A DNA stretch of 64,000 nt from Burkholderia sp. WP9. Its GTDB lineage: Bacteria; Pseudomonadota; Gammaproteobacteria; Burkholderiales; Burkholderiaceae. Location of the stretch: positions 1,302,001-1,366,000 of the forward strand of contig NZ_FNTG01000001.1 in NCBI RefSeq assembly GCF_900104795.1, given 5' to 3'. A program made the translations under genes and the position numbers. How positions within the stretch are numbered: the first letter of the stretch is position 1; the number at the start of each line of letters is the position of its first letter. Shown here piece after piece: positions 1-64,000 of the stretch. Below the pieces are notes generated by a model, which was not told where the DNA came from, did not search any database, and saw only the letters and a program-made list of their open reading frames with translations.

Positions 1-1413
1 ACTGTCATTCGTAGCGCGCAAGACGTCTCGCGTATCGTCAATGCCGGCGCTGCCAAGGGCAGCAATGCACGCATCGTGATTGCGATCGCGCTCGGCGGCG
101 TCTTTCTCGATGCTTACGACCTCACCTCGCTCGCATACGGGATCAAGGACATTGCGCGCCAGTTCTCGTTGTCGCCGGTGCAGGTGGGCTTCGTTTCATC
201 GGCCATTACGTTCGGCGCGATTCTCGGTGCGCTGTTCGGCGGCTATCTGACTGACCGCATCGGCCGTTATCGTGTGTTCATGGCCGACATGCTGTTCTTC
301 GTGGTCGCGGCGATTGCCGCGGGTCTCGCGCCGAATGCATGGGTGCTCGGCGGCGCGCGGTTTTTGATGGGTTTTGGCGTCGGCCTCGATTTACCGGTGG
401 CGATGGCCTTTCTCGCGGAGTTCTCACGCGTGGCGGGCAAGGGCAACAAGGCAGCCAGCGTCGCGGCGTGGTGCCCCGCCTGGTATGCGGCCACGAGCAC
501 CTGCTATCTGCTGATTCTCGGGCTGTACGCGATTCTGCCGGAGCATCAGCTCGGCTGGCTGTGGCGTCTGACGCTGGCCTTCGGCGCGGTGCCCGCGATT
601 GTGATCATTCTGGTGCGCAGCCGCTATATCAGCGAATCGCCGGTGTGGGCCGCGAATCAGGGCAATCTGGAAGAGGCGGCGCGGATTCTCAAGCGCTCGT
701 ATGGCGTGGACGCCGTGGTCGAAGCCGGCGCCGCGCCGGTGAACAAGCCGCGCGCCGCATCGTGGCGCAACTACGGCGTGCTCTTCAACGACACTTACCG
801 GCGCCGCACGATTCTCGCCGCGGTGATCGGCAGTGCTTCCTCGTTTGGCTACAACGCAATCATCTTCGGCTTGCCGGTGATCATCACGAGCTTCTTTCAC
901 CAGGGCCCGCTCACCACGATCATCGCGGCGCTGTGCCTGAATCTGGCGTTTGCGTTCGTGGGCGGCCTGATCGGCGTGCGCACGGCGCCGACGGTCGGCG
1001 CCTGGAAAATGACGGTGCTCGGCCACTCGCTGCAGTTCGCTTCGCTCATCGGGCTCGCCCTGATCGGCAAGCCGGGCAGCGGCGCGCTCGTCGTGGTGGC
1101 GATCCTGCTGCTCGGCGGCTACCTGTTCGGACAGGGTTTCGGACCGGGCTCGCATTCGATGACGTATGCGTCGCTCAGCTATCCGACGTCCTTGCGCGGC
1201 ATCGGTGTCGGCTTCAACCAGACGCTGGTGCGCAGCGCCTCGACCGTGTCGCTGTTTCTGTTCCCCGTGCTGGCCGCCGCGTTCGGCACCAAGGTGTTCT
1301 GGCTGATCGCGATTGCGCCGCTGACTTCGCTGCTCGTGCTGCTGGTGATTCGGTGGGAGCCGTCAGGCTATGACATCGACGGCGAGGATTACGCGCAGCC
1401 AGACCCCGCGTGA
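1..1413 (+). CDS. MFS transporter, 5' end outside window
   Basis: Inner-membrane major facilitator superfamily protein with about 12 hydrophobic helices. The frame is open from base 1, so the gene begins upstream; the GTG at 76 lies in the middle of what looks like helix 1 (IALGGVFLDAYDL) and is too late to be the real start. The loop between helices 2 and 3 carries the MFS signature GGYLTDRIGRYR, and ISESPVW precedes the central loop as in the sugar/acid-porter branch. It overlaps or abuts a sulfonate-type ABC permease gene, so an anionic organosulfur substrate is plausible, but nothing in the sequence fixes the substrate. Confidence 0.9.
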   Translation, partial: TVIRSAQDVSRIVNAGAAKGSNARIVIAIALGGVFLDAYDLTSLAYGIKDIARQFSLSPVQVGFVSSAITFGAILGALFGGYLTDRIGRYRVFMADMLFFVVAAIAAGLAPNAWVLGGARFLMGFGVGLDLPVAMAFLAEFSRVAGKGNKAASVAAWCPAWYAATSTCYLLILGLYAILPEHQLGWLWRLTLAFGAVPAIVIILVRSRYISESPVWAANQGNLEEAARILKRSYGVDAVVEAGAAPVNKPRAASWRNYGVLFNDTYRRRTILAAVIGSASSFGYNAIIFGLPVIITSFFHQGPLTTIIAALCLNLAFAFVGGLIGVRTAPTVGAWKMTVLGHSLQFASLIGLALIGKPGSGALVVVAILLLGGYLFGQGFGPGSHSMTYASLSYPTSLRGIGVGFNQTLVRSASTVSLFLFPVLAAAFGTKVFWLIAIAPLTSLLVLLVIRWEPSGYDIDGEDYAQPDPA

Positions 1414-1469
1414 AGACGATTTCAGTATGCGCTCGCGCTAACTCAACAAGGCAGGAGGCTGGAACGCTT

Positions 1470-2531
1470 ATGTCCACCCAGTTCGATTCGATTGCGACGC
1501 GAGGGCCTGATATCGACGCGGAGTCCGGCGATGCCAGGGGCCTCACAAACAGGCGCGCGCTCCCTCGCGGCGTGCTGATTGCATGGCTTGCCGCGCTCGC
1601 GTGGCTGGCCAGCGCGGCGCTGACCCAGTGGTGGCCGAGTCTCGACGATTGGCCGTACACGAAAACCTTCATTGCGCTCAAGCTGGTGCTCGCGGCATTC
1701 GCGGCTGCGACGGCGCTCGCGGGATGGCGCGCTCCGTCCGGGCGCAAGGCGGCAACCTCCACGCGTATCGGTGCATGGCTCGCGGCAATGCCGTGGCTGC
1801 TCGCGCTGGCGCTCGGCGTCAGCGCCTGGGAAGCCGTCACGGCACAGCTCGAATGGTTGCCGCGGCCGTTCTTCGCGCCGCCGCAAGCGTTGATCGGCGT
1901 CTATGCCGAAGACTATCCGCGGCTCGGCACGAGCGTCGTGCATTCGTTCGGCCTGCTTGCCTACGGTTATCTGCTCGGCGCGGTTGCGGGTTTCACGATC
2001 GGCGTGAGTATCGGCTGGTCGCAGGCCGTGAGTTATTGGGTGCATCCCGTTCTGCGGCTGATCGGCCCGTTGCCGGCCACTGCGTGGCTGCCGCTGGCGT
2101 TCTTCTTCTTTCCGTCGAGCTTTAGCGCAAGCGTGTTCCTGATCGCACTGGCGACAGCGTTTCCGGTCGCCGTGCTGACGTGGTCGGGCGTGGCCGGCGT
2201 CAATTCCGCGTACTACGACATTGCCCGCACGCTCGGCGCGAGGCCCGCGTTCCTGATCCTGCGCGTCGCGATTCCGGCCGCGTTGCCGTCGGTGTTCGTC
2301 GGGCTGTTCATGGGGCTCGGTGCATCGTTTTCGGTGCTGATCGTCGCGGAGATGATGGGCGTGAAAGCGGGGCTCGGCTGGTATCTGCAATGGGCGCAGG
2401 GCTGGGCGGCGTACTCGAATATGTATGCCGCGTTGCTGGTGATGGCGCTGATGTGCTCCGGTCTGATCACGCTGCTGTTCCGCGTGCGCGACCGCCTGCT
2501 GGCCTGGCAAAAAGGATTGCTCAAATGGTAG
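1470..2531 (+). CDS. ABC transporter permease, sulfonate/nitrate type
   Basis: Inner-membrane permease of the SsuC/TauC/NrtB family (binding-protein-dependent transport). The ATG at 1470 is chosen because it follows GCAGGAGG; an upstream GTG at 1410 would overlap the preceding stop and lacks a Shine-Dalgarno. The family core is the C-terminal ~200 residues. The cytoplasmic EAA loop is visible as YYDIARTLGARPAFLILRV, the contact site for the ATPase. The ~110-residue N-terminal part with two extra hydrophobic helices makes it longer than a typical SsuC (about 260 residues). The ATPase gene starts 7 nt before its stop, indicating coupled translation. Confidence 0.9.
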   Translation: MSTQFDSIATRGPDIDAESGDARGLTNRRALPRGVLIAWLAALAWLASAALTQWWPSLDDWPYTKTFIALKLVLAAFAAATALAGWRAPSGRKAATSTRIGAWLAAMPWLLALALGVSAWEAVTAQLEWLPRPFFAPPQALIGVYAEDYPRLGTSVVHSFGLLAYGYLLGAVAGFTIGVSIGWSQAVSYWVHPVLRLIGPLPATAWLPLAFFFFPSSFSASVFLIALATAFPVAVLTWSGVAGVNSAYYDIARTLGARPAFLILRVAIPAALPSVFVGLFMGLGASFSVLIVAEMMGVKAGLGWYLQWAQGWAAYSNMYAALLVMALMCSGLITLLFRVRDRLLAWQKGLLKW

Positions 2532-3355
2532 CCGTACCCGAGGTATTGAATCAGCCGGCCGCCGCGGCGCCGGTTCGTGACGGCGCGCGCATCGACGTGC
2601 GTCACGTCAGCCATCGATTCGCGCTGCGCGGCGCCGCGTTGCCGGTATTGCAGGACGTGAGTTTCGCCGTCGAACCGGGCGAGTTCGTCGCGCTGCTCGG
2701 ACCGAGCGGTTGCGGCAAGTCCACCTTGCTGCGGCTGGTCGCCGGGCTCGATGCGCCGACCCAGGGCAGCGTGCAGGCAAATGGCGCTGCGATCACCGGG
2801 CCCGATCCGTCGCGTGTGGTGGTGTTCCAGGATCCGACCTTGTACCCGTGGCGCACGGTGCGCGGCAACGTCGGCGTCGGTCCGCAGGCGCAGCGCAGAG
2901 GCTTTGCCCGGCGCGGCGGTTCGCAGGACGCGCGGGTGCGGCAACGCATCGATGCCGCGCTGGAGCTGGTCGGCCTGACTGAATTCGCCGAGGCGTTTCC
3001 GCATCAGTTGTCGGGCGGCATGGCGCAGCGTGTGGCGCTGGCCCGCGCGCTCGTCAACGATCCGGCGCTGCTGGTGCTGGACGAGCCGTTCGGCAAGCTC
3101 GATTCGCTGACGCGCATCCGCATGCAGAACGAACTCGCGCGCCTCTGGCAGGACGCGCGCTTCTCCGTTCTGCTGGTGACGCACGACGTGGAAGAAGCGC
3201 TGTTGCTGGCGAACCGGGTGATCGTCTTTAGCGAGCGGCCGGCGCGGGTGATCGCCGAGGTGCGCAACGACGCGCCGTATCCGCGCCATCGCGACGACCC
3301 GAAACTGGTCGCGTTGCGCCGCGAGGTGCTTGCCCAGCTCGGTCTGGATACCTGA
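2525..3355 (+). CDS. ABC transporter ATP-binding protein, SsuB/TauB type
   Basis: Cytoplasmic ATPase powering the adjacent permease. Visible motifs in order: Walker A GPSGCGKST (residues 59-67), Q-loop VVFQDPTLYPWRTV, signature LSGGMAQRVALARAL, Walker B LLVLDEPFGKLD and the H-loop THDVEEAL. At 276 residues it has normal family length. The start at 2525 overlaps the permease stop by 7 nt; the longer open frame upstream of it is only the shadow of the permease gene. A likely partner set is 1470 (permease), this gene and 3397 (binding protein). Confidence 0.93.
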   Translation: MVAVPEVLNQPAAAAPVRDGARIDVRHVSHRFALRGAALPVLQDVSFAVEPGEFVALLGPSGCGKSTLLRLVAGLDAPTQGSVQANGAAITGPDPSRVVVFQDPTLYPWRTVRGNVGVGPQAQRRGFARRGGSQDARVRQRIDAALELVGLTEFAEAFPHQLSGGMAQRVALARALVNDPALLVLDEPFGKLDSLTRIRMQNELARLWQDARFSVLLVTHDVEEALLLANRVIVFSERPARVIAEVRNDAPYPRHRDDPKLVALRREVLAQLGLDT

Positions 3356-3396
3356 ACGAATAGAACAATCGACAATCGACCTGAGGAATACTCACC

Positions 3397-4434
3397 ATGA
3401 ATCCCTTCGATGAAGCTCCGCCAAACCCGGCTCGCCGCGCATGGCTGCGCAAGACGGCGTGGAGCGCGGGCGCCGCGGCGTTAGGCGGTGCGGTGCTGAT
3501 GCCTGGCCCGCTGACCTTCGCGCAAACGCCGCAGGCTCCGCTCAAGCCGCTCAAGCTTTCGTGGAATGCGGGCGCGATCTGCACCGCGCCCGTCGCCGTA
3601 GCGGTGAAGCAGGGCTTTTTCGAGCGTCACGGCTTGCAGGTCGAGCTGGTGAATTTTTCCGGCTCGACCGATCAGTTGCTGGAGGCGATCGCGACCGGTA
3701 AGTCCGACGCGGGCGTCGGCATGGCGTTGCGCTGGATCAAGCCGCTGGAGCAGGGCTTCGACGTGAAACTGACCGCCGGGATTCACGGCGGCTGCATGCG
3801 TTTGCTGGCGACGCGGGCGTCGGGCATTGTCGATTTGGGCGGACTGAAGGGCCGCACGATCGGCGTCAGCGATATGGCGAGTCCGACCAGGAATTTCTTC
3901 GCCATCGTGTTGAAGAAAATCGGCGTGGATCCGGAGCGTGACGTGAACTGGCGGCAGTATCCGGCGAATCTGCTGGGCGAGGCGTTGAAAAAGGGCGAAG
4001 TGCAGGCTATCGCGGATGGCGACCCGACCATCTGGTCGATCCGCGAGTCCGATCACCTTTATGAAGTGTCGAACAATCTGTGCGGCGAATACCAGACGCG
4101 TTCGTGCTGCGTGCTCGGCGTGCGCGGTTCGCTGGTGCGCAAGGATCGCGCGACCGCGCAGGCGTTGACCCAGGCGCTGCTGGAAGCCACCGAGTGGACC
4201 GCGAATCATCCGGACGATGCCGCCGCGATCTTCTCGGTCTACACGCCATCCGCGAACGTGGGTCAACTGAGCGCGATGCTCAAGAGCCACACCGATCGTC
4301 ATCATCCGGTCGGCGATGCGTTCAGGAAAGAAATCTCGCTTTATGCCGACGACCTGAAAGCGGTCGGCGTGCTCAACAGCGGCACCGATTCGAATCGCCT
4401 CGCGGACCGGGTGTTCTCGAATGTGCTGGCTTAG
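3397..4434 (+). CDS. ABC transporter substrate-binding protein, NMT1/SsuA-like
   Basis: Periplasmic binding protein of the sulfonate/nitrate/taurine class, 345 residues. The N-terminus has a twin-arginine-like export signal (ARRAWLRK followed by a hydrophobic stretch ending in a TFAQ cleavage region), so export by Tat is likely. The start is supported by GAGGAATACTCACC upstream. The mature part shows the family pattern: VAVKQGFFERHGLQVELV, then the GATIGVSD-type lobe (here GRTIGVSDM). It lies 41 nt after the ATPase gene and 9 nt before the SoxC-like gene, in one apparent operon, suggesting import of a sulfonate whose sulfite is then oxidised. Confidence 0.88.
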   Translation: MNPFDEAPPNPARRAWLRKTAWSAGAAALGGAVLMPGPLTFAQTPQAPLKPLKLSWNAGAICTAPVAVAVKQGFFERHGLQVELVNFSGSTDQLLEAIATGKSDAGVGMALRWIKPLEQGFDVKLTAGIHGGCMRLLATRASGIVDLGGLKGRTIGVSDMASPTRNFFAIVLKKIGVDPERDVNWRQYPANLLGEALKKGEVQAIADGDPTIWSIRESDHLYEVSNNLCGEYQTRSCCVLGVRGSLVRKDRATAQALTQALLEATEWTANHPDDAAAIFSVYTPSANVGQLSAMLKSHTDRHHPVGDAFRKEISLYADDLKAVGVLNSGTDSNRLADRVFSNVLA

Positions 4435-4443
4435 CGGCGGGGC

Positions 4444-5724
4444 ATGATGCCGTTACGTCTCCCTGTGCCGGACACGCCGCCGTCGCGCGGCCGCCGTCGA
4501 TTGCTTGGCCGTCTGGCGGCCGGCGGTCTCGCCGTGTCCCAAGCCGCGGCCGCGAGTGAACTGCTCAAGCCGCTCGAGGTCGCGCCGTCGAGCCGCGTGC
4601 CCGGTGCGCCTATCCTCGACCATCCTTATGGTGTGCCGTCGCCGCACGAAGCAGATGTCGTGCGGCGTAGCGCGCGTGCGTGGCCGCTGCCCGGCGCGGC
4701 TTCGTCGATGACGCCGCTCGCCGATCTGCACGGCACGCTCACGCCCAACGGCCTGGTCTATGAACGCCATCATGGCGGCGTACCGGACATCGATCCCGAT
4801 CAGCACCGGCTGGCGATACACGGGCTCGTGCGCACGCCGAAACTCTTCACGATGGACGACCTGCTGCGCCTGCCGTCCGAATCGCGCATTCATTTTCTCG
4901 AATGCTCCGGCAATACCGGCAACGAATGGAACGGTCCAAGCGGCATGCCGGTGCAACTCACCCATGGTCTGCTCTCGTGCTGTGAATGGACCGGTGTGCG
5001 CCTGTCTACTTTGCTGGAAGAGGTGGGCGGTTTATCCGTGTCCGGTCGCGCAACCGGGGGGGGCTGGTTGCTCGCGGAGGGCGCCGATGCCGCCGCGATG
5101 ACGCGCAGTTTGCCGCTCGATCGCATCCTCGACCTGGCGCTCGTGGTCTATGCCCAAAACGGCGAACGCTTGCGCCCGGAGAATGGTTATCCGCTGCGGC
5201 TGATCGTGCCCGGCTTCGAGGGCAATACCAACGTGAAGTGGCTGCGCCGCCTGAAGGTGGTCGACGCGCCGCTGCAAACCCGCGAGGAAACCTCGAAATA
5301 TACGAGCCTGCTCGCGAACGGCACCGCGCGCCAGTTCGCCTTCGAGATGGACGCGAAGTCGGTGATTACGCGGCCTTCGCCGGGACATCGCCTCACCACG
5401 CACGGCTATTACCCGATCAGCGGTCTTGCCTGGTCGGGACGTGGCACGATCCGCAAGGTCGAGGTATCGACGGACGGCGGCGCAACGTGGCGCGCCGCGC
5501 GCCTCGTCGGTGCGATCCACGATCGCGCGCTGACTCGCTTTGAGGCGGACTGGCGTTGGGACGGCGGCGCGGCCGCCATTCTCTCGCGCGCCACCGATTC
5601 GACCGGCTACGTGCAACCGACGCGCGCTGAACTCGTCGCGGCGCGCGGCCTGAATTCGCAATACCACTACAACGCGATCCAGCAATGGCGTGTGGACGAA
5701 AGCGGCGAGGTGCGCAATGCATGA
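4444..5724 (+). CDS. SoxC-like molybdenum sulfite dehydrogenase subunit
   Basis: Periplasmic molybdopterin oxidoreductase of the sulfite oxidase fold, 426 residues like SoxC. The N-terminus carries a twin-arginine signal (RGRRRLLGRLAAGG). The molybdenum-ligating cysteine is expected at C154 in HFLECSGNTGNEW. The C-terminal Mo-co dimerisation domain (from about residue 310) is intact: GLAWSGRGTIRKVEVSTDGG. It overlaps the downstream cytochrome c gene by 8 nt. The expected reaction is oxidation of sulfite to sulfate with electrons passed to the haem partner. The sulfite would come from sulfonates imported by the upstream ABC system; that link is inferred from gene order. Confidence 0.88.
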   Translation: MMPLRLPVPDTPPSRGRRRLLGRLAAGGLAVSQAAAASELLKPLEVAPSSRVPGAPILDHPYGVPSPHEADVVRRSARAWPLPGAASSMTPLADLHGTLTPNGLVYERHHGGVPDIDPDQHRLAIHGLVRTPKLFTMDDLLRLPSESRIHFLECSGNTGNEWNGPSGMPVQLTHGLLSCCEWTGVRLSTLLEEVGGLSVSGRATGGGWLLAEGADAAAMTRSLPLDRILDLALVVYAQNGERLRPENGYPLRLIVPGFEGNTNVKWLRRLKVVDAPLQTREETSKYTSLLANGTARQFAFEMDAKSVITRPSPGHRLTTHGYYPISGLAWSGRGTIRKVEVSTDGGATWRAARLVGAIHDRALTRFEADWRWDGGAAAILSRATDSTGYVQPTRAELVAARGLNSQYHYNAIQQWRVDESGEVRNA

Positions 5725-6304
5725 CGGCCATCGCAAGATTACGCCGGCGCGCACGGCGCTGGCCACGCTGCTGTCTCTGGCGATGCTGGCGTCCTGCGCA
5801 TCGAGCGCGCCGGTCGCGCGGGTCGCACTGCACACCGGCGCGGCTCACGAGATCGGCACGCCGCTCACCGAGCAGTATCTCGCCGCCTGGAACATCGACG
5901 TCGCGCCGGATGGACGCGGCTTGCCCGCGGGCAGCGGCGACGTCGCGACGGGCGCGCACGTGTTCGCCGCGAAGTGCGCGGCGTGTCATGGCGCGCAGGG
6001 CCAGGGCGGTCTCGGCGACGCGCTGGTGGGCGGCCAGGGCACGCTCGCGAGCGCAAAGCCCAGGCGCACCGTGGGCAGCTACTGGCCTTATGCGACGACG
6101 CTCTTCGACTACATCCGCCGCGCGATGCCGTACAACGCGCCCGAATCGCTTTCCGCAAACGAGGTGTATGCGGTGAGCGCCTTCCTGCTCAACCAGAACG
6201 GCATCGTGCCGGCGAATACGCGCCTCGACGCGGCGTCGCTGCCGCGCGTGGTGATGCCCAATCGCGACGGATTCGTGGCAGATCCGCGTCCGGGGCGGTT
6301 GTAG
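5717..6304 (+). CDS. mono-haem cytochrome c lipoprotein, sulfite dehydrogenase partner
   Basis: Periplasmic electron acceptor, 195 residues. The ATG at 5717 gives a lipoprotein signal ending in the lipobox LASC. The single haem site is CAACH (C87, C90, H91) within KCAACHGAQGQGG, and AMPYNAP is the likely axial methionine region. It is much shorter than di-haem SoxD, and so resembles the SorB-type partner or half of SoxD. The start overlaps the SoxC-like gene by 8 nt, so the two subunits are probably translationally coupled. Confidence 0.85.
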   Translation: MHDGHRKITPARTALATLLSLAMLASCASSAPVARVALHTGAAHEIGTPLTEQYLAAWNIDVAPDGRGLPAGSGDVATGAHVFAAKCAACHGAQGQGGLGDALVGGQGTLASAKPRRTVGSYWPYATTLFDYIRRAMPYNAPESLSANEVYAVSAFLLNQNGIVPANTRLDAASLPRVVMPNRDGFVADPRPGRL

Positions 6305-6368
6305 TCCCGGCCTGCGGGCGCCCGCGGGACATCAGCGCCTCCGCTTAACTCTGTGTAACGTCTGCTGC

Positions 6369-6392
6369 GGGGCCGATCGTCCGATCGGCCCC
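6369..6392 (+). terminator. strong hairpin after the sulfite dehydrogenase operon
   Basis: A perfect 11-bp inverted repeat (GGGGCCGATCG, 2-nt loop, CGATCGGCCCC) lies 64 bp after the cytochrome c stop. No T-tract follows, so it may be a Rho-independent terminator of the T-poor high-GC kind or simply a transcript-stabilising hairpin. Confidence 0.5.
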
Positions 6393-6587
6393 CGCGCACC
6401 ATTGCGCGTGCGATGACCCGGCACGGCTATGCCGAGCGTTGGTGTAGCAGTTATTCAGCGCCCGACACGAAGCATGCTCACCCACACTGACGCTGTGCCG
6501 CCGAGAGCCATCATCCGCTGGTCAAGCGAAGAGCTGGTCCTGATTTCGGCGCCACGTCAACCGTGTCCCTTCTCGTGGGAGAGCCGT

Positions 6588-9500
6588 ATGGAAATCAGTC
6601 GCACTAACGTATCGTCCTATCCCGTGGAATCGCGCGATCAGCCGAGCCAGCCGTCGCAACGTAACGATACGGGAACACCATCGCAGGTTGTTTCGCCTGC
6701 GCGAGTGCCCAGTCCATCTGGAAACGGTGGCACGAACGCGGCACCCGCCTCGACATCCAACTCGACGCTCTCCCGCGTTCGACGCGGCGGGGCACTCGGC
6801 AAGTGCGCCGCCGCGTCGGAGTTTCGCGAGTGCCGTGGCGGCGAAGCGCTGAAAGAGACGGCCGCGTCCTACCAGAAGTTCGACCAGGCCGATCTCGATC
6901 GAAAGCGAGGCAACACGGGGCATGGTGCCTGCGATGGCATCGTCATGGAGGCAATACGCCGCGTCGACCGGAACGCGGACGGGAAAACTCCGGACGTGCC
7001 CTCCGCCGTGAAGCGGATCCTGGCCGACGCGGGTCGCAACTCCGTGACCCGCGAGGAGATGTTCGACCGGATCGAGCGGTTTCAATACGACACCCGCTCG
7101 CTCGGGGTGAGCCGGTACGCGGAAGGTGGTGTCGATCGGCTCGGCGACACGGAAGATCGCACGGAGCGCATCGCCAACCTCATGACACGCATCCATGACG
7201 AGATGCACGCGGGCGACATGGCGCATGTGCGGCTCGACCGGCTATCCAGCGGTGACAATGCGCTTCGGGGCGGCCATGCCATGCTGATTGCGAGGCAAGC
7301 CGACGACCGTTATGTCCTGTTCGATCCGAACAACGGCGCGTTCGTTTACCGGAACCGGGGCGACATGGAGCATGCCCTCGTGGGATATCTGGAATCCGCG
7401 TATAACGAAGCGGATTTTCATCTCACGCCCAACAGTATCCAGATCTTTACCGCACCCCAGCCGCGCGGGCGTCCGTCCGGTACGCCGCCACCGCCGCCGG
7501 TGCTTTCCGAACCTCCGCCTGCGCAGTCTCGCGAGGGCCTGTATGCGCGCACCGCGGCCGGCGCGAACGGGCTGTCGCAGGACGTGCTTTCGGTCGCCGC
7601 GGAAACACCGCGCGCGATGGCCTATTCCGGTGCCGGCATGGCTGTCGACGCGCTCATGAATATTTCCCATGGCCGTGCTGCTGATCTGGCGAGCGCGACG
7701 GCCGATCTCAGGGATCGGCTTGGCAACCCACTGTCGCGACACGCGACGATCGAAGAAATTCACAACCTGCAGGATGCCAACCAGTATTCGACGGTCGCGA
7801 ATGTGCCGGACCACATCAGGCACGACGGCCGAAGCACGATTCGAAGCGCCGCCGAGTTGGTCGACGATCTCAAACGAAACTTCGGCAACCCCTATGTTCG
7901 CGACAACAGCTTGCGAGGCTATGACAACGACTTCGTCGAGGTTCGTCTGAACGCTCCGGCCGACCGCAGCGCCCACGTCGCCGGCGCGCAGGGAGGTGTG
8001 CCGCCCGGAGAGGCGCCGGTCGTCGTGCAGAGGGTCAAGCCGTCCGCGGACTATCGGAACGATGCCTACCAGATCTACGATCCGGCCGTCGGCGTGTACA
8101 GCTATCGAAATTTCGACGCTATGTCGGCCGCCATCAGGAGCCGGTACGAGCAGGAGTACGCGCCTGGCCGCCACGACTACGCGACGACGGCGTGGTTCGC
8201 CAACCTGAACCGGAGCCAACCGGTGCAAGGCGTCAGCCAGGCCGAATTTGCCGTGGCGCCAGAGTCGCCCATCAACGACATCACATTGGGCGATATCGCG
8301 GAGGCACACCACGTCGCCGTGCCGCCCATCGCTTTACCACCCGAGCCTGACATGGAACGGCTCGGCGTACCTCGGGCCGAGTTCAGGAAGCGGTCTACCG
8401 ATACGTCGGACAACTCAACACAGAATGTGCTATTCCGGCCGTCGACCGTAACGCCCGAAGCGTTGAAGGCGCAAGGCGGTTTCAGCATCGAGAGCGCGCC
8501 GCTAAAAGACGTGAGTCTCGACATGCACAATTTCGACGTGAGTTCGAATCCGTCCGCCGTCGACTCGGCCGGTTATCTCGGCACCTTCGAGCGTGGCGGC
8601 ACGGCGTTGGAGCGCCTTGCGGCGCAGTCGAACAACGGCTACATCTACCGTGTAGCGCCGACGCCGAACATGGTGGATGTCAACGGAAGTCTCGGCGCCG
8701 GCTCCCGCGACCCGCAAACTCACGAACAGGCGGCGATGGGACGGATCGACTACACGCAGATTGTAGGTTGGCAGCACGTGCAGGACGGCAGATTGCAGCC
8801 GTTCGTCGCCAATCCCGATTACCGCTGGGATGTCTATGACCAGACGCAAATGGCCGGCGCCCAACCGCAACTGGCGCGCTTTCCGCTCACCAGTCCCGCG
8901 TGGAACGACAGGCGTCATAGCCCGTTCGTGTCCCGCATCTCATACACCGGCAAGCCCGCGGTGCCGCAACCTGAACAGGATCCGAATCGCACGCAAGCCG
9001 AGTTTTACGATCATGCGAGGTCGCAAGTGGCGCACCTCGTAGACCGGCAAGCCAGGGGGCTCGATTATCGCGGCCCGATGACGATGTGGGGCCACGGAGA
9101 CGCCAGATGGCAGACCAAGCTCTATGTCGGCGCCAACGGCGAAGTCTGTTTCGATTATTCAGGCAGAGTCGACGTGCCGGGGAACACAAGCCAGTTCGTC
9201 ATGGGCGAAGACGGACGCTTTCATCTCGCGAACGACAACAAGCGGGTGCTTCGTGTCGGCAGCGACGGCTACCTCTACGCGGGCGCTGTGCCGTCGGCTC
9301 GAACTAACCGCAACGGCGTTTTTGAATACGATGGCAAGCATCTCATTCACGCGGAAGATCGCAAGTTTCTCAGCGTCGGCAAGTACTCGTACTATCCGTA
9401 TGTCTCGCAAGGATCTTTGGGTAGCCGCTCCGAATGGAGTTTGACGGGCTTTGACGGGAAAGTGGTCGTGCCGCCGCCCACCAGCTTGCACACCTTCTGG

Positions 9501-9956
9501 AAAAGCACCGCGGGCGACCGGTTCCGCCTGTACGAATTCGCGAGGAATCCCGACTCGGCCTTGCCTCCCGGTACGACGCGATTCGTCACGCAATTGCCAG
9601 GCATCGACGCCCGGAATAGCTTTCTCGACAATGTCGACAAATGGACGGCGAAACAGGTTGGCAAGGCGGCGAAATGGCTCGCGCGGGGCAATGTCGCGTG
9701 GCTCTTCAGGGACGGCTACTATGCGCTCGCCAGTGCGCCCAATCAGCTCGAGGTGCGCAAGCTCGACAGCACACCCGTCTGGCGCGCGGCCATCGACCGG
9801 GCGACGCGCAAATGGCGCTGGCAGCCCGTCGGCGCACTCGCGTCCGACTACCGGGTTCCCGATCTCACGTGGGACAGGATCAAGGTGGACGAGGACAGAA
9901 ACCGGCAACTGCAACGGGTGCTCAAGCCCCGTTATACCGCGCACGGGCAGGACTGA
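6588..9956 (+). CDS. multidomain toxin/effector: YopT-type protease plus ADP-ribosyltransferase
   Basis: A 1122-residue protein with no obvious signal peptide. The ATG at 6588 is preceded by GGGAGAG; an upstream in-frame ATG at 6429 lacks one. Residues ~85-290 form a YopT/AvrPphB-like (C58) cysteine protease domain with C115 (GHGACDG), H230 (GGHAM) and D246 (LFDPNNG); the H-D spacing of 16 equals that of YopT. A proline-rich linker (~299-315) follows. Residues ~345-545 look like a decayed second copy, with YDPAVG at D498 but no catalytic Cys or His. Residues ~612-790 resemble cholera/LT toxin A: R617 (VLFRPS), the PTPNM stretch, E713 and IDYTQIVGWQHV. The C-terminal ~330 residues are beta-rich and unassigned. 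A secreted effector acting in eukaryotic cells is the likely role; the route of secretion is not visible. Confidence 0.85.
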   Translation: MEISRTNVSSYPVESRDQPSQPSQRNDTGTPSQVVSPARVPSPSGNGGTNAAPASTSNSTLSRVRRGGALGKCAAASEFRECRGGEALKETAASYQKFDQADLDRKRGNTGHGACDGIVMEAIRRVDRNADGKTPDVPSAVKRILADAGRNSVTREEMFDRIERFQYDTRSLGVSRYAEGGVDRLGDTEDRTERIANLMTRIHDEMHAGDMAHVRLDRLSSGDNALRGGHAMLIARQADDRYVLFDPNNGAFVYRNRGDMEHALVGYLESAYNEADFHLTPNSIQIFTAPQPRGRPSGTPPPPPVLSEPPPAQSREGLYARTAAGANGLSQDVLSVAAETPRAMAYSGAGMAVDALMNISHGRAADLASATADLRDRLGNPLSRHATIEEIHNLQDANQYSTVANVPDHIRHDGRSTIRSAAELVDDLKRNFGNPYVRDNSLRGYDNDFVEVRLNAPADRSAHVAGAQGGVPPGEAPVVVQRVKPSADYRNDAYQIYDPAVGVYSYRNFDAMSAAIRSRYEQEYAPGRHDYATTAWFANLNRSQPVQGVSQAEFAVAPESPINDITLGDIAEAHHVAVPPIALPPEPDMERLGVPRAEFRKRSTDTSDNSTQNVLFRPSTVTPEALKAQGGFSIESAPLKDVSLDMHNFDVSSNPSAVDSAGYLGTFERGGTALERLAAQSNNGYIYRVAPTPNMVDVNGSLGAGSRDPQTHEQAAMGRIDYTQIVGWQHVQDGRLQPFVANPDYRWDVYDQTQMAGAQPQLARFPLTSPAWNDRRHSPFVSRISYTGKPAVPQPEQDPNRTQAEFYDHARSQVAHLVDRQARGLDYRGPMTMWGHGDARWQTKLYVGANGEVCFDYSGRVDVPGNTSQFVMGEDGRFHLANDNKRVLRVGSDGYLYAGAVPSARTNRNGVFEYDGKHLIHAEDRKFLSVGKYSYYPYVSQGSLGSRSEWSLTGFDGKVVVPPPTSLHTFWKSTAGDRFRLYEFARNPDSALPPGTTRFVTQLPGIDARNSFLDNVDKWTAKQVGKAAKWLARGNVAWLFRDGYYALASAPNQLEVRKLDSTPVWRAAIDRATRKWRWQPVGALASDYRVPDLTWDRIKVDEDRNRQLQRVLKPRYTAHGQD

Positions 9957-9992
9957 AGCTGCGTGAAACGTGCGGGCCGGCCGTGCCGAACG

Positions 9993-10010
9993 CCCGCGCA
10001 CGTGCGCGGG
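9993..10010. repeat. 18-bp perfect palindrome
   Basis: CCCGCGCACGTGCGCGGG lies 36 bp after the toxin stop, in the 239-bp gap before the TauD gene. It could be a terminator stem without a loop or a protein-binding site. Nothing else is recognisable in that gap. Confidence 0.4.
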
Positions 10011-10195
10011 GACGGGCGACCGCATGCGGTGCCGGTGGTTGCTTCACGGCCGGAATGCGTTAAAGCATCGGCTTTATCACTCCAGCAGATATCCGTATCG
10101 GATTTGCTTCGTTGCCGGCGCGCGCGTGCGCCGGTAAATTCGTCTGACTGCGCCCTCGCGGGCGTCTTCCGACCCGATTCGACGACGAGTGTCCT

Positions 10196-11104
10196 GTGAC
10201 GACCGCCTTTGCACCTACCGCCGCCAGCATTGCTGGCCATGTTCACCCGACTCGGCACATCGAGATCCGCGCGTTCGACGGCCCCGTCGGCGCCGAAGTG
10301 CTCGGCCTCGATCTCGGCAAGCCGCTGGGTCAGGACGATTTCGACCGCATTCACCGCGCGCATCTGGATCATCACGTGCTGGTGTTCCGCGATCAACGCA
10401 TTACGCCGGATCAGCAGATCGCTTTCAGCCGCCGCTTCGGTCCGCTGCAGATCCACGTGCTGCACCAGTTCCAGTTGCCGGGCCATCCGGAGGTGCTGGT
10501 CGTTTCCAACATTGTCGAAAACGGCCAGCCGATCGGTCTCGGCGACGCAGGCCATTACTGGCATTCCGATCTGTCCTACAAGGAGAAGCCGAGCCTCGCT
10601 TCACTGCTGCACGCGCAGGAGCTGCCTTCGGAAGGCGGCGACACGTTGTTCGCCAACATGCATCTGGCGTGGGACACGTTGCCGGCGCATTTGCGCGCCG
10701 CCGTGGAAGGTCGTTCGGCGGAACACACGTATCTCGCGAAATACGCCGAGCTGCAAAAGCGCAGCCCGTGGCGCCCGAACCTCTCCGCCGAGCAGATCGC
10801 CCAGGTGAAGCCGGTGGTGCATCCGGTCGTGCGTACGCATCCGGAAACCGGACGCAAGGCGCTCTTTGTCAGCGAGCATTTCACGACCCGCTTGATTGGC
10901 TTGCCGGAAGACGAGAGCAAGTCGTTGCTCGACGAACTGTTCGCGCATAGCGTGCGCCCCGAGCATCTTTACCGGCATCAGTGGGCCGAACACGACATGG
11001 TGTTCTGGGACAACCGCTCGTTGATGCACCTCGCGGCCGGCACGCCGGATCATCTGCGCCGCAAACTGTACCGCACGACAATTGAAGGCGACGTGCCGTT
11101 CTGA
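10196..11104 (+). CDS. TauD/TfdA-family Fe(II)/2-oxoglutarate dioxygenase
   Basis: Cytoplasmic non-haem iron dioxygenase, 302 residues, of the family that hydroxylates taurine, other sulfonates or sulfate esters and so releases sulfite or sulfate. The facial triad is visible: H123 and D125 in WHSDLSY and the distal H278 in NRSLMHLA; the 2-oxoglutarate-binding arginine is in LRRKLYRT near the end. The start is a GTG at 10196. It precedes a complete ABC importer in the same orientation, a tauABCD-like set with the oxygenase gene first. The exact substrate cannot be read from the sequence. Confidence 0.9.
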   Translation: MTTAFAPTAASIAGHVHPTRHIEIRAFDGPVGAEVLGLDLGKPLGQDDFDRIHRAHLDHHVLVFRDQRITPDQQIAFSRRFGPLQIHVLHQFQLPGHPEVLVVSNIVENGQPIGLGDAGHYWHSDLSYKEKPSLASLLHAQELPSEGGDTLFANMHLAWDTLPAHLRAAVEGRSAEHTYLAKYAELQKRSPWRPNLSAEQIAQVKPVVHPVVRTHPETGRKALFVSEHFTTRLIGLPEDESKSLLDELFAHSVRPEHLYRHQWAEHDMVFWDNRSLMHLAAGTPDHLRRKLYRTTIEGDVPF

Positions 11105-11153
11105 CGGCAACGTGGCCCGTTTTCACCACTCTCATACGCTCACCGGAGTTCCG

Positions 11154-12206
11154 ATGCTCGCCATGTTTCGCCCGACCGCCGCGCGGTCGTCTTTTGCTCG
11201 CCGTCTGACCGCGGCGCTGCTGACCTTGTCGACGGGCGTGGCCGGTCTCGGCGCGAGCGTGCCCGCGCACGCCGAAGGGCAGATTCGCGTGGCTGAGCAG
11301 TTCGGCATCGTCTACCTGCTGCTGAACGTGGCGCGTGACCAGCAGTTCGTCGAGAAAGAAGGGCGTAAGCAGGGGATCGATATCAAGGTCGACTGGGTGA
11401 AGCTCTCCGGCGGCGCAGCCGTCAACGACGCGCTGCTCTCCGGCGCGGTGGATATCGCCGGTGCCGGCGTCGGCCCGTTGCTGACCATCTGGGACCGCAC
11501 GCACGGCAAGCAGAACGTGAAAGGCGTGGCCTCGCTCGGCAATCTGCCGTACTACCTCGTCAGCAACAATCCCAACGTCAAGACGATCGCCGACTTCACC
11601 GAAAAGGATCGCATCGCGGTGCCCGCCGTGAACGTGTCGGTGCAATCGCGCGTGTTGCAATATGCGGCGGCGAAACGCTGGGGCGACAAGGATTACAACC
11701 GCCTCGACAAGTTCACGCAGGCGCTGCCGCATCCCGACGCGGCCGCCGCGATCATCGCCGGCGGCACCGAAATCACCGGTCACTTCGGTAATCCGCCGTT
11801 TCAGGAGCAGGAACTCGCCGGTAATCCGAAGGCGCACATCGTGCTGAATTCATACGACGTGCTGGGCGGACCGAGTTCGGCGACCGTGCTCTACGCAACG
11901 GAAAAATTCCGCGACAACAACCCCAAGACCTATCGCGCATTCGTCGACGCACTGGCGGACGCGGCACGTTTCGTGACGGCTAATCCGGATGCCGCAGCCG
12001 ATATCTATATCCGCACGAATCAGTCGAAGATCGACCGCGCGCTGTTGCTGAAGGTTATCAAGGATCCGCAGGTGCAATACAAGGTCGCGCCGCAAAACAC
12101 GCTCGGACTCGCGCAATTCATGCATCGCGTGGGCGTGATCAAGAACAACCCGCAGTCGTGGAAGGATTACTTCTTCGACGACCCGGCAACCGCGGCGGGA
12201 AGCTGA
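11154..12206 (+). CDS. ABC transporter substrate-binding protein (NMT1/TauA-like)
   Basis: Periplasmic solute-binding protein with a classical Sec signal (RRLTAALLTLSTGVAGLGA, cleavage after AHA). The ATG at 11154 follows CCGGAG; a further in-frame ATG nine bases later is possible. The mature protein starts EGQIRVAEQFGIVYLLL and has the two-lobe pattern of sulfonate/nitrate binding proteins. It sits between the TauD gene (49 nt) and the ATPase gene (70 nt). Confidence 0.88.
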   Translation: MLAMFRPTAARSSFARRLTAALLTLSTGVAGLGASVPAHAEGQIRVAEQFGIVYLLLNVARDQQFVEKEGRKQGIDIKVDWVKLSGGAAVNDALLSGAVDIAGAGVGPLLTIWDRTHGKQNVKGVASLGNLPYYLVSNNPNVKTIADFTEKDRIAVPAVNVSVQSRVLQYAAAKRWGDKDYNRLDKFTQALPHPDAAAAIIAGGTEITGHFGNPPFQEQELAGNPKAHIVLNSYDVLGGPSSATVLYATEKFRDNNPKTYRAFVDALADAARFVTANPDAAADIYIRTNQSKIDRALLLKVIKDPQVQYKVAPQNTLGLAQFMHRVGVIKNNPQSWKDYFFDDPATAAGS

Positions 12207-12276
12207 CCGTGAACACCTACCCGAGCTTCGCCCGATTTCTATCGGCCCGCGTGGTCGGCTTACAGGGAGCGATCTG

Positions 12277-13107
12277 ATGGTGGCCAATCCTACCTTGCTG
12301 TTTCCGAACCATGGTGAGCAGGTCGCTGCGGCGACCAGCGAAAAACTGCTCGCGGTCGAGCGCGTCAACCTCGAATACCGCACACGCGAGCGGATCGTTC
12401 GCGCGACCCACGACGTGAGTTTCGACGTCTACGGCGGCGACCGCTTCGTGCTGCTGGGGCCGTCGGGCTGCGGTAAGTCGACCCTGCTCAAAGCCGTCGC
12501 CGGCTTTATCGAACCGACCTCCGGCAGTATCTCGCTCGATGGCCAGATCGTGCGAGGCCCCGGCGCCGATCGTATCGTGGTGTTTCAGGAGTTCGATCAA
12601 CTGCCGCCGTGGAAGACGGTTGTGCAGAACGTCGCCTTTCCGCTGCGTGTCGCGAAGAAGCTTTCGCGGGCAGAGGCCCACGAGCGCGCGCTGCATTATC
12701 TGGAGAAGGTCGGGCTGGCTTCCTTTGCCAACGCGTATCCGCATACCTTGTCGGGCGGCATGAAACAGCGCGTCGCCATTGCCCGCGCGCTGGCCATGCA
12801 GCCGCGCGTGCTGCTGATGGATGAGCCTTTCGCCGCGCTCGACGCGCTCACCCGCCGCAAGATGCAGGAAGAGCTATTGCGGCTGTGGGAGGAGGTGAAC
12901 TTTACGCTGCTGTTCGTCACGCATTCCATCGAAGAGGCGCTCGTAGTCGGCAACCGTATTCTGTTGCTGTCGCCGCATCCGGGCCGTGTACGCGCGGAGC
13001 TCAACAGTCATCAGTATTCTCAGGACAGTTTTGGGCGCAGCGATTTCCAGCGCAGCGTGGCGCGTATTCATCACCTGCTGTTTGAAGAGACGCAGGCCGT
13101 GCAATGA
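12277..13107 (+). CDS. ABC transporter ATP-binding protein, TauB type
   Basis: Cytoplasmic ATPase, 276 residues, with Walker A GPSGCGKST, Q-loop VVFQEFDQLPPWKTV, signature LSGGMKQRVAIARAL, Walker B LLMDEPFAALD and H-loop THSIEEAL. It is distinct in sequence from the ATPase at 2525, so the region encodes two separate importers rather than a duplication. The stop overlaps the permease start (ATGA). Confidence 0.93.
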   Translation: MVANPTLLFPNHGEQVAAATSEKLLAVERVNLEYRTRERIVRATHDVSFDVYGGDRFVLLGPSGCGKSTLLKAVAGFIEPTSGSISLDGQIVRGPGADRIVVFQEFDQLPPWKTVVQNVAFPLRVAKKLSRAEAHERALHYLEKVGLASFANAYPHTLSGGMKQRVAIARALAMQPRVLLMDEPFAALDALTRRKMQEELLRLWEEVNFTLLFVTHSIEEALVVGNRILLLSPHPGRVRAELNSHQYSQDSFGRSDFQRSVARIHHLLFEETQAVQ

Positions 13108-13982
13108 GTTCTCCCGCCACCTTGCTGCCGCCGGTTCGCGAGGAATACGAGCGTCCGCTCGAACCACTCGGCGAACTCGTTCTCGAAGCCCCGCTGCCGC
13201 TTGGCAAGCGCATCTTCGCGCAAAGCTGGCTGCGCAAGACGCTGATCGCGCTAGTGTTGATCGGTATCTGGGAAATCGCCGCGCGCGCGATCGACAACGA
13301 TCTGCTCTTGCCTACTTTCGGCGCGACTTTCAGCGCATTCGTGCAGGGCGTGTGGTCCGGCGAACTGCTGCAAAAAACGGCCGTGTCGATGTCGGTGCTG
13401 CTGCGCGGCTATCTGCTGGGCGCCGCGCTCGCTTTCGTGCTGACCTCGCTTGCCGTATCCACGCGTTTGGGCCGCGATCTCCTGTCGATGCTGACGGCGA
13501 TGTTCAACCCGTTGCCTTCCATTGCGCTGTTGCCGCTCGCGTTGCTGTGGTTTGGCCTCGGCACCGGCAGCCTGCTGTTCGTGCTGGTTCATTCGGTACT
13601 TTGGCCGCTGGCGCTGAACACCTATTCCGGTTTTCAATCCGTGCCGGCGACGCTGCGCATGACGGGGCGCAACTACGGGCTCACCGGCATGCGCCATGTG
13701 CTGCTGATTCTGGTGCCGGCGGCATTGCCGGCGATTCTGGCGGGCTTGCGGGTGGGTTGGGCCTTTGCGTGGCGGACGCTGATCGCGGCCGAACTCGTGT
13801 TCGGCGCGAGTTCCGGCAGTGGCGGCCTTGGCTGGTACATCTTCCAGAATCGCAACGAGCTGTACACGGACCGCGTTTTCGCGGGACTCGCCGCGGTGAT
13901 CGTGATCGGCTTGCTGATCGAACACCTGGTGTTCGACACGCTCGAACGCGTGACCGTTCGGCGCTGGGGCGTGCAGCACTAA
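13104..13982 (+). CDS. ABC transporter permease, TauC type
   Basis: Inner-membrane permease, 292 residues, about six helices. The EAA loop reads LRMTGRNYGLTGMRHVLLILVPAALP. Translation is coupled to the ATPase by the 4-nt ATGA overlap. It completes the TauD/SBP/ATPase/permease operon. Confidence 0.92.
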   Translation: MSSPATLLPPVREEYERPLEPLGELVLEAPLPLGKRIFAQSWLRKTLIALVLIGIWEIAARAIDNDLLLPTFGATFSAFVQGVWSGELLQKTAVSMSVLLRGYLLGAALAFVLTSLAVSTRLGRDLLSMLTAMFNPLPSIALLPLALLWFGLGTGSLLFVLVHSVLWPLALNTYSGFQSVPATLRMTGRNYGLTGMRHVLLILVPAALPAILAGLRVGWAFAWRTLIAAELVFGASSGSGGLGWYIFQNRNELYTDRVFAGLAAVIVIGLLIEHLVFDTLERVTVRRWGVQH

Positions 13983-14284
13983 CGGCATACCGAGGGCCAC
14001 ACTAACGCCCGTGCGATGATCCTGTAGAACTATTCGGCATTGGCGACCAGAATAGGGCGGAAGGCCCCCTCGGTATGGCAACGGCGCAGTGCACAAAAAT
14101 GGGCGAAACTTCCGGTTGCTCTCGCTGCCGCCGTGGACTACAAATCTAAAGCTATGCCACGGCCTGCCATCGGGCCGCGCATCTCATTGATAACGATGTT
14201 TCGTAACGAGTCGCGCGGACTCGCCAAAGCAGGCGGACGCCGGGCGCCTCGGTCCCGAACCAGACAGACAAGGAGACTTCCGCC
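13983..14284 (+). other. intergenic region before the SELENBP gene
   Basis: No credible gene on either strand. The last bases hold AAGGAGACTTCCGCC, the ribosome-binding site of the next gene. No clear promoter hexamers, operator or terminator were found. Confidence 0.5.
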
Positions 14285-15691
14285 ATGGGTATGCGTCCGG
14301 ATCCCACATTCCATGCATCACCACAACTCGCGATGGATGCGCCGGTTGAGGAATACGCCTACACCGTCCTGCTCAGCCCCGATTTTTCGCAGCCCGACGC
14401 GCTTGCCGTCATCGACGTGAAACCCGGTTCGCCGACCTATAGCCAGGTGGTGCACACGGTGCCGGTGCCGTATAAGGGCGACGAATTCCATCACTTCGGC
14501 TGGAATGCCTGTTCGTCGGCACTGTCGCCGCTAACCGGACACGCGTTCCTCGAACGGCGCTACCTGATCATTCCGGGTATGCGTTCTTCGCGCATTTACA
14601 TTGTCGACACGCATCCGCATCCAACCCAGGCGCGCATTCATAAGATCATCGAGCCGGAAGAAATCTTCCGCAAGACGGGCTATTCTCGCCCGCATACCGT
14701 CCATTGCGGGCCCGAAGGCATCTACATCAGCACCCTTGGCGGCGCAGGCAAAGATGGCACCGACGGGCCGCCGGGCATTTTCATCATGGACTGCGAAACG
14801 TTCGAGGTGCTCGGCCGCTGGGAGATCGACCGCGGATTGCAGGAGAAACACTACGATTTCTGGTGGAACCTGCCGCGCGACTATATGGTGTCGAGCGAAT
14901 GGGCATTGCCGCCGCAATTCGAGAACGGCATTGTTCCCGAAGACCTGCTGTCGAACAAGTACGGGCACCGCATCCATTTCTGGGACCTGAGCGGCAGGCG
15001 CAACGTGCAGACCATCGACCTCGGCGCAAACCATCAGATGGCGCTCGAAGTGCGTCCCGCGCACGATCCGAGCCGGGAATACGGCTTTATCGGCGTCGTG
15101 GTCGATACGACGAATCTGGAAGGGTCGATCTGGACCTGGTGGCGGGAGGGGGGCGAGTTTCACATCGAGAAGACCGCGACCATTCCACCCGAGCCGGCGG
15201 CCACCGAACTGCTGCCACCCTTGCTGCAGGGGTTCGGCGCGGTGCCGCCGCTCGTCACCGATATCGATCTTTCCATCGACGACAAATTCCTCTACGTGGC
15301 CTGCTGGGGAACGGGCGAGCTGCGCCAGTACGACGTGACGGAACCGCGCAAGCCGAAGCTTACGGGTTCGGTTCACATTGGCGGGATTGTGCGGCGCACG
15401 CCTCATCCGAACGGCAAGACCTTCGCGGGTGGACCGCAAATGGTCGAGATCAGCCGCGACGGCAAGCGTGTCTACTGGACCAACTCGCTCTATTCGACCT
15501 GGGACAACCAGTTTTACCCGGACGGCGTGCCCGGCGCACAGGTCATGGCGCGGGCGGCGCCCACGGGCGGCCTTACTTTGGCCGACGACTATTGGGTGGA
15601 CTTTCCCGATGGCTACCGGGCGCATCAGATCCGGCTCGAAGGAGGGGACTGCTCGACCGATTCGTTCTGTTACCCGTCGGTGGGCGTTTGA
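14285..15691 (+). CDS. selenium-binding-protein family (SELENBP1/methanethiol oxidase-like)
   Basis: 468 residues, full family length, beta-propeller protein of the SBP56 family. Characteristic stretches are CSSALSPLTGHAFLERRYLI, SSRIYIVDTHPHPTQARIHKIIEPEEIF, SRPHTVHCGPEGIYISTLGG and CWGTGELRQYDV; the conserved His and Cys residues thought to bind metal are present. Family members from bacteria oxidise methanethiol to formaldehyde, H2S and H2O2; assigning that reaction here rests on homology and on the organosulfur neighbourhood. No export signal is visible, although bacterial MtoX is periplasmic. It overlaps the following membrane-protein frame by 4 nt. Confidence 0.87.
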   Translation: MGMRPDPTFHASPQLAMDAPVEEYAYTVLLSPDFSQPDALAVIDVKPGSPTYSQVVHTVPVPYKGDEFHHFGWNACSSALSPLTGHAFLERRYLIIPGMRSSRIYIVDTHPHPTQARIHKIIEPEEIFRKTGYSRPHTVHCGPEGIYISTLGGAGKDGTDGPPGIFIMDCETFEVLGRWEIDRGLQEKHYDFWWNLPRDYMVSSEWALPPQFENGIVPEDLLSNKYGHRIHFWDLSGRRNVQTIDLGANHQMALEVRPAHDPSREYGFIGVVVDTTNLEGSIWTWWREGGEFHIEKTATIPPEPAATELLPPLLQGFGAVPPLVTDIDLSIDDKFLYVACWGTGELRQYDVTEPRKPKLTGSVHIGGIVRRTPHPNGKTFAGGPQMVEISRDGKRVYWTNSLYSTWDNQFYPDGVPGAQVMARAAPTGGLTLADDYWVDFPDGYRAHQIRLEGGDCSTDSFCYPSVGV

Positions 15692-16371
15692 TCGGCGCAG
15701 GCTGGTCGCAGACCGGCCTTTGGCTGGCGATTCTCGCGAGCGGTCTCTATCACGGCATCAATCCCGCGATGGGTTGGCCGCTCGCGGTGTCGGGCGGCCT
15801 GATGGAAAAACGCGCGCGGGCGCTGTTCCGCGCGCTCCTGTATCTCGCGGCGGGGCACATGCTGGCGGTGTTGCTGGTGATGCTGCCGTTCGCCATGCTG
15901 ACGACGCTGCTTGCCTGGCAGCGCCAGATCCAGATCGGCGCCAGTGTGCTCGTTATCGGCTTTGGCGCATTTCTGCTGGTCTGGAGACGCCATCCGCGCG
16001 TCCTCGTGCGGATTCCCCCGTCGCGCCTCGCGCTCTGGTCTTTCGCGATTGCCTTGGCGCACGGCGCCGGGCTGATGCTCGTGCCGATCTACCTCGGACT
16101 TTGCCACGCCTACGACGATCAAGGCCACCGGGCTGCGCAGACACTGATCGAGGCCAACCTGGGCATGGCGCTGCTGGTCGCGGGTGTGCATGCCGGCGCG
16201 ATGATGGTGGTCGGCGGGCTGCTGGCGTGGCTGGTTTACCGCTACCTGGGGCTCAAGTTCGTGTCACGCAGCTGGTTCAATCTGGACATCGTCTGGGCGG
16301 TCAGTCTCGTGCTGGTCGGCGCGCTCTCCCTGGCCATGAATGCCGCTGAGGTCTTTAGTCGTCAGGCATGA
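15688..16371 (+). CDS. multi-pass inner-membrane protein, unknown function
   Basis: About 227 residues with six hydrophobic segments. The start is uncertain: a TTG at 15688 overlaps the SELENBP stop (TTGA), and no ATG occurs before LMEKRARALF near 15800. Loops contain histidines (LYHGINPAMGW, LAHGAGLMLVPIYLG), which recalls membrane metal or redox proteins. Its tight coupling to the SELENBP gene suggests a shared function, perhaps in maturation or electron transfer; no function is assigned. Confidence 0.7.
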   Translation: MIGAGWSQTGLWLAILASGLYHGINPAMGWPLAVSGGLMEKRARALFRALLYLAAGHMLAVLLVMLPFAMLTTLLAWQRQIQIGASVLVIGFGAFLLVWRRHPRVLVRIPPSRLALWSFAIALAHGAGLMLVPIYLGLCHAYDDQGHRAAQTLIEANLGMALLVAGVHAGAMMVVGGLLAWLVYRYLGLKFVSRSWFNLDIVWAVSLVLVGALSLAMNAAEVFSRQA

Positions 16372-16416
16372 CGCTTGCGCCACGAATCGTTCTTACCCAT
16401 GAACGAGGAGCGCAAG

Positions 16417-16953
16417 ATGCAATCGACGAAACAGGACAAGGCGGCGACAGAAGCAGTGCCGCATGATGCCATCGAGCTTCTGGAGGCTGATCACCGGGCA
16501 GTCGAAAAACTGTTCACGGCGTTCAAAAAAACCGCGGACGACGATCTGGACGCAAAGGCCACCCTTGCGCAGCGCGCCTGCGAAGAGTTGTCCATCCACA
16601 CGATGCTCGAAGAGGAACTGCTTTATCCCGCCGCGCAGGCCGCGCTGCCCGCCAGTGACAAGATCGACGTGGAAGAGGCATACATCGAACACTTTCTCGT
16701 CAAAACCCTGATTGCGAAGTTCGAAACGCTGAAGGCGGGCGACAAGGGCTTCGATGCGACCTTCAAAGTGATGAGTGAGATGGTGGGGCATCATGTGGAG
16801 GAAGAGGAACAGGAGCTGTTTCCGGAACTGCGCAAGTCGAATTGCAATCTCCGCTCGCTGGGCGAGAAGATGGCAAAACGCAAAGCCGAATTGCAGAGCA
16901 AGCTGGATGCGGTCGGCAGTAAAGCGGTGGGTGACAAGACTGCCGCGCTTTGA
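16417..16953 (+). CDS. haemerythrin HHE domain protein
   Basis: 178-residue helical protein. The ATG at 16417 follows GAGGAG. HHE-type metal-ligand motifs are visible: LLEADHRAVEKLF, STHTMLEEELLYPA-like (IHTMLEEELLYP), EAYIEHFLVKTL and VGHHVEEEEQELFP, enough for a di-iron site in a four-helix bundle. Roles proposed for the family are oxygen/NO sensing or iron storage. It is the last gene of the block before a 357-bp gap. Confidence 0.85.
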   Translation: MQSTKQDKAATEAVPHDAIELLEADHRAVEKLFTAFKKTADDDLDAKATLAQRACEELSIHTMLEEELLYPAAQAALPASDKIDVEEAYIEHFLVKTLIAKFETLKAGDKGFDATFKVMSEMVGHHVEEEEQELFPELRKSNCNLRSLGEKMAKRKAELQSKLDAVGSKAVGDKTAAL

Positions 16954-17310
16954 GTCTGATGAGTTGAGGGCATATCACGCAGCGCAGCAGACGCAGGAAC
17001 ACGTGGCGTAGGCTGCGCTGCTAGCGCAACGCGGTGCGTGACCTATTTTTTCGCGGGTGCGCTCGAGGTTCCGTACGCTACACGCTCACAAGCGTTTCCG
17101 TTAGTTCGCTGACGAATATGGATCTGCCGATTTGTTCGTGGCGCAATGCGGCGAACACATCGAGAATGCAACCGGTTGGCATGCCTTCGCCTGCCAGCGC
17201 CGGCAGAATGCCGCGTTGTCCTTTCGACGGACACAGGCGAAGCAGCGCGCGCTCAACTTACGGCCGGCAGGCGCAGCGCCTCCCTATTCATTCTCGAATC
17301 GCGGACTTCC
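16954..17310 (+). other. gap before the FMN monooxygenase pair
   Basis: No gene supported. The first 90 bp contain loosely complementary GCGCAGC-rich stretches (around 16980 and 17010) that could fold into a terminator. The open frame continuing upstream of 17311 is not conserved-looking and was excluded. Confidence 0.4.
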
Positions 17311-18648
17311 ATGAGCAGACGTAGCGGGCACCTGCGCCTCGGCGCCTTCCTTTACCCCTCCGGACATCACATTGCGGCGTGGCGGCATCCCGACGCGCGA
17401 GCCGACGCCGGCGTCGATTTCCGTCATTACGTCCAGCTCGCCAAGGCTGCGGAGGCCGCCAAATTCGATCTGGTCTTTCTCGCCGACGGCGTGGGAACAC
17501 GCGGTGACAACGTCGACTTTCTTAGCCGCACGGCGCATAGCTACGTGGCGCAGTTCGAACCGATCACCTTGCTCTCTGCGCTGGCGGCCGTGACCGAACG
17601 CATCGGCCTGGTCGGCACGGCCTCGACGAGTTTCAACGAGCCGTATCACATTGCCCGCAAGTTCGCGTCGCTCGATCACATCAGCGGAGGGCGTGCGGGC
17701 TGGAATCTGGTGACTTCGTCGAGTGAGCACGAGGCGAAGAACTTCAATCGCGACAAACATTTCGATCATGCCGAGCGCTACGCGCGTGCCGCCGAGTTCG
17801 CCGAAGTCACCGCGGGGCTGTGGGATAGCTGGGAGGATGACGCCTTTGTTCGCAACAAGGCCGAAGGCCGCTTCTTCGACCCGGCCAAGCGGCATGTGCT
17901 GGATCACAAGGGACGTTTCTTCCAGGTCAAGGGGCCGCTCAATGTCGCCCGTTCGCCTCAAGGGCATCCGGTCGTCGTGCAGGCAGGGTCGTCCGAAGCC
18001 GGTCGCGATCTGGCCGCAAAAACCGCCGAAGTGATTTTCACGGCGCAGCAGACGTTGCAGGACGCTGTAGATTTTTACGCCGATGTGAAGGGCCGCATGC
18101 AGACCTATGGTCGTCATCCCGACGACCTGAAGATCATGCCCGGCGTGTTTCCGATTGTCGGCCGCACCGAAGACGAAGCGAAACGGAAGTTCGAGCAGTT
18201 GCAGTCGCTCGTCGACCCGAAGGTGGGGCTCGCGCTCGTGTCCGGACTCACCGGCGGCTTCGATCTGTCCGAGTATCCGCTCGACGGTCCGATCCCGGAG
18301 CTGCCCGAGACGAATGCCAGCAAGAGCCGGCAAGCGCTGACCATCGAACTCGCTCGCCGCGAGAATCTGACGATACGTCAACTCTATTTGCGAGTGGCGG
18401 GCGCGCGTGGCCATTGGCAACTCGTCGGCACCCCGGCGCAGATCGTCGATCAACTCGAAGAGCGCTTCCTGAACTACGGCGCCGACGGCTTCAACGTGAT
18501 GCCGCCGTTGCTGCCCACCGGCTTGACCGATTTCGTCGAACTGGTGCTGCCCGAACTGCGGCGACGCGGCCTGTTCCGCGAGGACTACGAAGGCCGCACA
18601 CTGCGCGAGAATCTCGGCTTGCGACGCCCGGCGCATCGCGTCGGATAG
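17311..18648 (+). CDS. FMNH2-dependent monooxygenase, NtaA/SnaA/DszA family
   Basis: 445-residue flavin monooxygenase of the bacterial-luciferase superfamily. It needs reduced FMN from a separate reductase, which is not encoded nearby. Typical stretches: LRLGAFLYPSGHHIAAWRHP, AKFDLVFLADG, LDHISGGRAGWNLVTS, VVQAGSSEAGRDLAA and the C-terminal FREDYEGRTLRENLGL. Family members attack sulfones, nitrilotriacetate or thiophene sulfone; in this organosulfur region a C-S cleaving role is plausible but inferred. The ATG at 17311 was chosen because the family N-terminus begins a few residues later. Confidence 0.88.
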   Translation: MSRRSGHLRLGAFLYPSGHHIAAWRHPDARADAGVDFRHYVQLAKAAEAAKFDLVFLADGVGTRGDNVDFLSRTAHSYVAQFEPITLLSALAAVTERIGLVGTASTSFNEPYHIARKFASLDHISGGRAGWNLVTSSSEHEAKNFNRDKHFDHAERYARAAEFAEVTAGLWDSWEDDAFVRNKAEGRFFDPAKRHVLDHKGRFFQVKGPLNVARSPQGHPVVVQAGSSEAGRDLAAKTAEVIFTAQQTLQDAVDFYADVKGRMQTYGRHPDDLKIMPGVFPIVGRTEDEAKRKFEQLQSLVDPKVGLALVSGLTGGFDLSEYPLDGPIPELPETNASKSRQALTIELARRENLTIRQLYLRVAGARGHWQLVGTPAQIVDQLEERFLNYGADGFNVMPPLLPTGLTDFVELVLPELRRRGLFREDYEGRTLRENLGLRRPAHRVG

Positions 18649-18738
18649 CGGCTGGCGCAACGGCGCCGGCGGCTTGCGAGCAGCCGCGCCGAAGCCGGAT
18701 TAAACTGGCTCGACCTTGTTCGGGACGGAGATCGTTTT

Positions 18739-20076
18739 ATGTCACGTCAGCTTCGCCTCGGCGCATTCATGCGCCCCACGACCATTCACACCGGGGCATG
18801 GCGCTACCCCGGCGCTTATCCCGACGCCAACTTCAATTTCGCGCATCTGAAGCGTTTCGCGCAGACGCTCGAGCGCGGCCGCTTCGACGCATTCTTCATG
18901 GCCGACCACCTCGCGGTGCTCAACATGCCGCTCGATGCACTCAAGCACAGCCACACGGTCACGTCGTTCGAGCCGCTCACCTTGCTTCCCGCGCTCGCGG
19001 CGGTCACCGATCGGCTGGGGCTCATTGCGACCGCATCCACGACATTCGACGCGCCTTATCATGTGGCAAGGCGTTTCGCCTCGCTCGACCACATCAGCGG
19101 CGGCCGCGCCGGATGGAATCTCGTGACCACGTCGAACCCCGACGCCGCGCTCAACTTCGGCCTCGACGAGCATGTCGAACATGACGAGCGCTACCGCCGC
19201 GCGCGTGAGTTCTTCGATGTGGTCACCGGACTCTGGGACAGTTGGGCCGACGACGCGTTTATCCGCGACACGGCAACCGGCACATTCTTCGATCCGCAAA
19301 AACTGCATGTGCTGAACTACAAAAGCGAGCATTTCTCCGTGCGCGGGCCGTTGAATATCGCGCGCCCTGTGCAGGGTTGGCCCGTTATCGTGCAGGCGGG
19401 ATCGTCGGAAGCAGGGCGGCAGATCGCGGCCGAAACGGCCGAAGTGGTCTTCACCGCGCAAACGCAACTGGCGGACGGAAAGCGCTTTTATGCCGATGTC
19501 AAAGGCCGCATGGAGAAACTGGGGCGGCCACGCGATCATATGAAGATCCTTCCCGCCGCCTTTGTCGTGGTGGGCGATACGCTGGACGAGGCGCTCGAAA
19601 CGCGAGCGCGACTCGACACGTTCGTTCATTACGAGAGCGGCATTGCTTCATTGTCGATTGCATTGGGACACGACGTGTCGGGCTTCGATCCGGACGGGCC
19701 GCTGCCCGACATTCCCGAAACGAATGCGAGCCGGACTGCGCGCCAACGGGTGCTCGAATGGGCGGAGCGCGACGGGCTGACGATTCGCCAACTGGCGCAG
19801 CGCATTGGCGGATATGCAGGGCTGGAGATGGTCGGCACGCCCGCCATGATCGCCGATCAGATGGAGCAGTGGCTGGTGGAAGAGGGCTCCGACGGATTCA
19901 ATGTGATGTTTCCGTATCTGCCGGGTGGGCTCGACGACTTCGTCGACAAGGTCATCCCCGAGTTGCAGAAGCGGGGGCTGTTCCGGCGCGAATACGAAGG
20001 CGCCACGCTGCGCGAAAATCTGGGCTTGCCGCGACCGGAAAACCGTTTCTTTCCGCGCTCTCGCCTATCGCTTTAG
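18739..20076 (+). CDS. FMNH2-dependent monooxygenase, NtaA/SnaA/DszA family (second copy)
   Basis: 445 residues, the same length and order of motifs as the gene at 17311 (LRLGAFMRPTTIHTGAWRYP, LDHISGGRAGWNLVTTSNP, VQAGSSEAGRQIAAETAEVVF, FRREYEGATLRENLGL), so the two are paralogues. It starts at an ATG preceded by CGGAG, 90 bp after its neighbour's stop. Divergence is large enough that they probably act on different substrates rather than being a recent duplication. Confidence 0.88.
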   Translation: MSRQLRLGAFMRPTTIHTGAWRYPGAYPDANFNFAHLKRFAQTLERGRFDAFFMADHLAVLNMPLDALKHSHTVTSFEPLTLLPALAAVTDRLGLIATASTTFDAPYHVARRFASLDHISGGRAGWNLVTTSNPDAALNFGLDEHVEHDERYRRAREFFDVVTGLWDSWADDAFIRDTATGTFFDPQKLHVLNYKSEHFSVRGPLNIARPVQGWPVIVQAGSSEAGRQIAAETAEVVFTAQTQLADGKRFYADVKGRMEKLGRPRDHMKILPAAFVVVGDTLDEALETRARLDTFVHYESGIASLSIALGHDVSGFDPDGPLPDIPETNASRTARQRVLEWAERDGLTIRQLAQRIGGYAGLEMVGTPAMIADQMEQWLVEEGSDGFNVMFPYLPGGLDDFVDKVIPELQKRGLFRREYEGATLRENLGLPRPENRFFPRSRLSL

Positions 20077-20101
20077 CCCGTTGGCGAACCCAGACCGCCG
20101 T

Positions 20102-20878
20102 TCAGGAACCGCCGAACCAGTTATAGCCCTGATCGACCCAATAGCCGCCCGGAAACGTGTTGGTCACGAAGATCTCCATGATGTGCTTGGGGTTCTTGTA
20201 ACCGAGTTTGGTGGGCATCCTGAGCTTCATCGGATAGCCGTACTTCGCAGGCAATTGCTGACCGTCGTACGTAAAGGTCAATAGTGTCTGCGGATGAAGC
20301 GCCGTCGGCATATCGATGCTTTCGTAGTAGTCGTCCGCGCATTTGAAGCCGACGTATTTCGCCGACGTATCGGCGCCGACGCGTTTGAGGAACTCCGAAA
20401 ACGGTGTGCCGCCCCACCGGCCGATCGCGCTCCATCCTTCGACGCAGATATGCCGCGTGATCTGTTCCGCTTTCGGCAAGGCGTAGAGATCGTCGAGGCT
20501 CCATGCTTTTCTTTCCTGCACGAGGCCACTGACCTTCAACCGGAAGTCGCTGCCGTTGACGTGCGGGACCTCGTCGATGCCATAGAACGCGTTAAACGGA
20601 AAAGGACGGGTAATGTCCGCCTCCGTGTAGGTCGGCGCGAGACGGTTCGGATCGAACAGCCAGCCCTGCACGCTGTCGTTGAGCTTCGACACGCGCGCGA
20701 GGAACGTCTCGACCGATTTGTCGTCCGACAGGCTGCATCCGGTCAGCATCGCGAGCCCGCCGAGCGTGATGATGCGCTTGCCGAAGAGTCGCCGTGACGG
20801 CATATCGAGCTCACGACGCACGTCGATACTGAGCGACTCGCGATCCACGCCCAGCGAGGAAGGTTTGAATAGCTTCAC
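20102..20878 (-). CDS. YedY/MsrP-like molybdopterin oxidoreductase
   Basis: 258-residue periplasmic protein of the sulfite-oxidase fold lacking the dimerisation domain. A twin-arginine signal (PSRRLFGKRIITLGG, RR at 29-30) is followed by the lipobox-like MLTGC (C48). The molybdenum ligand is C145 in TRHICVEGWSAIGRW. YedY relatives reduce methionine sulfoxide or other S- and N-oxides using electrons from a membrane cytochrome b, and that gene lies directly upstream at 20894. The ~25 residues before the RR motif are longer than usual, so the real start may be the internal ATG for MPSRRLFG. Confidence 0.88.
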   Translation of the reverse strand: MKLFKPSSLGVDRESLSIDVRRELDMPSRRLFGKRIITLGGLAMLTGCSLSDDKSVETFLARVSKLNDSVQGWLFDPNRLAPTYTEADITRPFPFNAFYGIDEVPHVNGSDFRLKVSGLVQERKAWSLDDLYALPKAEQITRHICVEGWSAIGRWGGTPFSEFLKRVGADTSAKYVGFKCADDYYESIDMPTALHPQTLLTFTYDGQQLPAKYGYPMKLRMPTKLGYKNPKHIMEIFVTNTFPGGYWVDQGYNWFGGS

Positions 20879-20893
20879 TGTCTTACTCCTCGG

Positions 20894-21520
20894 TTAGCGG
20901 CCACGAATCATAGTGAGCAGCGAGCGCGGCACCAGCGCGACCATCGTCAGGTGGACGACGATAAAGCCGGCCAGCAGCGCCATCGCGCAGAAGTGAACGA
21001 CACGCGCACGGTCGTATCCGCCCATCAGGTCGCGCAGTAGCGGAAATTGCACCGATTTCCAGATCGCGAGGCCCGATACGATCAGGAGAGCGATGTCGAG
21101 CATCACGAACAGGTATGCGAACTTCTGCACCGCGTTATAGCGGCTCGGGTCCGCGTGCGATAGATGTCCTCTCAGCGCTTCGCCGAGATCGTGCAGGATC
21201 GCGCGCGGCGACAGCGGGAAAAATTTCGATCTGAGCCGTCCGGTTGCAAGGTTCATCGCCAGATAGAAGAGGGCGTTGAAGAACAGCAGCCACATGGCCG
21301 CGAAGTGCCACTGCAACGCACCGCCGAGCCAGCCGCCGAGCGTGATGCCCGTCGGAATCCTGAAACCTTCGAATACCGGCGACGCGTCGTAGATTCGCCA
21401 GCCCGACAGCATCATCAGCACAGCGGCCAACGCGTTGAGCCAGTGCGCGATACGCACCCACGCGGGTTGGATCGTGCGCAATGCGTCGTGCGATGCGCCG
21501 GATTTGGGGATCGTGTTCAT
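20894..21520 (-). CDS. cytochrome b561-type membrane subunit
   Basis: 208-residue inner-membrane di-haem cytochrome b with four main helices. Likely haem histidines are in VRIAHWLNAL, ALQWHFAAMW, ARVVHFCAM and FIVVHLTMV. The start is set at MNTIPKSG (ATG at 21520) rather than 60 bp earlier because the extra peptide looks random. It donates electrons to the YedY-like protein encoded 15 bp downstream; this pair replaces the YedZ partner of enterobacteria. Confidence 0.87.
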   Translation of the reverse strand: MNTIPKSGASHDALRTIQPAWVRIAHWLNALAAVLMMLSGWRIYDASPVFEGFRIPTGITLGGWLGGALQWHFAAMWLLFFNALFYLAMNLATGRLRSKFFPLSPRAILHDLGEALRGHLSHADPSRYNAVQKFAYLFVMLDIALLIVSGLAIWKSVQFPLLRDLMGGYDRARVVHFCAMALLAGFIVVHLTMVALVPRSLLTMIRGR

Positions 21521-21590
21521 GTTGAATGAGCGCCATGAGAATTCGAAGGTGCATTCGCCGCAGAGATGCCGCGAATGCACCTTGGGGGAC

Positions 21591-21842
21591 TTACTTGCTC
21601 ATCGCGTCGCCTTTCTTCATCGCGTCGGGTTTCATCTTGCTGCCGTCCTTGCTCATCGAGTCTTTGGCCATCGCGTCCTTGCTCATCGAATCTTTGGACA
21701 TGGTGCTCTTGGCCATCGAGTCTTTGCTCATGGCGTCCTTCGACATCGAATCACCGGCCATGGCGCCGCTCGCCTGGGCGAACGCCGAACCACCGCTGAC
21801 GAGCAACGCTGCGGCAAATGCTGCAATTGCAATGCTTTTCAT
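21591..21842 (-). CDS. pentapeptide MXKDX repeat protein
   Basis: 83-residue exported protein: Sec signal (SIAIAAFAAALLVSGGSAFAQ) then about nine pentapeptides of the form M(S/A)KD(S/A/G). The DNA repeats of 15 bp follow from this. The ATG at 21842 is preceded by CAAGGAG. Such proteins are common in Burkholderiales beside NrsF-type ECF sigma systems; lysine and methionine richness suggests metal or oxidant interaction, but no function is established. The upstream region carries a perfect ECF promoter motif. Confidence 0.85.
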   Translation of the reverse strand: MKSIAIAAFAAALLVSGGSAFAQASGAMAGDSMSKDAMSKDSMAKSTMSKDSMSKDAMAKDSMSKDGSKMKPDAMKKGDAMSK

Positions 21843-21966
21843 GACAACTCCTTGAGTGTTGTTGATGAGGCCGGTATCGCCTAGGCGGCGTACGGGGCCC
21901 ATGTGTATGAAGTGAATCTGCTTTCCGGCAACTACCGATGCGTCGTCATCCCGCATCTGTGAGGTA

Positions 21967-21993
21967 GTTCGCCGTGTGTCCCGACGCGGTTAC
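21967..21993 (-). promoter_or_regulatory. ECF (SigF-type) promoter for the MXKDX-b561-YedY genes
   Basis: Minus-strand GTAACC, exactly 16 bp, then CGAAC, matching the promoter described for Caulobacter SigF. Transcription would start near 21960, giving a leader of about 118 nt before the MXKDX start codon. Confidence 0.7.
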
Positions 21994-22088
21994 AGCCGGC
22001 GCAAAATTTTTTGCTGAACGGGTGAAGGAGGGGGCAACGTGCTTGCGACCTCCATTGCGCGGGACGATGGAATAAACTCCTGTTTCCT

Positions 22089-22115
22089 GTAACCGACGCC
22101 CCAGATGAATCGAAC
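22089..22115 (+). promoter_or_regulatory. second ECF promoter motif, overlapping the sigma gene start
   Basis: Plus-strand GTAACC, exactly 16 bp, then CGAAC. The predicted transcript start (~22122) lies downstream of the ATG at 22105, which conflicts with that start codon being used from this promoter. Either the sigma protein starts later (a CTG at 22153 follows AAAGAGG) or the motif is not used as a promoter here. Confidence 0.5.
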
Positions 22116-22677
22116 TACCGATATCACCGCCGCGCAGGCGAAAGAGGCGCATCTGCGAACCCTGTTCCTGCGTGGGCTTGACGGCGACAGCGCCGCATAC
22201 CGGCAATTCCTTGCGGAGCTGGGCGCGCACTTGCGCGGCTTCCTGCGCAGGCGGCTTTACGATGGCGCGTCCGACGCCGAGGATCTCGTGCAGGAAGTAT
22301 TGCTTGCGGTGCATAACGCCCGGCATACCTATCGCGTCGAGGAACCGCTGACGGCATGGATTCACGCGATCGCGCGCTACAAGCTGACGGATTACTTTCG
22401 GGCGCGAGCGCGGCACGACGCGCTGAATGATCCGCTCGACGACGCGTTCGAGCTGCTCGCCGCGCCCGATCTCGAACCGGCGCAGGCAAAGCGCGACCTT
22501 GGGAAACTGCTCGAACAGTTACCGGATCGCCAGCGGCTGCCGATCGTGCATGTGAAGCTCGAGGGGCTGTCCGTGACGGAGACCGCGAGATTGACCGGCT
22601 TGTCGGAGTCCGCGGTCAAGATTGGCGTACATCGTGGACTCAAGGCATTGGCTGCAAAGATTCGAGGAACACGATGA
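22105..22677 (+). CDS. ECF RNA polymerase sigma factor, SigF/NrsF-associated
   Basis: 190-residue sigma-70 family protein. Region 2 includes [26 protein letters not shown] and the -10 recognition segment [12 protein letters not shown]; region 4 includes [38 protein letters not shown]. It overlaps the NrsF-like anti-sigma gene by 4 nt (ATGA), the usual arrangement. It probably drives the divergent MXKDX/b561/YedY operon and itself. The N-terminus is uncertain because a promoter motif covers the annotated start. Confidence 0.9.
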
Positions 22678-23315
22678 AAACGGATGACTTCATTTCCCTG
22701 CTTGCCACTGGCGTCGCGCCCGTGGACCGCCGCGCGCTCACGAAACGCTTCGGCCTCGCGGTGCTGATCGGCGCGGCCGGCGCCACGCTGATCATGGCGG
22801 TGGTGCTCGGCATCCGGCGCGACCTCGCTGAAGTGGCGGTTACGCCGATTTTCTGGGCGAAGATCGCGTTGCCCTTATGTGTGATGATCGGCTCGCTGTG
22901 GATGTCGACGCGGCTTGCCCGTCCCGGCGTACGCACGGGCGGCAGCGGATGGCTGATCGCCGCGCCCGTCGCGGCGGTCTGGCTGGCAGGCGCCTATGTA
23001 TTGATGGCCGCGCCGGGCGAAGCAAGGCTCGCAGTCGTGCTCGGCAAAACATGGCGCGTGTGTCCGTTCAATATCGCGATGCTGTCGATTCCCGGCTTTA
23101 TCGCGGTGTTCTGGGCGCTCAAAGGGCTGGCGCCGACCCGGTTGGCTCTGACGGGCGCGGCGGGCGGTTTGCTGGCTGGGTCGACGGCGACGCTGGCGTA
23201 CTGCCTGCATTGCCCGGAGATGGGCATTCCGTTCTGGGGTGCGTGGTACGTGCTCGGAATGTTGTTGCCGGCGGTCGTTGGCGCGGTGCTCGGGCCGCGG
23301 TTGTTGCGCTGGTAG
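22674..23315 (+). CDS. nrsF: NrsF-family (DUF1109) membrane anti-sigma factor
   Basis: 213 residues, six predicted helices, typical of NrsF. Two cysteines in RVCPF (C130) and CLHCPE (C180) occupy the spacing of the redox- or metal-sensing pair known from Caulobacter NrsF (reported at 131 and 181). The protein is expected to hold the sigma factor at the membrane and release it under chromate/cadmium-type stress; that response is inferred from the family. Confidence 0.88.
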
Positions 23316-23379
23316 TTGGATCCGGTTGATTCCACGCAAACTCTCGTACGCGGATTCCTGGGCGGGCCTCGAAGCCCCG

Positions 23380-23790
23380 TTAGTGGTCCGCCGATTTACC
23401 CCACACGATAGATTCAGGATGCTGTTTCAGGTAATCCGACAGCGCCGTCAGCGCGGCAAGTGTGCGGCGCAACTCGGTCAACGCCTGACGAATATCGGTG
23501 TGCATCGGCGAGTCCTGCTGCAGCGTGGCGTTTGCCGCATTGTCTTCCTCGACGGTATTGGGCACGGTCGGCAGTTCGACCCGCATGCCACGTGTATCGA
23601 TGCTGACAGCGGGCGCGTGCGGGAAGAAGTCCAGCGCCACATAGCGCTGGCCGGTCAGGACGCTCCCCATCCGCAACCGTCCGCGCAGACCCTGGGCGAC
23701 CAGTTGATGCAGCAGCGCCCTGGCCGCCGCGCCGGAGCGTTGACCGAGCGCCTTCCTGTAGTGTCGTCCGAGGCGATAGTGGTCTCGCGT
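23380..23790 (-). pseudogene. C-terminal remnant of a PqiB/MCE-domain protein
   Basis: Only the last ~130 codons look like the PqiB family: LLHQLVAQGLRGRLRMGSVLTGQRYVALDFF and the ending LSDYLKQHPESIVWGK. Everything upstream in the frame (beyond about 23770) is unrelated sequence with no signal anchor or MCE repeats, and full PqiB proteins are over 500 residues. The 5' part has therefore been lost. The break coincides with the start of the oppositely oriented fragment at 23784. Confidence 0.7.
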
Positions 23791-23921
23791 TTCACTCTCT
23801 GTTGGGACTCTCGCCGCTGGACGATTCGACTCGCGACCGGCTGTTCGATCGCCTCCTCGACGAAGCGAGCTGGCAAGGCTCGCATTCGCAGGCAAAACGT
23901 CGCAAACGGACCGCGGGCTGA
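23784..23921 (+). pseudogene. possible C-terminal fragment of an unidentified gene
   Basis: The + frame reads LGLSPLDDSTRDRLFDRLLDEASWQG, then a basic tail and a stop. Its helical, protein-like composition contrasts with the repetitive look of the other frames. There is no start codon or upstream continuation, so it looks like the 3' end of a gene fused by deletion to the PqiB remnant. The family was not recognised. Confidence 0.35.
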
Positions 23922-24017
23922 GCCACGCGGTCACGTCAATCTGCTGTGCGGGTGTCGCGCTGGTTCATCGCGAACGGCGCGTCGACGCGTGGGCGAGAGC
24001 GGGGGGCTTGCCCATCC

Positions 24018-24908
24018 TTATGTGCGATAGCTTGCGACTCGGCAGAGCGGATTCCGGTCGATCGACACGGGCTCTTTATCGAACCCGTAAAACGAATGCG
24101 GGGTTGAGCACAGGATTGCATCGACGAGCGAGGGCGCAAGAAGTAAGTCCAGCAACGCGGAAAGTGTCTGGCGGTAGTCTGTCGCGTGTTCAAACTGCGT
24201 GTGTGGCCAATCACTGCCCCACATCAGGCGCTCGGCGCCAAATGCGTCGATCAGTTGGTCCGTGGCTTCGCGCATGAAATTCGAGCCGGGTTTCGCGCAA
24301 CGGTAAGCGCCCGAAATCTTGACCCATACACGACCCGAAGAGCCAAGCTCCAACAGGTCCTTGAACCCCCGGTCGCTGGTACCGCTATCCAGGGCAGGGC
24401 GGCCAAAATGGTCGACGACGACCGGCAAGCCCGCATCCAGCAAAGTGGTGATGAGTGGCGCCAGGTCCGACGCCTGCCTATGCAACTCGACATGCCAGCC
24501 GAGTTTTGATAACCGCCGCCATAACGTCGCGTAGCGCGCCGCGCCGATGTCGGGGAGCGTCTGCCCCACAAGGTTGAGGCGCACGCCGGTAATGCCATCG
24601 GCGTTCAGTTGCGCCAGTTCGTCTTCCGAAATATCGGGGGAAACGACCGCCACCCCGCGCAGCCGGATCCGTTCCGTGGTCAACGCCTGTAAAAGATAGC
24701 TGTTGTCGGTACCGAGAAAACTTGGCTGGACCAGCACGGCATGTCCAATGTCGCTCGCGTCCAGAAGCTTCCGGTAAGCGTCCAGGGTTGCGTCATAGCC
24801 GGGTGCGTAGCGCCGTCCGTCCGCGAGCGGCAGTGTTCTTGCAAACACGTGCGCGTGCGTGTCGACGCGCGGCAGGCCTCGCCGCGCAATGGGTGGTGCC
24901 TGAGTCAT
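24018..24908 (-). CDS. amidohydrolase-2 family hydrolase (PDC lactonase-like)
   Basis: 296-residue TIM-barrel metal hydrolase. The metal-binding VDTHAHVF motif is at the N-terminus; VVVDHFGRPALD and LMWGSDWPHTQFEH supply further ligands and the catalytic Asp. Relatives hydrolyse 2-pyrone-4,6-dicarboxylate or sugar lactones. Its start overlaps the stop of the upstream MFS gene (4 nt), so the two form an operon for uptake and hydrolysis of a small lactone or aromatic-derived acid. Confidence 0.87.
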   Translation of the reverse strand: MTQAPPIARRGLPRVDTHAHVFARTLPLADGRRYAPGYDATLDAYRKLLDASDIGHAVLVQPSFLGTDNSYLLQALTTERIRLRGVAVVSPDISEDELAQLNADGITGVRLNLVGQTLPDIGAARYATLWRRLSKLGWHVELHRQASDLAPLITTLLDAGLPVVVDHFGRPALDSGTSDRGFKDLLELGSSGRVWVKISGAYRCAKPGSNFMREATDQLIDAFGAERLMWGSDWPHTQFEHATDYRQTLSALLDLLLAPSLVDAILCSTPHSFYGFDKEPVSIDRNPLCRVASYRT

Positions 24909-26209
24909 CGCTGGCTCCGGGGATGTTCAAGCGCAAACTCGGCATCGGCGACCGGCTGTGAAGGCTGCTCTACGCCAGTCGGCCGCAAGCGCCTGCCGCG
25001 CGTTTCGGGAAGCGCCAACACGGCAACCATTGCCAGCCCATACGCAATGGCCGCGTCGATACCAATCGCTGCTCCGAGCGACATCGAATGACTCATATAC
25101 CCGACCAGCACAGGAAAACCTGCCGAGGCGATCCGCCCAAAGTTGTAGCAGAAGCCGACGCCTGTGCCGCGCATGTCTGCCGGATAGAGTTCGTTGAAGA
25201 GCGCACCCAGACTGGCCGGAATGCCGGCGGCAAAGAAGCCGAGCGGAAAACCCAGCATGAGCATCTCCGTGTTGCTCAACGGAAGCATGACGTAAGCCAG
25301 GACCGTGACAATGCACGCAAAGGCGAAGAAGGCGATGTTGCGGCGGCGACCGATCCGGTCGAGCAGGTAGGCGCTCGCCATGCAGCCGCACCAGAAGGCA
25401 ACGATGACGACGGCGAGGTATCCACCCGTGTTCAGGACCGACAGATGTCTTTCCTTTGAGAGGAAGGTCGGCAGCCAGGTCATGATGGCGTAGTACCCAC
25501 CGTGAGCACCTGTACCGAGAATCGCGCCTGCCACCGTGGTCTTGATGACGCGTGGCTGAAATACTTGTGCGACCTGTGCCCACACCGAAACGGACGGCTC
25601 AGTGGTAGCCGGAGCGATGCGCGCCGGTTCGCGAAGATTGCGGCGAACGTAAAGAACGAGGAGTGCCGGTAGCAGACCGACCCCGAACATGACACGCCAC
25701 GCGGTGTCCGACGGTAGCCATGAAAACGCTGCTGCATACAGAAGCACGGCACCGGCCCAACCAACAGCCCACGCGCTCTGCACGGCTCCCATGGCCTTGC
25801 CGCGGTGTTCGGAACGGATGGTCTCCGCCATCAGCACTGCGCCGGCTGCCCACTCCCCGCCGAACCCAAAACCCTGGAGTGCCTTCAGCACCAGCAATTG
25901 GGGAAAACTTTGGGCGAACGCACATAGGAAGGTGAAACTTGCAAACCAGAGGATCGTAATCTGCAGCGTCCGAACCCGACCGATCCTGTCGGACAAGGCG
26001 CCCGCCAGCCAGCCGCCCAGCGCCGACGACACCAAGGTCACTCCGCTGATGGCGCCCGCCTGTGTGTGGTCGATGCCGTAGGCTGCAATGATGGCGGGGA
26101 TTGCCAGGGTGAACATCTGCACGTCGAGGGCATCGAGGCCCCAGCCGGCGAAACAACCCCAGAAGGTGCTGCGTTCGAGGGGTGTCCCTTGTTTGTACCA
26201 CGTGAGCAT
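24905..26209 (-). CDS. MFS transporter, aromatic/organic-acid type
   Basis: 434 residues, twelve helices. GGWLAGALSDRIGRVRT is the loop 2-3 signature and the DALDVQMFTLAIPAI helix 1 resembles the AAHS (PcaK/BenK) group. The ATG at 26209 has GTGGAG six bases upstream; a GTG at 26221 is the alternative. The promoter region contains the 13-mer also found before the MFS gene at 27327, suggesting control by the divergent GntR regulator. Confidence 0.9.
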   Translation of the reverse strand: MLTWYKQGTPLERSTFWGCFAGWGLDALDVQMFTLAIPAIIAAYGIDHTQAGAISGVTLVSSALGGWLAGALSDRIGRVRTLQITILWFASFTFLCAFAQSFPQLLVLKALQGFGFGGEWAAGAVLMAETIRSEHRGKAMGAVQSAWAVGWAGAVLLYAAAFSWLPSDTAWRVMFGVGLLPALLVLYVRRNLREPARIAPATTEPSVSVWAQVAQVFQPRVIKTTVAGAILGTGAHGGYYAIMTWLPTFLSKERHLSVLNTGGYLAVVIVAFWCGCMASAYLLDRIGRRRNIAFFAFACIVTVLAYVMLPLSNTEMLMLGFPLGFFAAGIPASLGALFNELYPADMRGTGVGFCYNFGRIASAGFPVLVGYMSHSMSLGAAIGIDAAIAYGLAMVAVLALPETRGRRLRPTGVEQPSQPVADAEFALEHPRSQR

Positions 26210-26240
26210 CGCTGTCTCCACTTGAATTCATATATTCATG

Positions 26241-26253
26241 TATATGACTATAT
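26241..26253. promoter_or_regulatory. candidate GntR operator, copy 1
   Basis: TATATGACTATAT lies in the 143-bp gap between the divergent MFS gene and the GntR gene, inside an AT-rich stretch. An identical copy is at 27236. Position and identity suggest the binding site of the UTRA-domain regulator. Confidence 0.55.
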
Positions 26254-26352
26254 GTGTAGTCTAGAGTCGTCCACGAAAATGTCATTGAGGATTTACCCTC
26301 GTCTTCACGGGTTGTTGTAAAGTGACCATTCCTGTGAACAATTAGATGAATC

Positions 26353-27096
26353 ATGGATACGCAATCGTTCTCGGGCACGCCAGACGGTCGGTTGCCCCGA
26401 TACCAGCAACTGCGCGACGACCTGGTGCGTCGCATCGCGGAGGGCGAGTGGGAGCCCGAAAAGGCGATCGCCACCGAGGCGGAGCTTAGCCAGTTCTATG
26501 CCGTGTCGACCGGAACGCTTCGCAAGGCGATTGATTTGCTGGTGGCCGACGGCGTGCTCACCCGCACTCAGGGGAAGGGAACCTTCGTGCGGCGTCCTCG
26601 CTTTGATTCGTCGTTGTTCCGCTTCTTCCGGTTCAAGTCGGTTGACGGCAAACCGGTCCGACCGACAGCAAAAGTGCTCCGCCGCGAAGTCGTCAAGCCG
26701 GACGAGGGGATTCGCTCCACGTTGCGAATGAAAGCGACCGAGAAGGCGGTTCATCTCTCAAGAGTACGGCTGATTGACGGGCAACCGGTCTTGTCGGAAG
26801 AAATATGGCTGCCTCGAAGCCGTTTCGAAGGGCTGGCGACACTCCCCCTCGGCGATTTCGAAGACTTGCTGTATCCGCTTTACGAGCGGCTCTGCCGGCA
26901 AATCGTGGCATCGGCCAGGGAAATTCTGAATGTCGAGCAGGCCACAGAAGCCGATGCAGCGCTCTTGCGTATCGATGTTGGCAGCCCGGTCATTCTCGTG
27001 CACCGTGTGGCATCCGATTTTGCCGGGACGCCTATTGAATGGCGTACCACGCGTGGTGCTGCGTCAGCCTTCCAGTATCAGGTCGACATTCGCTGA
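26353..27096 (+). CDS. GntR-family regulator with UTRA (HutC) domain
   Basis: 247 residues. The N-terminal winged helix is clear: PRYQQLRDDLVRRIAEGEWE, ATEAELSQFYAVSTGTLRKAI and GVLTRTQGKGTFVRRP. A UTRA ligand-binding domain follows (LSRVRLIDGQPVLSEEIWLP to SPVILVHRVASDFAGTPIEW). It is divergent from the MFS/amidohydrolase operon and upstream of another MFS gene; both flanking promoters carry the same 13-mer, so it is probably their local repressor. Confidence 0.9.
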   Translation: MDTQSFSGTPDGRLPRYQQLRDDLVRRIAEGEWEPEKAIATEAELSQFYAVSTGTLRKAIDLLVADGVLTRTQGKGTFVRRPRFDSSLFRFFRFKSVDGKPVRPTAKVLRREVVKPDEGIRSTLRMKATEKAVHLSRVRLIDGQPVLSEEIWLPRSRFEGLATLPLGDFEDLLYPLYERLCRQIVASAREILNVEQATEADAALLRIDVGSPVILVHRVASDFAGTPIEWRTTRGAASAFQYQVDIR

Positions 27097-27119
27097 CAGC
27101 GCGACTTCCTTCTTTCCGC

Positions 27120-27238
27120 TCCGAACATACGAACATAGGCAGGCGGCCTGCTGAAACAGCAGCGCCGCGTGTGTTCGTAAGCCCGTCCGTCCGGGTTATA
27201 CCTCATTGCAGATTGGCGCCAAACATACAAACATATAT
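27120..27238 (+). repeat. repeated CRAACATACRAACATA motif
   Basis: CGAACATACGAACATA (from ~27121) and CAAACATACAAACATA (from ~27220) sit about 100 bp apart in the gap before the MFS gene. Each is itself a tandem of two near-identical 8-bp units. They could be additional regulator sites; no factor is identified. Confidence 0.4.
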
Positions 27239-27248
27239 ATGACTATAT
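27236..27248. promoter_or_regulatory. candidate GntR operator, copy 2
   Basis: Second exact copy of TATATGACTATAT, 79 bp before the start codon at 27327 and directly after the second CAAACATA repeat. Confidence 0.55.
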
Positions 27249-27326
27249 AAATTTGCTTGTTTTCGTTTGACCGGGCGCTCTGCGAAACGCCAGTCACGGC
27301 AGCGGGCATGGACCTTTGGAGCGAAC

Positions 27327-28634
27327 ATGTCTACGGCGGTTATACGCGAGCAGCAGGTAATGAGGAAAATGGCATGGCGGCTGATGCCGTTGCTCATCGT
27401 CATGTTTCTCATCGCATTCATCGACCGGCAGAATGTCGGTTTCGCGAAACTGGAAATGGTTCAGGCGCTCGGCATGACGGAAGCCGCCTACGGGTTGGGC
27501 GCCTCGCTGTTTTTCATCGGCTACCTCCTGTTCGAGGTGCCCAGCACTCTGGCATTGCATCGTTTCGGCGCCCGCACCTGGCTTGCGCGCATCATGATTA
27601 CGTGGGGCGTCATTACGGTGTTAATGGCGTTCACGAAGTCGCTGCCGGTGTTTTATTCATTCCGGTTCGCACTGGGTGTTGCAGAGGCCGGGTTCTATCC
27701 TGGGGTCATTTACTATCTGACGCAGTGGTTTCCTCAGAGCTACCGGACGCGCGTGCTCGGGCTTTTCACACTCGGCAGTTCGCTCGCGAACATGTTAGGT
27801 TCGCTGGTTGGAGGCATGCTGCTTTCCTTGGGTGGGACACTGGGACTGGCTGGTTGGCAATGGGTCTTCCTCGCGACCGGCATTCCGGCAATACTGATTG
27901 CGTTCGTAGCACTGAAGTTTCTGCCGAGCTCGGTCAAGCAAGCGACCTTTCTTTCTCGGGACGAGCAGGACATGGTGATCGCGGCGCTCGAGCGCGAAGC
28001 GTCCCCTGAGGCAAAGGAGTCACGACCATGGGCCGCATTGCTCGACCCGAAGGTGCTTATGTTTGCCGCGACCTACATGATGATGTCGACGTCGCTGTAC
28101 GGTGTTACGTACTGGATGCCTACGTTGGTCAAGAGCTGGGGCGTTTCTTCGAGCGTGAACGGCCTGCTCAACATGATTCCGTGGGCACTCGCGACACTTC
28201 TTCTGCTTTGGCTTCCCGGGAAACTCAAGCGTGAGCAGGTGGTGCTAAAAGCAATGGTCGTGGTGGCAGGCATCGGCGTCGTATGCTTTGCTTCCAGTCT
28301 CGTATTGCCGACCGTGTCGTTGCGCTTTATTGCGCTGTGTTTGGGCGGCGCCTGTATTCCTCTGCTGTACCCTTGCTTCTGGTCGCTGCCCCCGCGTTTC
28401 TTTTCAGGCGCCCGCGCCGCAGCAAGCGTCGCGGCTATCAACTGCATCGGCAATCTTGGCGGGTTCTTCGGACAGAACCTGATGCCGTACGTTGGCAAAG
28501 TCAGTAATAGCCACGTTGCACCAATGCTTGTTCCGACAGCATGCCTGTTGGCGCTCGCAATTGGGACCGCCATTGCATCGGTAGTGGGTGGGCATCGCAA
28601 GGCGGCGCTTGCATCTTCAACGGTTTCGCTTTGA
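27327..28634 (+). CDS. MFS transporter, ACS (anion:cation symporter) family
   Basis: 435 residues, twelve helices. The ATG at 27327 has TTTGGAG upstream; starting here gives the normal ACS N-terminus (STAVIREQQVMRKMAWRLMP). FIDRQNVGFAKLEM in helix 1 and the ARTWLARIMITWG loop are ACS hallmarks (phthalate, glucarate and tartrate carriers). Likely part of the GntR-controlled uptake set. Confidence 0.9.
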   Translation: MSTAVIREQQVMRKMAWRLMPLLIVMFLIAFIDRQNVGFAKLEMVQALGMTEAAYGLGASLFFIGYLLFEVPSTLALHRFGARTWLARIMITWGVITVLMAFTKSLPVFYSFRFALGVAEAGFYPGVIYYLTQWFPQSYRTRVLGLFTLGSSLANMLGSLVGGMLLSLGGTLGLAGWQWVFLATGIPAILIAFVALKFLPSSVKQATFLSRDEQDMVIAALEREASPEAKESRPWAALLDPKVLMFAATYMMMSTSLYGVTYWMPTLVKSWGVSSSVNGLLNMIPWALATLLLLWLPGKLKREQVVLKAMVVVAGIGVVCFASSLVLPTVSLRFIALCLGGACIPLLYPCFWSLPPRFFSGARAAASVAAINCIGNLGGFFGQNLMPYVGKVSNSHVAPMLVPTACLLALAIGTAIASVVGGHRKAALASSTVSL

Positions 28635-28771
28635 TGAATCGCTGCCGCTCGATGCAGTAGCCTCGGACTGAGATTCGGCCACTTCGAGACGCTCGCCTGG
28701 GCGGATTCGATAGCCGCTCGATAGCCGCGAGCGGCCGATTGATCTCATCGCGCCGTCGCTCGTTGAAGCGA

Positions 28772-29134
28772 TTAACCCCCGGCCCGCTTAGCGTTATGGC
28801 CGTGCTTTTTGAGTGCCTCAATGACCCGCTCGCAATGATCGCCTTGCACTTCAATTACGCCGTCCTTGACCGTTCCGCCAGAACCGCAGACCGTGCGCAG
28901 CTGCTTGGCTAGCAACGCCAAAGCGAGCGGCTCGAGCGCCAGCCCTCTTATGAGTGTCACGCTCTTGCCTCCGCGGCCCTTGGTCTCGCGAGACACTCGC
29001 ACCGCACCGTCACCCGCCTGCGATGTCGCGGCCACTGCCTTGCAGACACAGTCCGCGAGCGGGCGCCTGCACTCGGGGCACATCCGCCCGCCGTCGGTGG
29101 AATAGACAAGGCCGCCTTTTGAACTACTCTTCAT
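28772..29134 (-). CDS. yciH: YciH/SUI1-type translation factor
   Basis: 120 residues. An N-terminal zinc-ribbon-like part (CPECRRPLADCVCK) precedes the eIF1/SUI1 fold (GRGGKSVTLIRGLAL, CGSGGTVKDGVIEVQGDHCERV). The bacterial family is thought to affect start-site fidelity. It appears to be monocistronic and unrelated to the neighbouring catabolic genes. Confidence 0.92.
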   Translation of the reverse strand: MKSSSKGGLVYSTDGGRMCPECRRPLADCVCKAVAATSQAGDGAVRVSRETKGRGGKSVTLIRGLALEPLALALLAKQLRTVCGSGGTVKDGVIEVQGDHCERVIEALKKHGHNAKRAGG

Positions 29135-29434
29135 GATTGGCTTACTCGAATACGCTTATAAGTCGGGAATCGGGGCGAGTTTAGCAGGTGTGCTTCAGTA
29201 GCCGACCATGGCCAGGTGAGGTCGCTCGGAGCTTGCGGATAGTGCGAGGGGTGGGCCGCGAAAGAGCCGTGCGTTGAACTCATTCAACCAGCTTTCCCAC
29301 GGCCGCTATCTGCCATGCTGTCCGCAATCGAAGTCGACTGGCAAGGTGCGTGATCTTTAAGCGCGCCGTGGGCCGCCGCGCACAGGACGGTTCGATCATA
29401 TGCATGACGCAAGCGATTGATCGATTACGCCTTC
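29135..29434. other. gap with no recognised gene
   Basis: 300 bp between yciH and the convergent end of the citrate synthase gene. No frame has protein-like content and no clear terminator is seen. Confidence 0.4.
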
Positions 29435-30679
29435 TCAGGAATCGACCGCCTTGAACAGCCGATTCTTGTCGAGCGTGGCCGGATCGAGTGGCTTCTCGGC
29501 GCCTTCGGGCGGCAGCGGCGGGCTGGCGTCTTCCAGCGCGCGCCCGGTGTAGCGGCTTCGTGGCCGTATGACCTTGCCCACCCGCAACTGCTCGATACAA
29601 TGGGCGAGCAATCCCACGCTGCGGGCCGTTGCGAACAACGCGAACGACGTATCGCGTGGTAACGCCAACTGGGCCGCAAGAGCCGCGAGCGCAACGTCGA
29701 TATTCGGCTGGAGTCCGGTCAGCTCGACCACCTTGTCGATGAACGAGACGAGTTCCCTATGTGGATTCAACACTTCGAGCAAGGCGGCCGCTCGCGGATC
29801 GCCGTCCGGATAGAGATGATGTCCAAAGCCCGGTATCGGAATGGCCGACTGCAAGTGATGAGCAACGACGTGTTCCGCGCCGAGTCGTCCAACGTCGTCG
29901 AACACGGCCCGCACGCGGCCCGACGCGTCGCCATGCAGTGGGCCTGATAAGGTCGCGAGTCCCGTGAGCAGGCATCCCGGCAGCGATGCGCCGGTGGAGG
30001 CCGTAATTCTGGCGGCGAACGCCGAACTCGTTATCTCGTGATCGGCCACGAGAACCATCGCACGGCGGATGAGTTCGGCGGCATCGCGGTCCTGGCCCCA
30101 ACCGAGCGCGAGCCGCTCATGTGTCCCAAGTGCATGCGCGTCACCACGCGCGCCAAACGCTTGCGCGATGAGCGCCACGAGCCGGCCGGCTTCGACATGC
30201 AGTGCGCTGTCCGTGCGTCCGATGGTCGAGTGCCCGCTGGCCGCGAGTGCCGCCAGCGAAGTGAACGCGCATTGCCTGCCACGCTCGTCGCCCTGCAGCG
30301 GCAGACCACCGGCTTCGAACGAAACGGGCGCGCGCGCATTCCAGAGAATGGCCGCCACTTCCTCAAGCGTCGCCGTGTCCGCTAGCCGGATGCTATCGCG
30401 TCCCCGGTAGTACGGCCGACCTTTTGAGAAAGTGGTGATGCCGCTGTAAATGCAGGGCTCCGCACCGAATATCATTCCGGCGGCGAGCGCCTCGCGCTTA
30501 CGTCCCACCTGCTTTTTGCGGCACAGACCGGCGACGTCCTCCGCACGATAGAGGCTCTTGCGCGGGTCATGCGGGTCCGGCATGACCGCAATGGTCCCTC
30601 GACTGACGTACGCGTAGACAGTCTGCGCCTGCACGCCGAGTTGTCGGGCCGCTTCAGTCAGAGTTATCCAGTTTCGCAT
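29435..30679 (-). CDS. citrate synthase-family protein with N-terminal HTH
   Basis: 414 residues. Residues 1-60 form a MerR/excisionase-type helix-turn-helix (WITLTEAARQLGVQAQTVYAYVSRG) fused to a citrate synthase fold. Active-site regions are VADHEITSSAFAAR (211-224), GPLHGDAS (246-253) and GFGHHLYPDGDPRA (284-297). The fusion suggests a DNA-binding or autoregulatory enzyme, or an enzyme whose HTH has another use. It lies downstream of the SDR/MFS/VOC genes in the same orientation (107-bp gap) and may be co-transcribed. Confidence 0.87.
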   Translation of the reverse strand: MRNWITLTEAARQLGVQAQTVYAYVSRGTIAVMPDPHDPRKSLYRAEDVAGLCRKKQVGRKREALAAGMIFGAEPCIYSGITTFSKGRPYYRGRDSIRLADTATLEEVAAILWNARAPVSFEAGGLPLQGDERGRQCAFTSLAALAASGHSTIGRTDSALHVEAGRLVALIAQAFGARGDAHALGTHERLALGWGQDRDAAELIRRAMVLVADHEITSSAFAARITASTGASLPGCLLTGLATLSGPLHGDASGRVRAVFDDVGRLGAEHVVAHHLQSAIPIPGFGHHLYPDGDPRAAALLEVLNPHRELVSFIDKVVELTGLQPNIDVALAALAAQLALPRDTSFALFATARSVGLLAHCIEQLRVGKVIRPRSRYTGRALEDASPPLPPEGAEKPLDPATLDKNRLFKAVDS

Positions 30680-30786
30680 GGGATGACAGGCAAGTGATGC
30701 AGCACAACGCGGCAGAAGAGGCGTTACGATGCTGGTCGCGCGTTGCCTATGAGCGCGACCAATCCAGCGTCAATAGTGACGTTTTT

Positions 30787-31179
30787 TCAGGTGAAAGTCA
30801 TCTCGGCGGGGCGTCGCTCCAGAATCTCGACGAGAATGTCGCCCGGCGCTCGTACGAAGCAGGCTCGGACGCCGGCGCGAACCTGCTTGACCGGCGTGAC
30901 GATTTCCGCGTCACAGCGCAACAGATGCTCGAACGCGGCGTCGAGATCGTCCACCACCACACCGAAATGATCGATGCCCTGTCTTTGCTCGCCCTGAGGA
31001 AGCCGGCCGGCTTGCGCGTTCGCCAGCGGCGTGATGAAAAGATTGATGCTGCCGATGCGCAAATCCACGCGTCCCGGACGTCGCACGATTTCAGCGTTCA
31101 GACAGCGCGCAAACCATGCGGCGGTCGCTTCGGCGTCTGCCGAGCACAGTTGCAGATGATCCCACTTGAATTCAATCAT
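30787..31179 (-). CDS. VOC-family (glyoxalase-fold) protein
   Basis: 130 residues, start at MIEFKWDHLQL (ATG at 31179); the longer open frame upstream is the antisense of the MFS gene. Two beta-alpha-beta-beta-beta halves are visible with metal-ligand candidates H8 (WDHLQL), H in GIDHFGVVVDD and E in DILVEILE. Function is unassigned; its operon context suggests isomerisation or cleavage of a hydroxy- or keto-acid. Confidence 0.85.
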   Translation of the reverse strand: MIEFKWDHLQLCSADAEATAAWFARCLNAEIVRRPGRVDLRIGSINLFITPLANAQAGRLPQGEQRQGIDHFGVVVDDLDAAFEHLLRCDAEIVTPVKQVRAGVRACFVRAPGDILVEILERRPAEMTFT

Positions 31180-31205
31180 TCGATTTCTCTGAATAGTCGC
31201 AAGCG

Positions 31206-32519
31206 TCACAGTTCGATGCGGGAAAGCTTCCCCAGCAGCACGGAGTATGAGAACGCGCCGAGCAGGCAGATCGCGCCCATCAGGTTCAGAGCCCAGTAGA
31301 AGTGGCCGGTGTGGTGGGTGATATAGCCGATCATGAGCGGCGTGGTAACACCCGCGATATTGGCCGCGAGACTGGTGATGCTGCTCGTCAGTCCCACGTA
31401 CTGCCGGGGCGCGATTTCGGAGACGGCGGCCCACGACATCGATCCCACGCCCTGCGCGAAGAACGCAATCGTCAGGATCGCGATCACGGCCTCGTTCGAC
31501 TCGACGAAATTGACGAGCACGATCGAAGCGCCGAGCAGCGTGCCGACGATAAGCGGCGTCTTGCGCGCCGTGGAAATCGACACCCCGCGCCGGATGAAGA
31601 AATCCGACAGGGAGCCGGCAAGGAGAATGCCGAGCGTCGCGCCAATGAAAGGCAGCGCCTGGAAGATCCCGACCTTGATCATCGACATGTGGCGCGCTTC
31701 GATCAGATAGGTCATGAACCACGTGGTGAAGAAGACCAGCAAGGTGTTATTGCAGAACTTGCCAAGACAGATGGCGAGAATCTGCCGGTAGCTGAGCAGC
31801 TTGAGCGCCATGCGCCAGTCGAATTTTTCGCGTGCCTTGCGCGTCGTCGCGCCGTCATTGATGTACTGCAGCTCGGCGGCATTCACGCTCGCGTGCCGAT
31901 GCGGATCGCGATACACCCGGTACCAGAGAAGGCTGAACAGAATGCCGAAGCCTCCCGTCACGAAAAACACCGCGCGCCAGCCGTACGCGGCGGAGATCCA
32001 CAGCAACAAGCCGGTAAACAAGGGCGTGCCGATGTATTGGCCCATGACGTAGACGCTGGTTGCGAAGCCGCGCTCCCGCGCGGGAAACCACAGCGTCACG
32101 GCGCGTGCGTTCGAAGGGAAGGCGGGCGCCTCCAGTGCGCCGATCGCGAGCCGCGATCCGAGCAGCATGTGATAGCCGCTCGCGAGACCCTGCGTCAGCG
32201 TGGCGAACGACCAGCCGACGAGAGACAGCGCATAGGCAATGCGCGAGCCCAGAACGTCGGTCAGCACGCCGCCGGGCACGAGAGCAATGGAATAGGCGAG
32301 GCCGAATGCCGCGAACAGTTCGCCCATTTGCATCCTGTCGAGCCCGAGCCCCTTCGAGAGGCCCGGTGCAACGATGCCCAGCGCCGAGCGGTCCACGTAG
32401 TTGAGGATAGTGGCCACGAGCAACATCGAGAGCACGACATACCGGATTCTGGAGCGTTTCGCGGTATCCGCGAAGGCCGCGTTTCGCGGCGGCAAGGTTT
32501 TTTCCTCTATGACTTTCAT
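31206..32519 (-). CDS. MFS transporter, ACS family
   Basis: 437 residues. The ATG at 32519 is preceded by GGAGACACCG; the in-frame ATG 12 bp upstream is the alternative. ILNYVDRSALGIVAPGLSKGLGL in helix 1 and VLGSRIAYALSLVGWS match sugar-acid carriers of the ACS family. It lies between the SDR gene (51 nt) and the VOC gene (26 nt). Confidence 0.9.
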   Translation of the reverse strand: MKVIEEKTLPPRNAAFADTAKRSRIRYVVLSMLLVATILNYVDRSALGIVAPGLSKGLGLDRMQMGELFAAFGLAYSIALVPGGVLTDVLGSRIAYALSLVGWSFATLTQGLASGYHMLLGSRLAIGALEAPAFPSNARAVTLWFPARERGFATSVYVMGQYIGTPLFTGLLLWISAAYGWRAVFFVTGGFGILFSLLWYRVYRDPHRHASVNAAELQYINDGATTRKAREKFDWRMALKLLSYRQILAICLGKFCNNTLLVFFTTWFMTYLIEARHMSMIKVGIFQALPFIGATLGILLAGSLSDFFIRRGVSISTARKTPLIVGTLLGASIVLVNFVESNEAVIAILTIAFFAQGVGSMSWAAVSEIAPRQYVGLTSSITSLAANIAGVTTPLMIGYITHHTGHFYWALNLMGAICLLGAFSYSVLLGKLSRIEL

Positions 32520-32570
32520 CGGTGTCTCCATAACATTAGCCTGTTGTTTTTTTATTGGCGAAAGGGCGAT

Positions 32571-33329
32571 CTATCCGCGGCCGACGAACGGCATGGCGCT
32601 CGCCATGATGGTCATGTTGAGCACATTGGCTTCGAGCGGAAGACTGGCCATGTGCACGACGGCATTCGCAACGTGCGTCACGTCCATTCTTGCTTCCGGC
32701 GCCAGACGTCCATCCGCTTGCAGTACGCCGCGGTTCATGCGTTCCGTGAGCGAGGTGGCCGCGTTGCCGATATCGATCTGACTGCAGGCGATGTTGAACG
32801 CTCGTCCGTCCAGCGCAATCGATTTGGTAATGCCGGTGATCGCATGCTTGGTCGCCGTATAGGCGATGGTATGCGGCCGCGGCGAGTGCGCCGAGATCGA
32901 TCCATTGTTGATGATTCGTCCGCCCTGCGGGGACTGCGCTTTCATCAAGCGATAAGCGGCGCGAGCGCACAGGAACACGCCGGTCAGATTGGTGGCGACG
33001 ACATCGTTCCAGAATTCGACCTCGTAGTCTTCCAGCGGGACGGCGCCCGCGTTGCGCCCCGCGTTGTTGAAGAGCACGTCGAGGCGGCCGAATGTCTCGG
33101 CGATCTGCGAAAACGCGCGCTCGACCGAGGCTGCGTCGGCGACGTCGGTCTGGAACACATGCGCTTGCCCACCGGCGATGCCGATTGCCTCCTTCGTCTC
33201 CAGCAGCGGTTCCGCTCTGCGCCCGAGGAGCGCGACGGCGAATCCGGCGTGGGCGAGCGCCATGGCGGCGGAGCGGCCGATGCCGGAGCCGGCGCCCGTC
33301 ACGGCTGCAAATTTCTTCGATGCAGGCAT
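32571..33329 (-). CDS. SDR-family oxidoreductase
   Basis: 252 residues, classical short-chain dehydrogenase. The ATG at 33329 follows [20 protein letters not shown] binds the dinucleotide cofactor, NNAGRNAG follows, and the catalytic Ser/Tyr/Lys set is in [22 protein letters not shown]. It heads the SDR-MFS-VOC(-citrate synthase) gene set, transcribed away from a 2-hydroxyacid dehydrogenase gene across a region with two matching operators. Confidence 0.9.
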
Positions 33330-33398
33330 TTCACTTCCTCTCGACAGGTCAATTGAACATGGGGTGCAGAGTTGCATTCGTGCCATGCGTCGAGCAAT

Positions 33399-33417
33399 CT
33401 TGATTCATTGAATCAAC
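33399..33417. promoter_or_regulatory. palindromic operator, copy 1
   Basis: CTTGATTCATTGAATCAAC, containing a perfect TTGATTCA/TGAATCAA palindrome, 70 bp upstream of the SDR start. A close relative is at 33565. The regulator (GntR/IclR-like size of site) is not encoded next to it. Confidence 0.6.
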
Positions 33418-33564
33418 ATCTGAGCGCTTTGCCGATGGGGATCGCACCAGGGTTTTCCTGATACGGGCGTTGAGTGCAGCGGCACGGACAAGGGGCTCGA
33501 AAGGAAAGGGATCGGGGCATGCAGCGCGCACCGGGACGAATAGTGGGGCCATCATTTCCGAGGA

Positions 33565-33583
33565 GTTGATTCATCCAATCAAC
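33565..33583. promoter_or_regulatory. palindromic operator, copy 2
   Basis: GTTGATTCATCCAATCAAC, inverted repeat GTTGATT-N5-AATCAAC, 61 bp upstream of the start at 33644. It shares 16 of 19 positions with the copy at 33399. The two sites serve the two divergent promoters. Confidence 0.6.
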
Positions 33584-33643
33584 ATTGACGGCCCGGTCTG
33601 CTGTTTCGTAGTCTCTCGACGTCTGCCTACCCAAGGAAAAACC

Positions 33644-34606
33644 ATGTCGAAAGATAACCGTACCAGGCTGTTGATTGCGCGCAAAGTTCCCACCGCCGTG
33701 GCGCAGCGCGCTGAAGCCGATTTCCATGCCTTCGTGACCGAGTCCGATATGGACTCGTGGTCAGTCGTCGACTTCTGCAAGAAGCACGAGGTGCCCGCCG
33801 TATTGATCGGCAAGAAATCCGGGTTGCAAGCGGAGCACATCGCCGCGCTGCCTTCGACAGTCAGGATCATTGCGAACGCGAGCGCGGGCTTCGATCACAT
33901 GGACGTGGCCGCTGCCCGCGAAAGGGGAATTGTCGTCACGAACGCGCCTGATGCGTTGACCGAATGCACGGCCGATTTCTCGATGCTGCTCGTGCTCGCG
34001 GCCTGCCGGCGTGCGTCGGAGTACGAACGAATCATGCGAAACGGTTGGGGAAAATCTTTCGGCATGACCGAAATGCTGGGGACGCGGGTCAACGGCAAGA
34101 CGCTCGGCATTGTCGGATTCGGGCGTATCGGACGAGCGGTCGCGAAGCGTGCCCAAGGTTTCGGCATGCGCGTGATCTACACGGACATTAACCGTGCGCC
34201 TGAGTCGCTGGAAAATGGCGCGACGTACTACGCCAGCCTCGAGGATATGCTGCCGCACTGCCATGTGCTCACGCTGCACGTGCCAGGCGGCGGCGTCCCG
34301 CTAATGACAAAAAATGAGTTTGGGCTGCTGCCCAAGGGCGCGGTCTTTGTCAACGCGGCGCGTGGCGGTCTGGTGGATGAAGATGCGCTTTATGAAGCAC
34401 TGACTTCGGGACATCTGTTCAGTGCGGGTCTGGACGTGTACCGGAATGAGCCGAATGTCGACAAGCGTTTTGCGGCGCTCGAGAACGTGTTTCTAACGCC
34501 GCACATGGCGAGCGCCACGATCGAGACTCGCGACCAGATGGGTTTCACGGCGCTGGATAACGTTGCCGCCGTGCTGGATGGGCGGCCCGCGTTGAATCCG
34601 GTGTGA
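33644..34606 (+). CDS. D-isomer-specific 2-hydroxyacid dehydrogenase
   Basis: 320 residues. The start at 33644 is preceded by CCAAGGAAAAACC. The Rossmann motif GIVGFGRIGRAVAKRA and following LHVPGG, FVNAARGGLVDEDAL and the catalytic His region FLTPHMASATIET are typical of NAD(P)-dependent glyoxylate/hydroxypyruvate reductases. With the divergent SDR/MFS operon it probably handles a sugar acid or C2-C3 hydroxyacid. Confidence 0.9.
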   Translation: MSKDNRTRLLIARKVPTAVAQRAEADFHAFVTESDMDSWSVVDFCKKHEVPAVLIGKKSGLQAEHIAALPSTVRIIANASAGFDHMDVAAARERGIVVTNAPDALTECTADFSMLLVLAACRRASEYERIMRNGWGKSFGMTEMLGTRVNGKTLGIVGFGRIGRAVAKRAQGFGMRVIYTDINRAPESLENGATYYASLEDMLPHCHVLTLHVPGGGVPLMTKNEFGLLPKGAVFVNAARGGLVDEDALYEALTSGHLFSAGLDVYRNEPNVDKRFAALENVFLTPHMASATIETRDQMGFTALDNVAAVLDGRPALNPV

Positions 34607-35132
34607 ATCCCGGCCTCGCGAATCAGAGCTTGTAAAGCTCGCGTGACGCAGCAGCGGGAGCGTCGCGAGGTCGTCCAATTACACCTGTGCTTCAGCGGCC
34701 AGCAGCGCGGCCCGTCATACGGCCCGCTGCGACCCAGCGCGCCGCGCTTCTCACTGTGGACCAGTGACAACATTCGAATCGCAACAGGCACTCGGCCAAG
34801 CATGCGCGAGACGGTACGCGCCTAGTGCCGGCACACAGACGATGGCAGCGGAATCGATCGGCTGTCCTTTCTCCGTCAGCGAAAGCGCGTTTCACAATGC
34901 GGGATTCAGCGCGAATCTCCGGATCAGGATCATTTCGTTGTTTGAAAACTGGTTTTGCATCGCAAAAATTGCCGCGTATCTATTTGAAATATAAGAGAAA
35001 AATATGTCTTATGTCTTATATAAGACTTGGGACGGGTGGCGTTACTATTTAGTCATGCAGCTCGCTTCGAAAGACGTAGCGACGCCGCGCTGAACCACTT
35101 AGTTAAACGCGCTTTGCTCTTAGGAGAGTCAC
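34607..35132 (+). other. 526-bp regulatory region upstream of isocitrate lyase
   Basis: No gene supported. The last 180 bp are AT-rich and contain two palindromes: TTTTGC-ATC-GCAAAA (34953-34967) and GTCTTATATAAGAC (35013-35026), plus the ribosome-binding site TAGGAG before 35133. The first 340 bp hold nothing recognisable. Confidence 0.5.
35013..35026. promoter_or_regulatory. GTCTTATATAAGAC palindrome, candidate aceA operator/promoter element
   Basis: Perfect 14-bp palindrome 107 bp before the isocitrate lyase start, flanked by a direct repeat of TTATGTCTTAT. A similar sequence occurs at 45512. A GntR-type acetate/propionate regulator would fit the size, but this is a guess. Confidence 0.5.
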
Positions 35133-36713
35133 ATGGCCCAATATCAAGACGACATTCAGGCAGTTGCTGGTTTGAAAGAGAATCACGGCAGCGCCTGGAA
35201 TGCCATCAACCCCGAGTACGCGGCGCGCATGCGTGCTCAGAACAAGTTCAAGACGGGCCTGGACATCGCCAGGTACACGGCGAGAATCATGCGCGCCGAT
35301 ATGGCGGCTTACGATGCCGACCCGTCCAGATACACCCAGTCGCTGGGCTGCTGGCACGGGTTCATCGGCCAGCAGAAGATGATCTCCATCAAGAAGCACT
35401 TCAACAGCACGGAGCGCCGTTACCTTTACCTGTCCGGCTGGATGGTGGCCGCGCTGCGCTCCGAGTTCGGCCCGCTGCCTGACCAGTCGATGCACGAGAA
35501 AACTTCCGTCAGCGCGCTGATCCGCGAGCTGTACACGTTCTTGCGCCAGGCAGACGCCCGTGAACTGGGCGGCCTGTTCCGCCAGCTCGACGCCGCTGAA
35601 GGCGCTGCCAAGGCCGCCATCCAGGAAAAAATCGACAACCACGTCACCCACGTCGTGCCTATCATCGCCGACATCGACGCGGGATTCGGCAACGCCGAAG
35701 CAACGTATCTGCTGGCCAAGCAGTTCATTGAAGCGGGCGCATGTTGCATCCAGATCGAAAACCAGGTGTCCGACGAGAAACAGTGCGGCCACCAGGATGG
35801 CAAGGTCACCGTGCCGCACGAGGACTTCCTCGCCAAGATTCGCGCCATTCGCTACGCCTTCCTGGAACTGGGTGTGGACGACGGAATCATCGTGGCGCGT
35901 ACCGACTCGTTGGGCGCCGGCCTGACCAAGCAGATCGCCGTGACCAACACGCCGGGCGATCTGGGTGACCAATACAATTCTTTCCTTGATTGTGAAGAAT
36001 TGTCGGCCGACGAACTGGGCAATGGCGACGTCATCATCAAGCGTGACGGCAAGCTGCTGCGTCCCAAGCGCCTGCCTAGCAATCTGTTCCAGTTCCGCGC
36101 CGGTACCGGCGAAGCGCGCTGCGTACTGGATTGCGTCACCGCGCTGCAAAACGGTGCTGACCTGCTGTGGATCGAAACCGAAAAGCCGCACATCGCCCAG
36201 ATCGGCGGCATGGTCAGCGAGATTCGCAAAGTCATCCCGAACGCCAAGCTGGTGTACAACAACAGTCCGTCGTTCAACTGGACCCTGAATTTCCGCCAGC
36301 AGGCGTATGACGCGTTGAAGGCCGCAGGCAAGGATGTGTCGGTATACGACCGCGCGCAGCTGATGAGCGTGGAATACGATCAGACCGAACTGGCGAAGCT
36401 CGCCGACGAAAAGATCAGGACTTTCCAGGCGGATGCGTCGCGCGAAGCAGGTATCTTCCACCACCTGATTACGCTGCCGACCTATCACACCGCCGCACTG
36501 TCGACAGACAACCTGGCCAAGGAATACTTCGGCGACCAGGGCATGCTGGGTTACGTGGCTGGCGTGCAGCGTAAGGAAATCCGTGAGGGCATCGCCTGCG
36601 TCAAGCACCAGAACATGTCCGGCTCGGACATCGGCGACGACCACAAGGAGTATTTCAGCGGCGAAGCGGCGCTGAAAGCGGCGGGGAAAGACAACACGAT
36701 GAACCAGTTCTGA
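35133..36713 (+). CDS. aceA: isocitrate lyase (long form)
   Basis: 526 residues; catalyses isocitrate to glyoxylate plus succinate, the first step of the glyoxylate shunt. The active-site loop is EKQCGHQDGK with C218, the KQCGH variant of the usual KKCGH seen in the long isocitrate lyases. Other conserved parts: SLGCWHGFIGQQKM, PIIADIDAGFGN, IIVARTDSLGAGL and YNNSPSFNWTLNF. The start is the ATG after TTAGGAGAGTCAC. It is followed by a strong terminator, so it is monocistronic. Confidence 0.95.
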   Translation: MAQYQDDIQAVAGLKENHGSAWNAINPEYAARMRAQNKFKTGLDIARYTARIMRADMAAYDADPSRYTQSLGCWHGFIGQQKMISIKKHFNSTERRYLYLSGWMVAALRSEFGPLPDQSMHEKTSVSALIRELYTFLRQADARELGGLFRQLDAAEGAAKAAIQEKIDNHVTHVVPIIADIDAGFGNAEATYLLAKQFIEAGACCIQIENQVSDEKQCGHQDGKVTVPHEDFLAKIRAIRYAFLELGVDDGIIVARTDSLGAGLTKQIAVTNTPGDLGDQYNSFLDCEELSADELGNGDVIIKRDGKLLRPKRLPSNLFQFRAGTGEARCVLDCVTALQNGADLLWIETEKPHIAQIGGMVSEIRKVIPNAKLVYNNSPSFNWTLNFRQQAYDALKAAGKDVSVYDRAQLMSVEYDQTELAKLADEKIRTFQADASREAGIFHHLITLPTYHTAALSTDNLAKEYFGDQGMLGYVAGVQRKEIREGIACVKHQNMSGSDIGDDHKEYFSGEAALKAAGKDNTMNQF

Positions 36714-36734
36714 TATCGGCATTGTCGTAAGCAA

Positions 36735-36765
36735 AACGCCAACCCGTCCGGGTTGGCGTTTTTTT
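36735..36765 (+). terminator. intrinsic terminator of aceA
   Basis: 11-bp stem (AACGCCAACCC / GGGTTGGCGTT) with a GTCC loop, followed by a run of T, 21 bp after the aceA stop. Confidence 0.93.
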
Positions 36766-37128
36766 GTCATGACGATTCAATCCCGTAGTTTGATGCCTTC
36801 CAGGACATCTGACACTCCACATCGGCGCCGACTTTTTTCGACCGAATCGGCCACAACCTGTCATTCAGTGAGCAGGGAAACCCGCCGTTTGACCGGCTGC
36901 AGTACTCCGGAAGGTGACTGACGAGCTACATGCACAATTCGGCCTGAGACGCCATTCGCATGTTGATGCCGGCATGCCCGCTCACTCCAGCACAGCGGTC
37001 GTTTGACAGCGGCAATCGCGAATGGATGCTGTGACATCGATGAATGCGTACTGCCGGCCATTTTGAGACATTTGGCGGCACCGCTTAAACTGCTGACAAT
37101 CATTGCTCCCTGACACGCGCCGGACAAA
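36766..37128. other. gap with no recognised gene
   Basis: 363 bp between the aceA terminator and the GNAT gene. The frames are short and not protein-like; no hairpin or repeat stands out. Confidence 0.4.
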
Positions 37129-37698
37129 ATGAGCGCAATTGAATTGTTGAAACCTACGACCGCATTGCTTCCGAGCTACGTTTCGGCTCTTCAGACGGGA
37201 TGGTCACCTGACAATGTTCGTAAGGAGGTCGCTGCGCGCGAACAATTGCACGCCATCGAAGTGAACGCGGAGGCGTTTGTCGGTGGCCTGGACGATCCAA
37301 CCGCATCGGGCGGTCCGATTCCTTTGCCCGATGGCTCGACCGTGGCCCGTCTGCCAAGCATTGTCCGATGGATCTGGGACGGCGATGTTAGCGGCGCAAT
37401 CGGATTTCGTTGGCAGGCTGGAACGACCGAATTGCCGCCGAACGTGCTTGGACATATTGGCTTCTCTGTCGTGCCGTGGAAGAGAGGCAACGGCTACGCC
37501 AGGCAGGCGCTTAACTTGATGCTCGGCGAAGCGAGGCTGCAAAGGTTGTCCTACGTCGAGTTAACGGTTGACCCCGAAAATATAGCCTCCCAGCGGGTAA
37601 TCACAGCATGCGATGGTGTCTTGGTCGAGCGCTTCCGAAAGACGGCGGCCTATGGATTCGCGGAGTCTCTTCGCTACCGCATTGAACTGGACCATTGA
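37129..37698 (+). CDS. GNAT-family N-acetyltransferase
   Basis: 189 residues. The acetyl-CoA loop is HIGFSVVPWKRGNGYARQAL (motif A, here R-G-N-G-Y-A), followed by YVELTVDPENIASQRVI as in RimJ/RimL-like enzymes. The substrate is unknown. No operon partner. Confidence 0.85.
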   Translation: MSAIELLKPTTALLPSYVSALQTGWSPDNVRKEVAAREQLHAIEVNAEAFVGGLDDPTASGGPIPLPDGSTVARLPSIVRWIWDGDVSGAIGFRWQAGTTELPPNVLGHIGFSVVPWKRGNGYARQALNLMLGEARLQRLSYVELTVDPENIASQRVITACDGVLVERFRKTAAYGFAESLRYRIELDH

Positions 37699-38035
37699 CG
37701 AATCTGGCGGCTCCGGTCAGCCATGAAGAGACGGTCGACTGCAGTACAAAGGTCGTCGACAATCGAACTGTTAGCTCACCAGCCACGAACGACAAGGGCA
37801 TGCGCGATGACGAACAAAAACATTCCCGAGACATCGACCAAAGGGGGACTTGGTCCCACGCAACTGCAAGATGATGTGGTCCTCATATCACGCGAGCTCA
37901 AGATGAATAACGCTTGGAATTTATAGACGGCAAGGCTGAATCGTGGTGATCGCGACAAAGCGGGGATCCAGCGGCCAGACTGCTCCGGTCACTTTGCGGG
38001 CACTGTACCGGGTGGGCGTAGGCCCGAATTAGAAG
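37699..38035. other. gap with no supported gene
   Basis: A 39-codon frame from 37807 (MTNKNIPETSTKGG) has no ribosome-binding site and was not accepted. Nothing else is seen. Confidence 0.35.
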
Positions 38036-38067
38036 GGGGAGCGCGCGGGACAGTCGTTGCGCTCCCC
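38036..38067 (-). terminator. hairpin after the DUF2846 lipoprotein gene
   Basis: Inverted repeat GGGGAGCG/CGCTCCCC with a 16-nt loop, just after the minus-strand stop at 38075. The T-tract on the minus strand is poor (CTTCT). Confidence 0.45.
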
Positions 38068-38074
38068 GAGGCGA

Positions 38075-38569
38075 TTACATCTTGTTGGACGTCGTCATGC
38101 TCGTCTGCGGAGCCTGAACGACGGTCGGAGCCGCGTCGCCGATGTACTTAAGCGTCTGGATTTCCGACTGCGCGGTTTCCGGGTAGTCGAGCGTCGGCGT
38201 GATGTGTCCGACCAGCACGCCCATGCTGACTGCCGTGCGCACGTACTTCGTCTCGCCGGCCTTCAGGTTGAACGTGATCGTCTTTGTCACCTCGGTCGCG
38301 GTAGCGACGGTATAGCTGCCCGCCGGTTCGTCCACATAGAAGAAGCCGCCAGCCTTCGAATGGCCAACCACCTTGTCGTTGAGCTTGATCTCGGGTTGGA
38401 GCATTGCGCCTGCAAACGAATCCGAGCGGAAGAAGTAGATGCGGCCATCGTCAGGCGCGAGCGTCGGGATCGACGACGCCACGTCCTTGTATTGCGGCCC
38501 GGAAGCGCAACCAGCCGCGAGCAGCGCAGCGCCGCCTGCGAGCAGCAGGGTTCGATAGAAGCTTTTCAT
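38075..38569 (-). CDS. DUF2846 lipoprotein
   Basis: 164 residues. Lipoprotein signal MKSFYRTLLLAGGAALLAAGC, lipobox AAGC. The mature domain (GRIYFFRSDSF, KLNDKVVGHSKAGGFFYVDEPAGSYTV) matches DUF2846, a beta-sandwich found in envelope lipoproteins of Burkholderiales. Function is unknown. Confidence 0.85.
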   Translation of the reverse strand: MKSFYRTLLLAGGAALLAAGCASGPQYKDVASSIPTLAPDDGRIYFFRSDSFAGAMLQPEIKLNDKVVGHSKAGGFFYVDEPAGSYTVATATEVTKTITFNLKAGETKYVRTAVSMGVLVGHITPTLDYPETAQSEIQTLKYIGDAAPTVVQAPQTSMTTSNKM

Positions 38570-39138
38570 GCAAGGTCTCTCACGGGGATGAATGTCGACG
38601 GACAGCCGAAAGGCGTGGCCTCCCGTCGACTATTCCAGCCGGCGAATAGCCGGACGGACTCTCTGAAGATTTTTTGAATTGGCATGGACGCCATTGCTTG
38701 CCTTTCCTTAGACAATAACGTCAGCGTTTATGAAATCTTTAGAAAGTTCATAAGGCGACGTTCGGGTTGTGCTGAAATGATGCAAGAAAAGGCTTTAATT
38801 TGATTTTGCTTTCAAGGCGCGCCATACACGATCAACCTTCGACCGCGCTCCAACAAGTCAGCGATATGTCCCCGCGCACGTCATCTGCTCGGGAGAGGCA
38901 AGCGTTGAAAAGAGAATCGGACTACACCGAGACCGAACCGGCATCCCGCATCAGCGTGCCTGAGACACAAATCGATACCGTGAACGACCGGTTTGGAGAA
39001 AGCCGGAAGTCTGCTCCGGGTCGATCACAGGCGTCGCCGCTCGGCCCAGAGTAGCACCGCCACGAACACGCACGAAGCCGTCAACGTGTTTGTGGAGAAA
39101 GGAGCGCCGACGCGTGTTTGAGACACACCTCCAAGCCC
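38570..39138. other. 569-bp gap, no supported gene
   Basis: The first ~230 bp are AT-rich (around 38700-38800) and probably contain the promoter of the lipoprotein gene. An 84-codon + frame from 38800 has no ribosome-binding site or recognisable motif and was excluded. Confidence 0.4.
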
Positions 39139-39510
39139 TCATGGGGTCAAATATGAATCCAAGGGGATAAGCTCGACGGCCCATCCGCCTTCTTCGCCCA
39201 GCTTGGCCGCCGGGTGCATGGAGGCGATGCGCAACGCCTCGTCATGGGTATCTGCCTCGATGACGAAAAGGCCGCCCACGACTTCCTTCGACTCGGTGTA
39301 CGGCCCATCGATGACGTGCGTCTTCCCACTGCGCGGGCGGAGCGTCCTCCAGGTGTCCAGATCGCCAAGCGAAGCGGAAATCAGTACCTTGCCGGTAGCT
39401 CTCATCTTGTCGTCCAATGCGGGGCATTGGCTGACTAATTTCTTGACGTCGTCTGGCGCCATCGCGGCGAATTTTTCGGGGGTAAAGTAGGCCAAGCCGA
39501 GGTATTTCAT
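39139..39510 (-). CDS. YCII-related (DGPF domain) protein
   Basis: 123 residues. The ATG at 39510 is preceded by AAAGGATCTCCC. The domain signature is TRPRSGKTHVIDGPYTESKEVVGGLFVIEADTHDEA-like, with the DGP(Y/F)xExKE core at residues ~69-77. Members often sit beside ECF sigma factors of the ECF41 type, but none is present here. Function unknown. Confidence 0.87.
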   Translation of the reverse strand: MKYLGLAYFTPEKFAAMAPDDVKKLVSQCPALDDKMRATGKVLISASLGDLDTWRTLRPRSGKTHVIDGPYTESKEVVGGLFVIEADTHDEALRIASMHPAAKLGEEGGWAVELIPLDSYLTP

Positions 39511-40062
39511 GGGAGATCCTTTGGGTGGGAATATCCTGACGACGAATCTGATGATCGAAAATCGACATCTTTTCTTGGGGAGTCTGTAGCGAGTCTCGCC
39601 AGCCTGTCCGCTTTGAGTCCGGAATATGCCGGATGCATGAGGCAGTGGCCGGCCAATCACGGTCGCTCGACACCAGCCCCAAGATAGCTAACAATCGACC
39701 AACTCCTCGTCCTGCAGCTCGCAGTGCAGAAGCTACACCTTGCGGCGGATCGGCTTCTCTCAACGGATGCGTTGAACCTATTCGGCGATTGGTGCATCGC
39801 TGACACCGATTGGGCTTTAATACTAAATCGCCTCGTCATGAATGGCGATGACGTCCCCACAAAGTTGGCATCGTACGCAGCGCATCAATGGGAACGAGCG
39901 TCAGTGCAGCAGTAGGGCATGCTGGACCGGCCTCAGCTGTGTCCATCAACGCAAGCAGCAGGACTTCCGTGTGGATCGACAGTCAGTCAAGGTTGAACGT
40001 TCGACAAAGTCGCCTGGATCGTCAACAATCGACGAACGAACACCTGATAAAGACCGTCGTCC
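39511..40062. other. 552-bp gap, no supported gene
   Basis: Several short frames exist on the + strand (e.g. from 39724) but none has motifs or a ribosome-binding site. They may be remnants of a decayed gene. Confidence 0.35.
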
Positions 40063-40818
40063 ATGACACCACCCATGAAAATTGCGTCCCCTGTTGCGCT
40101 TATTACCGGTTCGACTTCTGGCATTGGCGCTGCCATCGCTCGGCGGCTCTCAAGCGAAGGATTTTCAATCGTTTTGCATTCGCGCAGTTCGGCGGAAACA
40201 GGGCAAGCATTGGCCCGTGAGCTTGGCTCGGCGATCTACGTTCAGGCCGACTTGGCCGATGATGTGGACAGGGTGCGCCTGGTACGTGAGTCCGTCGCCG
40301 CATGGGGGCGACTCGACGTTCTGATCAACAATGCGGGGATCAGCCGTGTTATCCCGCATGGTGATTTGGCTGCGGCTACGCCGACTGTCTGGCAGGAACT
40401 CCACGAGGTCAACGTAATCGCCCCGTTTCGTTTGATAGCTGAAGCGGAACCAGCATTACGTGATGCAGCTCGACGGGGTCGCCCTGGTAGCGTGATCAAC
40501 ATCAGTTCACATGCGGGTGTTCGGCCCAAGGGAGCGTCAATACCATACTCGGTCACGAAGGCTGCGCTCAACCACATGACCCGCTTGCTGGCGCTATCAC
40601 TCGCGCCTGACATCCGGGTGAATGCTGTTGCGCCAGGGCTAGTCGACACTCCATTGACCGCGGATTGGACGCAAGCACAGGAACTGTGGAAAACACGAGC
40701 CCCAATGCGGCGGTCGGCTAGCCCCGAAGACATTGCTCAGGCTGTCGCGATGCTGGTCGCATCGGACTATCTGACCGGAGAAATTCTGCTATCGGATGGT
40801 GGGTTGAATCTCACGTAG
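40063..40818 (+). CDS. SDR-family oxidoreductase (3-ketoacyl reductase-like)
   Basis: 251 residues. Cofactor motif TGSTSGIGAAIA, NNAGISRVIP, catalytic S/Y/K in INISSHAGVRPKGASIPYSVTKAAL, and the C-terminal GEILLSDGGLNLT typical of FabG-like enzymes. It stands alone between two gaps. An in-frame ATG at 40075 (MKIASPVAL) is an alternative start. Confidence 0.9.
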   Translation: MTPPMKIASPVALITGSTSGIGAAIARRLSSEGFSIVLHSRSSAETGQALARELGSAIYVQADLADDVDRVRLVRESVAAWGRLDVLINNAGISRVIPHGDLAAATPTVWQELHEVNVIAPFRLIAEAEPALRDAARRGRPGSVINISSHAGVRPKGASIPYSVTKAALNHMTRLLALSLAPDIRVNAVAPGLVDTPLTADWTQAQELWKTRAPMRRSASPEDIAQAVAMLVASDYLTGEILLSDGGLNLT

Positions 40819-41071
40819 TAAACCGATGTCTTAGCTTCGAACTTCAGAACTCGTCCAATACCAGCCGCTCGACATTAGCAGACACATCGCTGACAATTTC
40901 AAGTCTTGCCATTGGGCCGTTCTTCACTCGAATCCGGTTCCTCTCGTGATCTCACTTTCCGATCCTGTCGTGGCACTGGTCCTACGGCGACCGATAGTGG
41001 GCGGTAATTTCTGGCGAGCCACGGGCCATCTACGGCCCAGTCGAAGAAGGGCGTCTGTAAGGAGCACGCGG

Positions 41072-41527
41072 ATGATTCAAGGGCATCGCGACCAGCAAGC
41101 AGCGAACGGATTCACGCCTGTCTGGATGGATATCGCGTTCAAGGAACGAGGTGTCAAGCGTTACGGCGCGGGTGAATGCAACCCGAGGATCGCCGAGTAT
41201 AACGAAAGCACTCAATTGGCAGGCTACGACGACAAGATCGCATGGTGTTCGTCATTCCTCAACTGGTGCATGAAGCAATCGGGCATTGCAGGAACGCAGT
41301 CGGCCTTGGCTCGCTCCTGGCTAACTTGGGGAAATGAGCTCGGCGCTCCAATCTACGGCTGCGTTGCAGTGTTGACTGCCGACGATGCCGTCGAATGGAA
41401 GGGTCATGTGGGATTCTTTCTGCGATCTGACGCCCAGCACGTTTACTTGTTCGGAGGCAATCAGCTTGAAGAGGTACGCGAATTAGCTTATCCGCTCGAC
41501 CGTGTGTTGGCATATCGCTGGCCGTGA
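41072..41527 (+). CDS. TIGR02594-type (CHAP/NlpC-like) protein
   Basis: 151 residues. The ATG at 41072 is preceded by AAGGAGCACGCGG; a longer frame from 40946 is not supported. The catalytic Cys is in KIAWCSSFLNWCMKQSG and the His in KGHVGFFLRSDAQHVYLFGGNQ, the arrangement of cysteine amidase/peptidase folds. These proteins occur in phages and as bacterial toxins or cell-wall hydrolases. No signal peptide and no phage neighbours are adjacent. Confidence 0.82.
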   Translation: MIQGHRDQQAANGFTPVWMDIAFKERGVKRYGAGECNPRIAEYNESTQLAGYDDKIAWCSSFLNWCMKQSGIAGTQSALARSWLTWGNELGAPIYGCVAVLTADDAVEWKGHVGFFLRSDAQHVYLFGGNQLEEVRELAYPLDRVLAYRWP

Positions 41528-41646
41528 GTGGAGGCCGCGTTTTCCGCGGCACTTGAACGGGATATGCAACGCCGCTATCTGAGAAGGACATTCAACCGGC
41601 GGTTCCTACCAGGAAGTGGCCCTCAGGTGCACACGAGCTATCAAGA

Positions 41647-42753
41647 TCACCGCGAAACCTGGCTCGGGCATGGCCCCGTCGACTGGCGAATCTGTAATTG
41701 CGCATGCACCTCGTGTCCACGTTGAACTCGCTTGCCGTCGAGTGCGTCGAGCAGGTGTTGCGCCGCAAGCCTTCCAATCTCGGCGGTGTCGACCCGCATG
41801 GTCGTGAGCGCGGGACGCATCTCTTTGGCGATCGCGAGATCGTCGAAGCCCGTCACGGACAATTCGCCTGGAACGGCAATCCCCAGATCCTCCGCCTCGC
41901 GCAGCACGCCCAAAGCAATGTGGTCGTTGCCGCAGATGATCGCGCTCGGGTGCTCGCCTGCCGATTGCCAGATCGAGCGCAAGCTGCGCCGCCCGAATTC
42001 GATCGTCGATTCGCCTTCGAACAGGTGCTCCGGCCTGACGGCGAGGCCGTGGCGTTCGAGCGCCGAGCGAATGCCCGCGAGGCGCGCCTGCACCCGGTCG
42101 TTGTCGCGAGTCGGCTGAATGCAGACCGCGAACGAGCGGTGGCCAAGGCCAATCAGATGTTCCGTTATTTCAACGTAGGCCGCGTGATTGTCGAAGCCGA
42201 TACAGTCGTGCGGGCTGCCCTCGCGATACGCATACGTGACCGCATAAGGCACCCGATAGAGCCGCAATGCATCGAACAGTTCGGCCGGATGCGCCTCGCC
42301 GACGATCGCCATCGCCTCGACGCCGCGTGCCAGCATCGCGCGCACCTGCACGATCGCCTGCGCGGGGTCGTAGTTCGAGCAGCCGAGCACGAGCGTGATG
42401 CCGCGCGCCGCGAACGCCGCCTGCATGGCGCTCACCTGCGAGGCGAACACCTGATCGTCGAGCGTCGGAATAATGATGCCGGCGATATGGCTGCGCGTGG
42501 ACGCGAGCGCGCGTCCTGCCGCATTCGGAAACCAGTTGAGCGTGAGCGCGGCGTGCTCGACGCGCTCGCGCACGCTGGCCGAGACTTTGTCCGGCTCGTT
42601 GTACACCCGCGACACCGTCGCCGTGGATACCCCCGCGAGCTTCGCGACATCCGAGAGCACGGTGCGTCCTGTGTTGCGGCGAGCGCGGCTCGTCGGCGTT
42701 CGGGCCGGGGCCGTATCGGAAGCGGGCGCGGGAGAATCAAAGGAGCGGGGCAT
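41647..42753 (-). CDS. LacI-family transcriptional regulator
   Basis: About 368 residues. The HTH is TVLSDVAKLAGVSTATVSRVYNEPDKVS and the hinge helix NAAGRALAS; the periplasmic-binding-protein-like effector domain follows (HIAGIIIPTLDDQVFASQV to LTTMRVDTAEIGRLAAQHLL). The start at 42753 is uncertain (42807 also possible); neither has a strong ribosome-binding site. It is the last gene after MFS and DapA-like genes and probably controls them through the two TGKTAGCGCTTACA operators at 45331 and 45406. Confidence 0.9.
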   Translation of the reverse strand: MPRSFDSPAPASDTAPARTPTSRARRNTGRTVLSDVAKLAGVSTATVSRVYNEPDKVSASVRERVEHAALTLNWFPNAAGRALASTRSHIAGIIIPTLDDQVFASQVSAMQAAFAARGITLVLGCSNYDPAQAIVQVRAMLARGVEAMAIVGEAHPAELFDALRLYRVPYAVTYAYREGSPHDCIGFDNHAAYVEITEHLIGLGHRSFAVCIQPTRDNDRVQARLAGIRSALERHGLAVRPEHLFEGESTIEFGRRSLRSIWQSAGEHPSAIICGNDHIALGVLREAEDLGIAVPGELSVTGFDDLAIAKEMRPALTTMRVDTAEIGRLAAQHLLDALDGKRVQRGHEVHAQLQIRQSTGPCPSQVSR

Positions 42754-42846
42754 CGGATCAGGAAGTGACGGTTGTACGAAGGCGGATGCAGCAAGCGCCG
42801 TCATCATACCGTCGCGGCGTTCCGCCGGGTGCGCGCGCGTTTGGGC

Positions 42847-43806
42847 TCATGCGGGCGCCGAGAGAGCGGCAATACGCGAACGGAAATGTCCGGTGCCGGC
42901 GACGATCTTGTCGAGCACCGCATCGAGCGCCCAGAAGCGCTCGCGAACGTCGTAGTCGATCACGCGGCAGCGAATCGACTCGAACGTGCCGATGCGCTGA
43001 TGGTAAATCTTCGCGAGCGCCGGATAGCCCAGCGCTTCAGAAACCGCGGAGACCACGAGAAACGTCGACAGTTCCTCCGCGAGTGCTGGGTCCTGAGCTG
43101 CATCGTTGCGCAGCCACTTGTAGAGGTCCGGGTGAAAGTTCGTGAACACGCCGTTGAAACCTGCCGAGCCGGCCTTCATCGCGTCCCACGCGATCGCCGC
43201 GTTGGCGTTCAGGATCTTCAGCGGCGAACCCTGCGCCATCGCGACGCGCCGTTTGACGGTCTGGAGATCGCAACTCACGTCCTTTAGCATGATGAAGCGG
43301 CCGGTGTCGATGCACATCTTCAGTTCATCATCGGAGAGCAGCCGCCGATACGGCGCCGGGCATTCGTAAAGGCCGAGCGGAATGTCCGACGGAAGGCGCT
43401 CGAGAAGGCGCTTGAGATTGGCCGTGAAGACCTCCGTTCCCTCGTGCTTCGGATCGAGCCTGTTCGTCACGAGCACGATGCCTTGTGCGCCCGTCGATGC
43501 GGCGACGCCGAGTTCTTCCGCCTGCGCCTCGGGATCGTCGCTGATGTGGCCGGAGACCACGACGGGAATGCGGCCCGCCACTTTCTCTACGACGAACCGG
43601 CCGAGTTCGCCACGCTCGGCGAGGCTCAGGAACTGCATCTCGCTCGACTGCGCAACGGCGAAGAGCGCGTCCGAGCCGTGCGCGATGTACCACTCGATCA
43701 GACGTTCGAGGCCGGCATAGTCGATCGCGCCGGAAGCGTCGAACGGTGTCAGCATCACGGGAACGATGCCTTCGATCGAAGGGGGGGAGTGCGTGGCACT
43801 TGTCAT
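42847..43806 (-). CDS. DapA/NanA-superfamily lyase or dehydratase
   Basis: 319-residue class I aldolase-fold enzyme. The Schiff-base lysine is K175 in FIMLKDVSCD and the catalytic tyrosine Y147 in LGLYECPAPYRRL. GIVPVMLTPFDASGAIDY is the N-terminal signature. Together with a sugar-acid-type MFS carrier and a LacI regulator, it most likely acts on a 2-keto-3-deoxy sugar acid, not in lysine synthesis; this is inferred. Confidence 0.87.
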   Translation of the reverse strand: MTSATHSPPSIEGIVPVMLTPFDASGAIDYAGLERLIEWYIAHGSDALFAVAQSSEMQFLSLAERGELGRFVVEKVAGRIPVVVSGHISDDPEAQAEELGVAASTGAQGIVLVTNRLDPKHEGTEVFTANLKRLLERLPSDIPLGLYECPAPYRRLLSDDELKMCIDTGRFIMLKDVSCDLQTVKRRVAMAQGSPLKILNANAAIAWDAMKAGSAGFNGVFTNFHPDLYKWLRNDAAQDPALAEELSTFLVVSAVSEALGYPALAKIYHQRIGTFESIRCRVIDYDVRERFWALDAVLDKIVAGTGHFRSRIAALSAPA

Positions 43807-43852
43807 GGTTATCTCTCTGAATGGGTTGAGTGGAGCTCGGCGCGCGCTCTCG

Positions 43853-45172
43853 TCACGCCTGCGCGCTAAAAGCTTCGACGTGTGCGGGCTTGTCCTCGAT
43901 CGGCTTGCGTACGAGCAGCAAGTAGCTCATTGCACCGATGAACGCGATGCCTGCCGCCGTTAGCAGCGCGGGCACAAAAGACCAGGTCTGCGCGATGTAG
44001 CCGGTCAGAATGGGGGCGAGGGCGCCGCCCAGGAAGCCGCCAAAATTCTGGATTGCGCCGAGCGAGCCGACGCGGTTTGGCGGCGCGGCGGCGGTCGCGA
44101 GCGCCCAGGAACTGGCTGAAGCGGCGTTGGCCAGGAAGATCACCACCGAGATGCACGCGATCGCGAGCATATTGCTCTCGACGAGCGCCGCCGGAATCGT
44201 GAACGCGACCATGCCGAGCATCGCGATCACCACGGCGTTGCGGCGGCTCCCGACCGGATTTGTGCTGCGGCTCGTCATGAGATCCGAGAACCAGCCGGCC
44301 GTGAGCGAGCCAAGAAAACCGCAGAAGAAGGGAATCGATGCTGCGACGCCCGTATGCATGAGGCTCATGTGGCGTTCCATCGTCAGGTAGCCTGGCAGCC
44401 ACGTCAGATACACCCAGTTGAGGTAGACGGAGCCGAAAAAGCCGATCAGCATGCCCCAGGTCGTGCCGTGCGAAAAAAGCGAACGCCATTCGGCGAAGGT
44501 GAGCGACTGCGCGGGCCTGCGATCCGCCTCGTCACCTTCGAGATAACGGCGCTCTTCTTGGGTCATCGTGGCCTTCGCCGGATCGCGATACACCGCAAGC
44601 CATACGAGCGCCACGATCAGGCCGACGATGCCCGTCACGATGAACGCCCAGCGCCAATGGAAATTCACGACGAGAATCGACAGGCAGAGCGGCGCGAGCG
44701 CCGTGCCGAGCGGGGACGCCGAGTTGAAGATGCCGGTCGGCTTGCCGCGAGCGCGCAGCGGAAACCAGTTGCTGACGACGCGCGCCGCTGACGGAAACTG
44801 CGGCGCCTCGCCGATGCCGAGCACGATCCGCGCAAGGATGAACCAGCCGAAGGTCGAGACGAAGCCCCCAGCGGCCTGCGCGAGCGACCAGACGATCAGG
44901 CCGAGGCCGAGCAGCTTGCGCGGCCCGACGCGGTCGACGAGACCGCCCACCGGCAATTGAAATAGCGCGTAGCTCCAGGAAAACGCGGAGAGCAGCAGCC
45001 CCATCTGACCCAGCGACAAGCCGAGATCATGGCGGATCAGCGGATTGGCCACGGCAAGCGTGCCACGGTCCAGATAGTTGACGATGCCGCTGACCATCAA
45101 CAGCGTCAGCGCTACGGTCTGGGCGCGGCGAATTCTTGGTGGTGCCGGCTCAGGGCGAGGGGTTGTGCTCAT
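43853..45172 (-). CDS. MFS transporter, ACS family (sugar acid type)
   Basis: 439 residues. Helix 1 region VSGIVNYLDRGTLAVANPLIRHDLGL and LVDRVGPRKLLGLGLIVWSLAQ match hexuronate/glucarate transporters. It is the first gene of the MFS-DapA-LacI set; spacing to the next gene is 46 nt. The 230 bp upstream contain the LacI operators. Confidence 0.9.
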   Translation of the reverse strand: MSTTPRPEPAPPRIRRAQTVALTLLMVSGIVNYLDRGTLAVANPLIRHDLGLSLGQMGLLLSAFSWSYALFQLPVGGLVDRVGPRKLLGLGLIVWSLAQAAGGFVSTFGWFILARIVLGIGEAPQFPSAARVVSNWFPLRARGKPTGIFNSASPLGTALAPLCLSILVVNFHWRWAFIVTGIVGLIVALVWLAVYRDPAKATMTQEERRYLEGDEADRRPAQSLTFAEWRSLFSHGTTWGMLIGFFGSVYLNWVYLTWLPGYLTMERHMSLMHTGVAASIPFFCGFLGSLTAGWFSDLMTSRSTNPVGSRRNAVVIAMLGMVAFTIPAALVESNMLAIACISVVIFLANAASASSWALATAAAPPNRVGSLGAIQNFGGFLGGALAPILTGYIAQTWSFVPALLTAAGIAFIGAMSYLLLVRKPIEDKPAHVEAFSAQA

Positions 45173-45330
45173 GATCTTTGTCTCCGGTTCATGTATTCGG
45201 TTGAGTTGAGGCGGGCCGCGCCGATGCGTTGTCAGGCGGCTTGGTGTTGCGCGTTCACTCCGGCTCGCATGGGATCGAAGTTTGCGCTCCGCGGCGTACT
45301 ACGCTATGCGCTCAATCCGTCCTCAAAAAA

Positions 45331-45344
45331 TGGTAGCGCTTACA
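45331..45344. promoter_or_regulatory. LacI-type operator, proximal
   Basis: TGGTAGCGCTTACA followed by TTTTG, close to the classical LacI/GalR family palindrome TGTAAGCGCTTACA. It lies 158 bp upstream of the MFS start, 75 bp from the second copy. Confidence 0.8.
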
Positions 45345-45405
45345 TTTTGTGACGTCGCGCAGATACGGAACTTATCTAAACGGTATTATTTCGCCGAAAT
45401 CGAAG

Positions 45406-45419
45406 TGTTAGCGCTTACA
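45406..45419. promoter_or_regulatory. LacI-type operator, distal
   Basis: TGTTAGCGCTTACA, also followed by TTTTG. The 75-bp spacing between equivalent bases is close to seven helical turns, compatible with a repression loop. Confidence 0.8.
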
Positions 45420-46255
45420 TTTTGGGTCTAACCGGGAGAGATTGCAAGCGCCGGAAGGGCTTCAGCGGGTTAACGCGGATCATCCAAGCGGCCTTATTCG
45501 ACATCCTCGATTCTTATATAAGATATAAGAGTTGGCGTTACTGGCTTGTCGAACTTCGTGAAGATGAACCCGCGGGATTTTTCTGGACGCATCATCTCCG
45601 TCAGCACGAATGGAACGTCAATTCTCTGCGTAGCACGGGGATGTGGGAGCATGCGGGCAACACACGCCTCAACGAGGAGGGACGAGGGCGCGCGCATCGC
45701 GCGCGGGTATTGTGACGTGTGCTGCGCACAGACCTCGTTTAGCGAAAACTCGGGTTGCCTAGACTGCACTGCGCCCCCAGATCGGGATGCACCGGGTAAC
45801 TGATCCGGACGCTAGAACGATATGACACGCTGCTCGCGCCGCTTGTCTATGGCGAAGGCAGGGCGAGTGAATCCGGCGAGTTGCCGCTATCCCTGGTTGC
45901 ATTCGGCGTGGCCCGTCTTGCCGTACGCAAAAACGCACGTTATTCGCGCCAGTTGCTCTTCGAGACGGGCACGCTGGGATACCGGGCGAGCTGTACGATC
46001 CTTCGAGTCCTTATCGCTGTTTTGGGGCGGACCGAGATTGCAACTCGTAGCGGGTCGTTCACCTCTTGCCCCCGAGTGAAGATCAGACTGTTTTGCGTAT
46101 GCTACAGCGAGCACGTCCCGTGGGGTGTTTCTCCGGAAACAGACTGAATGAGACAGTCCCGGATTGACTACCGGAGAGAACGTCGCGGGTGTTCAACGGG
46201 AGGGCGACCAGCAAACCGACGGTTCAGACACTCTCATCATCCGCTCAAGTACATA
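45420..46255. other. host DNA left of the prophage, no gene recognised
   Basis: About 840 bp. Short frames exist (e.g. 45422-45715 and 45546-45803) but show no family features. At 45512-45529 TCTTATATAAGATATAAG, followed by GTTGGCGTTACT, resembles the region before aceA (35014-35046). The last 63 bp encode the host-derived end of the repressor frame. Confidence 0.45.
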
Positions 46256-46639
46256 ATTTGACATAAGATAAAGAGTTGCACTTTCAGCCGAGACTGACGC
46301 TGATCTGGCGGGCGAGGGAGCGGCGGCTAGCCCTAGTATGCACACGGTCAGTGACGCCGTGACTGCCGCTCCCGTCGCTTTTCCCCAAGCGTTCTCCCAC
46401 ACCTTGCGCATGAACGCATCAGGTGCAGATTCCGCCTTGCAAGCCGAGATAACCTCAAGCGGATCAATGCCCAGAAGCTCGGCCACCCGCGCGGCTGTAG
46501 CCTCATCAAAAACAGATAGCCCATTGCGGTATTTGCTGACCGCTTGGCGCGTCACACCCAGCATTTTCGCTGCGGCGTAATCGGAAGGAAGGTCTAGACG
46601 CTTCTTCAAAGCGTCCAGATATTGGATTGTCGTGCGCAT
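46193..46639 (-). CDS. prophage HTH repressor (DUF3693-like), C-terminus formed at the att site
   Basis: 148 residues in the prophage. Residues 1-65 are a Cro/CI-type HTH (SDYAAAKMLGVTRQAVSKYRNGLSVFDEATAARVAELLGIDP), as in phage regulators of the DUF3693 group. Residues ~88-108 (TGAAVTASLTVCILGLAAAP) are hydrophobic and could be a membrane segment. The frame crosses the left att repeat: residues up to N128 (LYLMSN) are phage DNA, the last 20 come from host flank. In the circular phage the same frame would continue at 59610 and end RRRFRKTTVWDNALAA (144 residues). It is divergent from the early + genes, so it is the probable repressor of the + operon. Confidence 0.82.
   Translation of the reverse strand: MRTTIQYLDALKKRLDLPSDYAAAKMLGVTRQAVSKYRNGLSVFDEATAARVAELLGIDPLEVISACKAESAPDAFMRKVWENAWGKATGAAVTASLTVCILGLAAAPSPARSASVSAESATLYLMSNYVLERMMRVSEPSVCWSPSR
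46256..46283. repeat. attL, dif-like Xer site
   Basis: 28 bp in dif layout on the + strand: XerD-like arm ATTTGACATAA, centre GATAAA, then GAGTTGCACTT as a poor XerC arm. The first 17 bp are repeated exactly at 59611 in the same orientation. The XerD-like arm reads TTATGTCAAAT on the other strand, close to the E. coli dif arm TTATGTTAAAT. Confidence 0.7.
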
Positions 46640-46863
46640 AGCCCCGTACCCTTTTTAAATCACCCAAAACGAAAGGTAGGCCAACGTCAACGTAGATGCA
46701 ACGACACATTCCGGTTGACGCGTAACAATAGATGGGACTATTCTCCTGACCAGTCGCCCCAAAACGCCAGCGGTTATCACCCACCCGACCGCGCTAGGAG
46801 GCCACCCAGCAAGGCGTGGGGCGACGTTTCTAAGGTCAGGGTAGGGGATAGAAGGGGTGCGGC
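46640..46863. promoter_or_regulatory. divergent early control region of the prophage
   Basis: 224 bp between the repressor and the first + gene. An inverted pair CGTCAAC (46685-46691) / GTTGACG (46714-46720) is a candidate operator; a further CAACG lies between. No clear -35/-10 pair can be chosen by eye. Confidence 0.45.
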
Positions 46864-46989
46864 ATGCGCAATACATCGTTACAAATCCGGCGTTCGTCCC
46901 TTGGTGGCTTCTGTGCGGTATCGCGCTTTGAGCGTCGCGCTCGCGTGCTGGCTGCAATCAATGCCGTGTTCCACTGGATGGGCGCATGA
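46864..46989 (+). CDS. small phage early protein (41 aa)
   Basis: Basic peptide MRNTSLQIRRSSLGG... ending HWMGA. Start 46864 follows GGGGATAGAAGGGGTGCGGC. Its stop overlaps the next start (ATGA), part of a chain of three tiny coupled genes. Function unknown. Confidence 0.5.
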   Translation: MRNTSLQIRRSSLGGFCAVSRFERRARVLAAINAVFHWMGA

Positions 46990-47072
46990 CTGCCGTGTTG
47001 CTGGTTACCTACCTCGCGGGCGCTGCCTCGGCCGCCTTCCTGATCGACATTTCGCTGAGGCTGCGCAAGTGA
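46986..47072 (+). CDS. single-TM phage peptide (28 aa)
   Basis: TAVLLVTYLAGAASAAFLID is one hydrophobic helix followed by the basic tail SLRLRK. Overlaps both neighbours (ATGA before, GTGA after). Function unknown. Confidence 0.5.
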   Translation: MTAVLLVTYLAGAASAAFLIDISLRLRK

Positions 47073-47170
47073 TCGATCCGGGCGTAGTTCTTTTCGCATT
47101 GGGTGCTGTGCTGGGCGCAGCGAGCGTTGTCGCCGGTTACCTGATTGCACGAAGCGAGGACCGGCAATGA
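47069..47170 (+). CDS. single-TM phage peptide (33 aa)
   Basis: GTG start overlapping the previous stop. VVLFALGAVLGAASVVAGYL forms one membrane helix with the charged tail ARSEDRQ. The stop overlaps the next start (ATGA). Confidence 0.55.
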   Translation: MIDPGVVLFALGAVLGAASVVAGYLIARSEDRQ

Positions 47171-47454
47171 GCCAATCGGCCGCGTTCGATGATCTCGGCT
47201 ACAACGCCGAAGGGCCGGAGGATGTTTCCTTTGGCTACGTGCCCGGCTCGGTCGGCCCGGCGCACGTTCTCCCTACACCGTGGACGGCTCGCCGTCGCGC
47301 GGAATTCGACAGGGCACGCGATGAATGCATGCCCGCCATCAATGCAGCACTGGACAAGTTCAAAGCGATGCGGCCGGGTCCGTCGCGTGCGCCGGTTGAT
47401 ACCGATGCGTACGGGCGGGCTCGCGCCCGTGTCCTTAAGGGGCGCGGCTGGTGA
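47167..47454 (+). CDS. phage protein of unknown function (95 aa)
   Basis: Soluble, mixed composition, with a proline- and charge-rich C-terminal half. It is coupled at both ends (ATGA with the preceding peptide, GTGA with the Rep gene). Possibly a replication accessory protein because of position; no motif supports that. Confidence 0.65.
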   Translation: MSQSAAFDDLGYNAEGPEDVSFGYVPGSVGPAHVLPTPWTARRRAEFDRARDECMPAINAALDKFKAMRPGPSRAPVDTDAYGRARARVLKGRGW

Positions 47455-49541
47455 TCCATCAAACCAACGAGGCATGGGCTAACGAACTGGTTGCGCCGCT
47501 TCCGGCGCGCTGGTGCGGAAAGCTGCTCGGTACGTGGGAGCGACGTAGAACCAGCTTCAACCCGGAAAAGCTCACCTCACAGAACGATGCGCAGCGGAAA
47601 GCAAACGAGGCGTTACGGGACACCGTAGCGCGCCTTTTGCCGTTCGCCGTCAATGACGACCTGACGCTAGACGCCGACGACGGCGCCGTGGTCGATGCAG
47701 CATGGAAGGGCGCGGAGCGATGCCGCGTGCGCCTGCTCGAAATCGAAGACATGCAACAGCACGGCCGCGATGCGTTGCGCGCGGCGGGCGTGTCGGCCGA
47801 CGAGGCGAATGCGGTCGAAAACGCCGAAGCGCGGGCAATGTTGTCGACCTTGTGCGAGGCCCGTGGAATATGGGCTCCCGCCAAGAAATACGACGATTTA
47901 CCCGCTGTTCGTCGGATGGTGGCGGCCAGGTGGTGGACCGGACAGTTGCGCAAGGCGCACGCCCGCGCGGTGGAGTCCGCGGCGATTGAGCTAGGCACCG
48001 TCAACAAGTCGCGCGACATGTACGTGTCGAATGAATCGCTGGCGGCCCGCAAGGCGCAGAACGAACGAAACGCGGCGACGCTTGAGGCGACCATCGCGCG
48101 CAACGTCGAGACGGAACAGGAATTCACGCTGGCGGAACTGGCGGCCAAAGGGCCGGCTAACCGTGCCATCAAGCGCGCGGAACTAATGACACGTATCAAT
48201 GGCTTCGAGCGCATCGCAATCGCGCATGGCCACGCTGGGCTGTTCCTCACGATCACCTGTCCGTCCAAGATGCACAGCCACAAGATCATCGGTGGCCGTG
48301 CGGTAAAGAACTCGAAGTACGACCACACCAAACCCAAAGATGCCCAGAAATATCTTACTGGCGTGTGGGCGCGAATCCGCGCTGCTCTCGCTCGCGCACA
48401 GATTGGCCTGTACGGTTTTCGCATTGCCGAGCCCATGCACGACGGCACACCTCACTGGCATTTGCTGGTCTTTTACCCGCCGGCCAATGATTCGAAGATC
48501 CGCGCCACTGTCCGCCGATACGCGCTCCAGATGGACGGCGATGAAGCGGGCGCGCAAGAGAGGCGGTGCGACTTTAAGACCATGGACCCGGAGATTGGTA
48601 CGGCGGCGGCCTACATCGCCAAATATGTGGCGAAGAACATCGACGGCCACAAGCTCGAGAAAGACCTGTTGGGTAATGACTCGCTTGATACGTCGGCCCG
48701 TGTCGAGGCGTGGGCCTCGCGCTGGCGAATCAAGCAATTTCAGCAGGTAGGCGGGCCGCCGGTCGGCCCGTGGCGTGAAATGCGCCGTGTTGAAAGCGTG
48801 CCGTCTGACGCACCGGCGCACGTGCTGAAGGCATTCAACGCGGTCAACAAGGTGGCGAAGTTCGAGGGCCGGGAAAACGCCTCGGTCGCGTGGGATCACT
48901 ACGTGGAAGCACAGGGCGGCGTTTTCTGTGGCCGCAACTATCGTATCCGTATTGCGACCGTGGCCAGCGACGCGCTAACGGCATACGGCGAGGAAGCGCC
49001 GGCAATGCCGATTGGCGTGCAATATCGCGAGGTCGCGAAGGTTCGCGACGCCATCGGCAACTGGATCGGCGTGTTGCCGCGTACCGTAATCATTGAGTCA
49101 AAGAGGTTCACGTGGGAAATAAAAAGACCAAACACGAATGCACGTTCGCGCTCGCAACCATCGTGGAGCGAAGCGGCGAAGCGTGGAGTATTTATCGCTG
49201 CACCGTATGTAGAAAGCCAAACGGCGAGCGCTTCAAGCGTGGCGCTGCCGGAACTGTGGCTGACGGGGGAGAAGTACGACCAGTGGAAGGCGAAGAACCC
49301 GGCCGCAGCGATTGAGTGGGAGTCGGGTTTGAAGCGCGAGCATCGCGCGCCTTGGACCTGTGTAAATAACTGTACGCCGGAGGGCGAAGATGGACGAACA
49401 ACCGACGTTGACGCAGTACGCAATACGCAACGAAACCGAGGTACGGCGGGTAGTGGAGGGGTCGGTAATGGTCCCGGCACCCGCAAAAACGCTTCTGAAG
49501 GAACAGGCCGCACTTATCCGCATGATGGCGGCGGCCATTGA
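47451..49541 (+). CDS. HUH replication initiator, phage GPA superfamily
   Basis: 696 residues, GTG start overlapping the previous stop. It nicks the origin and starts rolling-circle replication. The metal site is HWH (H335, H337) in GTPHWHLLVF and the catalytic tyrosines are Y388 and Y392 in AAYIAKYVAKNI, the superfamily I pair of P2 gpA and PM2 P12. LFLTITCPSKMH is HUH motif 1. The conserved C-terminal APWTCVNNC ends at about residue 643. The last ~50 residues look low-complexity and overlap another gene (49390); a further small gene (49112) is nested inside. Confidence 0.92.
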   Translation: MIHQTNEAWANELVAPLPARWCGKLLGTWERRRTSFNPEKLTSQNDAQRKANEALRDTVARLLPFAVNDDLTLDADDGAVVDAAWKGAERCRVRLLEIEDMQQHGRDALRAAGVSADEANAVENAEARAMLSTLCEARGIWAPAKKYDDLPAVRRMVAARWWTGQLRKAHARAVESAAIELGTVNKSRDMYVSNESLAARKAQNERNAATLEATIARNVETEQEFTLAELAAKGPANRAIKRAELMTRINGFERIAIAHGHAGLFLTITCPSKMHSHKIIGGRAVKNSKYDHTKPKDAQKYLTGVWARIRAALARAQIGLYGFRIAEPMHDGTPHWHLLVFYPPANDSKIRATVRRYALQMDGDEAGAQERRCDFKTMDPEIGTAAAYIAKYVAKNIDGHKLEKDLLGNDSLDTSARVEAWASRWRIKQFQQVGGPPVGPWREMRRVESVPSDAPAHVLKAFNAVNKVAKFEGRENASVAWDHYVEAQGGVFCGRNYRIRIATVASDALTAYGEEAPAMPIGVQYREVAKVRDAIGNWIGVLPRTVIIESKRFTWEIKRPNTNARSRSQPSWSEAAKRGVFIAAPYVESQTASASSVALPELWLTGEKYDQWKAKNPAAAIEWESGLKREHRAPWTCVNNCTPEGEDGRTTDVDAVRNTQRNRGTAGSGGVGNGPGTRKNASEGTGRTYPHDGGGH
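49112..49315 (+). CDS. nested small zinc-ribbon-like protein within rep (67 aa)
   Basis: A different frame inside the Rep gene. GTG start with AAAGAGG five bases upstream. HEC (residues 8-10) and CTVC (near 30) could ligate one zinc. The Rep frame over the same bases is serine-rich and poorly constrained in appearance, consistent with overlapping coding. Needs conservation evidence. Confidence 0.5.
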   Translation: MGNKKTKHECTFALATIVERSGEAWSIYRCTVCRKPNGERFKRGAAGTVADGGEVRPVEGEEPGRSD

Positions 49542-49572
49542 TTCGCTGAAACTGGCAAATCAGGCAGTGTAA
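49390..49572 (+). CDS. small phage protein overlapping the rep end (60 aa)
   Basis: ATG preceded by CGGAGGGCGAAG. MDEQPTLTQYAIRNETEVRR then an amphipathic helix PAKTLLKEQAALIRMMAAAIDSLKLA. It overlaps the last 152 bp of rep in another frame. Function unknown. Confidence 0.65.
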   Translation: MDEQPTLTQYAIRNETEVRRVVEGSVMVPAPAKTLLKEQAALIRMMAAAIDSLKLANQAV

Positions 49573-49621
49573 GGGGAAGCGGGCGACCCTTCGAGCCCGC
49601 ACATTAGAACGAGGTAGACCA

Positions 49622-49945
49622 ATGAGCAAGATTCTTGAGGCCATCGACGCACTGGCCCATAACGCGACGCATCCGAAGATTCTCACGGCGGCGCTGACCG
49701 AGATTCACGAAGAGTTCAAGGCGATCAAGGCGCGCATCGAAGGGCTGCAGGAGGTGAAGGCGCACGCGGCAGCGGCCGAAGATTCAGCGGCGGCCGCAAC
49801 GCGCGCGGCGCAGAGCGCGAGCGTAGCGGCCAATCAGGCGGCGCTCGACGCCAAGGCGGCAGTGGGCGACGTGTTGAACACGCCGGCCGCGCCGATCGTC
49901 CCGGAAACCGTCGGCGCGCCCGTCGTTCCGCCCGTAACCGCATAA
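49622..49945 (+). CDS. coiled-coil phage protein (107 aa)
   Basis: Start after AACGAGGTAGACCA. Residues ~20-80 are an alanine-rich coiled coil (EEFKAIKARIEGLQEVKAHAAAAE), then a proline/valine tail. Probably structural or scaffolding; no family recognised. Confidence 0.7.
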   Translation: MSKILEAIDALAHNATHPKILTAALTEIHEEFKAIKARIEGLQEVKAHAAAAEDSAAAATRAAQSASVAANQAALDAKAAVGDVLNTPAAPIVPETVGAPVVPPVTA

Positions 49946-49956
49946 CGGAGGCGGCC

Positions 49957-50271
49957 ATGGCGTATCTCGGGAAAGCGGACTGCGGGACGTGTGCGAACGA
50001 GGTCGACGTCCGCTCGAACGTGAGCGGCAAGGCCTACTACAAGTGCGGGCGGTGCGGCGTCGCCGTGCAGCACAAAGAGGAGCGCGGACACCGGCTTTTC
50101 ATGGCGACGGTACGGGCCGAAGCGGACCCGGATGAACCGCCGGCCGTGGTCCCCGATTCGCCGCGAATCGCGGAGCCGAAACCGGTCGCGAAACCCGGCG
50201 AATCACAGAAAAAAACCGATGCACCGAAGCCGCGCGGCGGCATCTTCGGCGGCATTCTCTCAGGAGCTTAA
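49957..50271 (+). CDS. zinc-ribbon phage protein (104 aa)
   Basis: CGTC and CGRC pairs (residues ~9-12 and ~30-33) make a zinc ribbon; the C-terminal half is proline-rich, ending in the hydrophobic GGIFGGILSGA that may touch membrane. Start after CGGAGGCGGCC; one base separates it from the next gene. Confidence 0.75.
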   Translation: MAYLGKADCGTCANEVDVRSNVSGKAYYKCGRCGVAVQHKEERGHRLFMATVRAEADPDEPPAVVPDSPRIAEPKPVAKPGESQKKTDAPKPRGGIFGGILSGA

Positions 50272-50799
50272 ATGGCAAAGGTCACAGATGCGACGCCGGT
50301 AGAGCCGGCCGTCGTGGATACGCGCGCCGACTCGACCGTGGACGTGCTGCAGGAAATCGCCCAGGAAGAAATGTCCGAACACGCGGGCATCGCCGCGAAG
50401 GCAGAAGCGGCCGAAGCGGCAACAATCGAATCGGAAGCGGCCGATGTGGCGGCAGGCTGGCGCAAGGCGCTCGGCGTCGCACGCGAAATGCTGATCGCGG
50501 TCATTCCGCCGCTCGATCCGGTGTGGAGCAATCCGCGTCTGGATGCGCTGTCGGTGGCGCTCGGGCGCTGCGATCAGGCGTACGGCTGGGGCGGGGCGGG
50601 CAAGCTGATCGGCCATCCGCTATTCGGCCTTGTGGCGGCCGGCGCGCCGATCGGCTACGGCACCTATCAGGTGGTCAAGCCGATGATGGACAAGGCCAAG
50701 GCAGAACAGGCGGCCAAGGCGGCGGCGGCGCTCAAGCCGGGCTCAATGACGCCGGAACAGCTTGCGGTCGCGCCGGGCGCGCCTTCTTTCGGGGCCTAG
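50272..50799 (+). CDS. phage membrane-associated protein (175 aa)
   Basis: Acidic alanine/glutamate-rich N-terminal half, then GWRKALGVAREMLIAVIPPLDPVWSNPRLDALS and a hydrophobic segment (LFGLVAAGAPIGYGTYQVV). The stop is one base before the ATPase start. Virion-membrane or packaging-vertex protein by position only. Confidence 0.7.
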   Translation: MAKVTDATPVEPAVVDTRADSTVDVLQEIAQEEMSEHAGIAAKAEAAEAATIESEAADVAAGWRKALGVAREMLIAVIPPLDPVWSNPRLDALSVALGRCDQAYGWGGAGKLIGHPLFGLVAAGAPIGYGTYQVVKPMMDKAKAEQAAKAAAALKPGSMTPEQLAVAPGAPSFGA

Positions 50800-50800
50800 C

Positions 50801-51439
50801 ATGGTAGCCGGCACGCAGAATGATGCCGACATAACGGCGGTAATCGGCGCAACCGGAAACGGCAAGGGCGTCTACATCAAGGGGCTGCTCAAGAGACTGC
50901 CGAAGTCGCGGCCGATCCTCGTCTGGTCGCCGCTCGAAGTAGAGAGCGACGATTACGCGGCGTTCATCGGCGGTGTCCGAGTGTTTTCCATCACCGAACT
51001 GGTCGCGGCGATCAAGGCAGGCAAAAAGCGGATAGTGCTTGTGCCGGATAACCCGGAGAACCGGCCGTTGTTCGATCGGTTTTGCCGCATCGCGTGGGAA
51101 ATGGACGGCTGGTGCATCGTGGTTGAGGAGCTTTCCGACTGCACGATGGCGTCTTGGGCTCCCCCAGCGTGGAAGAAAATCACGAAGGCCGGTCGGCATA
51201 AAGGCCTGAAGGTGATCGCGGCATGCCAGCGGCCGGCGGACTCCGACAAGTCGTTTCTCGGCAACGCCAGCGAGATTCGGTGCTACGCGGTCAACTGGCC
51301 CAGCGACCAGAAAGTGATGGCGGGGATCATGGCGGTGAAGCCTGACGAAATCGCAACGCTGCCGAAATTCCACTACTTCCACCGCGTCATGGAAACCAAA
51401 ACGACCCAGCGAGGCGTGGCGCAATTGTCGAAACCCTGA
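50801..51439 (+). CDS. packaging ATPase, P9/A32-like
   Basis: 212 residues. Walker A GATGNGKG (16-23, K22) and Walker B WCIVVEE (104-110, E109/E110), followed by a helical stretch and the polar VIAACQRPAD sensor-like segment. The size and motif spacing match the genome-packaging ATPases of tailless membrane-containing phages (PRD1 and PM2 P9). The position just upstream of the capsid gene agrees. Zot-type export ATPases of filamentous phages are an alternative, but this protein lacks the C-terminal TM and periplasmic part. Confidence 0.85.
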   Translation: MVAGTQNDADITAVIGATGNGKGVYIKGLLKRLPKSRPILVWSPLEVESDDYAAFIGGVRVFSITELVAAIKAGKKRIVLVPDNPENRPLFDRFCRIAWEMDGWCIVVEELSDCTMASWAPPAWKKITKAGRHKGLKVIAACQRPADSDKSFLGNASEIRCYAVNWPSDQKVMAGIMAVKPDEIATLPKFHYFHRVMETKTTQRGVAQLSKP

Positions 51440-51555
51440 AAAAAACCGTGATTCGCGAGGTCCGCGAATCGCCGCGAAACGCCGTGAATCACGAACAGTG
51501 ACCACGGCGTTTTTCTTTGTGATCCTGCGATCTCTTTCATCGTAGAGGGCAGGAC
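51440..51555 (+). promoter_or_regulatory. inverted repeats between ATPase and late genes
   Basis: The 116-bp gap contains several copies of CGCGA/ATTCGCG-like words (GATTCGCGAGG, CGCGAATCGCCGCGAA, GTGAATCACG). They could form a terminator or a late promoter region; no T-tract follows. Confidence 0.4.
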
Positions 51556-51744
51556 GTGTCAACTGGCGACAACTGGTTCCCAAGCCGTAACCGCATGGTT
51601 ATGGAGATTCTGGCAACGACCATCGGCGTCATCGGCGCATCGATCCTCATTTCGCGCATCCCGTTTATCAAACAACTGGTCGATGGCAATTCCATCTGGT
51701 CACTGACGAACGGCGCGAGTTCGACTACCACAACCACCTCCTGA
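51556..51744 (+). CDS. single-TM phage protein (62 aa)
   Basis: GTG start. One helix (MVMEILATTIGVIGASILIS) with basic residues before it and a Ser/Thr-rich tail. Likely virion membrane protein. Confidence 0.65.
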   Translation: MSTGDNWFPSRNRMVMEILATTIGVIGASILISRIPFIKQLVDGNSIWSLTNGASSTTTTTS

Positions 51745-51755
51745 AGGAGACCACC

Positions 51756-51884
51756 TTGAATCGTCAAGACCTGAAAACCGCAGCCGTGATTCTCGGCGTC
51801 GTCGCACTGTGCGCATTCGTGCAGCGAAACATCGTCGCTATCCCGGTGATTGGTCCGTACATGCCCGGCGGCACGATGTCCTAA
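51756..51884 (+). CDS. single-TM phage peptide (42 aa), TTG start
   Basis: TTG at 51756 after AAGGAGACCACC. Hydrophobic helix TAAVILGVVALCAFVQ followed by VAIPVIGPYMPGG. Similar in build to the preceding gene. Probably a small virion membrane protein. Confidence 0.6.
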   Translation: MNRQDLKTAAVILGVVALCAFVQRNIVAIPVIGPYMPGGTMS

Positions 51885-51939
51885 CGGACACCAGGCACCG
51901 AAGCGGACAGTACCCACACCATCACCATAAGAGGATCGC

Positions 51940-52953
51940 ATGCGCATCCAGCAACAAACCAACATCACGCCGTACCAGCCGGGCGGCACCGTCATTGTCA
52001 ATTTTCCGCTTGGCGTGACCTACGAACAGATCAAGGTCCAGCTAACCGGCGGCCTCACCTGCGAAATGATTCCGCAGGCGCGCCTCAAGGTGAACGGCAA
52101 AGCGGTCTGGACCGTGGCCGGCGCGGACCTGAAAAACGAAAACCTGTACGACGGCAAGACCAACGACGATTTCACGTTCTGGCTTGACTTCACGCAGCAG
52201 AACGCAAAAAGCTCCAGCGCGAATGGCAAGCCGACTTCGCAGGCCGCCGAAATGCTGGTTGCGTGCTATCCGTCGAACCTGTTCCAGAGCTTCACGCTGG
52301 AAATCGATATCGCGTCGGCCGCAGCAGGTGCGCCGGCAGCGGGCACGGGCGGCGTCGTGGTCTACACGACCGAAAACGACCCGTCGGGCAATCAGTACGT
52401 GCTGAAACAGCTTTTCGCCAACTACAGCTTCCAGACCGCGCAGAACAACGATATTGCGCTCCCGGTCGGCGGCTCGGGCGGCATCATCAAGCAGATTTTC
52501 TATCACCAGACCAACTATGCACCGGCATGGGTGAAATCGACCGCGTACGCAGTCGGCGCGCTGGTGTCGGCCGGTGGCAACACGTACCAGTGCGCGACGG
52601 CTGGCACGTCGGCATCGAGCGGCAGCGGCCCCACCGGAACGGGCGCAGGCATCGCGGACAACACGGCGGTGTGGAACTACCTCTACGGCACCGGCTCGGT
52701 GTCGAACATTCAGGTGTTCAACCAGGGCGTGATCATCCTGCAGGCGACGCCGGCACAGCTCGCAGCAGTGCAAACGCAGTACGGCAAGGTTCAGGAAGCT
52801 GGCCTGCTGGTGCTGGATTTCTACCTGCAAGGGCTGCGCGAAAAGCTGCTCAACACCACCAAGTCCAACAACGTGTTCGTGCGTCTCACGACCGTTGGCG
52901 GCCCTGTGAATCTGACTGGTTACACGCGCCTGCTCGATCCGGCCGGCCGTTAA
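51940..52953 (+). CDS. major capsid protein, double-jelly-roll (corticovirus P2-like)
   Basis: 337 residues. The start follows AAGAGGATCGC. The beta-rich N-terminal half (TVIVNFPLGVTYEQIKVQLTG, ARLKVNGKAVWT, FQSFTLEIDI) and C-terminal half (QVFNQGVIILQATPAQLAAV, GLLVLDFYLQGLREKLL) follow the pattern I recall for PM2 P2. Residues ~194-248 are an insertion: AWVKSTAYAVGALVSAGGNT to AVWNYL, a short module of the chitin/carbohydrate-binding (CBM5/12-like) type common in phage surface proteins. Without it the length (~280) fits P2 (269). It should form trimeric hexagonal capsomers over an internal membrane. Confidence 0.82.
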   Translation: MRIQQQTNITPYQPGGTVIVNFPLGVTYEQIKVQLTGGLTCEMIPQARLKVNGKAVWTVAGADLKNENLYDGKTNDDFTFWLDFTQQNAKSSSANGKPTSQAAEMLVACYPSNLFQSFTLEIDIASAAAGAPAAGTGGVVVYTTENDPSGNQYVLKQLFANYSFQTAQNNDIALPVGGSGGIIKQIFYHQTNYAPAWVKSTAYAVGALVSAGGNTYQCATAGTSASSGSGPTGTGAGIADNTAVWNYLYGTGSVSNIQVFNQGVIILQATPAQLAAVQTQYGKVQEAGLLVLDFYLQGLREKLLNTTKSNNVFVRLTTVGGPVNLTGYTRLLDPAGR

Positions 52954-52979
52954 TCGCGGTCTAACCGGAGGTAACAGAC

Positions 52980-53435
52980 ATGGGACTTTTCACCATGCCG
53001 GGCGGCTCGGACCCTAGCACGGACGATTCGGGCAGCACGGACGCAACCAGCGGCGACGGCGCGCTGTCGTCGCTGTTCGGTCTGAACGACGTGGGCAGCG
53101 GTTACGGCGTCACGACGTACACCGATCCGCCGCCCACCACGTCCGTGGCGGGCGACCTCGGGTCGTTGCAGTCGGGTTCGACCGCAACGCCAACGATTGA
53201 CCTGACGACCGCGTTTGCGGACACGCTCGGCACCATCGTTGCGATTGATTCGATCAACTCGCAGGCATCGACCACGGGCATCGGCTACTACAAGGCCGCC
53301 AACGGGCAGGTGTACGCGGTAGGCACCGGGCCGGGACCGGGCAGCGCAGTGGTTAGCGCCATGCCGGGCAACCTGCTGTTCTGGCTGCTGATCATCGGCG
53401 GTGCGGTGCTGTTCGCGAAGGAGGAAAAGCTGTGA
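52980..53435 (+). CDS. phage protein with C-terminal TM (151 aa)
   Basis: Start after GGAGGTAACAGAC. Low-complexity Gly/Ser/Asp N-terminus, middle domain GIGYYKAANGQVYAVG, and a tail anchor NLLFWLLIIGGAVLFAKEEKL. Likely anchored in the virion membrane with the bulk facing one side. Confidence 0.72.
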   Translation: MGLFTMPGGSDPSTDDSGSTDATSGDGALSSLFGLNDVGSGYGVTTYTDPPPTTSVAGDLGSLQSGSTATPTIDLTTAFADTLGTIVAIDSINSQASTTGIGYYKAANGQVYAVGTGPGPGSAVVSAMPGNLLFWLLIIGGAVLFAKEEKL

Positions 53436-53704
53436 GTACGCCTTTCTCGATGAGCGGGCCGACGACCTCGAACTACGCGGGGCCGTCCGATGCCGCAACC
53501 GACAACATCGTCACGTTTAACGACGGGTCATTCACCACGGCCGCCACGCCGACACCGGGCCTCACGGCCGGGCTGTCGAACGTGACGGGCGGCATTGCGT
53601 CGCTCGGCTCGGCTGTGTCGAACCTGACCAGTTCGGCCAGCGGCATTTTTATGCTGGTCGCGGTCGGCGGTGCGATATGGCTGTATCTGCGCAAAAAGCT
53701 GTGA
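53432..53704 (+). CDS. phage protein with C-terminal TM (90 aa)
   Basis: GTG start overlapping the previous stop. Ser/Thr/Gly-rich body and tail anchor GIFMLVAVGGAIWLYLRKKL. Architecture is the same as its neighbour. Confidence 0.72.
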   Translation: MSTPFSMSGPTTSNYAGPSDAATDNIVTFNDGSFTTAATPTPGLTAGLSNVTGGIASLGSAVSNLTSSASGIFMLVAVGGAIWLYLRKKL

Positions 53705-54069
53705 CCGCGCGCCGCGCGTCGGCGGATGAGATCCGGCCTTTCGTGCGGCGTGCGGAGCGCTTTTGTACCACCAGCGAGACGATCGAATCGCTGATCGCGG
53801 ACGGCGAATGCTGGGTTGTGGAGGAGGGCGGAACGGTTGTCGCGGGCTGGTCGCAGCAGTGGCAGGGAACGAACCTGCATGTGCTGGTGTACGGCGGTCA
53901 GGCGGATATCGATCTGTCGCTGGTACTCAATGCATGCCTCGAAGCGCAGCGGCCAGCAAGCGCCAGTTTCCAGACGCGTCGGCCGGGGCTGATTCGCAAG
54001 GGCATCGAACAGGGATACCGCGTCGTGAGGCATCTGCCGCGCGGCGTGGTCATGAAAAAGGAGTTTTGA
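53701..54069 (+). CDS. phage protein, possibly GNAT-like (122 aa)
   Basis: GTG start overlapping the previous stop (GTGA); an ATG at 53677 is possible but overlaps more. GECWVVEEGGTVVAGWSQQW and NLHVLVYGG look like the central strands of an acetyltransferase-type fold, and QTRRPGLIRKGIEQGYRVVR like its C-terminal part. No clear acetyl-CoA loop, so enzymatic activity is doubtful. Confidence 0.55.
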   Translation: MTARRASADEIRPFVRRAERFCTTSETIESLIADGECWVVEEGGTVVAGWSQQWQGTNLHVLVYGGQADIDLSLVLNACLEAQRPASASFQTRRPGLIRKGIEQGYRVVRHLPRGVVMKKEF

Positions 54070-54564
54070 ATGGCTGGCGGCAGCAGTTCTTCAAGCAGCA
54101 GCAAAACCAGCACGACCAGCCAGGACAACCGGCAGAGCGTGTCGGGCGGCACCGGCGTATCCACGTCGGGCAGCGGCAATAACATCACGGTCAACACGCT
54201 GGACGATGGCGCAATTACTGCGGCCTTCGGCACGGCGAATAGCGCCATCAATGCAGTGGTGACCGAGGGCACAAGCGCGCTCGACGCCAACACGCAGGTG
54301 TCGCAGGCCGCAATGACCAACTCGAACAGTATCGCGCAAACGGCAATCGGCGCGGTGCAGACCAGTTCAGCGAATTTCGCAAACCTGCTCGATCAGGCCA
54401 TGAGTGCGGATTCGAGCAATCTCGCGAGCGCATACGCGAACAACGCACAGACGCTTGCGACCGCCTATCAGGACGCCAAAACGGGCGACCAGCGAACCAT
54501 CGTTCTCGGCGGAATCATCATCGCGCTCGCGGCGCTGTACTTCGTCAGCCAGCGGAAGGCCTAA
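54070..54564 (+). CDS. phage protein, helical with C-terminal TM (164 aa)
   Basis: Serine run at the start (GGSSSSSSSKTSTTS), long Ala/Ser/Asn-rich helical middle and the tail anchor TIVLGGIIIALAALYFVSQRKA. Begins directly after the previous stop. Probably a virion membrane protein linking capsid and membrane. Confidence 0.7.
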   Translation: MAGGSSSSSSSKTSTTSQDNRQSVSGGTGVSTSGSGNNITVNTLDDGAITAAFGTANSAINAVVTEGTSALDANTQVSQAAMTNSNSIAQTAIGAVQTSSANFANLLDQAMSADSSNLASAYANNAQTLATAYQDAKTGDQRTIVLGGIIIALAALYFVSQRKA

Positions 54565-54566
54565 GC

Positions 54567-55244
54567 ATGCAGAACATTGGAGCGACGCTCACGCCTAACC
54601 AGCCATGGCCGTTTCAGGTGCGCGGCACGGTGCTGCAGATCATTTCGTCTGGAAACAGCGCGGGTCTGACGGTGCAATTCCTGCTGGGATCGCAGGTGCA
54701 GCACACCATTGAGGACGTGCTGACCGGCTGGAAAATCAAGCCTGCGGGCGGGTTCGACAGCATCACGATCGAGTCGGCGACGGGCGATACCGTCAGCGCG
54801 ATAGTGACGGCCGGCGACGTGGATATTCAGATTCTTGAGTCCAATTCGCAGGTCACCAACACCAGCGCGAATCCCGTGCCGGTGTCGCTGGTGAGCGAGC
54901 CGGGCGCGCCGGTCGCGGTGAACGTGGTGAGCGGCACCATCAACATGACCGCCACCAACGTCGGCATCGTGCCATCGGGCAGCGCGTCGGCAGACGTGGC
55001 ACCGGTAGCCGTCGGCACCTCGGGCGCGCTGCTGATCGCGGCAGCGGCAGGGCGCAAGCGCCTGATGATCCGCAACGCAGGCGCAGGCCAACTGGCGCTC
55101 ACGACGGCCGCCGGCACGACGTTCGCGAATGCGGCCGTGGTGCTGCAACCGGGCGACGTATGGCAGGAACGCGACGCGCCGCAAATCGCCTGGTATGCCG
55201 TGTCCGACGTGGGCACCACCGCTAATCTTCAAACGGTCTCGTAA
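54567..55244 (+). CDS. beta-rich phage structural protein (225 aa), vertex candidate
   Basis: Almost entirely beta-strand-like with two apparent halves: residues ~1-110 (PFQVRGTVLQIISSGNSAGL, GWKIKPAGGFDSITIE) and ~140-225 (AGRKRLMIRNAGAGQLALTT, VLQPGDVWQERDAP). Such proteins are often base or vertex components. It overlaps the spike gene by 1 nt (TAATG). Being next to the spike, it may be the penton or spike adaptor; inferred. Confidence 0.6.
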   Translation: MQNIGATLTPNQPWPFQVRGTVLQIISSGNSAGLTVQFLLGSQVQHTIEDVLTGWKIKPAGGFDSITIESATGDTVSAIVTAGDVDIQILESNSQVTNTSANPVPVSLVSEPGAPVAVNVVSGTINMTATNVGIVPSGSASADVAPVAVGTSGALLIAAAAGRKRLMIRNAGAGQLALTTAAGTTFANAAVVLQPGDVWQERDAPQIAWYAVSDVGTTANLQTVS

Positions 55245-56764
55245 TGAACAAGAAACGGTTTCTCGGCGCGGCGCTCGCGCTGTGCATGGCGGGTTCGGCC
55301 TTCGCGCAATCCGATCTGGTATCGGGACTCGCCGGGCGGCTGAATAACGCGGCGACCTATGGCGCGCGCTCGGTCGCGTACCAGAACACGGCAACCGGCG
55401 CGACGGCGCGTACGGTACAGCAGCGGCTGGACGACTCGATCAACCTGCTGGACTTCGGGGCAGACCCCACCGACACGACCGACAGCACGGCGGCGGTGAA
55501 TGCGTTCCTGACGGCGGTCAAGACGAGCGGCAAATGTGGGCGCATCAATTCGGGCAAATACAAGGTCACGTCAGCGCTCACGCTCGATCTTTCGACCATC
55601 TCTCCAAAGGGCATGTGCCTGTACGGCGAAGGCCAGTACACCAGCATGCTCGATCTGTCCACGGTTACAGCGTCGCCCGCCGTGCAGATCATCGACACCG
55701 GCAACGCGGGCGGCGGTGGCTTCTATAGCTCGTTCCATGACTTCGGCATCAAGGGCAATGTCGCGGGCACGCTGCTGCAACTCGGCAAGACCGACGCGAG
55801 CGATGCGCTCAACGAATTCGAGTTTCGCAATCTGTGGGTCGGCAATTCCAGCACGTCGGCTTCGGCCATCGCGATTCAGGTCAACTATGTGCTGAATACG
55901 CATTTCTTCGCAGTGATCGCGGCGAACAACGGGCACGGCGACGCGTGGCAACTGACGGCCGCCGCATTCGATGACTGGGTGGGCGGATCCGGAACATACG
56001 CGGACAACGGTTTCCACTGGACGGCGAGCGGTATCGGCTGTAGCTGCGGGCAGATCGCGGGCAATACGTTCGTGGGTCTGGACATGGAGGTCAACACCGT
56101 CAACCACGTGAAAATCGATACGTCGAACGCGCACGACAATACGTGGATGGGCGGCACGATGGTGTACACGTCGGGCACGTCATACGGCATTCAGGCGACG
56201 GCGGGGAACCAGAACCTGTTCACCGGCATTTTCATGAATGTGAGCGGCGGGGCGAGCTATTCGAATTTCTTCAACAGCAGCAACGCACAAGGCGTCGCAC
56301 TGCTGAACATGTTCGGCATGAGTGCAGGCCTGCAGATCAATGATCCATCGTTCAACGCGTATCTGTCGGCCGCACAGACACTCACTGCGGCAACGTGGAC
56401 GAAGCTCACATTCAACACGACCGATTACCAGAACGGCACGGGTTTCAGCACGTCCACCGGCCGCTTTACCGCAGTCGTGCCGGGGCGCTATGAGTTCCGA
56501 TGCCACATCAACGAGAACGCGACCAACGCGAGCGCGGTGACTGATTACGTCGGCCTGTACCGCAACGGATCGAACCTGCGCGCGACCGGTTTCGGCATTC
56601 CGGCCGGCACCAATTTTGAGGGCGGCGAAGTCACGGCGCAGATCGTCATGAGCGCGGGCGACTACGTGGAATGCTGGGCCAATCTGGCCGCAAGCAGCGG
56701 TTCGCCGCAGGTGCAGGGCACCAGCACCAACAGCTATTTCGACGGCAAGTATTTGGGGCAGTGA
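55244..56764 (+). CDS. beta-helix spike protein with C1q-like C-terminus and signal peptide
   Basis: 506 residues. Residues 1-22 (KKRFLGAALALCMAGSAFAQ) look like a Sec signal peptide. ARTVQQRLDDSINLLDFGAD is the usual start of a phage tailspike/pectate-lyase-like domain, residues ~70-360, with repeated strands. Residues ~370-506 (LSAAQTLTAATWTKLTFNTT, FTAVVPGRYEFRCHINENA) match a C1q/TNF-like trimeric head. It is the probable receptor-binding or depolymerising spike. The signal peptide is odd for a virion assembled in the cytoplasm. Confidence 0.8.
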   Translation: MNKKRFLGAALALCMAGSAFAQSDLVSGLAGRLNNAATYGARSVAYQNTATGATARTVQQRLDDSINLLDFGADPTDTTDSTAAVNAFLTAVKTSGKCGRINSGKYKVTSALTLDLSTISPKGMCLYGEGQYTSMLDLSTVTASPAVQIIDTGNAGGGGFYSSFHDFGIKGNVAGTLLQLGKTDASDALNEFEFRNLWVGNSSTSASAIAIQVNYVLNTHFFAVIAANNGHGDAWQLTAAAFDDWVGGSGTYADNGFHWTASGIGCSCGQIAGNTFVGLDMEVNTVNHVKIDTSNAHDNTWMGGTMVYTSGTSYGIQATAGNQNLFTGIFMNVSGGASYSNFFNSSNAQGVALLNMFGMSAGLQINDPSFNAYLSAAQTLTAATWTKLTFNTTDYQNGTGFSTSTGRFTAVVPGRYEFRCHINENATNASAVTDYVGLYRNGSNLRATGFGIPAGTNFEGGEVTAQIVMSAGDYVECWANLAASSGSPQVQGTSTNSYFDGKYLGQ

Positions 56765-56895
56765 TGAAAAACCACGTGATTTCGCTGCTTATGGTCGGAG
56801 CAATCGGCGTTGTAGCGCTGCTATGCACGCAGGCGGGGCCGGGCACGCATGGGCCGGTCTGCGGCGATCGCGCGGTGGTGTGGAGGTACTGGTGA
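56764..56895 (+). CDS. small membrane protein (43 aa)
   Basis: ATG overlapping the spike stop (TGATG). Hydrophobic VISLLMVGAIGVVALLCTQ, then a short Gly/Pro tail. Its stop overlaps the next start. Function unknown. Confidence 0.55.
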   Translation: MKNHVISLLMVGAIGVVALLCTQAGPGTHGPVCGDRAVVWRYW

Positions 56896-57527
56896 TGGAA
56901 AACAACCAGGCGGGTTTGGTGCTGCTGCTGGTCGCAATCGCGGCGGCGGTACTGTTTTTGGGCGATAGCGGGTCGTCGGATAGCGGCGGCGATCAGGACG
57001 TTTCAGGCGGCGCACTCGGCGGCGCAACGGGGGATTTGATGGACCTATTTGGCAGCAGCACGGGCGCGAACGGTGGCAACCGGTCGGCCTTTCTCGCGAT
57101 GATCGGACAGAGCGAAGTTGGCGCGGCACTGATCGGTGAAACCGACGGCGGCTATAACGTGCTGGTCGGCTCGACGCCGGGCAACCCGATGACGTTCAGC
57201 GATTACAGCACGCATCCAGACATTCTCAACCAGCAATACGATTCGACGGCGGCCGGGCTGTACCAGATCAATTTCCCGACGTTCAAGACGCTGCGGAGCC
57301 AGACCGGACTCACGGATTTCAGCCCGGCCACGCAGGACGCCATGGCTATCCAGTTGATCACGAACAAGGGCGCGCTCGCGGACGTGGACGCAGGGAATTT
57401 CGCGTCGGCCGTGCAGAAGTGCGGGCCGGTGTGGGCGAGCCTCGGATACAACAACTACGGACAGCCGACGAACCAGCTTGAGACTTTGCAGGCGTGGTAT
57501 CAGGCTGCAGGAGGGGCCGTCGCATGA
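56895..57527 (+). CDS. membrane-anchored lytic transglycosylase, lambda R-type
   Basis: 210 residues. N-terminal TM helix (GLVLLLVAIAAAVLFLG), Gly/Ser-rich linker to ~60, then a domain closely resembling lambda endolysin R: likely catalytic Glu near E74 (IGQSEVG), DGGYNVLVGSTPGNPMTFSD, STAAGLYQINFPTFKTLR, LTDFSPATQDAMAIQLI and CGPVWASL. In membrane-containing phages a virion transglycosylase helps DNA entry (PRD1 P7); this copy may serve entry, lysis or both. The TM anchor with the enzyme outside fits. Confidence 0.88.
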   Translation: MENNQAGLVLLLVAIAAAVLFLGDSGSSDSGGDQDVSGGALGGATGDLMDLFGSSTGANGGNRSAFLAMIGQSEVGAALIGETDGGYNVLVGSTPGNPMTFSDYSTHPDILNQQYDSTAAGLYQINFPTFKTLRSQTGLTDFSPATQDAMAIQLITNKGALADVDAGNFASAVQKCGPVWASLGYNNYGQPTNQLETLQAWYQAAGGAVA

Positions 57528-57910
57528 GCAAGCAGAGCAACACGGTCGGCAACGTCGCCATCGGGCTGGCGGTGGTGGTGCTGGGGTTCGTGGTCTACAA
57601 GACGATGTTCAGCGGCAACGTGACCTACACGGGCGCGGCACCGACGCCCAAGCAGACGAGCACCGCGGCGAATCCGGCGGCGCTCGCGGCGTCGCTTGTG
57701 CCCACGGTCAATTCGCTCAGTTCGCTGTTCGGGAGCCTGAACAGCTACGTACCGGCGGCCGGAACATCGACGCTCGGCGGGCTGGACCAGACCTATACGT
57801 CGGCGGCCTACAACCCGGATGCGATCAGTAGCGCCATCTCGTCGGACACAACGGCATCCATGGCGAGCGCGGGAGAAAGTGACCTCAATTCGTGGGGCTT
57901 CTCGCTGTGA
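57524..57910 (+). CDS. single-TM phage protein (128 aa)
   Basis: ATG overlapping the previous stop. N-terminal helix NVAIGLAVVVLGFVVYKTMF and a Ser/Ala/Thr-rich remainder. Likely minor virion membrane protein. Confidence 0.68.
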   Translation: MSKQSNTVGNVAIGLAVVVLGFVVYKTMFSGNVTYTGAAPTPKQTSTAANPAALAASLVPTVNSLSSLFGSLNSYVPAAGTSTLGGLDQTYTSAAYNPDAISSAISSDTTASMASAGESDLNSWGFSL

Positions 57911-58191
57911 GCGTGAAAGACGACGCCATTGAGATCACCGTTGCGGTGGTCGCGCTCGCGCTCGCCGTCTGGTACATCGAATCGCGGTTCAAGGCGGCCG
58001 GCGGCGTCACGGGACTGTCGTCGTCGCTATTCAGCTACGCGACGGGTTCCCTGTTCAGCGGCGGCGATCCAACGCCGAGCATGGGCGCGATCCCGGACCA
58101 GACCACGCTCAACACCACTAACGCCACGTCGTCTGATACGGTGAATTCGCTGCTGAATTCCAGCCTGACGATGCAGTCAATCGGGATGTAG
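57907..58191 (+). CDS. single-TM phage protein (94 aa)
   Basis: GTG start overlapping the previous stop. Helix IEITVAVVALALAVWYIESR then a Ser/Thr-rich tail, the same plan as its neighbour. Confidence 0.66.
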   Translation: MSVKDDAIEITVAVVALALAVWYIESRFKAAGGVTGLSSSLFSYATGSLFSGGDPTPSMGAIPDQTTLNTTNATSSDTVNSLLNSSLTMQSIGM

Positions 58192-58193
58192 CC

Positions 58194-58661
58194 ATGAGCA
58201 TCATTACTGACCTCATCGCGCCGGGCGGCGGCGTCGCGGACCTGATCAGCACGGTAATCAAGCGCGTGTGGCCAGACAAGGAAGCGCAGCAGCAGGCCCA
58301 GCAGCAATTTGAACTGCAGTTGCTGCAGATGCAGCAGCGCGGTGAGCTGGACCAGTTCGACGGACAGATCAAGCTCGCGCTCGCGCAGGTGCAGACCAAC
58401 AACACCGAAGCGGCGAATAGCAATTTCTTCGTGTCGGGCGCGCGGCCAGCGGTGATGTGGGTGTGTACGGTCGGGCTTGCGTACCAGATTCTGGCGCGGC
58501 CGATGCTCATGTGGGCGTCGATCGGCTGGTGGCACATTCCGATTCCGCCGGCCATCGACAACAACACACTGATGACGCTGCTCATTGGGCTGCTCGGCCT
58601 CGGCACGCACATGATGGTGGAAAACGTGCAGCAGGCCCGCCAAGGGGCTGGCAATGGCTGA
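58194..58661 (+). CDS. three-TM holin
   Basis: 155 residues. A glutamine-rich coiled-coil N-terminal half (KEAQQQAQQQFELQLLQMQQ) precedes three hydrophobic segments (AVMWVCTVGLAYQILARPML, MWASIGWWHIPIP and TLMTLLIGLLGLGTHMMV). This is the layout of the GTA/phage 3TM holin family. It would release the transglycosylase or depolarise the membrane at lysis. Confidence 0.8.
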   Translation: MSIITDLIAPGGGVADLISTVIKRVWPDKEAQQQAQQQFELQLLQMQQRGELDQFDGQIKLALAQVQTNNTEAANSNFFVSGARPAVMWVCTVGLAYQILARPMLMWASIGWWHIPIPPAIDNNTLMTLLIGLLGLGTHMMVENVQQARQGAGNG

Positions 58662-58878
58662 CAGCGTATCGAAATGGGCTGGCTTGGCTGGCATCGCGGT
58701 CACGGCGGGAACGCTGATCTGGCAAATGTCCGGGATCGCGCACGACGTGGGCGAGGTGCGCGTGGCCGTGACGGACCTGCGCACCACGGAAAAGGGAACC
58801 GACGAACGGCTTTACGCGCTGGAAAGCCGTGTTGTCAAACTTGAGACCAGCGTGTCACTGATGGAGAAAAGCGAATGA
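58654..58878 (+). CDS. TM plus coiled-coil phage protein, spanin- or Rz-like position (74 aa)
   Basis: One N-terminal helix (AGLAGIAVTAGTLIWQMSG) and a coiled coil (DLRTTEKGTDERLYALESRVVKLETSVSLMEK). It overlaps the holin gene by 8 nt. A lysis accessory role follows from position and shape only. Confidence 0.65.
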   Translation: MADSVSKWAGLAGIAVTAGTLIWQMSGIAHDVGEVRVAVTDLRTTEKGTDERLYALESRVVKLETSVSLMEKSE

Positions 58879-58937
58879 CCAAGCATCGACGCCGCCGCGA
58901 ACGGGACAGCAAAGGCCGCTTCAAGCGTAGCCGGTAG
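58875..58937 (+). CDS. tiny basic phage peptide (20 aa)
   Basis: ATGA overlap with the preceding gene; MTKHRRRRERDSKGRFKRSR, half of it Arg/Lys. The RDSKGRFKR ending is often seen in small phage proteins. Possibly nucleic-acid binding. Last gene of the + operon, directly followed by a terminator. Confidence 0.55.
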   Translation: MTKHRRRRERDSKGRFKRSR

Positions 58938-58966
58938 AAAAAAGCCCCTATTTCAGGGGCTTTTTT
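58938..58966. terminator. bidirectional terminator between convergent prophage operons
   Basis: AAAAAAGCCCCT - ATTTC - AGGGGCTTTTTT hairpin with A and T tracts on both sides, so it can end the + late operon and the minus operon. It also overlaps the stop of the minus gene. Confidence 0.92.
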
Positions 58967-59181
58967 CATTGTGCGGCGGGAAGGTAGACGGCGCGCTCGG
59001 CGTCGGGGCCGTGTGCCAGCGTAGTGAAGGCTTCGCGCGTCATCATGTAAAGCTTGCCATCGAGTCGAACGCGAAAAAACGCCGCGTCGCGAACGTCGTC
59101 AAAATAGCCGCATGCATCGTCAAACTTGGAGGCGAGGAGCCAGCTGTCTGCAGGAGGGTCGCGGAGATCAAGGTCTGTCAT
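58966..59181 (-). CDS. prophage minus-operon protein (71 aa)
   Basis: Acidic soluble protein (DSWLLASKFDDACGYFDDVRDAAFFRVRLDGKLYMMTREAF). The ATG overlaps the stop of the preceding TM peptide (ATGA). In the circular phage this would be the last gene of the repressor operon. Function unknown. Confidence 0.7.
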   Translation of the reverse strand: MTDLDLRDPPADSWLLASKFDDACGYFDDVRDAAFFRVRLDGKLYMMTREAFTTLAHGPDAERAVYLPAAQ

Positions 59182-59273
59182 TCGAGATTCTCAGGATCAA
59201 TTTTCCGGCCGCCAAACAGCCAGAAAAGGGAGGCGCCAACGGCGGCGATGACGGTGATGATAGCGCGTTTCAT
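59178..59273 (-). CDS. single-TM peptide (31 aa)
   Basis: MKRAIITVIAAVGASLFWLF then a charged tail (GGRKIDPENLE). Overlaps both neighbours by 4 nt. Function unknown. Confidence 0.62.
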   Translation of the reverse strand: MKRAIITVIAAVGASLFWLFGGRKIDPENLE

Positions 59274-59545
59274 TTGAGGCCTAGACGGCGATTGAGGAAC
59301 GCCCGCCGTGCGCGGGCGTTTTCTATGGTGGTGTCGAACGTGCCGGCGAGCTTCGCGCGGGCGACCTTCCCGGCCACGTCCCAATGTCGTATGTAGTACG
59401 CCATGCGTTGCTCGCTGATTGCGAAGCCAGGCGCAAGGGCGGACACCCAAAGCTCCAAATCTTCATACGTAACAACGACTTGGCCGAACAGATCAAGCAT
59501 TGCAAACCCCGGAAAAGCGAAGCGGGGAAAAGAAGCGTTTTGCAT
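59270..59545 (-). CDS. prophage minus-operon protein (91 aa)
   Basis: FGQVVVTYEDLELWVSALAP, then AYYIRHWDVAGKVARAKLAGTF. I recall similar small proteins in Burkholderia phages, function unknown. In the circular phage it lies 14 nt after the end of the repressor frame. An internal ATG at 59500 is an alternative start. Confidence 0.72.
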   Translation of the reverse strand: MQNASFPRFAFPGFAMLDLFGQVVVTYEDLELWVSALAPGFAISEQRMAYYIRHWDVAGKVARAKLAGTFDTTIENARARRAFLNRRLGLK

Positions 59546-59559
59546 ACCTTGATCGAAGC

Positions 59560-59619
59560 TTAGGCGGCCAGTGCGTTATCCCATACTGTGGTTTTCCTGA
59601 ACCGACGACGATTTGACAT
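59560..59619 (-). other. phage-encoded 3' end of the repressor gene (displaced)
   Basis: The minus frame LYLMSN then RRRFRKTTVWDNALAA and TAA, in register with the repressor frame at the left att repeat. In the prophage it has no promoter or start of its own apart from the ATG within the repeat. The C-terminus ALAA equals the end of the E. coli ssrA tag recognised by ClpXP/ClpAP. Confidence 0.65.
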
Positions 59620-59638
59620 AAGATAAATTATCACCCAT
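59611..59638. repeat. attR, dif-like Xer site
   Basis: On the + strand ATTTGACATAA, GATAAA, TTATCACCCAT. On the minus strand the outer arm reads ATGGGTGATAA, which shares the ATAA end of the XerC arm of dif. The first 17 bp equal attL. The right arm is presumed host DNA, so this reconstructs attB. Confidence 0.7.
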
Positions 59639-59640
59639 TT

Positions 59641-59820
59641 GTATGTAAGAGCAAAGCTGTAATGTCGTACCTGGGCAAAGCTGAAACGTCGCATGTCATG
59701 CTGGCTGACCTGTGACGGGAGGCTCGCATGACGACATCTGGGACGATCACCATGACGATGCGCGAGGTTGACCGGCTCAGGACGATCCAGTCGGTGGTCG
59801 ACGGTATGCTGATGATGTGA
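59641..59820 (+). pseudogene. truncated transposase start (ISNCY-like) with terminal repeats
   Basis: Two imperfect repeats GCAAAGCTGTAATGTCG and GCAAAGCTGAAACGTCG (59651-59692) resemble an IS end. The frame from 59728 reads TMTMREVDRLRTIQSVVDG, like the N-terminus of ISNCY-type transposases, and stops at 59820 after 30 codons. The rest of the gene is missing. Confidence 0.5.
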
Positions 59821-59943
59821 ATTTCCGGCATATAGGCGCCATTTCGTTTTCGGCGTAATGGCGCCACCGGATTTCCGGCGTAATGGAGCCACGGCGTTTT
59901 CGGCGTAAAGGCGCCAGTAGTTTTGCGGCGTAATGGCGCCACC
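59820..59943. repeat. five-unit imperfect tandem repeat
   Basis: Five ~25-bp units of the form TTTTCGGCGTAATGGCGCCA plus 4-6 variable bases. Each has a small GGCGCC palindrome. Multiple terminal repeats of this kind are transposase-binding sites in IS21-type elements; it is probably the remnant end of one. Confidence 0.55.
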
Positions 59944-59987
59944 CAGATGACGAGCAGCGAGGGTTCGAACTTCATTGATCGGCTAGA

Positions 59988-60008
59988 CTCCCGGCCTTTT
60001 GCCGGGAG
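59988..60008. terminator. hairpin before the RIT element
   Basis: CTCCCGGC - CTTTT - GCCGGGAG, 8-bp stem, 17 bp left of the RIT terminal repeat. Either a terminator or part of the older IS end. Confidence 0.45.
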
Positions 60009-60025
60009 AGGCCGTGGCCAATCGG

Positions 60026-60057
60026 AGGTTCGTTAGGCACGGGCGGAAATTAGGTTC
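60026..60057 (+). repeat. RIT left terminal inverted repeat
   Basis: Begins AGGTTCGTTAGG and ends AAATTAGGTTC; the centre of nine bases differs from the right copy at six positions. Confidence 0.85.
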
Positions 60058-60184
60058 AGAGGCGACACGGTGAGTGCCCTTGTACGCGGACTGTATCGTA
60101 GAGAGCCGCGATGCGACCTTTGTTGAAGCGCACCTAATTTCGGTGTACTCCTACCGATGCATACGTTGGTTCATGGAGGACATC

Positions 60185-61456
60185 ATGACTGTCAGCAAAT
60201 TGGCGGCGGACTCATCGCGCTGTGGCATAGCTATCGGGAGCCCCGTAGACGCCATCGTCTCCAAATACGTTGATCACTTGCTTGCCCTGCGATATGCGGA
60301 CGATACGATTCAACACTATCTGGCCTCCTTGCGTCACTTTACGCATCGGCTGAACAAGAACAAGCGGTTGACCCTTGCCGATATCGATGATGCTCTCGTG
60401 ACGGAGTTTGTCGATGTTCATTTGCCGCATTGCAGATGTCCGCGACCGTGTATGCGCCATGTCAACACGGTACGCGCGGCTCTCCGCCATCTTCTGGCCG
60501 TTCTCAAGGAGGAAGGGTTGTGCAGCACCGTACGACCTCAGTTGCATACGCCGGTCGACATCGAACTAGAACTGTACAGGCATTATCTGGTGGATAGTTG
60601 CGGTTACGCGCAGACCACTTGCCGTAACCGCCTTTGGCGGATTCGCCGCTTCCTCGACTCTGTCTTCGGTCAGGGTCAGGGGTCCGTGTCTGCCGGTCAC
60701 CTGACTTCAATGGATATTGAGGACTTCACCGCACGCTGTTTCAAAGGCCGGAGTCACGGGACACGTCGTAGCTACTGCGTTGATCTCGCAAGTTATCTGC
60801 GCTTTCGTGGCTTGAACGGAGATGACACTCGTGCTCTCTTCGCTGCGATCCCGAAGATGGCGCCACCAATGCCGGCGCCTCTGCCGATTGCGATGACCGA
60901 GAGGGAACTGGATCTCTTTTTCGCAGCGTTCGATTTGACCAAACCGATTGGCATGCGCGATTTCGCAATTGCACGGTTTTTGACCGATTTGGCGCTACGT
61001 CGCATGGAAGTCGTGCGACTGCAGTTGGAATCATTCGATTGGCAGAATGGAACGGTGACGCTGACTCATAACAAGGGCGGACGAGAACGCAAGCTACCGC
61101 TGCCGGTACAAACGGCCCACGCACTTGTCCGCTATTTACAATACGGACGGCCCGATACGAGTAATCGTGCCGTCTTTGTCCGGCAAATCGCGCCGTACGA
61201 CATGCCGATTGACGCCGTTGCCATCAATCACCTCATCAGAGGCGCCTTTGTACGTGCAGGCCTCGACGAGCGATTTCATGGCGTCCACGTGTTGCGACGC
61301 ACGGCAGCAACCCGCCTCATTCAAGGTGGGGCATCGCTAAAAGAAGTTGCCGATGTACTGGGGCACAGACATCTCAACACGACGACGCTTTACACCAGGG
61401 TTGATCTTGATCGTCTGCGCAAGGTAGCGCAACCATGGCCGGAGCATCGATCATGA
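60185..61456 (+). CDS. tyrosine recombinase RitA
   Basis: 423 residues. The ATG at 60185 has GGAGG six bases upstream. N-terminal SAM-like core-binding region (YVDHLLALRYADDTIQHYLAS) then the catalytic domain with R in LALRRMEVVRL, HVLRRTAATR (H-x-x-R), LGHRHLNTTTLYTRV (H and Tyr). An extra Cys/His cluster (LPHCRCPRPCMRH) near residue 80 could bind zinc. First gene of the trio. Confidence 0.9.
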   Translation: MTVSKLAADSSRCGIAIGSPVDAIVSKYVDHLLALRYADDTIQHYLASLRHFTHRLNKNKRLTLADIDDALVTEFVDVHLPHCRCPRPCMRHVNTVRAALRHLLAVLKEEGLCSTVRPQLHTPVDIELELYRHYLVDSCGYAQTTCRNRLWRIRRFLDSVFGQGQGSVSAGHLTSMDIEDFTARCFKGRSHGTRRSYCVDLASYLRFRGLNGDDTRALFAAIPKMAPPMPAPLPIAMTERELDLFFAAFDLTKPIGMRDFAIARFLTDLALRRMEVVRLQLESFDWQNGTVTLTHNKGGRERKLPLPVQTAHALVRYLQYGRPDTSNRAVFVRQIAPYDMPIDAVAINHLIRGAFVRAGLDERFHGVHVLRRTAATRLIQGGASLKEVADVLGHRHLNTTTLYTRVDLDRLRKVAQPWPEHRS

Positions 61457-62403
61457 ATGCGCCCCGACTTTGGACCGAGCGCATCGAAGACTACCTTGCG
61501 TATCGGCGCAACGCTGGATTTAATGTCGTGGGCGACGCGCCCAGACTGCGGCAATTCGGGCGGTTCGCTGATCGGCAGACGCCCCCGCAGTCACACCTTG
61601 TCGTCGAACTCGCCGTGGCATGGGCTCAATCGACGAAACGAAGTCAATACTTTACTTGGGCTCGGCGTCTTGAGCTGCTGCGGGGTTTTGCGCGGTACTG
61701 GCAGCGTTTCGATCCAGTGACCGAGGTGCCGCCAGGAAGGTTGCTCGGCAGAGCCTATCGCCGATTGACGCCACATATTTTCACTCAACAGGAAGTATCG
61801 ATGCTGATGGCAGCTACCGCCGGCCTGCAGCCTCGGGATGGCCTGCGTCCTGCGACCTGCAAGACCATGATCGGGCTGCTCGCAGCAAGTGGACTACGCC
61901 CGATAGAGGCCACACGCCTGACACGTAATGACGTCGATCTTGATCAGGGACTGCTGTTGGTCCAGGAAGCAAAAGGGCATCGAAGCCGCTTGATTCCATT
62001 GCATCCGAGCACCACAGAGGCACTACGCACGTATGCTCAACAGCGTGATCGCCTCGTGCGCCAGCCAGGCAGCGACCGTTTTTTTCTGCTCGACAAAGGT
62101 AAGGCAGCCGGCGTACCAACGCTCCAGTGCGCGTTGGAAACCCTATGCCGTCGACTCGGGTGGTTGCCACGAGGCGATTATGCGCATCATCGCTGTTATG
62201 ACTTCAGACATAGTTTTGTCGCCAACAGTCTGTTGCGCGCCGACCGCCACGGGATCGATGCTGACCACGCAATCCTCGCGCTCTCGACTTATCTCGGCCA
62301 CGCTTCAGTTGCCCACACTTACTGGTACTGTACGGCGGTGCCGGAACTGATGGCAATCGTTGGAGAGCGCTTTCATCAGTATGCCAAAGGAGAATCGACA
62401 TGA
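61453..62403 (+). CDS. tyrosine recombinase RitB
   Basis: 316 residues, ATG overlapping the RitA stop. Catalytic elements: R in ASGLRPIEATRL, YDFRHSFV where the usual first histidine of H-x-x-R is Tyr, LGHASVAHTYWY with the nucleophile. The Tyr-for-His change is notable. Confidence 0.9.
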   Translation: MNAPRLWTERIEDYLAYRRNAGFNVVGDAPRLRQFGRFADRQTPPQSHLVVELAVAWAQSTKRSQYFTWARRLELLRGFARYWQRFDPVTEVPPGRLLGRAYRRLTPHIFTQQEVSMLMAATAGLQPRDGLRPATCKTMIGLLAASGLRPIEATRLTRNDVDLDQGLLLVQEAKGHRSRLIPLHPSTTEALRTYAQQRDRLVRQPGSDRFFLLDKGKAAGVPTLQCALETLCRRLGWLPRGDYAHHRCYDFRHSFVANSLLRADRHGIDADHAILALSTYLGHASVAHTYWYCTAVPELMAIVGERFHQYAKGEST

Positions 62404-63410
62404 GCCTTGTCACCAGCCAGCCACAGGAGTTTGCCTCGCTCCTCCAGCGGTTCTTCGTCGAGCGGCTAATGCAGCAGCAGAATGCGAGTGCAAGAACGGT
62501 CGAATCATACCGTGACACCTTCCGTATGCTATTGACCTACGCTCAGCAAGTGTTGCATAAGCCGCCCGAGAAGTTAACTCTCGACGAGCTCGACGTCACA
62601 TTGATCACTGCCTTTCTGGACCACCTCGAAACTGCACGATCCAATAGCATTCGCAGTCGCAATGCCCGGCTTTCCGCAATACGGACCTTCTACCACTATG
62701 TCACGATGCGATGTCCGCAAGCACTGCACCTGGCTCAACAAATTCTCTCGATCCCAACGAAACGTTTCGAGAGACCGCTTCTCGGATTTCTCTCACGTGA
62801 GGAAGTTCACGCCTTGTTGGGTGCGCCCGATCCGGATACGTGGTTCGGGCAGCGCGACCGTCTATTGCTCGCACTGCTGTACAACACTGGAGCCCGAGTG
62901 TCGGAGCTGACAGGAATGCGGGTAGCCGATGTAACGCTCGCTGCGACGCCGTGGGTACGCCTGCATGGCAAGGGGCGGAAGCAGCGTGCCGTACCCCTAT
63001 GGCGTGAAACTGCGGCAGCGATACGCACCTGGATACGTAACCAGCGTTTACAACCGGAACAGCCGCTGCTGCCAAGTCGCCATGGCGGACCAATGACGCG
63101 CGCAAACGTGGCTGAACGATTTTCGCTGGCACTGACGGCAGCAGCGAAGACCTGTCCATCGCTTCTGAAGCGCCATATTACCCCGCATTCCATGAGGCAC
63201 ACGGTTGCCACGCATCTCTTGCAGGCCGGTGTAGGTATCACCGAGGTTGCGCTCTGGCTCGGACATGAAAGCCCCCTGACGACGCACGGCTATGTCGAGG
63301 CAGATCAGGCAATGAAGCGCCGAGCACTTGCGGCGGTGAAAGCGCCCAGAGTCAAGGTGCCTTTTTATCGCCCACCCGATTCACTGCTCAAATTTCTGGA
63401 AAGCCTTTGA
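62400..63410 (+). CDS. tyrosine recombinase RitC
   Basis: 336 residues, ATGA overlap with RitB. R in NTGARVSELTGM, HSMRHTVATHLL, WLGHESPLTTHGYVEAD: a full R-H-R-H-Y set. Closest in build to XerC/D-like integrases. Confidence 0.92.
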   Translation: MSLVTSQPQEFASLLQRFFVERLMQQQNASARTVESYRDTFRMLLTYAQQVLHKPPEKLTLDELDVTLITAFLDHLETARSNSIRSRNARLSAIRTFYHYVTMRCPQALHLAQQILSIPTKRFERPLLGFLSREEVHALLGAPDPDTWFGQRDRLLLALLYNTGARVSELTGMRVADVTLAATPWVRLHGKGRKQRAVPLWRETAAAIRTWIRNQRLQPEQPLLPSRHGGPMTRANVAERFSLALTAAAKTCPSLLKRHITPHSMRHTVATHLLQAGVGITEVALWLGHESPLTTHGYVEADQAMKRRALAAVKAPRVKVPFYRPPDSLLKFLESL

Positions 63411-63527
63411 GTTTATTAGGTGAAGCATTCGAGCGAGTGACCTCGCTCCCAAGTTCCCTTCCCGGGCCAGACGATAGCCTCACAACCCCGGGAAGGGCCT
63501 CCCCAATCCGCTGCCTCATATTCAACC

Positions 63528-63559
63528 GAACCTAATTTTCTGACTTACCTAACGAACCT
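63528..63559 (-). repeat. RIT right terminal inverted repeat
   Basis: Reverse complement begins AGGTTCGTTAGG and ends AAATTAGGTTC. Its outer end overlaps a 32-bp palindrome. Confidence 0.85.
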
Positions 63560-63584
63560 TAGGTGAAGCTTCACCTAAGGTTCG
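63553..63584. repeat. 32-bp perfect palindrome at the RIT/istA junction
   Basis: Half-site CGAACCTTAGGTGAAG followed by its exact complement. The left half contains the RIT tip (GAACCT), and the palindrome ends two bases before the istA ATG. TTAGGTGAAGC also occurs inside the RIT element at 63417. Confidence 0.8.
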
Positions 63585-63586
63585 AG

Positions 63587-64000
63587 ATGTACCAATACCG
63601 ACAGATCCTGGTGCGCATGCGCCGAGGCGACTCTGACCGGGATATCGCACGATCGAAGACCATGGGGCGCAAGAAGATTGCGCAGGTGCGGGAGATTGCC
63701 GCCAGGAACGGATGGTTGGCGCGTGAAGCGGTTTTGCCCGACGAACACGTAATGGCCGCTTTCCTGGATCGCAAAGAGGCGCCGCTACCATCGAGCTGCG
63801 TCTCAACGTTGGAACCGTGGCGGGAGCAGATCGCCAAGTGGCGGGCAACCGGAGTTCAATGCACGACGATCCACTCCACGCTCGTTCGCAACCACGGATA
63901 CGGCGGCAGCTATTCGTCGGTCTATCGTTTCCTTCTGCATATAGATGCATCGCACACGCCCGACGTGCCGCTGCGCCTGGAATTCAAGCCGGCCGAAGCG
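63587..64000 (+). CDS. istA: IS21-family transposase IstA, 3' end outside window
   Basis: 138 residues visible. MYQYRQILVRMRRGDSDRDIARSK-type start, HTH region GRKKIAQVREIAARNGW and QIAKWRATGVQCTTIHSTLV / GYGGSYSSVYRFL match the N-terminal DNA-binding part of IS21 IstA. The DDE domain and IstB would lie beyond base 64000. Confidence 0.87.
   Translation, partial: MYQYRQILVRMRRGDSDRDIARSKTMGRKKIAQVREIAARNGWLAREAVLPDEHVMAAFLDRKEAPLPSSCVSTLEPWREQIAKWRATGVQCTTIHSTLVRNHGYGGSYSSVYRFLLHIDASHTPDVPLRLEFKPAEA

What the first reader, a model, noticed from the sequence alone, without database searches (positions are those of the whole stretch)
46193..59638. Integration appears to swap the C-terminus of the prophage repressor, removing an ssrA-like tail
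Seen: the 17-bp repeat ATTTGACATAAGATAAA lies inside the repressor frame at 46256 and, in the same reading register, at 59611. Joining the ends as in a circle gives a repressor that ends RRRFRKTTVWDNALAA instead of the host-encoded 20-residue tail. ALAA is the C-terminus of the E. coli ssrA tag. Known: in mycobacteriophages such as BPs and Brujita, attP lies within the repressor gene and integration removes a C-terminal degradation tag (integration-dependent immunity). Inferred: the same logic here would make the repressor unstable in the lytic cycle and stable only once integrated, but with host Xer recombinases and in a tailless phage. I know of no described case of that combination.
Basis: partly seen in the sequence, partly recalled or inferred. 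Interest (0 to 1): 0.95.

Follow-up and report, generated by a model that had tools for sequence, protein, structure and literature searches.

The report
Repressor sheds disposal tag on integration
A small tailless phage in a soil bacterium has the site at which it joins the chromosome inside its own repressor gene: the phage-side end of that gene spells a tail like the host's protein-disposal tag, which would likely get the free phage's repressor destroyed, while the end supplied by the chromosome has no such tag and would likely leave the repressor stable once the phage is integrated.

Summary
The 17-bp repeat is the XerD arm plus centre of a dif site; attL and attR share the 6-bp centre in 8 of 8 related PM2-like prophages, as a Xer crossover predicts. 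Read at each end separately, the repressor frame has host-coded tails at attL (0 of 8 end in AA) and a phage-coded tail at attR: 5 of 8 end in xAA (window ALAA); the other 3 keep AAND/AANC but end VSI, VSI, RVA. Chance gives AA in 70 of 2825 frames. Of 120 listed homologues, 19 of 20 on circle-sized contigs (11-14 kb) end in AA, 0 of 39 on contigs over 25 kb; on a tree the tail follows contig class rather than lineage. Several read AAND...LAA, close to the host's tmRNA tag ANDDTFALAA. So: integration-dependent repressor stabilisation as in mycobacteriophage BPs, but at dif, with no phage integrase found, in a tailless phage. Instability is inferred, not measured. A regulator shortened by integration at dif was already reported for filamentous phage RSS0 (PMC3816273); the ssrA-like tail there is what appears new.

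The parts
46256..59627 (.). prophage, 13,355 bp from att core to att core, PM2-like (double jelly-roll capsid)
   Evidence: 17-bp repeats; capsid protein, ATPase, replication protein; seven relatives share them
46193..46639 (-). repressor-like HTH gene, prophage form, 148 aa
   Evidence: HTH_3 30.8 bits (cut-off 23), PHROG transcriptional regulators; repressor function inferred
46256..46283 (+). attL, 28 bp: host-side XerD arm ATTTGACATAA, centre GATAAA, phage-side arm GAGTTGCACTT (not XerC-like)
46193..46255 (-). host-coded C-terminal tail of the prophage repressor, YVLERMMRVSEPSVCWSPSR and stop
   Evidence: 18 of 20 residues alike in P0010 and P0067
59611..59638 (+). attR, a complete dif-like site: XerD arm, centre GATAAA, XerC-like arm TTATCACCCAT
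   Evidence: only hit on contig C1 with up to 2 mismatches to the pattern
59560..59610 (-). phage-coded C-terminal tail RRRFRKTTVWDNALAA and stop, left at attR
59270..59545 (-). orf91, next gene after the phage-coded tail; would lie downstream of the repressor in the circle and be cut off from it by integration (conserved part starts MLDLFG at 59500)
   Evidence: homologue beside attR in 7 of 7 relatives
47451..49541 (+). replication protein, Phage_GPA
   Evidence: 261.7 bits
50762..51439 (+). packaging ATPase, likely
   Evidence: phrog_2666 E 7.5e-24; Pfam Pox_A32 under its cut-off
51940..52953 (+). major capsid protein, P2_N and P2_C domains
56823..57527 (+). endolysin-like protein
   Evidence: phrog_90 E 8.9e-40
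58194..58661 (+). holin-like protein
   Evidence: GTA_holin_3TM 93.2 bits

Best explanation
The repressor gene of this PM2-like prophage straddles the dif site at which it sits, and recombination there, likely by the host's XerC and XerD, swaps the end of the gene: the phage-side end codes an ssrA-like tail (RRRFRKTTVWDNALAA) that is predicted to make the free phage's repressor unstable, while the host-side end codes an untagged tail that would leave the prophage's repressor stable. Steps: (1) shown by sequence: att core inside the repressor frame, same register at both ends, phage-coded tail at attR. (2) shown by comparison: the phage-coded tail is kept ssrA-like across divergent PM2-like phages of Burkholderiales, the prophage tail is not. 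(3) inferred: crossover by host Xer in the 6-bp centre. (4) inferred: ClpXP, perhaps with SspB, degrades the tagged form, so infection defaults to lytic growth until a copy integrates; excision gives the tag back. (5) inferred: the HTH protein is the lysogeny repressor. Integration would also separate orf91 from the repressor.
For: Exact repeat in frame. In 8 of 8 PM2-like prophages with both ends, attL and attR have the same 6-bp centre; the arm on the XerC side differs in 8 of 8 and the XerD arm in 7 of 8 (not in the window); a XerC-like arm ending TAA is at attR in 8 of 8 and at attL in 0 of 8. attR ends: ALAA, AYAA, RLAA, RMAA, PLAA, HRVA, VVSI, VVSI; attL ends 0 of 8 in AA. Null: 70 of 2825 frame ends are AA; 5 of 8 has P 5e-7. 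19 of 20 proteins on 11-14 kb contigs end AA against 0 of 39 on contigs over 25 kb, Fisher 1.4e-14; the exception, P0008, is an NCBI protein of Burkholderia ubonensis. Prophage lengths are 11.2-13.4 kb. On a tree of the part before the att site (59 of those proteins plus the window) the tail state needs 14 changes (shuffled means 16.2-16.3), and in 6 independent pairs the tail follows contig class in 5.8 on average, opposite in 0, p about 0.03. The frame through dif differs (YLMSN; SYVKS) yet the tail stays in frame. Host encodes tmRNA tag ANDDTFALAA, SspB, ClpX, XerD. The tail is predicted unstructured, pLDDT under 50 at 106-144 of P0001. The logic is known from BPs (PMC4557955, abstract and introduction).
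Against: No half-life, repression or circle was measured. 3 of 8 attR tails (the Burkholderia hosts) do not end in AA. The window's own tail lacks AAND. Tails such as AANDPRRLAA are one residue shorter than the host tag with its leading alanine, which might hinder SspB delivery. Most full-length homologues have a hydrophobic stretch (window: mean hydropathy 1.78, residues 89-107); if it spans the membrane, the tail would lie outside the cytoplasm, away from ClpXP. Contig length only stands in for free or integrated form, and its classes were set after the prophage sizes were known. The profile was built from 19 proteins of which 18 end in AA, so AA is over-represented overall, though this should not depend on contig length. 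att pairs were found by likeness to the core, so sharing of the centre is not wholly independent.
Confidence: 0.8

Rival explanations
1. The C-terminal swap is real but changes what the repressor does (binding, partner, target genes), not its half-life, as proposed for phage RSS0.
For: RSS0 ORF13 goes from 156 to 130 aa on integration and its author proposed a functional switch (PMC3816273, passages). A second group of dif prophages (L124, L125, L126, L128; L125 typed as inovirus) has another phage-coded tail, LLRPAAS or RPATS. The AA-tailed proteins also keep basic residues right after the att core.
Against: What the PM2-like tails share is the extreme C-terminus AA and, in many, AAND, the two ends of the tmRNA tag; the tail is predicted unstructured.
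Confidence: 0.1
2. The tail is a degron, but read by another protease: the hydrophobic helix spans the membrane and the tail is cut outside the cytoplasm (tail-specific protease) or by FtsH. This is compatible with the swap and the instability; only the protease differs.
For: Hydrophobic stretch followed by a proline-rich, signal-peptidase-like run in most full-length homologues, not in the 109-aa kin (likeness judged by eye). Recalled: tail-specific protease and FtsH also attack ssrA-tagged proteins.
Against: AAND copies the adaptor-binding half of the tag, which a periplasmic protease would not need; basic residues next to the tail argue against export (both recalled rules).
Confidence: 0.12
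3. Selection acts on the operon: integration cuts orf91 off from the repressor promoter, and the tail is only the stub between the two genes.
For: orf91 lies right after the tail in the window and in 7 of 7 relatives; a regulator followed by a small gene also in Cf1c, VGJ, SMA6, SHP2.
Against: A stub need not keep AAND or LAA among proteins 51-81% identical to P0001; the four inoviruses with the same layout have no AA end.
Confidence: 0.06
4. Chance: any tail would do and LAA is coincidence.
For: Tails are short; one case alone (2.5% for AA) would not convince.
Confidence: 0.01

Closest known systems
Integration-dependent immunity of mycobacteriophage BPs and clusters G, I, N, P
   Same: attP inside the repressor gene, shorter prophage form, viral form with ssrA-like C-terminus (PMC4557955, abstract and introduction)
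   Different: [quoted passage not shown] here dif and likely host Xer, tailless PM2-like phage, and in many relatives an AAND element as well
Bifidobacterium prophages Bb423phi2 and 689b-1
   Same: 18 viral C-terminal residues with ssrA-like tag, absent from the prophage form, inferred in silico (PMC6109161, passages)
   Different: integrase gene next to attL; actinobacterial host
Filamentous phages RSS0 and XacF1
   Same: dif-type attP inside the gene of an HTH regulator; host Xer; regulator shortened or split on integration (PMC3816273, PMC4076744, passages)
   Different: inoviruses; no ssrA-like tail named in the passages seen; regulators of Cf1c, VGJ, SMA6 and SHP2 (4 of 4 looked at) do not end in AA
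Jorvik, NO16, PM2 (membrane-containing double jelly-roll phages)
   Same: dif-like att sites or proposed dif sites, Xer integration proposed (PMC10589892, PMC9966536, passages)
   Different: in Jorvik non-coding DNA lies between attP and the HTH gene gp1; in PM2 the proposed dif overlaps the small orf b*, after the HTH gene gp c

Membership tests
Integration-dependent immunity (BPs type) | attP inside the repressor ORF near its 3' end | tested here: met
   8 of 8 prophages
Integration-dependent immunity (BPs type) | prophage form lacks the viral C-terminus | tested here: met
Integration-dependent immunity (BPs type) | viral form ends in an ssrA-like tag | tested here: met
   window ALAA; 5 of 8 prophages xAA, 3 of 8 not; 19 of 20 circle-sized contigs
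Integration-dependent immunity (BPs type) | tagged form degraded, untagged form active | not testable with these tools
   needs a bench
Integration-dependent immunity (BPs type) | phage-encoded integrase, itself tagged | tested here: not met
   no recombinase domain in 17 prophage ORFs scanned with Pfam; several small ORFs not scanned. So: works like, not filed as a member
Elements integrating at dif by host Xer | 28-bp dif-like sites sharing the 6-bp centre, XerC-like arm moved to attR | tested here: met
   8 of 8
Elements integrating at dif by host Xer | host XerC and XerD | tested here: inconclusive
   XerD over cut-off; next best Xer-like gene at C1:3424599 under it, not typed as XerC
Elements integrating at dif by host Xer | integration needs XerC/XerD | not testable with these tools
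   needs mutants
PM2-like phages (Vinavirales) | P2-type double jelly-roll capsid protein | tested here: met
   P2_N 77.5 bits, P2_C 42 bits, cut-off 25
PM2-like phages (Vinavirales) | membrane-containing virion | not testable with these tools
   no particle
DUF3693 (PF12472) | score over Pfam cut-off | tested here: not met
   16.8 against 21 bits
Full tmRNA-tag mimic (AAND plus LAA) | AAND element in this window's tail | tested here: not met
   window TTVWDNALAA; AAND in 7 of 20 proteins of the 11-14 kb class

The most novel reading that the evidence does not exclude
Tailless PM2-like phages of Burkholderiales have captured the host's ribosome-rescue disposal code: the viral repressor ends in a near-copy of the tmRNA tag (AAND...LAA), so ClpXP/SspB keeps it down until the cell's own chromosome-dimer machinery (Xer at dif) splices the tag off, making repressor stability a readout of integration at dif and a second, independent invention of integration-dependent immunity without any phage integrase.
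Probability: 0.65. Interest if true: 0.9.

Novelty: new variant of a known kind. Interest (0 to 1): 0.85.

Why it matters
It would extend integration-dependent immunity, described for tailed phages of actinobacteria, to tailless membrane phages without an integrase of their own, and tie the lysis-lysogeny choice to a host reaction at dif. It gives a sequence rule (dif core in the repressor frame, AAND/LAA at attR) by which free and integrated forms can be told apart in databases, and it makes the RSS0 hypothesis, that the regulator differs before and after integration, directly testable. It also explains why annotated prophage repressors of this family often end abruptly at MSN or M.

Tried and rejected
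Single-protein scans of viral contigs with the repressor and the capsid protein found no relatives; the capsid protein had no match in phages. Empty-site search by the left host flank in 141 genomes matched only the window's own genome, so the empty site rests on P0067. Rfam: two weak matches far under gathering score in 45000-61000 and no tmRNA, so the tail is not a piece of a tmRNA gene. Operator search in 46600-47200: only short repeats, the best a 9-nt perfect inverted pair 55 nt apart; one promoter-like site, near the shuffled mean. Defence models: none for 5 proteins. NCBIfam: no name for the repressor. Considered and rejected: inoviruses share the LAA tail (4 of 4 do not; L124-L126 and L128 end otherwise); lineage explains the tail. 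Proteins on contigs under 11 kb mix both tails, 22 of 48 AA, and cannot be assigned to a form. Rows dropped: one search binned 49 of the 67 proteins; the other 18 (the roughly 109-aa kin and the most distant ones, among them P0063, which ends LAAA on a 709-base contig) were left out by eye. One search used the 120 proteins listed of 376. One search used the 59 proteins of two contig classes plus the window.
Full report
What was claimed.

Check. ATTTGACATAAGATAAA is at 46256 and 59611 only, and the whole genome has no third exact copy. The HTH gene 46639..46193 (148 aa; HTH_3) reads ...ATLYLMSN through the first copy and ends in YVLERMMRVSEPSVCWSPSR. At the second copy the same register reads YLMSNRRRFRKTTVWDNALAA and stops at 59560. 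I read the two ends separately; the shared core fixes the frame. Protein P0001, 92% identical over 86% of the query, ends RRRFRKTTVWDEPLAA, so a near twin of the predicted 144-residue form exists. The tail at attL looks host-coded: it recurs, 18 of 20 residues alike, after a 65% identical repressor (P0010) and in a frame that looks like the empty site (P0067...LVIIYLMSNYVLERMMRVSEPLVCWSPS; at attR the host side reads ...WVII before YLMSN).

The element. Between the repeats lie a Phage_GPA replication protein, a likely packaging ATPase, a P2-type capsid protein, an endolysin-like and a holin-like protein. This is a PM2-like phage. The host is in the same genus as G035 and G080, which give the same match places as the records of L093 (Paraburkholderia fungorum) and L092 (P. 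saeva), so most likely Paraburkholderia. No recombinase domain was found in 17 prophage ORFs scanned; several small ORFs were not scanned.

The site. Seven further PM2-like prophages with both ends were found by dif pattern or repressor profile; 7 of 7 share replication protein, ATPase, capsid protein and orf91 with the window. Written as XerC arm, centre, XerD arm, attL and attR share the 6-bp centre in 8 of 8 although the centre differs between hosts (TTTATC, TTTATA, TTTATG, ATCACC, TTCACG). The XerC-side arm differs between attL and attR in 8 of 8; the XerD arm in 7 of 8, the window being the exception. attR has the ...TAA end of a XerC arm in 8 of 8, attL in 0 of 8. The pairs were picked by likeness to the core, so the shared centre is not wholly independent. 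Published dif sites of Burkholderia mallei and Ralstonia fit (PMC2731167, passages). So the phage brings a XerD arm and centre, and integration rebuilds a dif-like site at attR. In 4 of 8 hosts the XerD arm at attL reads TTATGTAA, an in-frame stop right after M; the arm at attR reads TTATGTCA in 8 of 8. The likely recombinase is host Xer; XerD passes its cut-off.

The tails. attR (phage-coded): RRRFRKTTVWDNALAA (window), RKRRARDTVSTLAYAA (L121), RRRRDVRTVSGLRLAA (L122), RKRYLRERTLSGLRMAA (L123), FRRNRRAEKAYGFPLAA (L127), RYRGRRAANCDRFHRVA (L160), KRRARRAANDGLFVVSI (L161), RRRARQAANDGYFVVSI (L162). attL (host-coded): 0 of 8 ends in AA; five stop at M or soon after, at YLM, HLM, HVM, HVM or YVMSNK. 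In the same eight regions 70 of 2825 open frames of 18 codons or more end in AA; 5 of 8 has P 5e-7; AAN near the end in 3 of 8 has P 8e-7, overstated because L161 and L162 are alike. Against the reading: the three tails from the genus of B. stagnalis and B. ambifaria (L160-L162) do not end in AA.

Proteins at large. A profile of 19 proteins (18 of them ending in AA; P0016 ends AVAI) found 376 homologues, of which 120 were listed. By length of the longest contig, ending in AA: under 5 kb 17 of 37; 5-11 kb 5 of 11; 11-14 kb 19 of 20; 14-25 kb 2 of 13; over 25 kb 0 of 39. Prophages measure 11.2-13.4 kb, so the third class is the size of closed phage circles; that they are circles is inferred, and the classes were set after those sizes were known. 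The exception P0008 is an NCBI protein of B. ubonensis. The profile favours tagged proteins in all classes alike. In the first list, found with the untagged window protein (67 proteins), 49 were binned: 6 of 6 on 13-14 kb contigs and 0 of 13 over 25 kb ended in AA, Fisher 4e-5; 18 were left out by eye. On a tree of the part before the att site, with 59 proteins of the two classes plus the window, the tail state needs 14 changes (shuffled means 16.2-16.3; 40 and 57 of 500 shuffles as low), so it is hardly a clade mark; in 6 independent pairs the tail goes with contig class in 5.8 on average and in 0 against it, median p 0.03. Few columns, 7 starred branches of 54.

Likeness to the host tag. ARAGORN reads the tmRNA tag of this genome as ANDDTFALAA, preceded by the alanine charged on tmRNA (general knowledge). 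Viral tails of relatives read AANDPRRLAA, AANDEKRLAA, AANDAKILAA; AAND is in 7 of 20 proteins of the 11-14 kb class. SspB and ClpX are encoded. The window's tail has only the second half. The tag is kept although the frame through dif differs, YLMSN in some and SYVKS in others, which needs a compensating shift.

Structure. AlphaFold of P0001 with the 19 sequences (pTM 0.57) gives a confident N-terminal part (residues 1-80, block means 91-94), a long helix to 105 and a disordered rest (under 50 from 106): an exposed end. The hydrophobic part of that helix leaves open a membrane-bound protein and another protease.

Mechanism and rivals. Best: unstable repressor in the free phage, stable after integration. 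Shown: swap of coding ends and conservation of the tag. Inferred: Xer catalysis, degradation, repression. Rivals are given in their sections.

What is known. BPs: attP in the repressor gene, 136-residue viral form degraded by an ssrA-like tag, 103-residue prophage form active, integrase with a signal for proteolysis (PMC4557955, abstract and introduction). Bifidobacterium prophages alike, in silico (PMC6109161, passages). RSS0: attP (dif) in ORF13, 156 to 130 aa, host Xer (PMC3816273, passages); XacF1: attP in ORF12 (PMC4076744, passages). Nine searches listed, as far as titles, starts of abstracts and the passages opened show, no paper on an ssrA-like repressor tail in a dif-integrating or tailless phage; the listings are capped and the library lacks most subscription journals. 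The case works like the BPs system but is not filed under it because no phage integrase was found.

Noticed in passing
60074-63410: Three tyrosine recombinase genes in a row just right of attR; matches with the same scores lie in the same order at C2:37161-39891 and C3:167256-169986, so probably one recombinase-trio element in three copies, unrelated to the prophage.
   Followed up: partly
L124, L125, L126, L128: Other prophages at dif (L125 typed as inovirus by Zot and secretin; the others not typed) with the att site in the regulator frame and another phage-coded tail...LLRPAAS, LLRPATS or AYRPATS.
   Followed up: partly
L104, L110, L109, L116: HTH regulators whose C-termini run into what looks like tRNA sequence (SSWRKGGDSNPR, ARVGIEPAYADLQSAA), perhaps the same arrangement with a tRNA as att site (the tRNA reading is recalled, not tested).
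   Followed up: no
L025, L026, L028-L031, L075, L095: Kin of the repressor of about 109 aa that stop shortly before a dif-like frame (FYLM, LHIMSN and the like); L075 lies on a 40.7-kb viral contig.
   Followed up: no
L172 (NZ_CP018837): An 11.9-kb circular 'plasmid' of Vibrio gazogenes carries a gene annotated major capsid protein P2 and a related HTH gene: probably a PM2-like phage genome.
   Followed up: no
59270-59545: orf91, 52-80% identical in 7 of 7 relatives, sits beside attR; possible partner or antirepressor that integration would cut off from the repressor.
   Followed up: partly
46319-46375 (repressor residues 89-107): Hydrophobic stretch followed by a proline-rich, signal-peptidase-like run in most full-length homologues, absent from the 109-aa kin.
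   Followed up: partly
59835-59945: Repeated GGCGTAATGGCGCCA-like units just right of attR.
   Followed up: no
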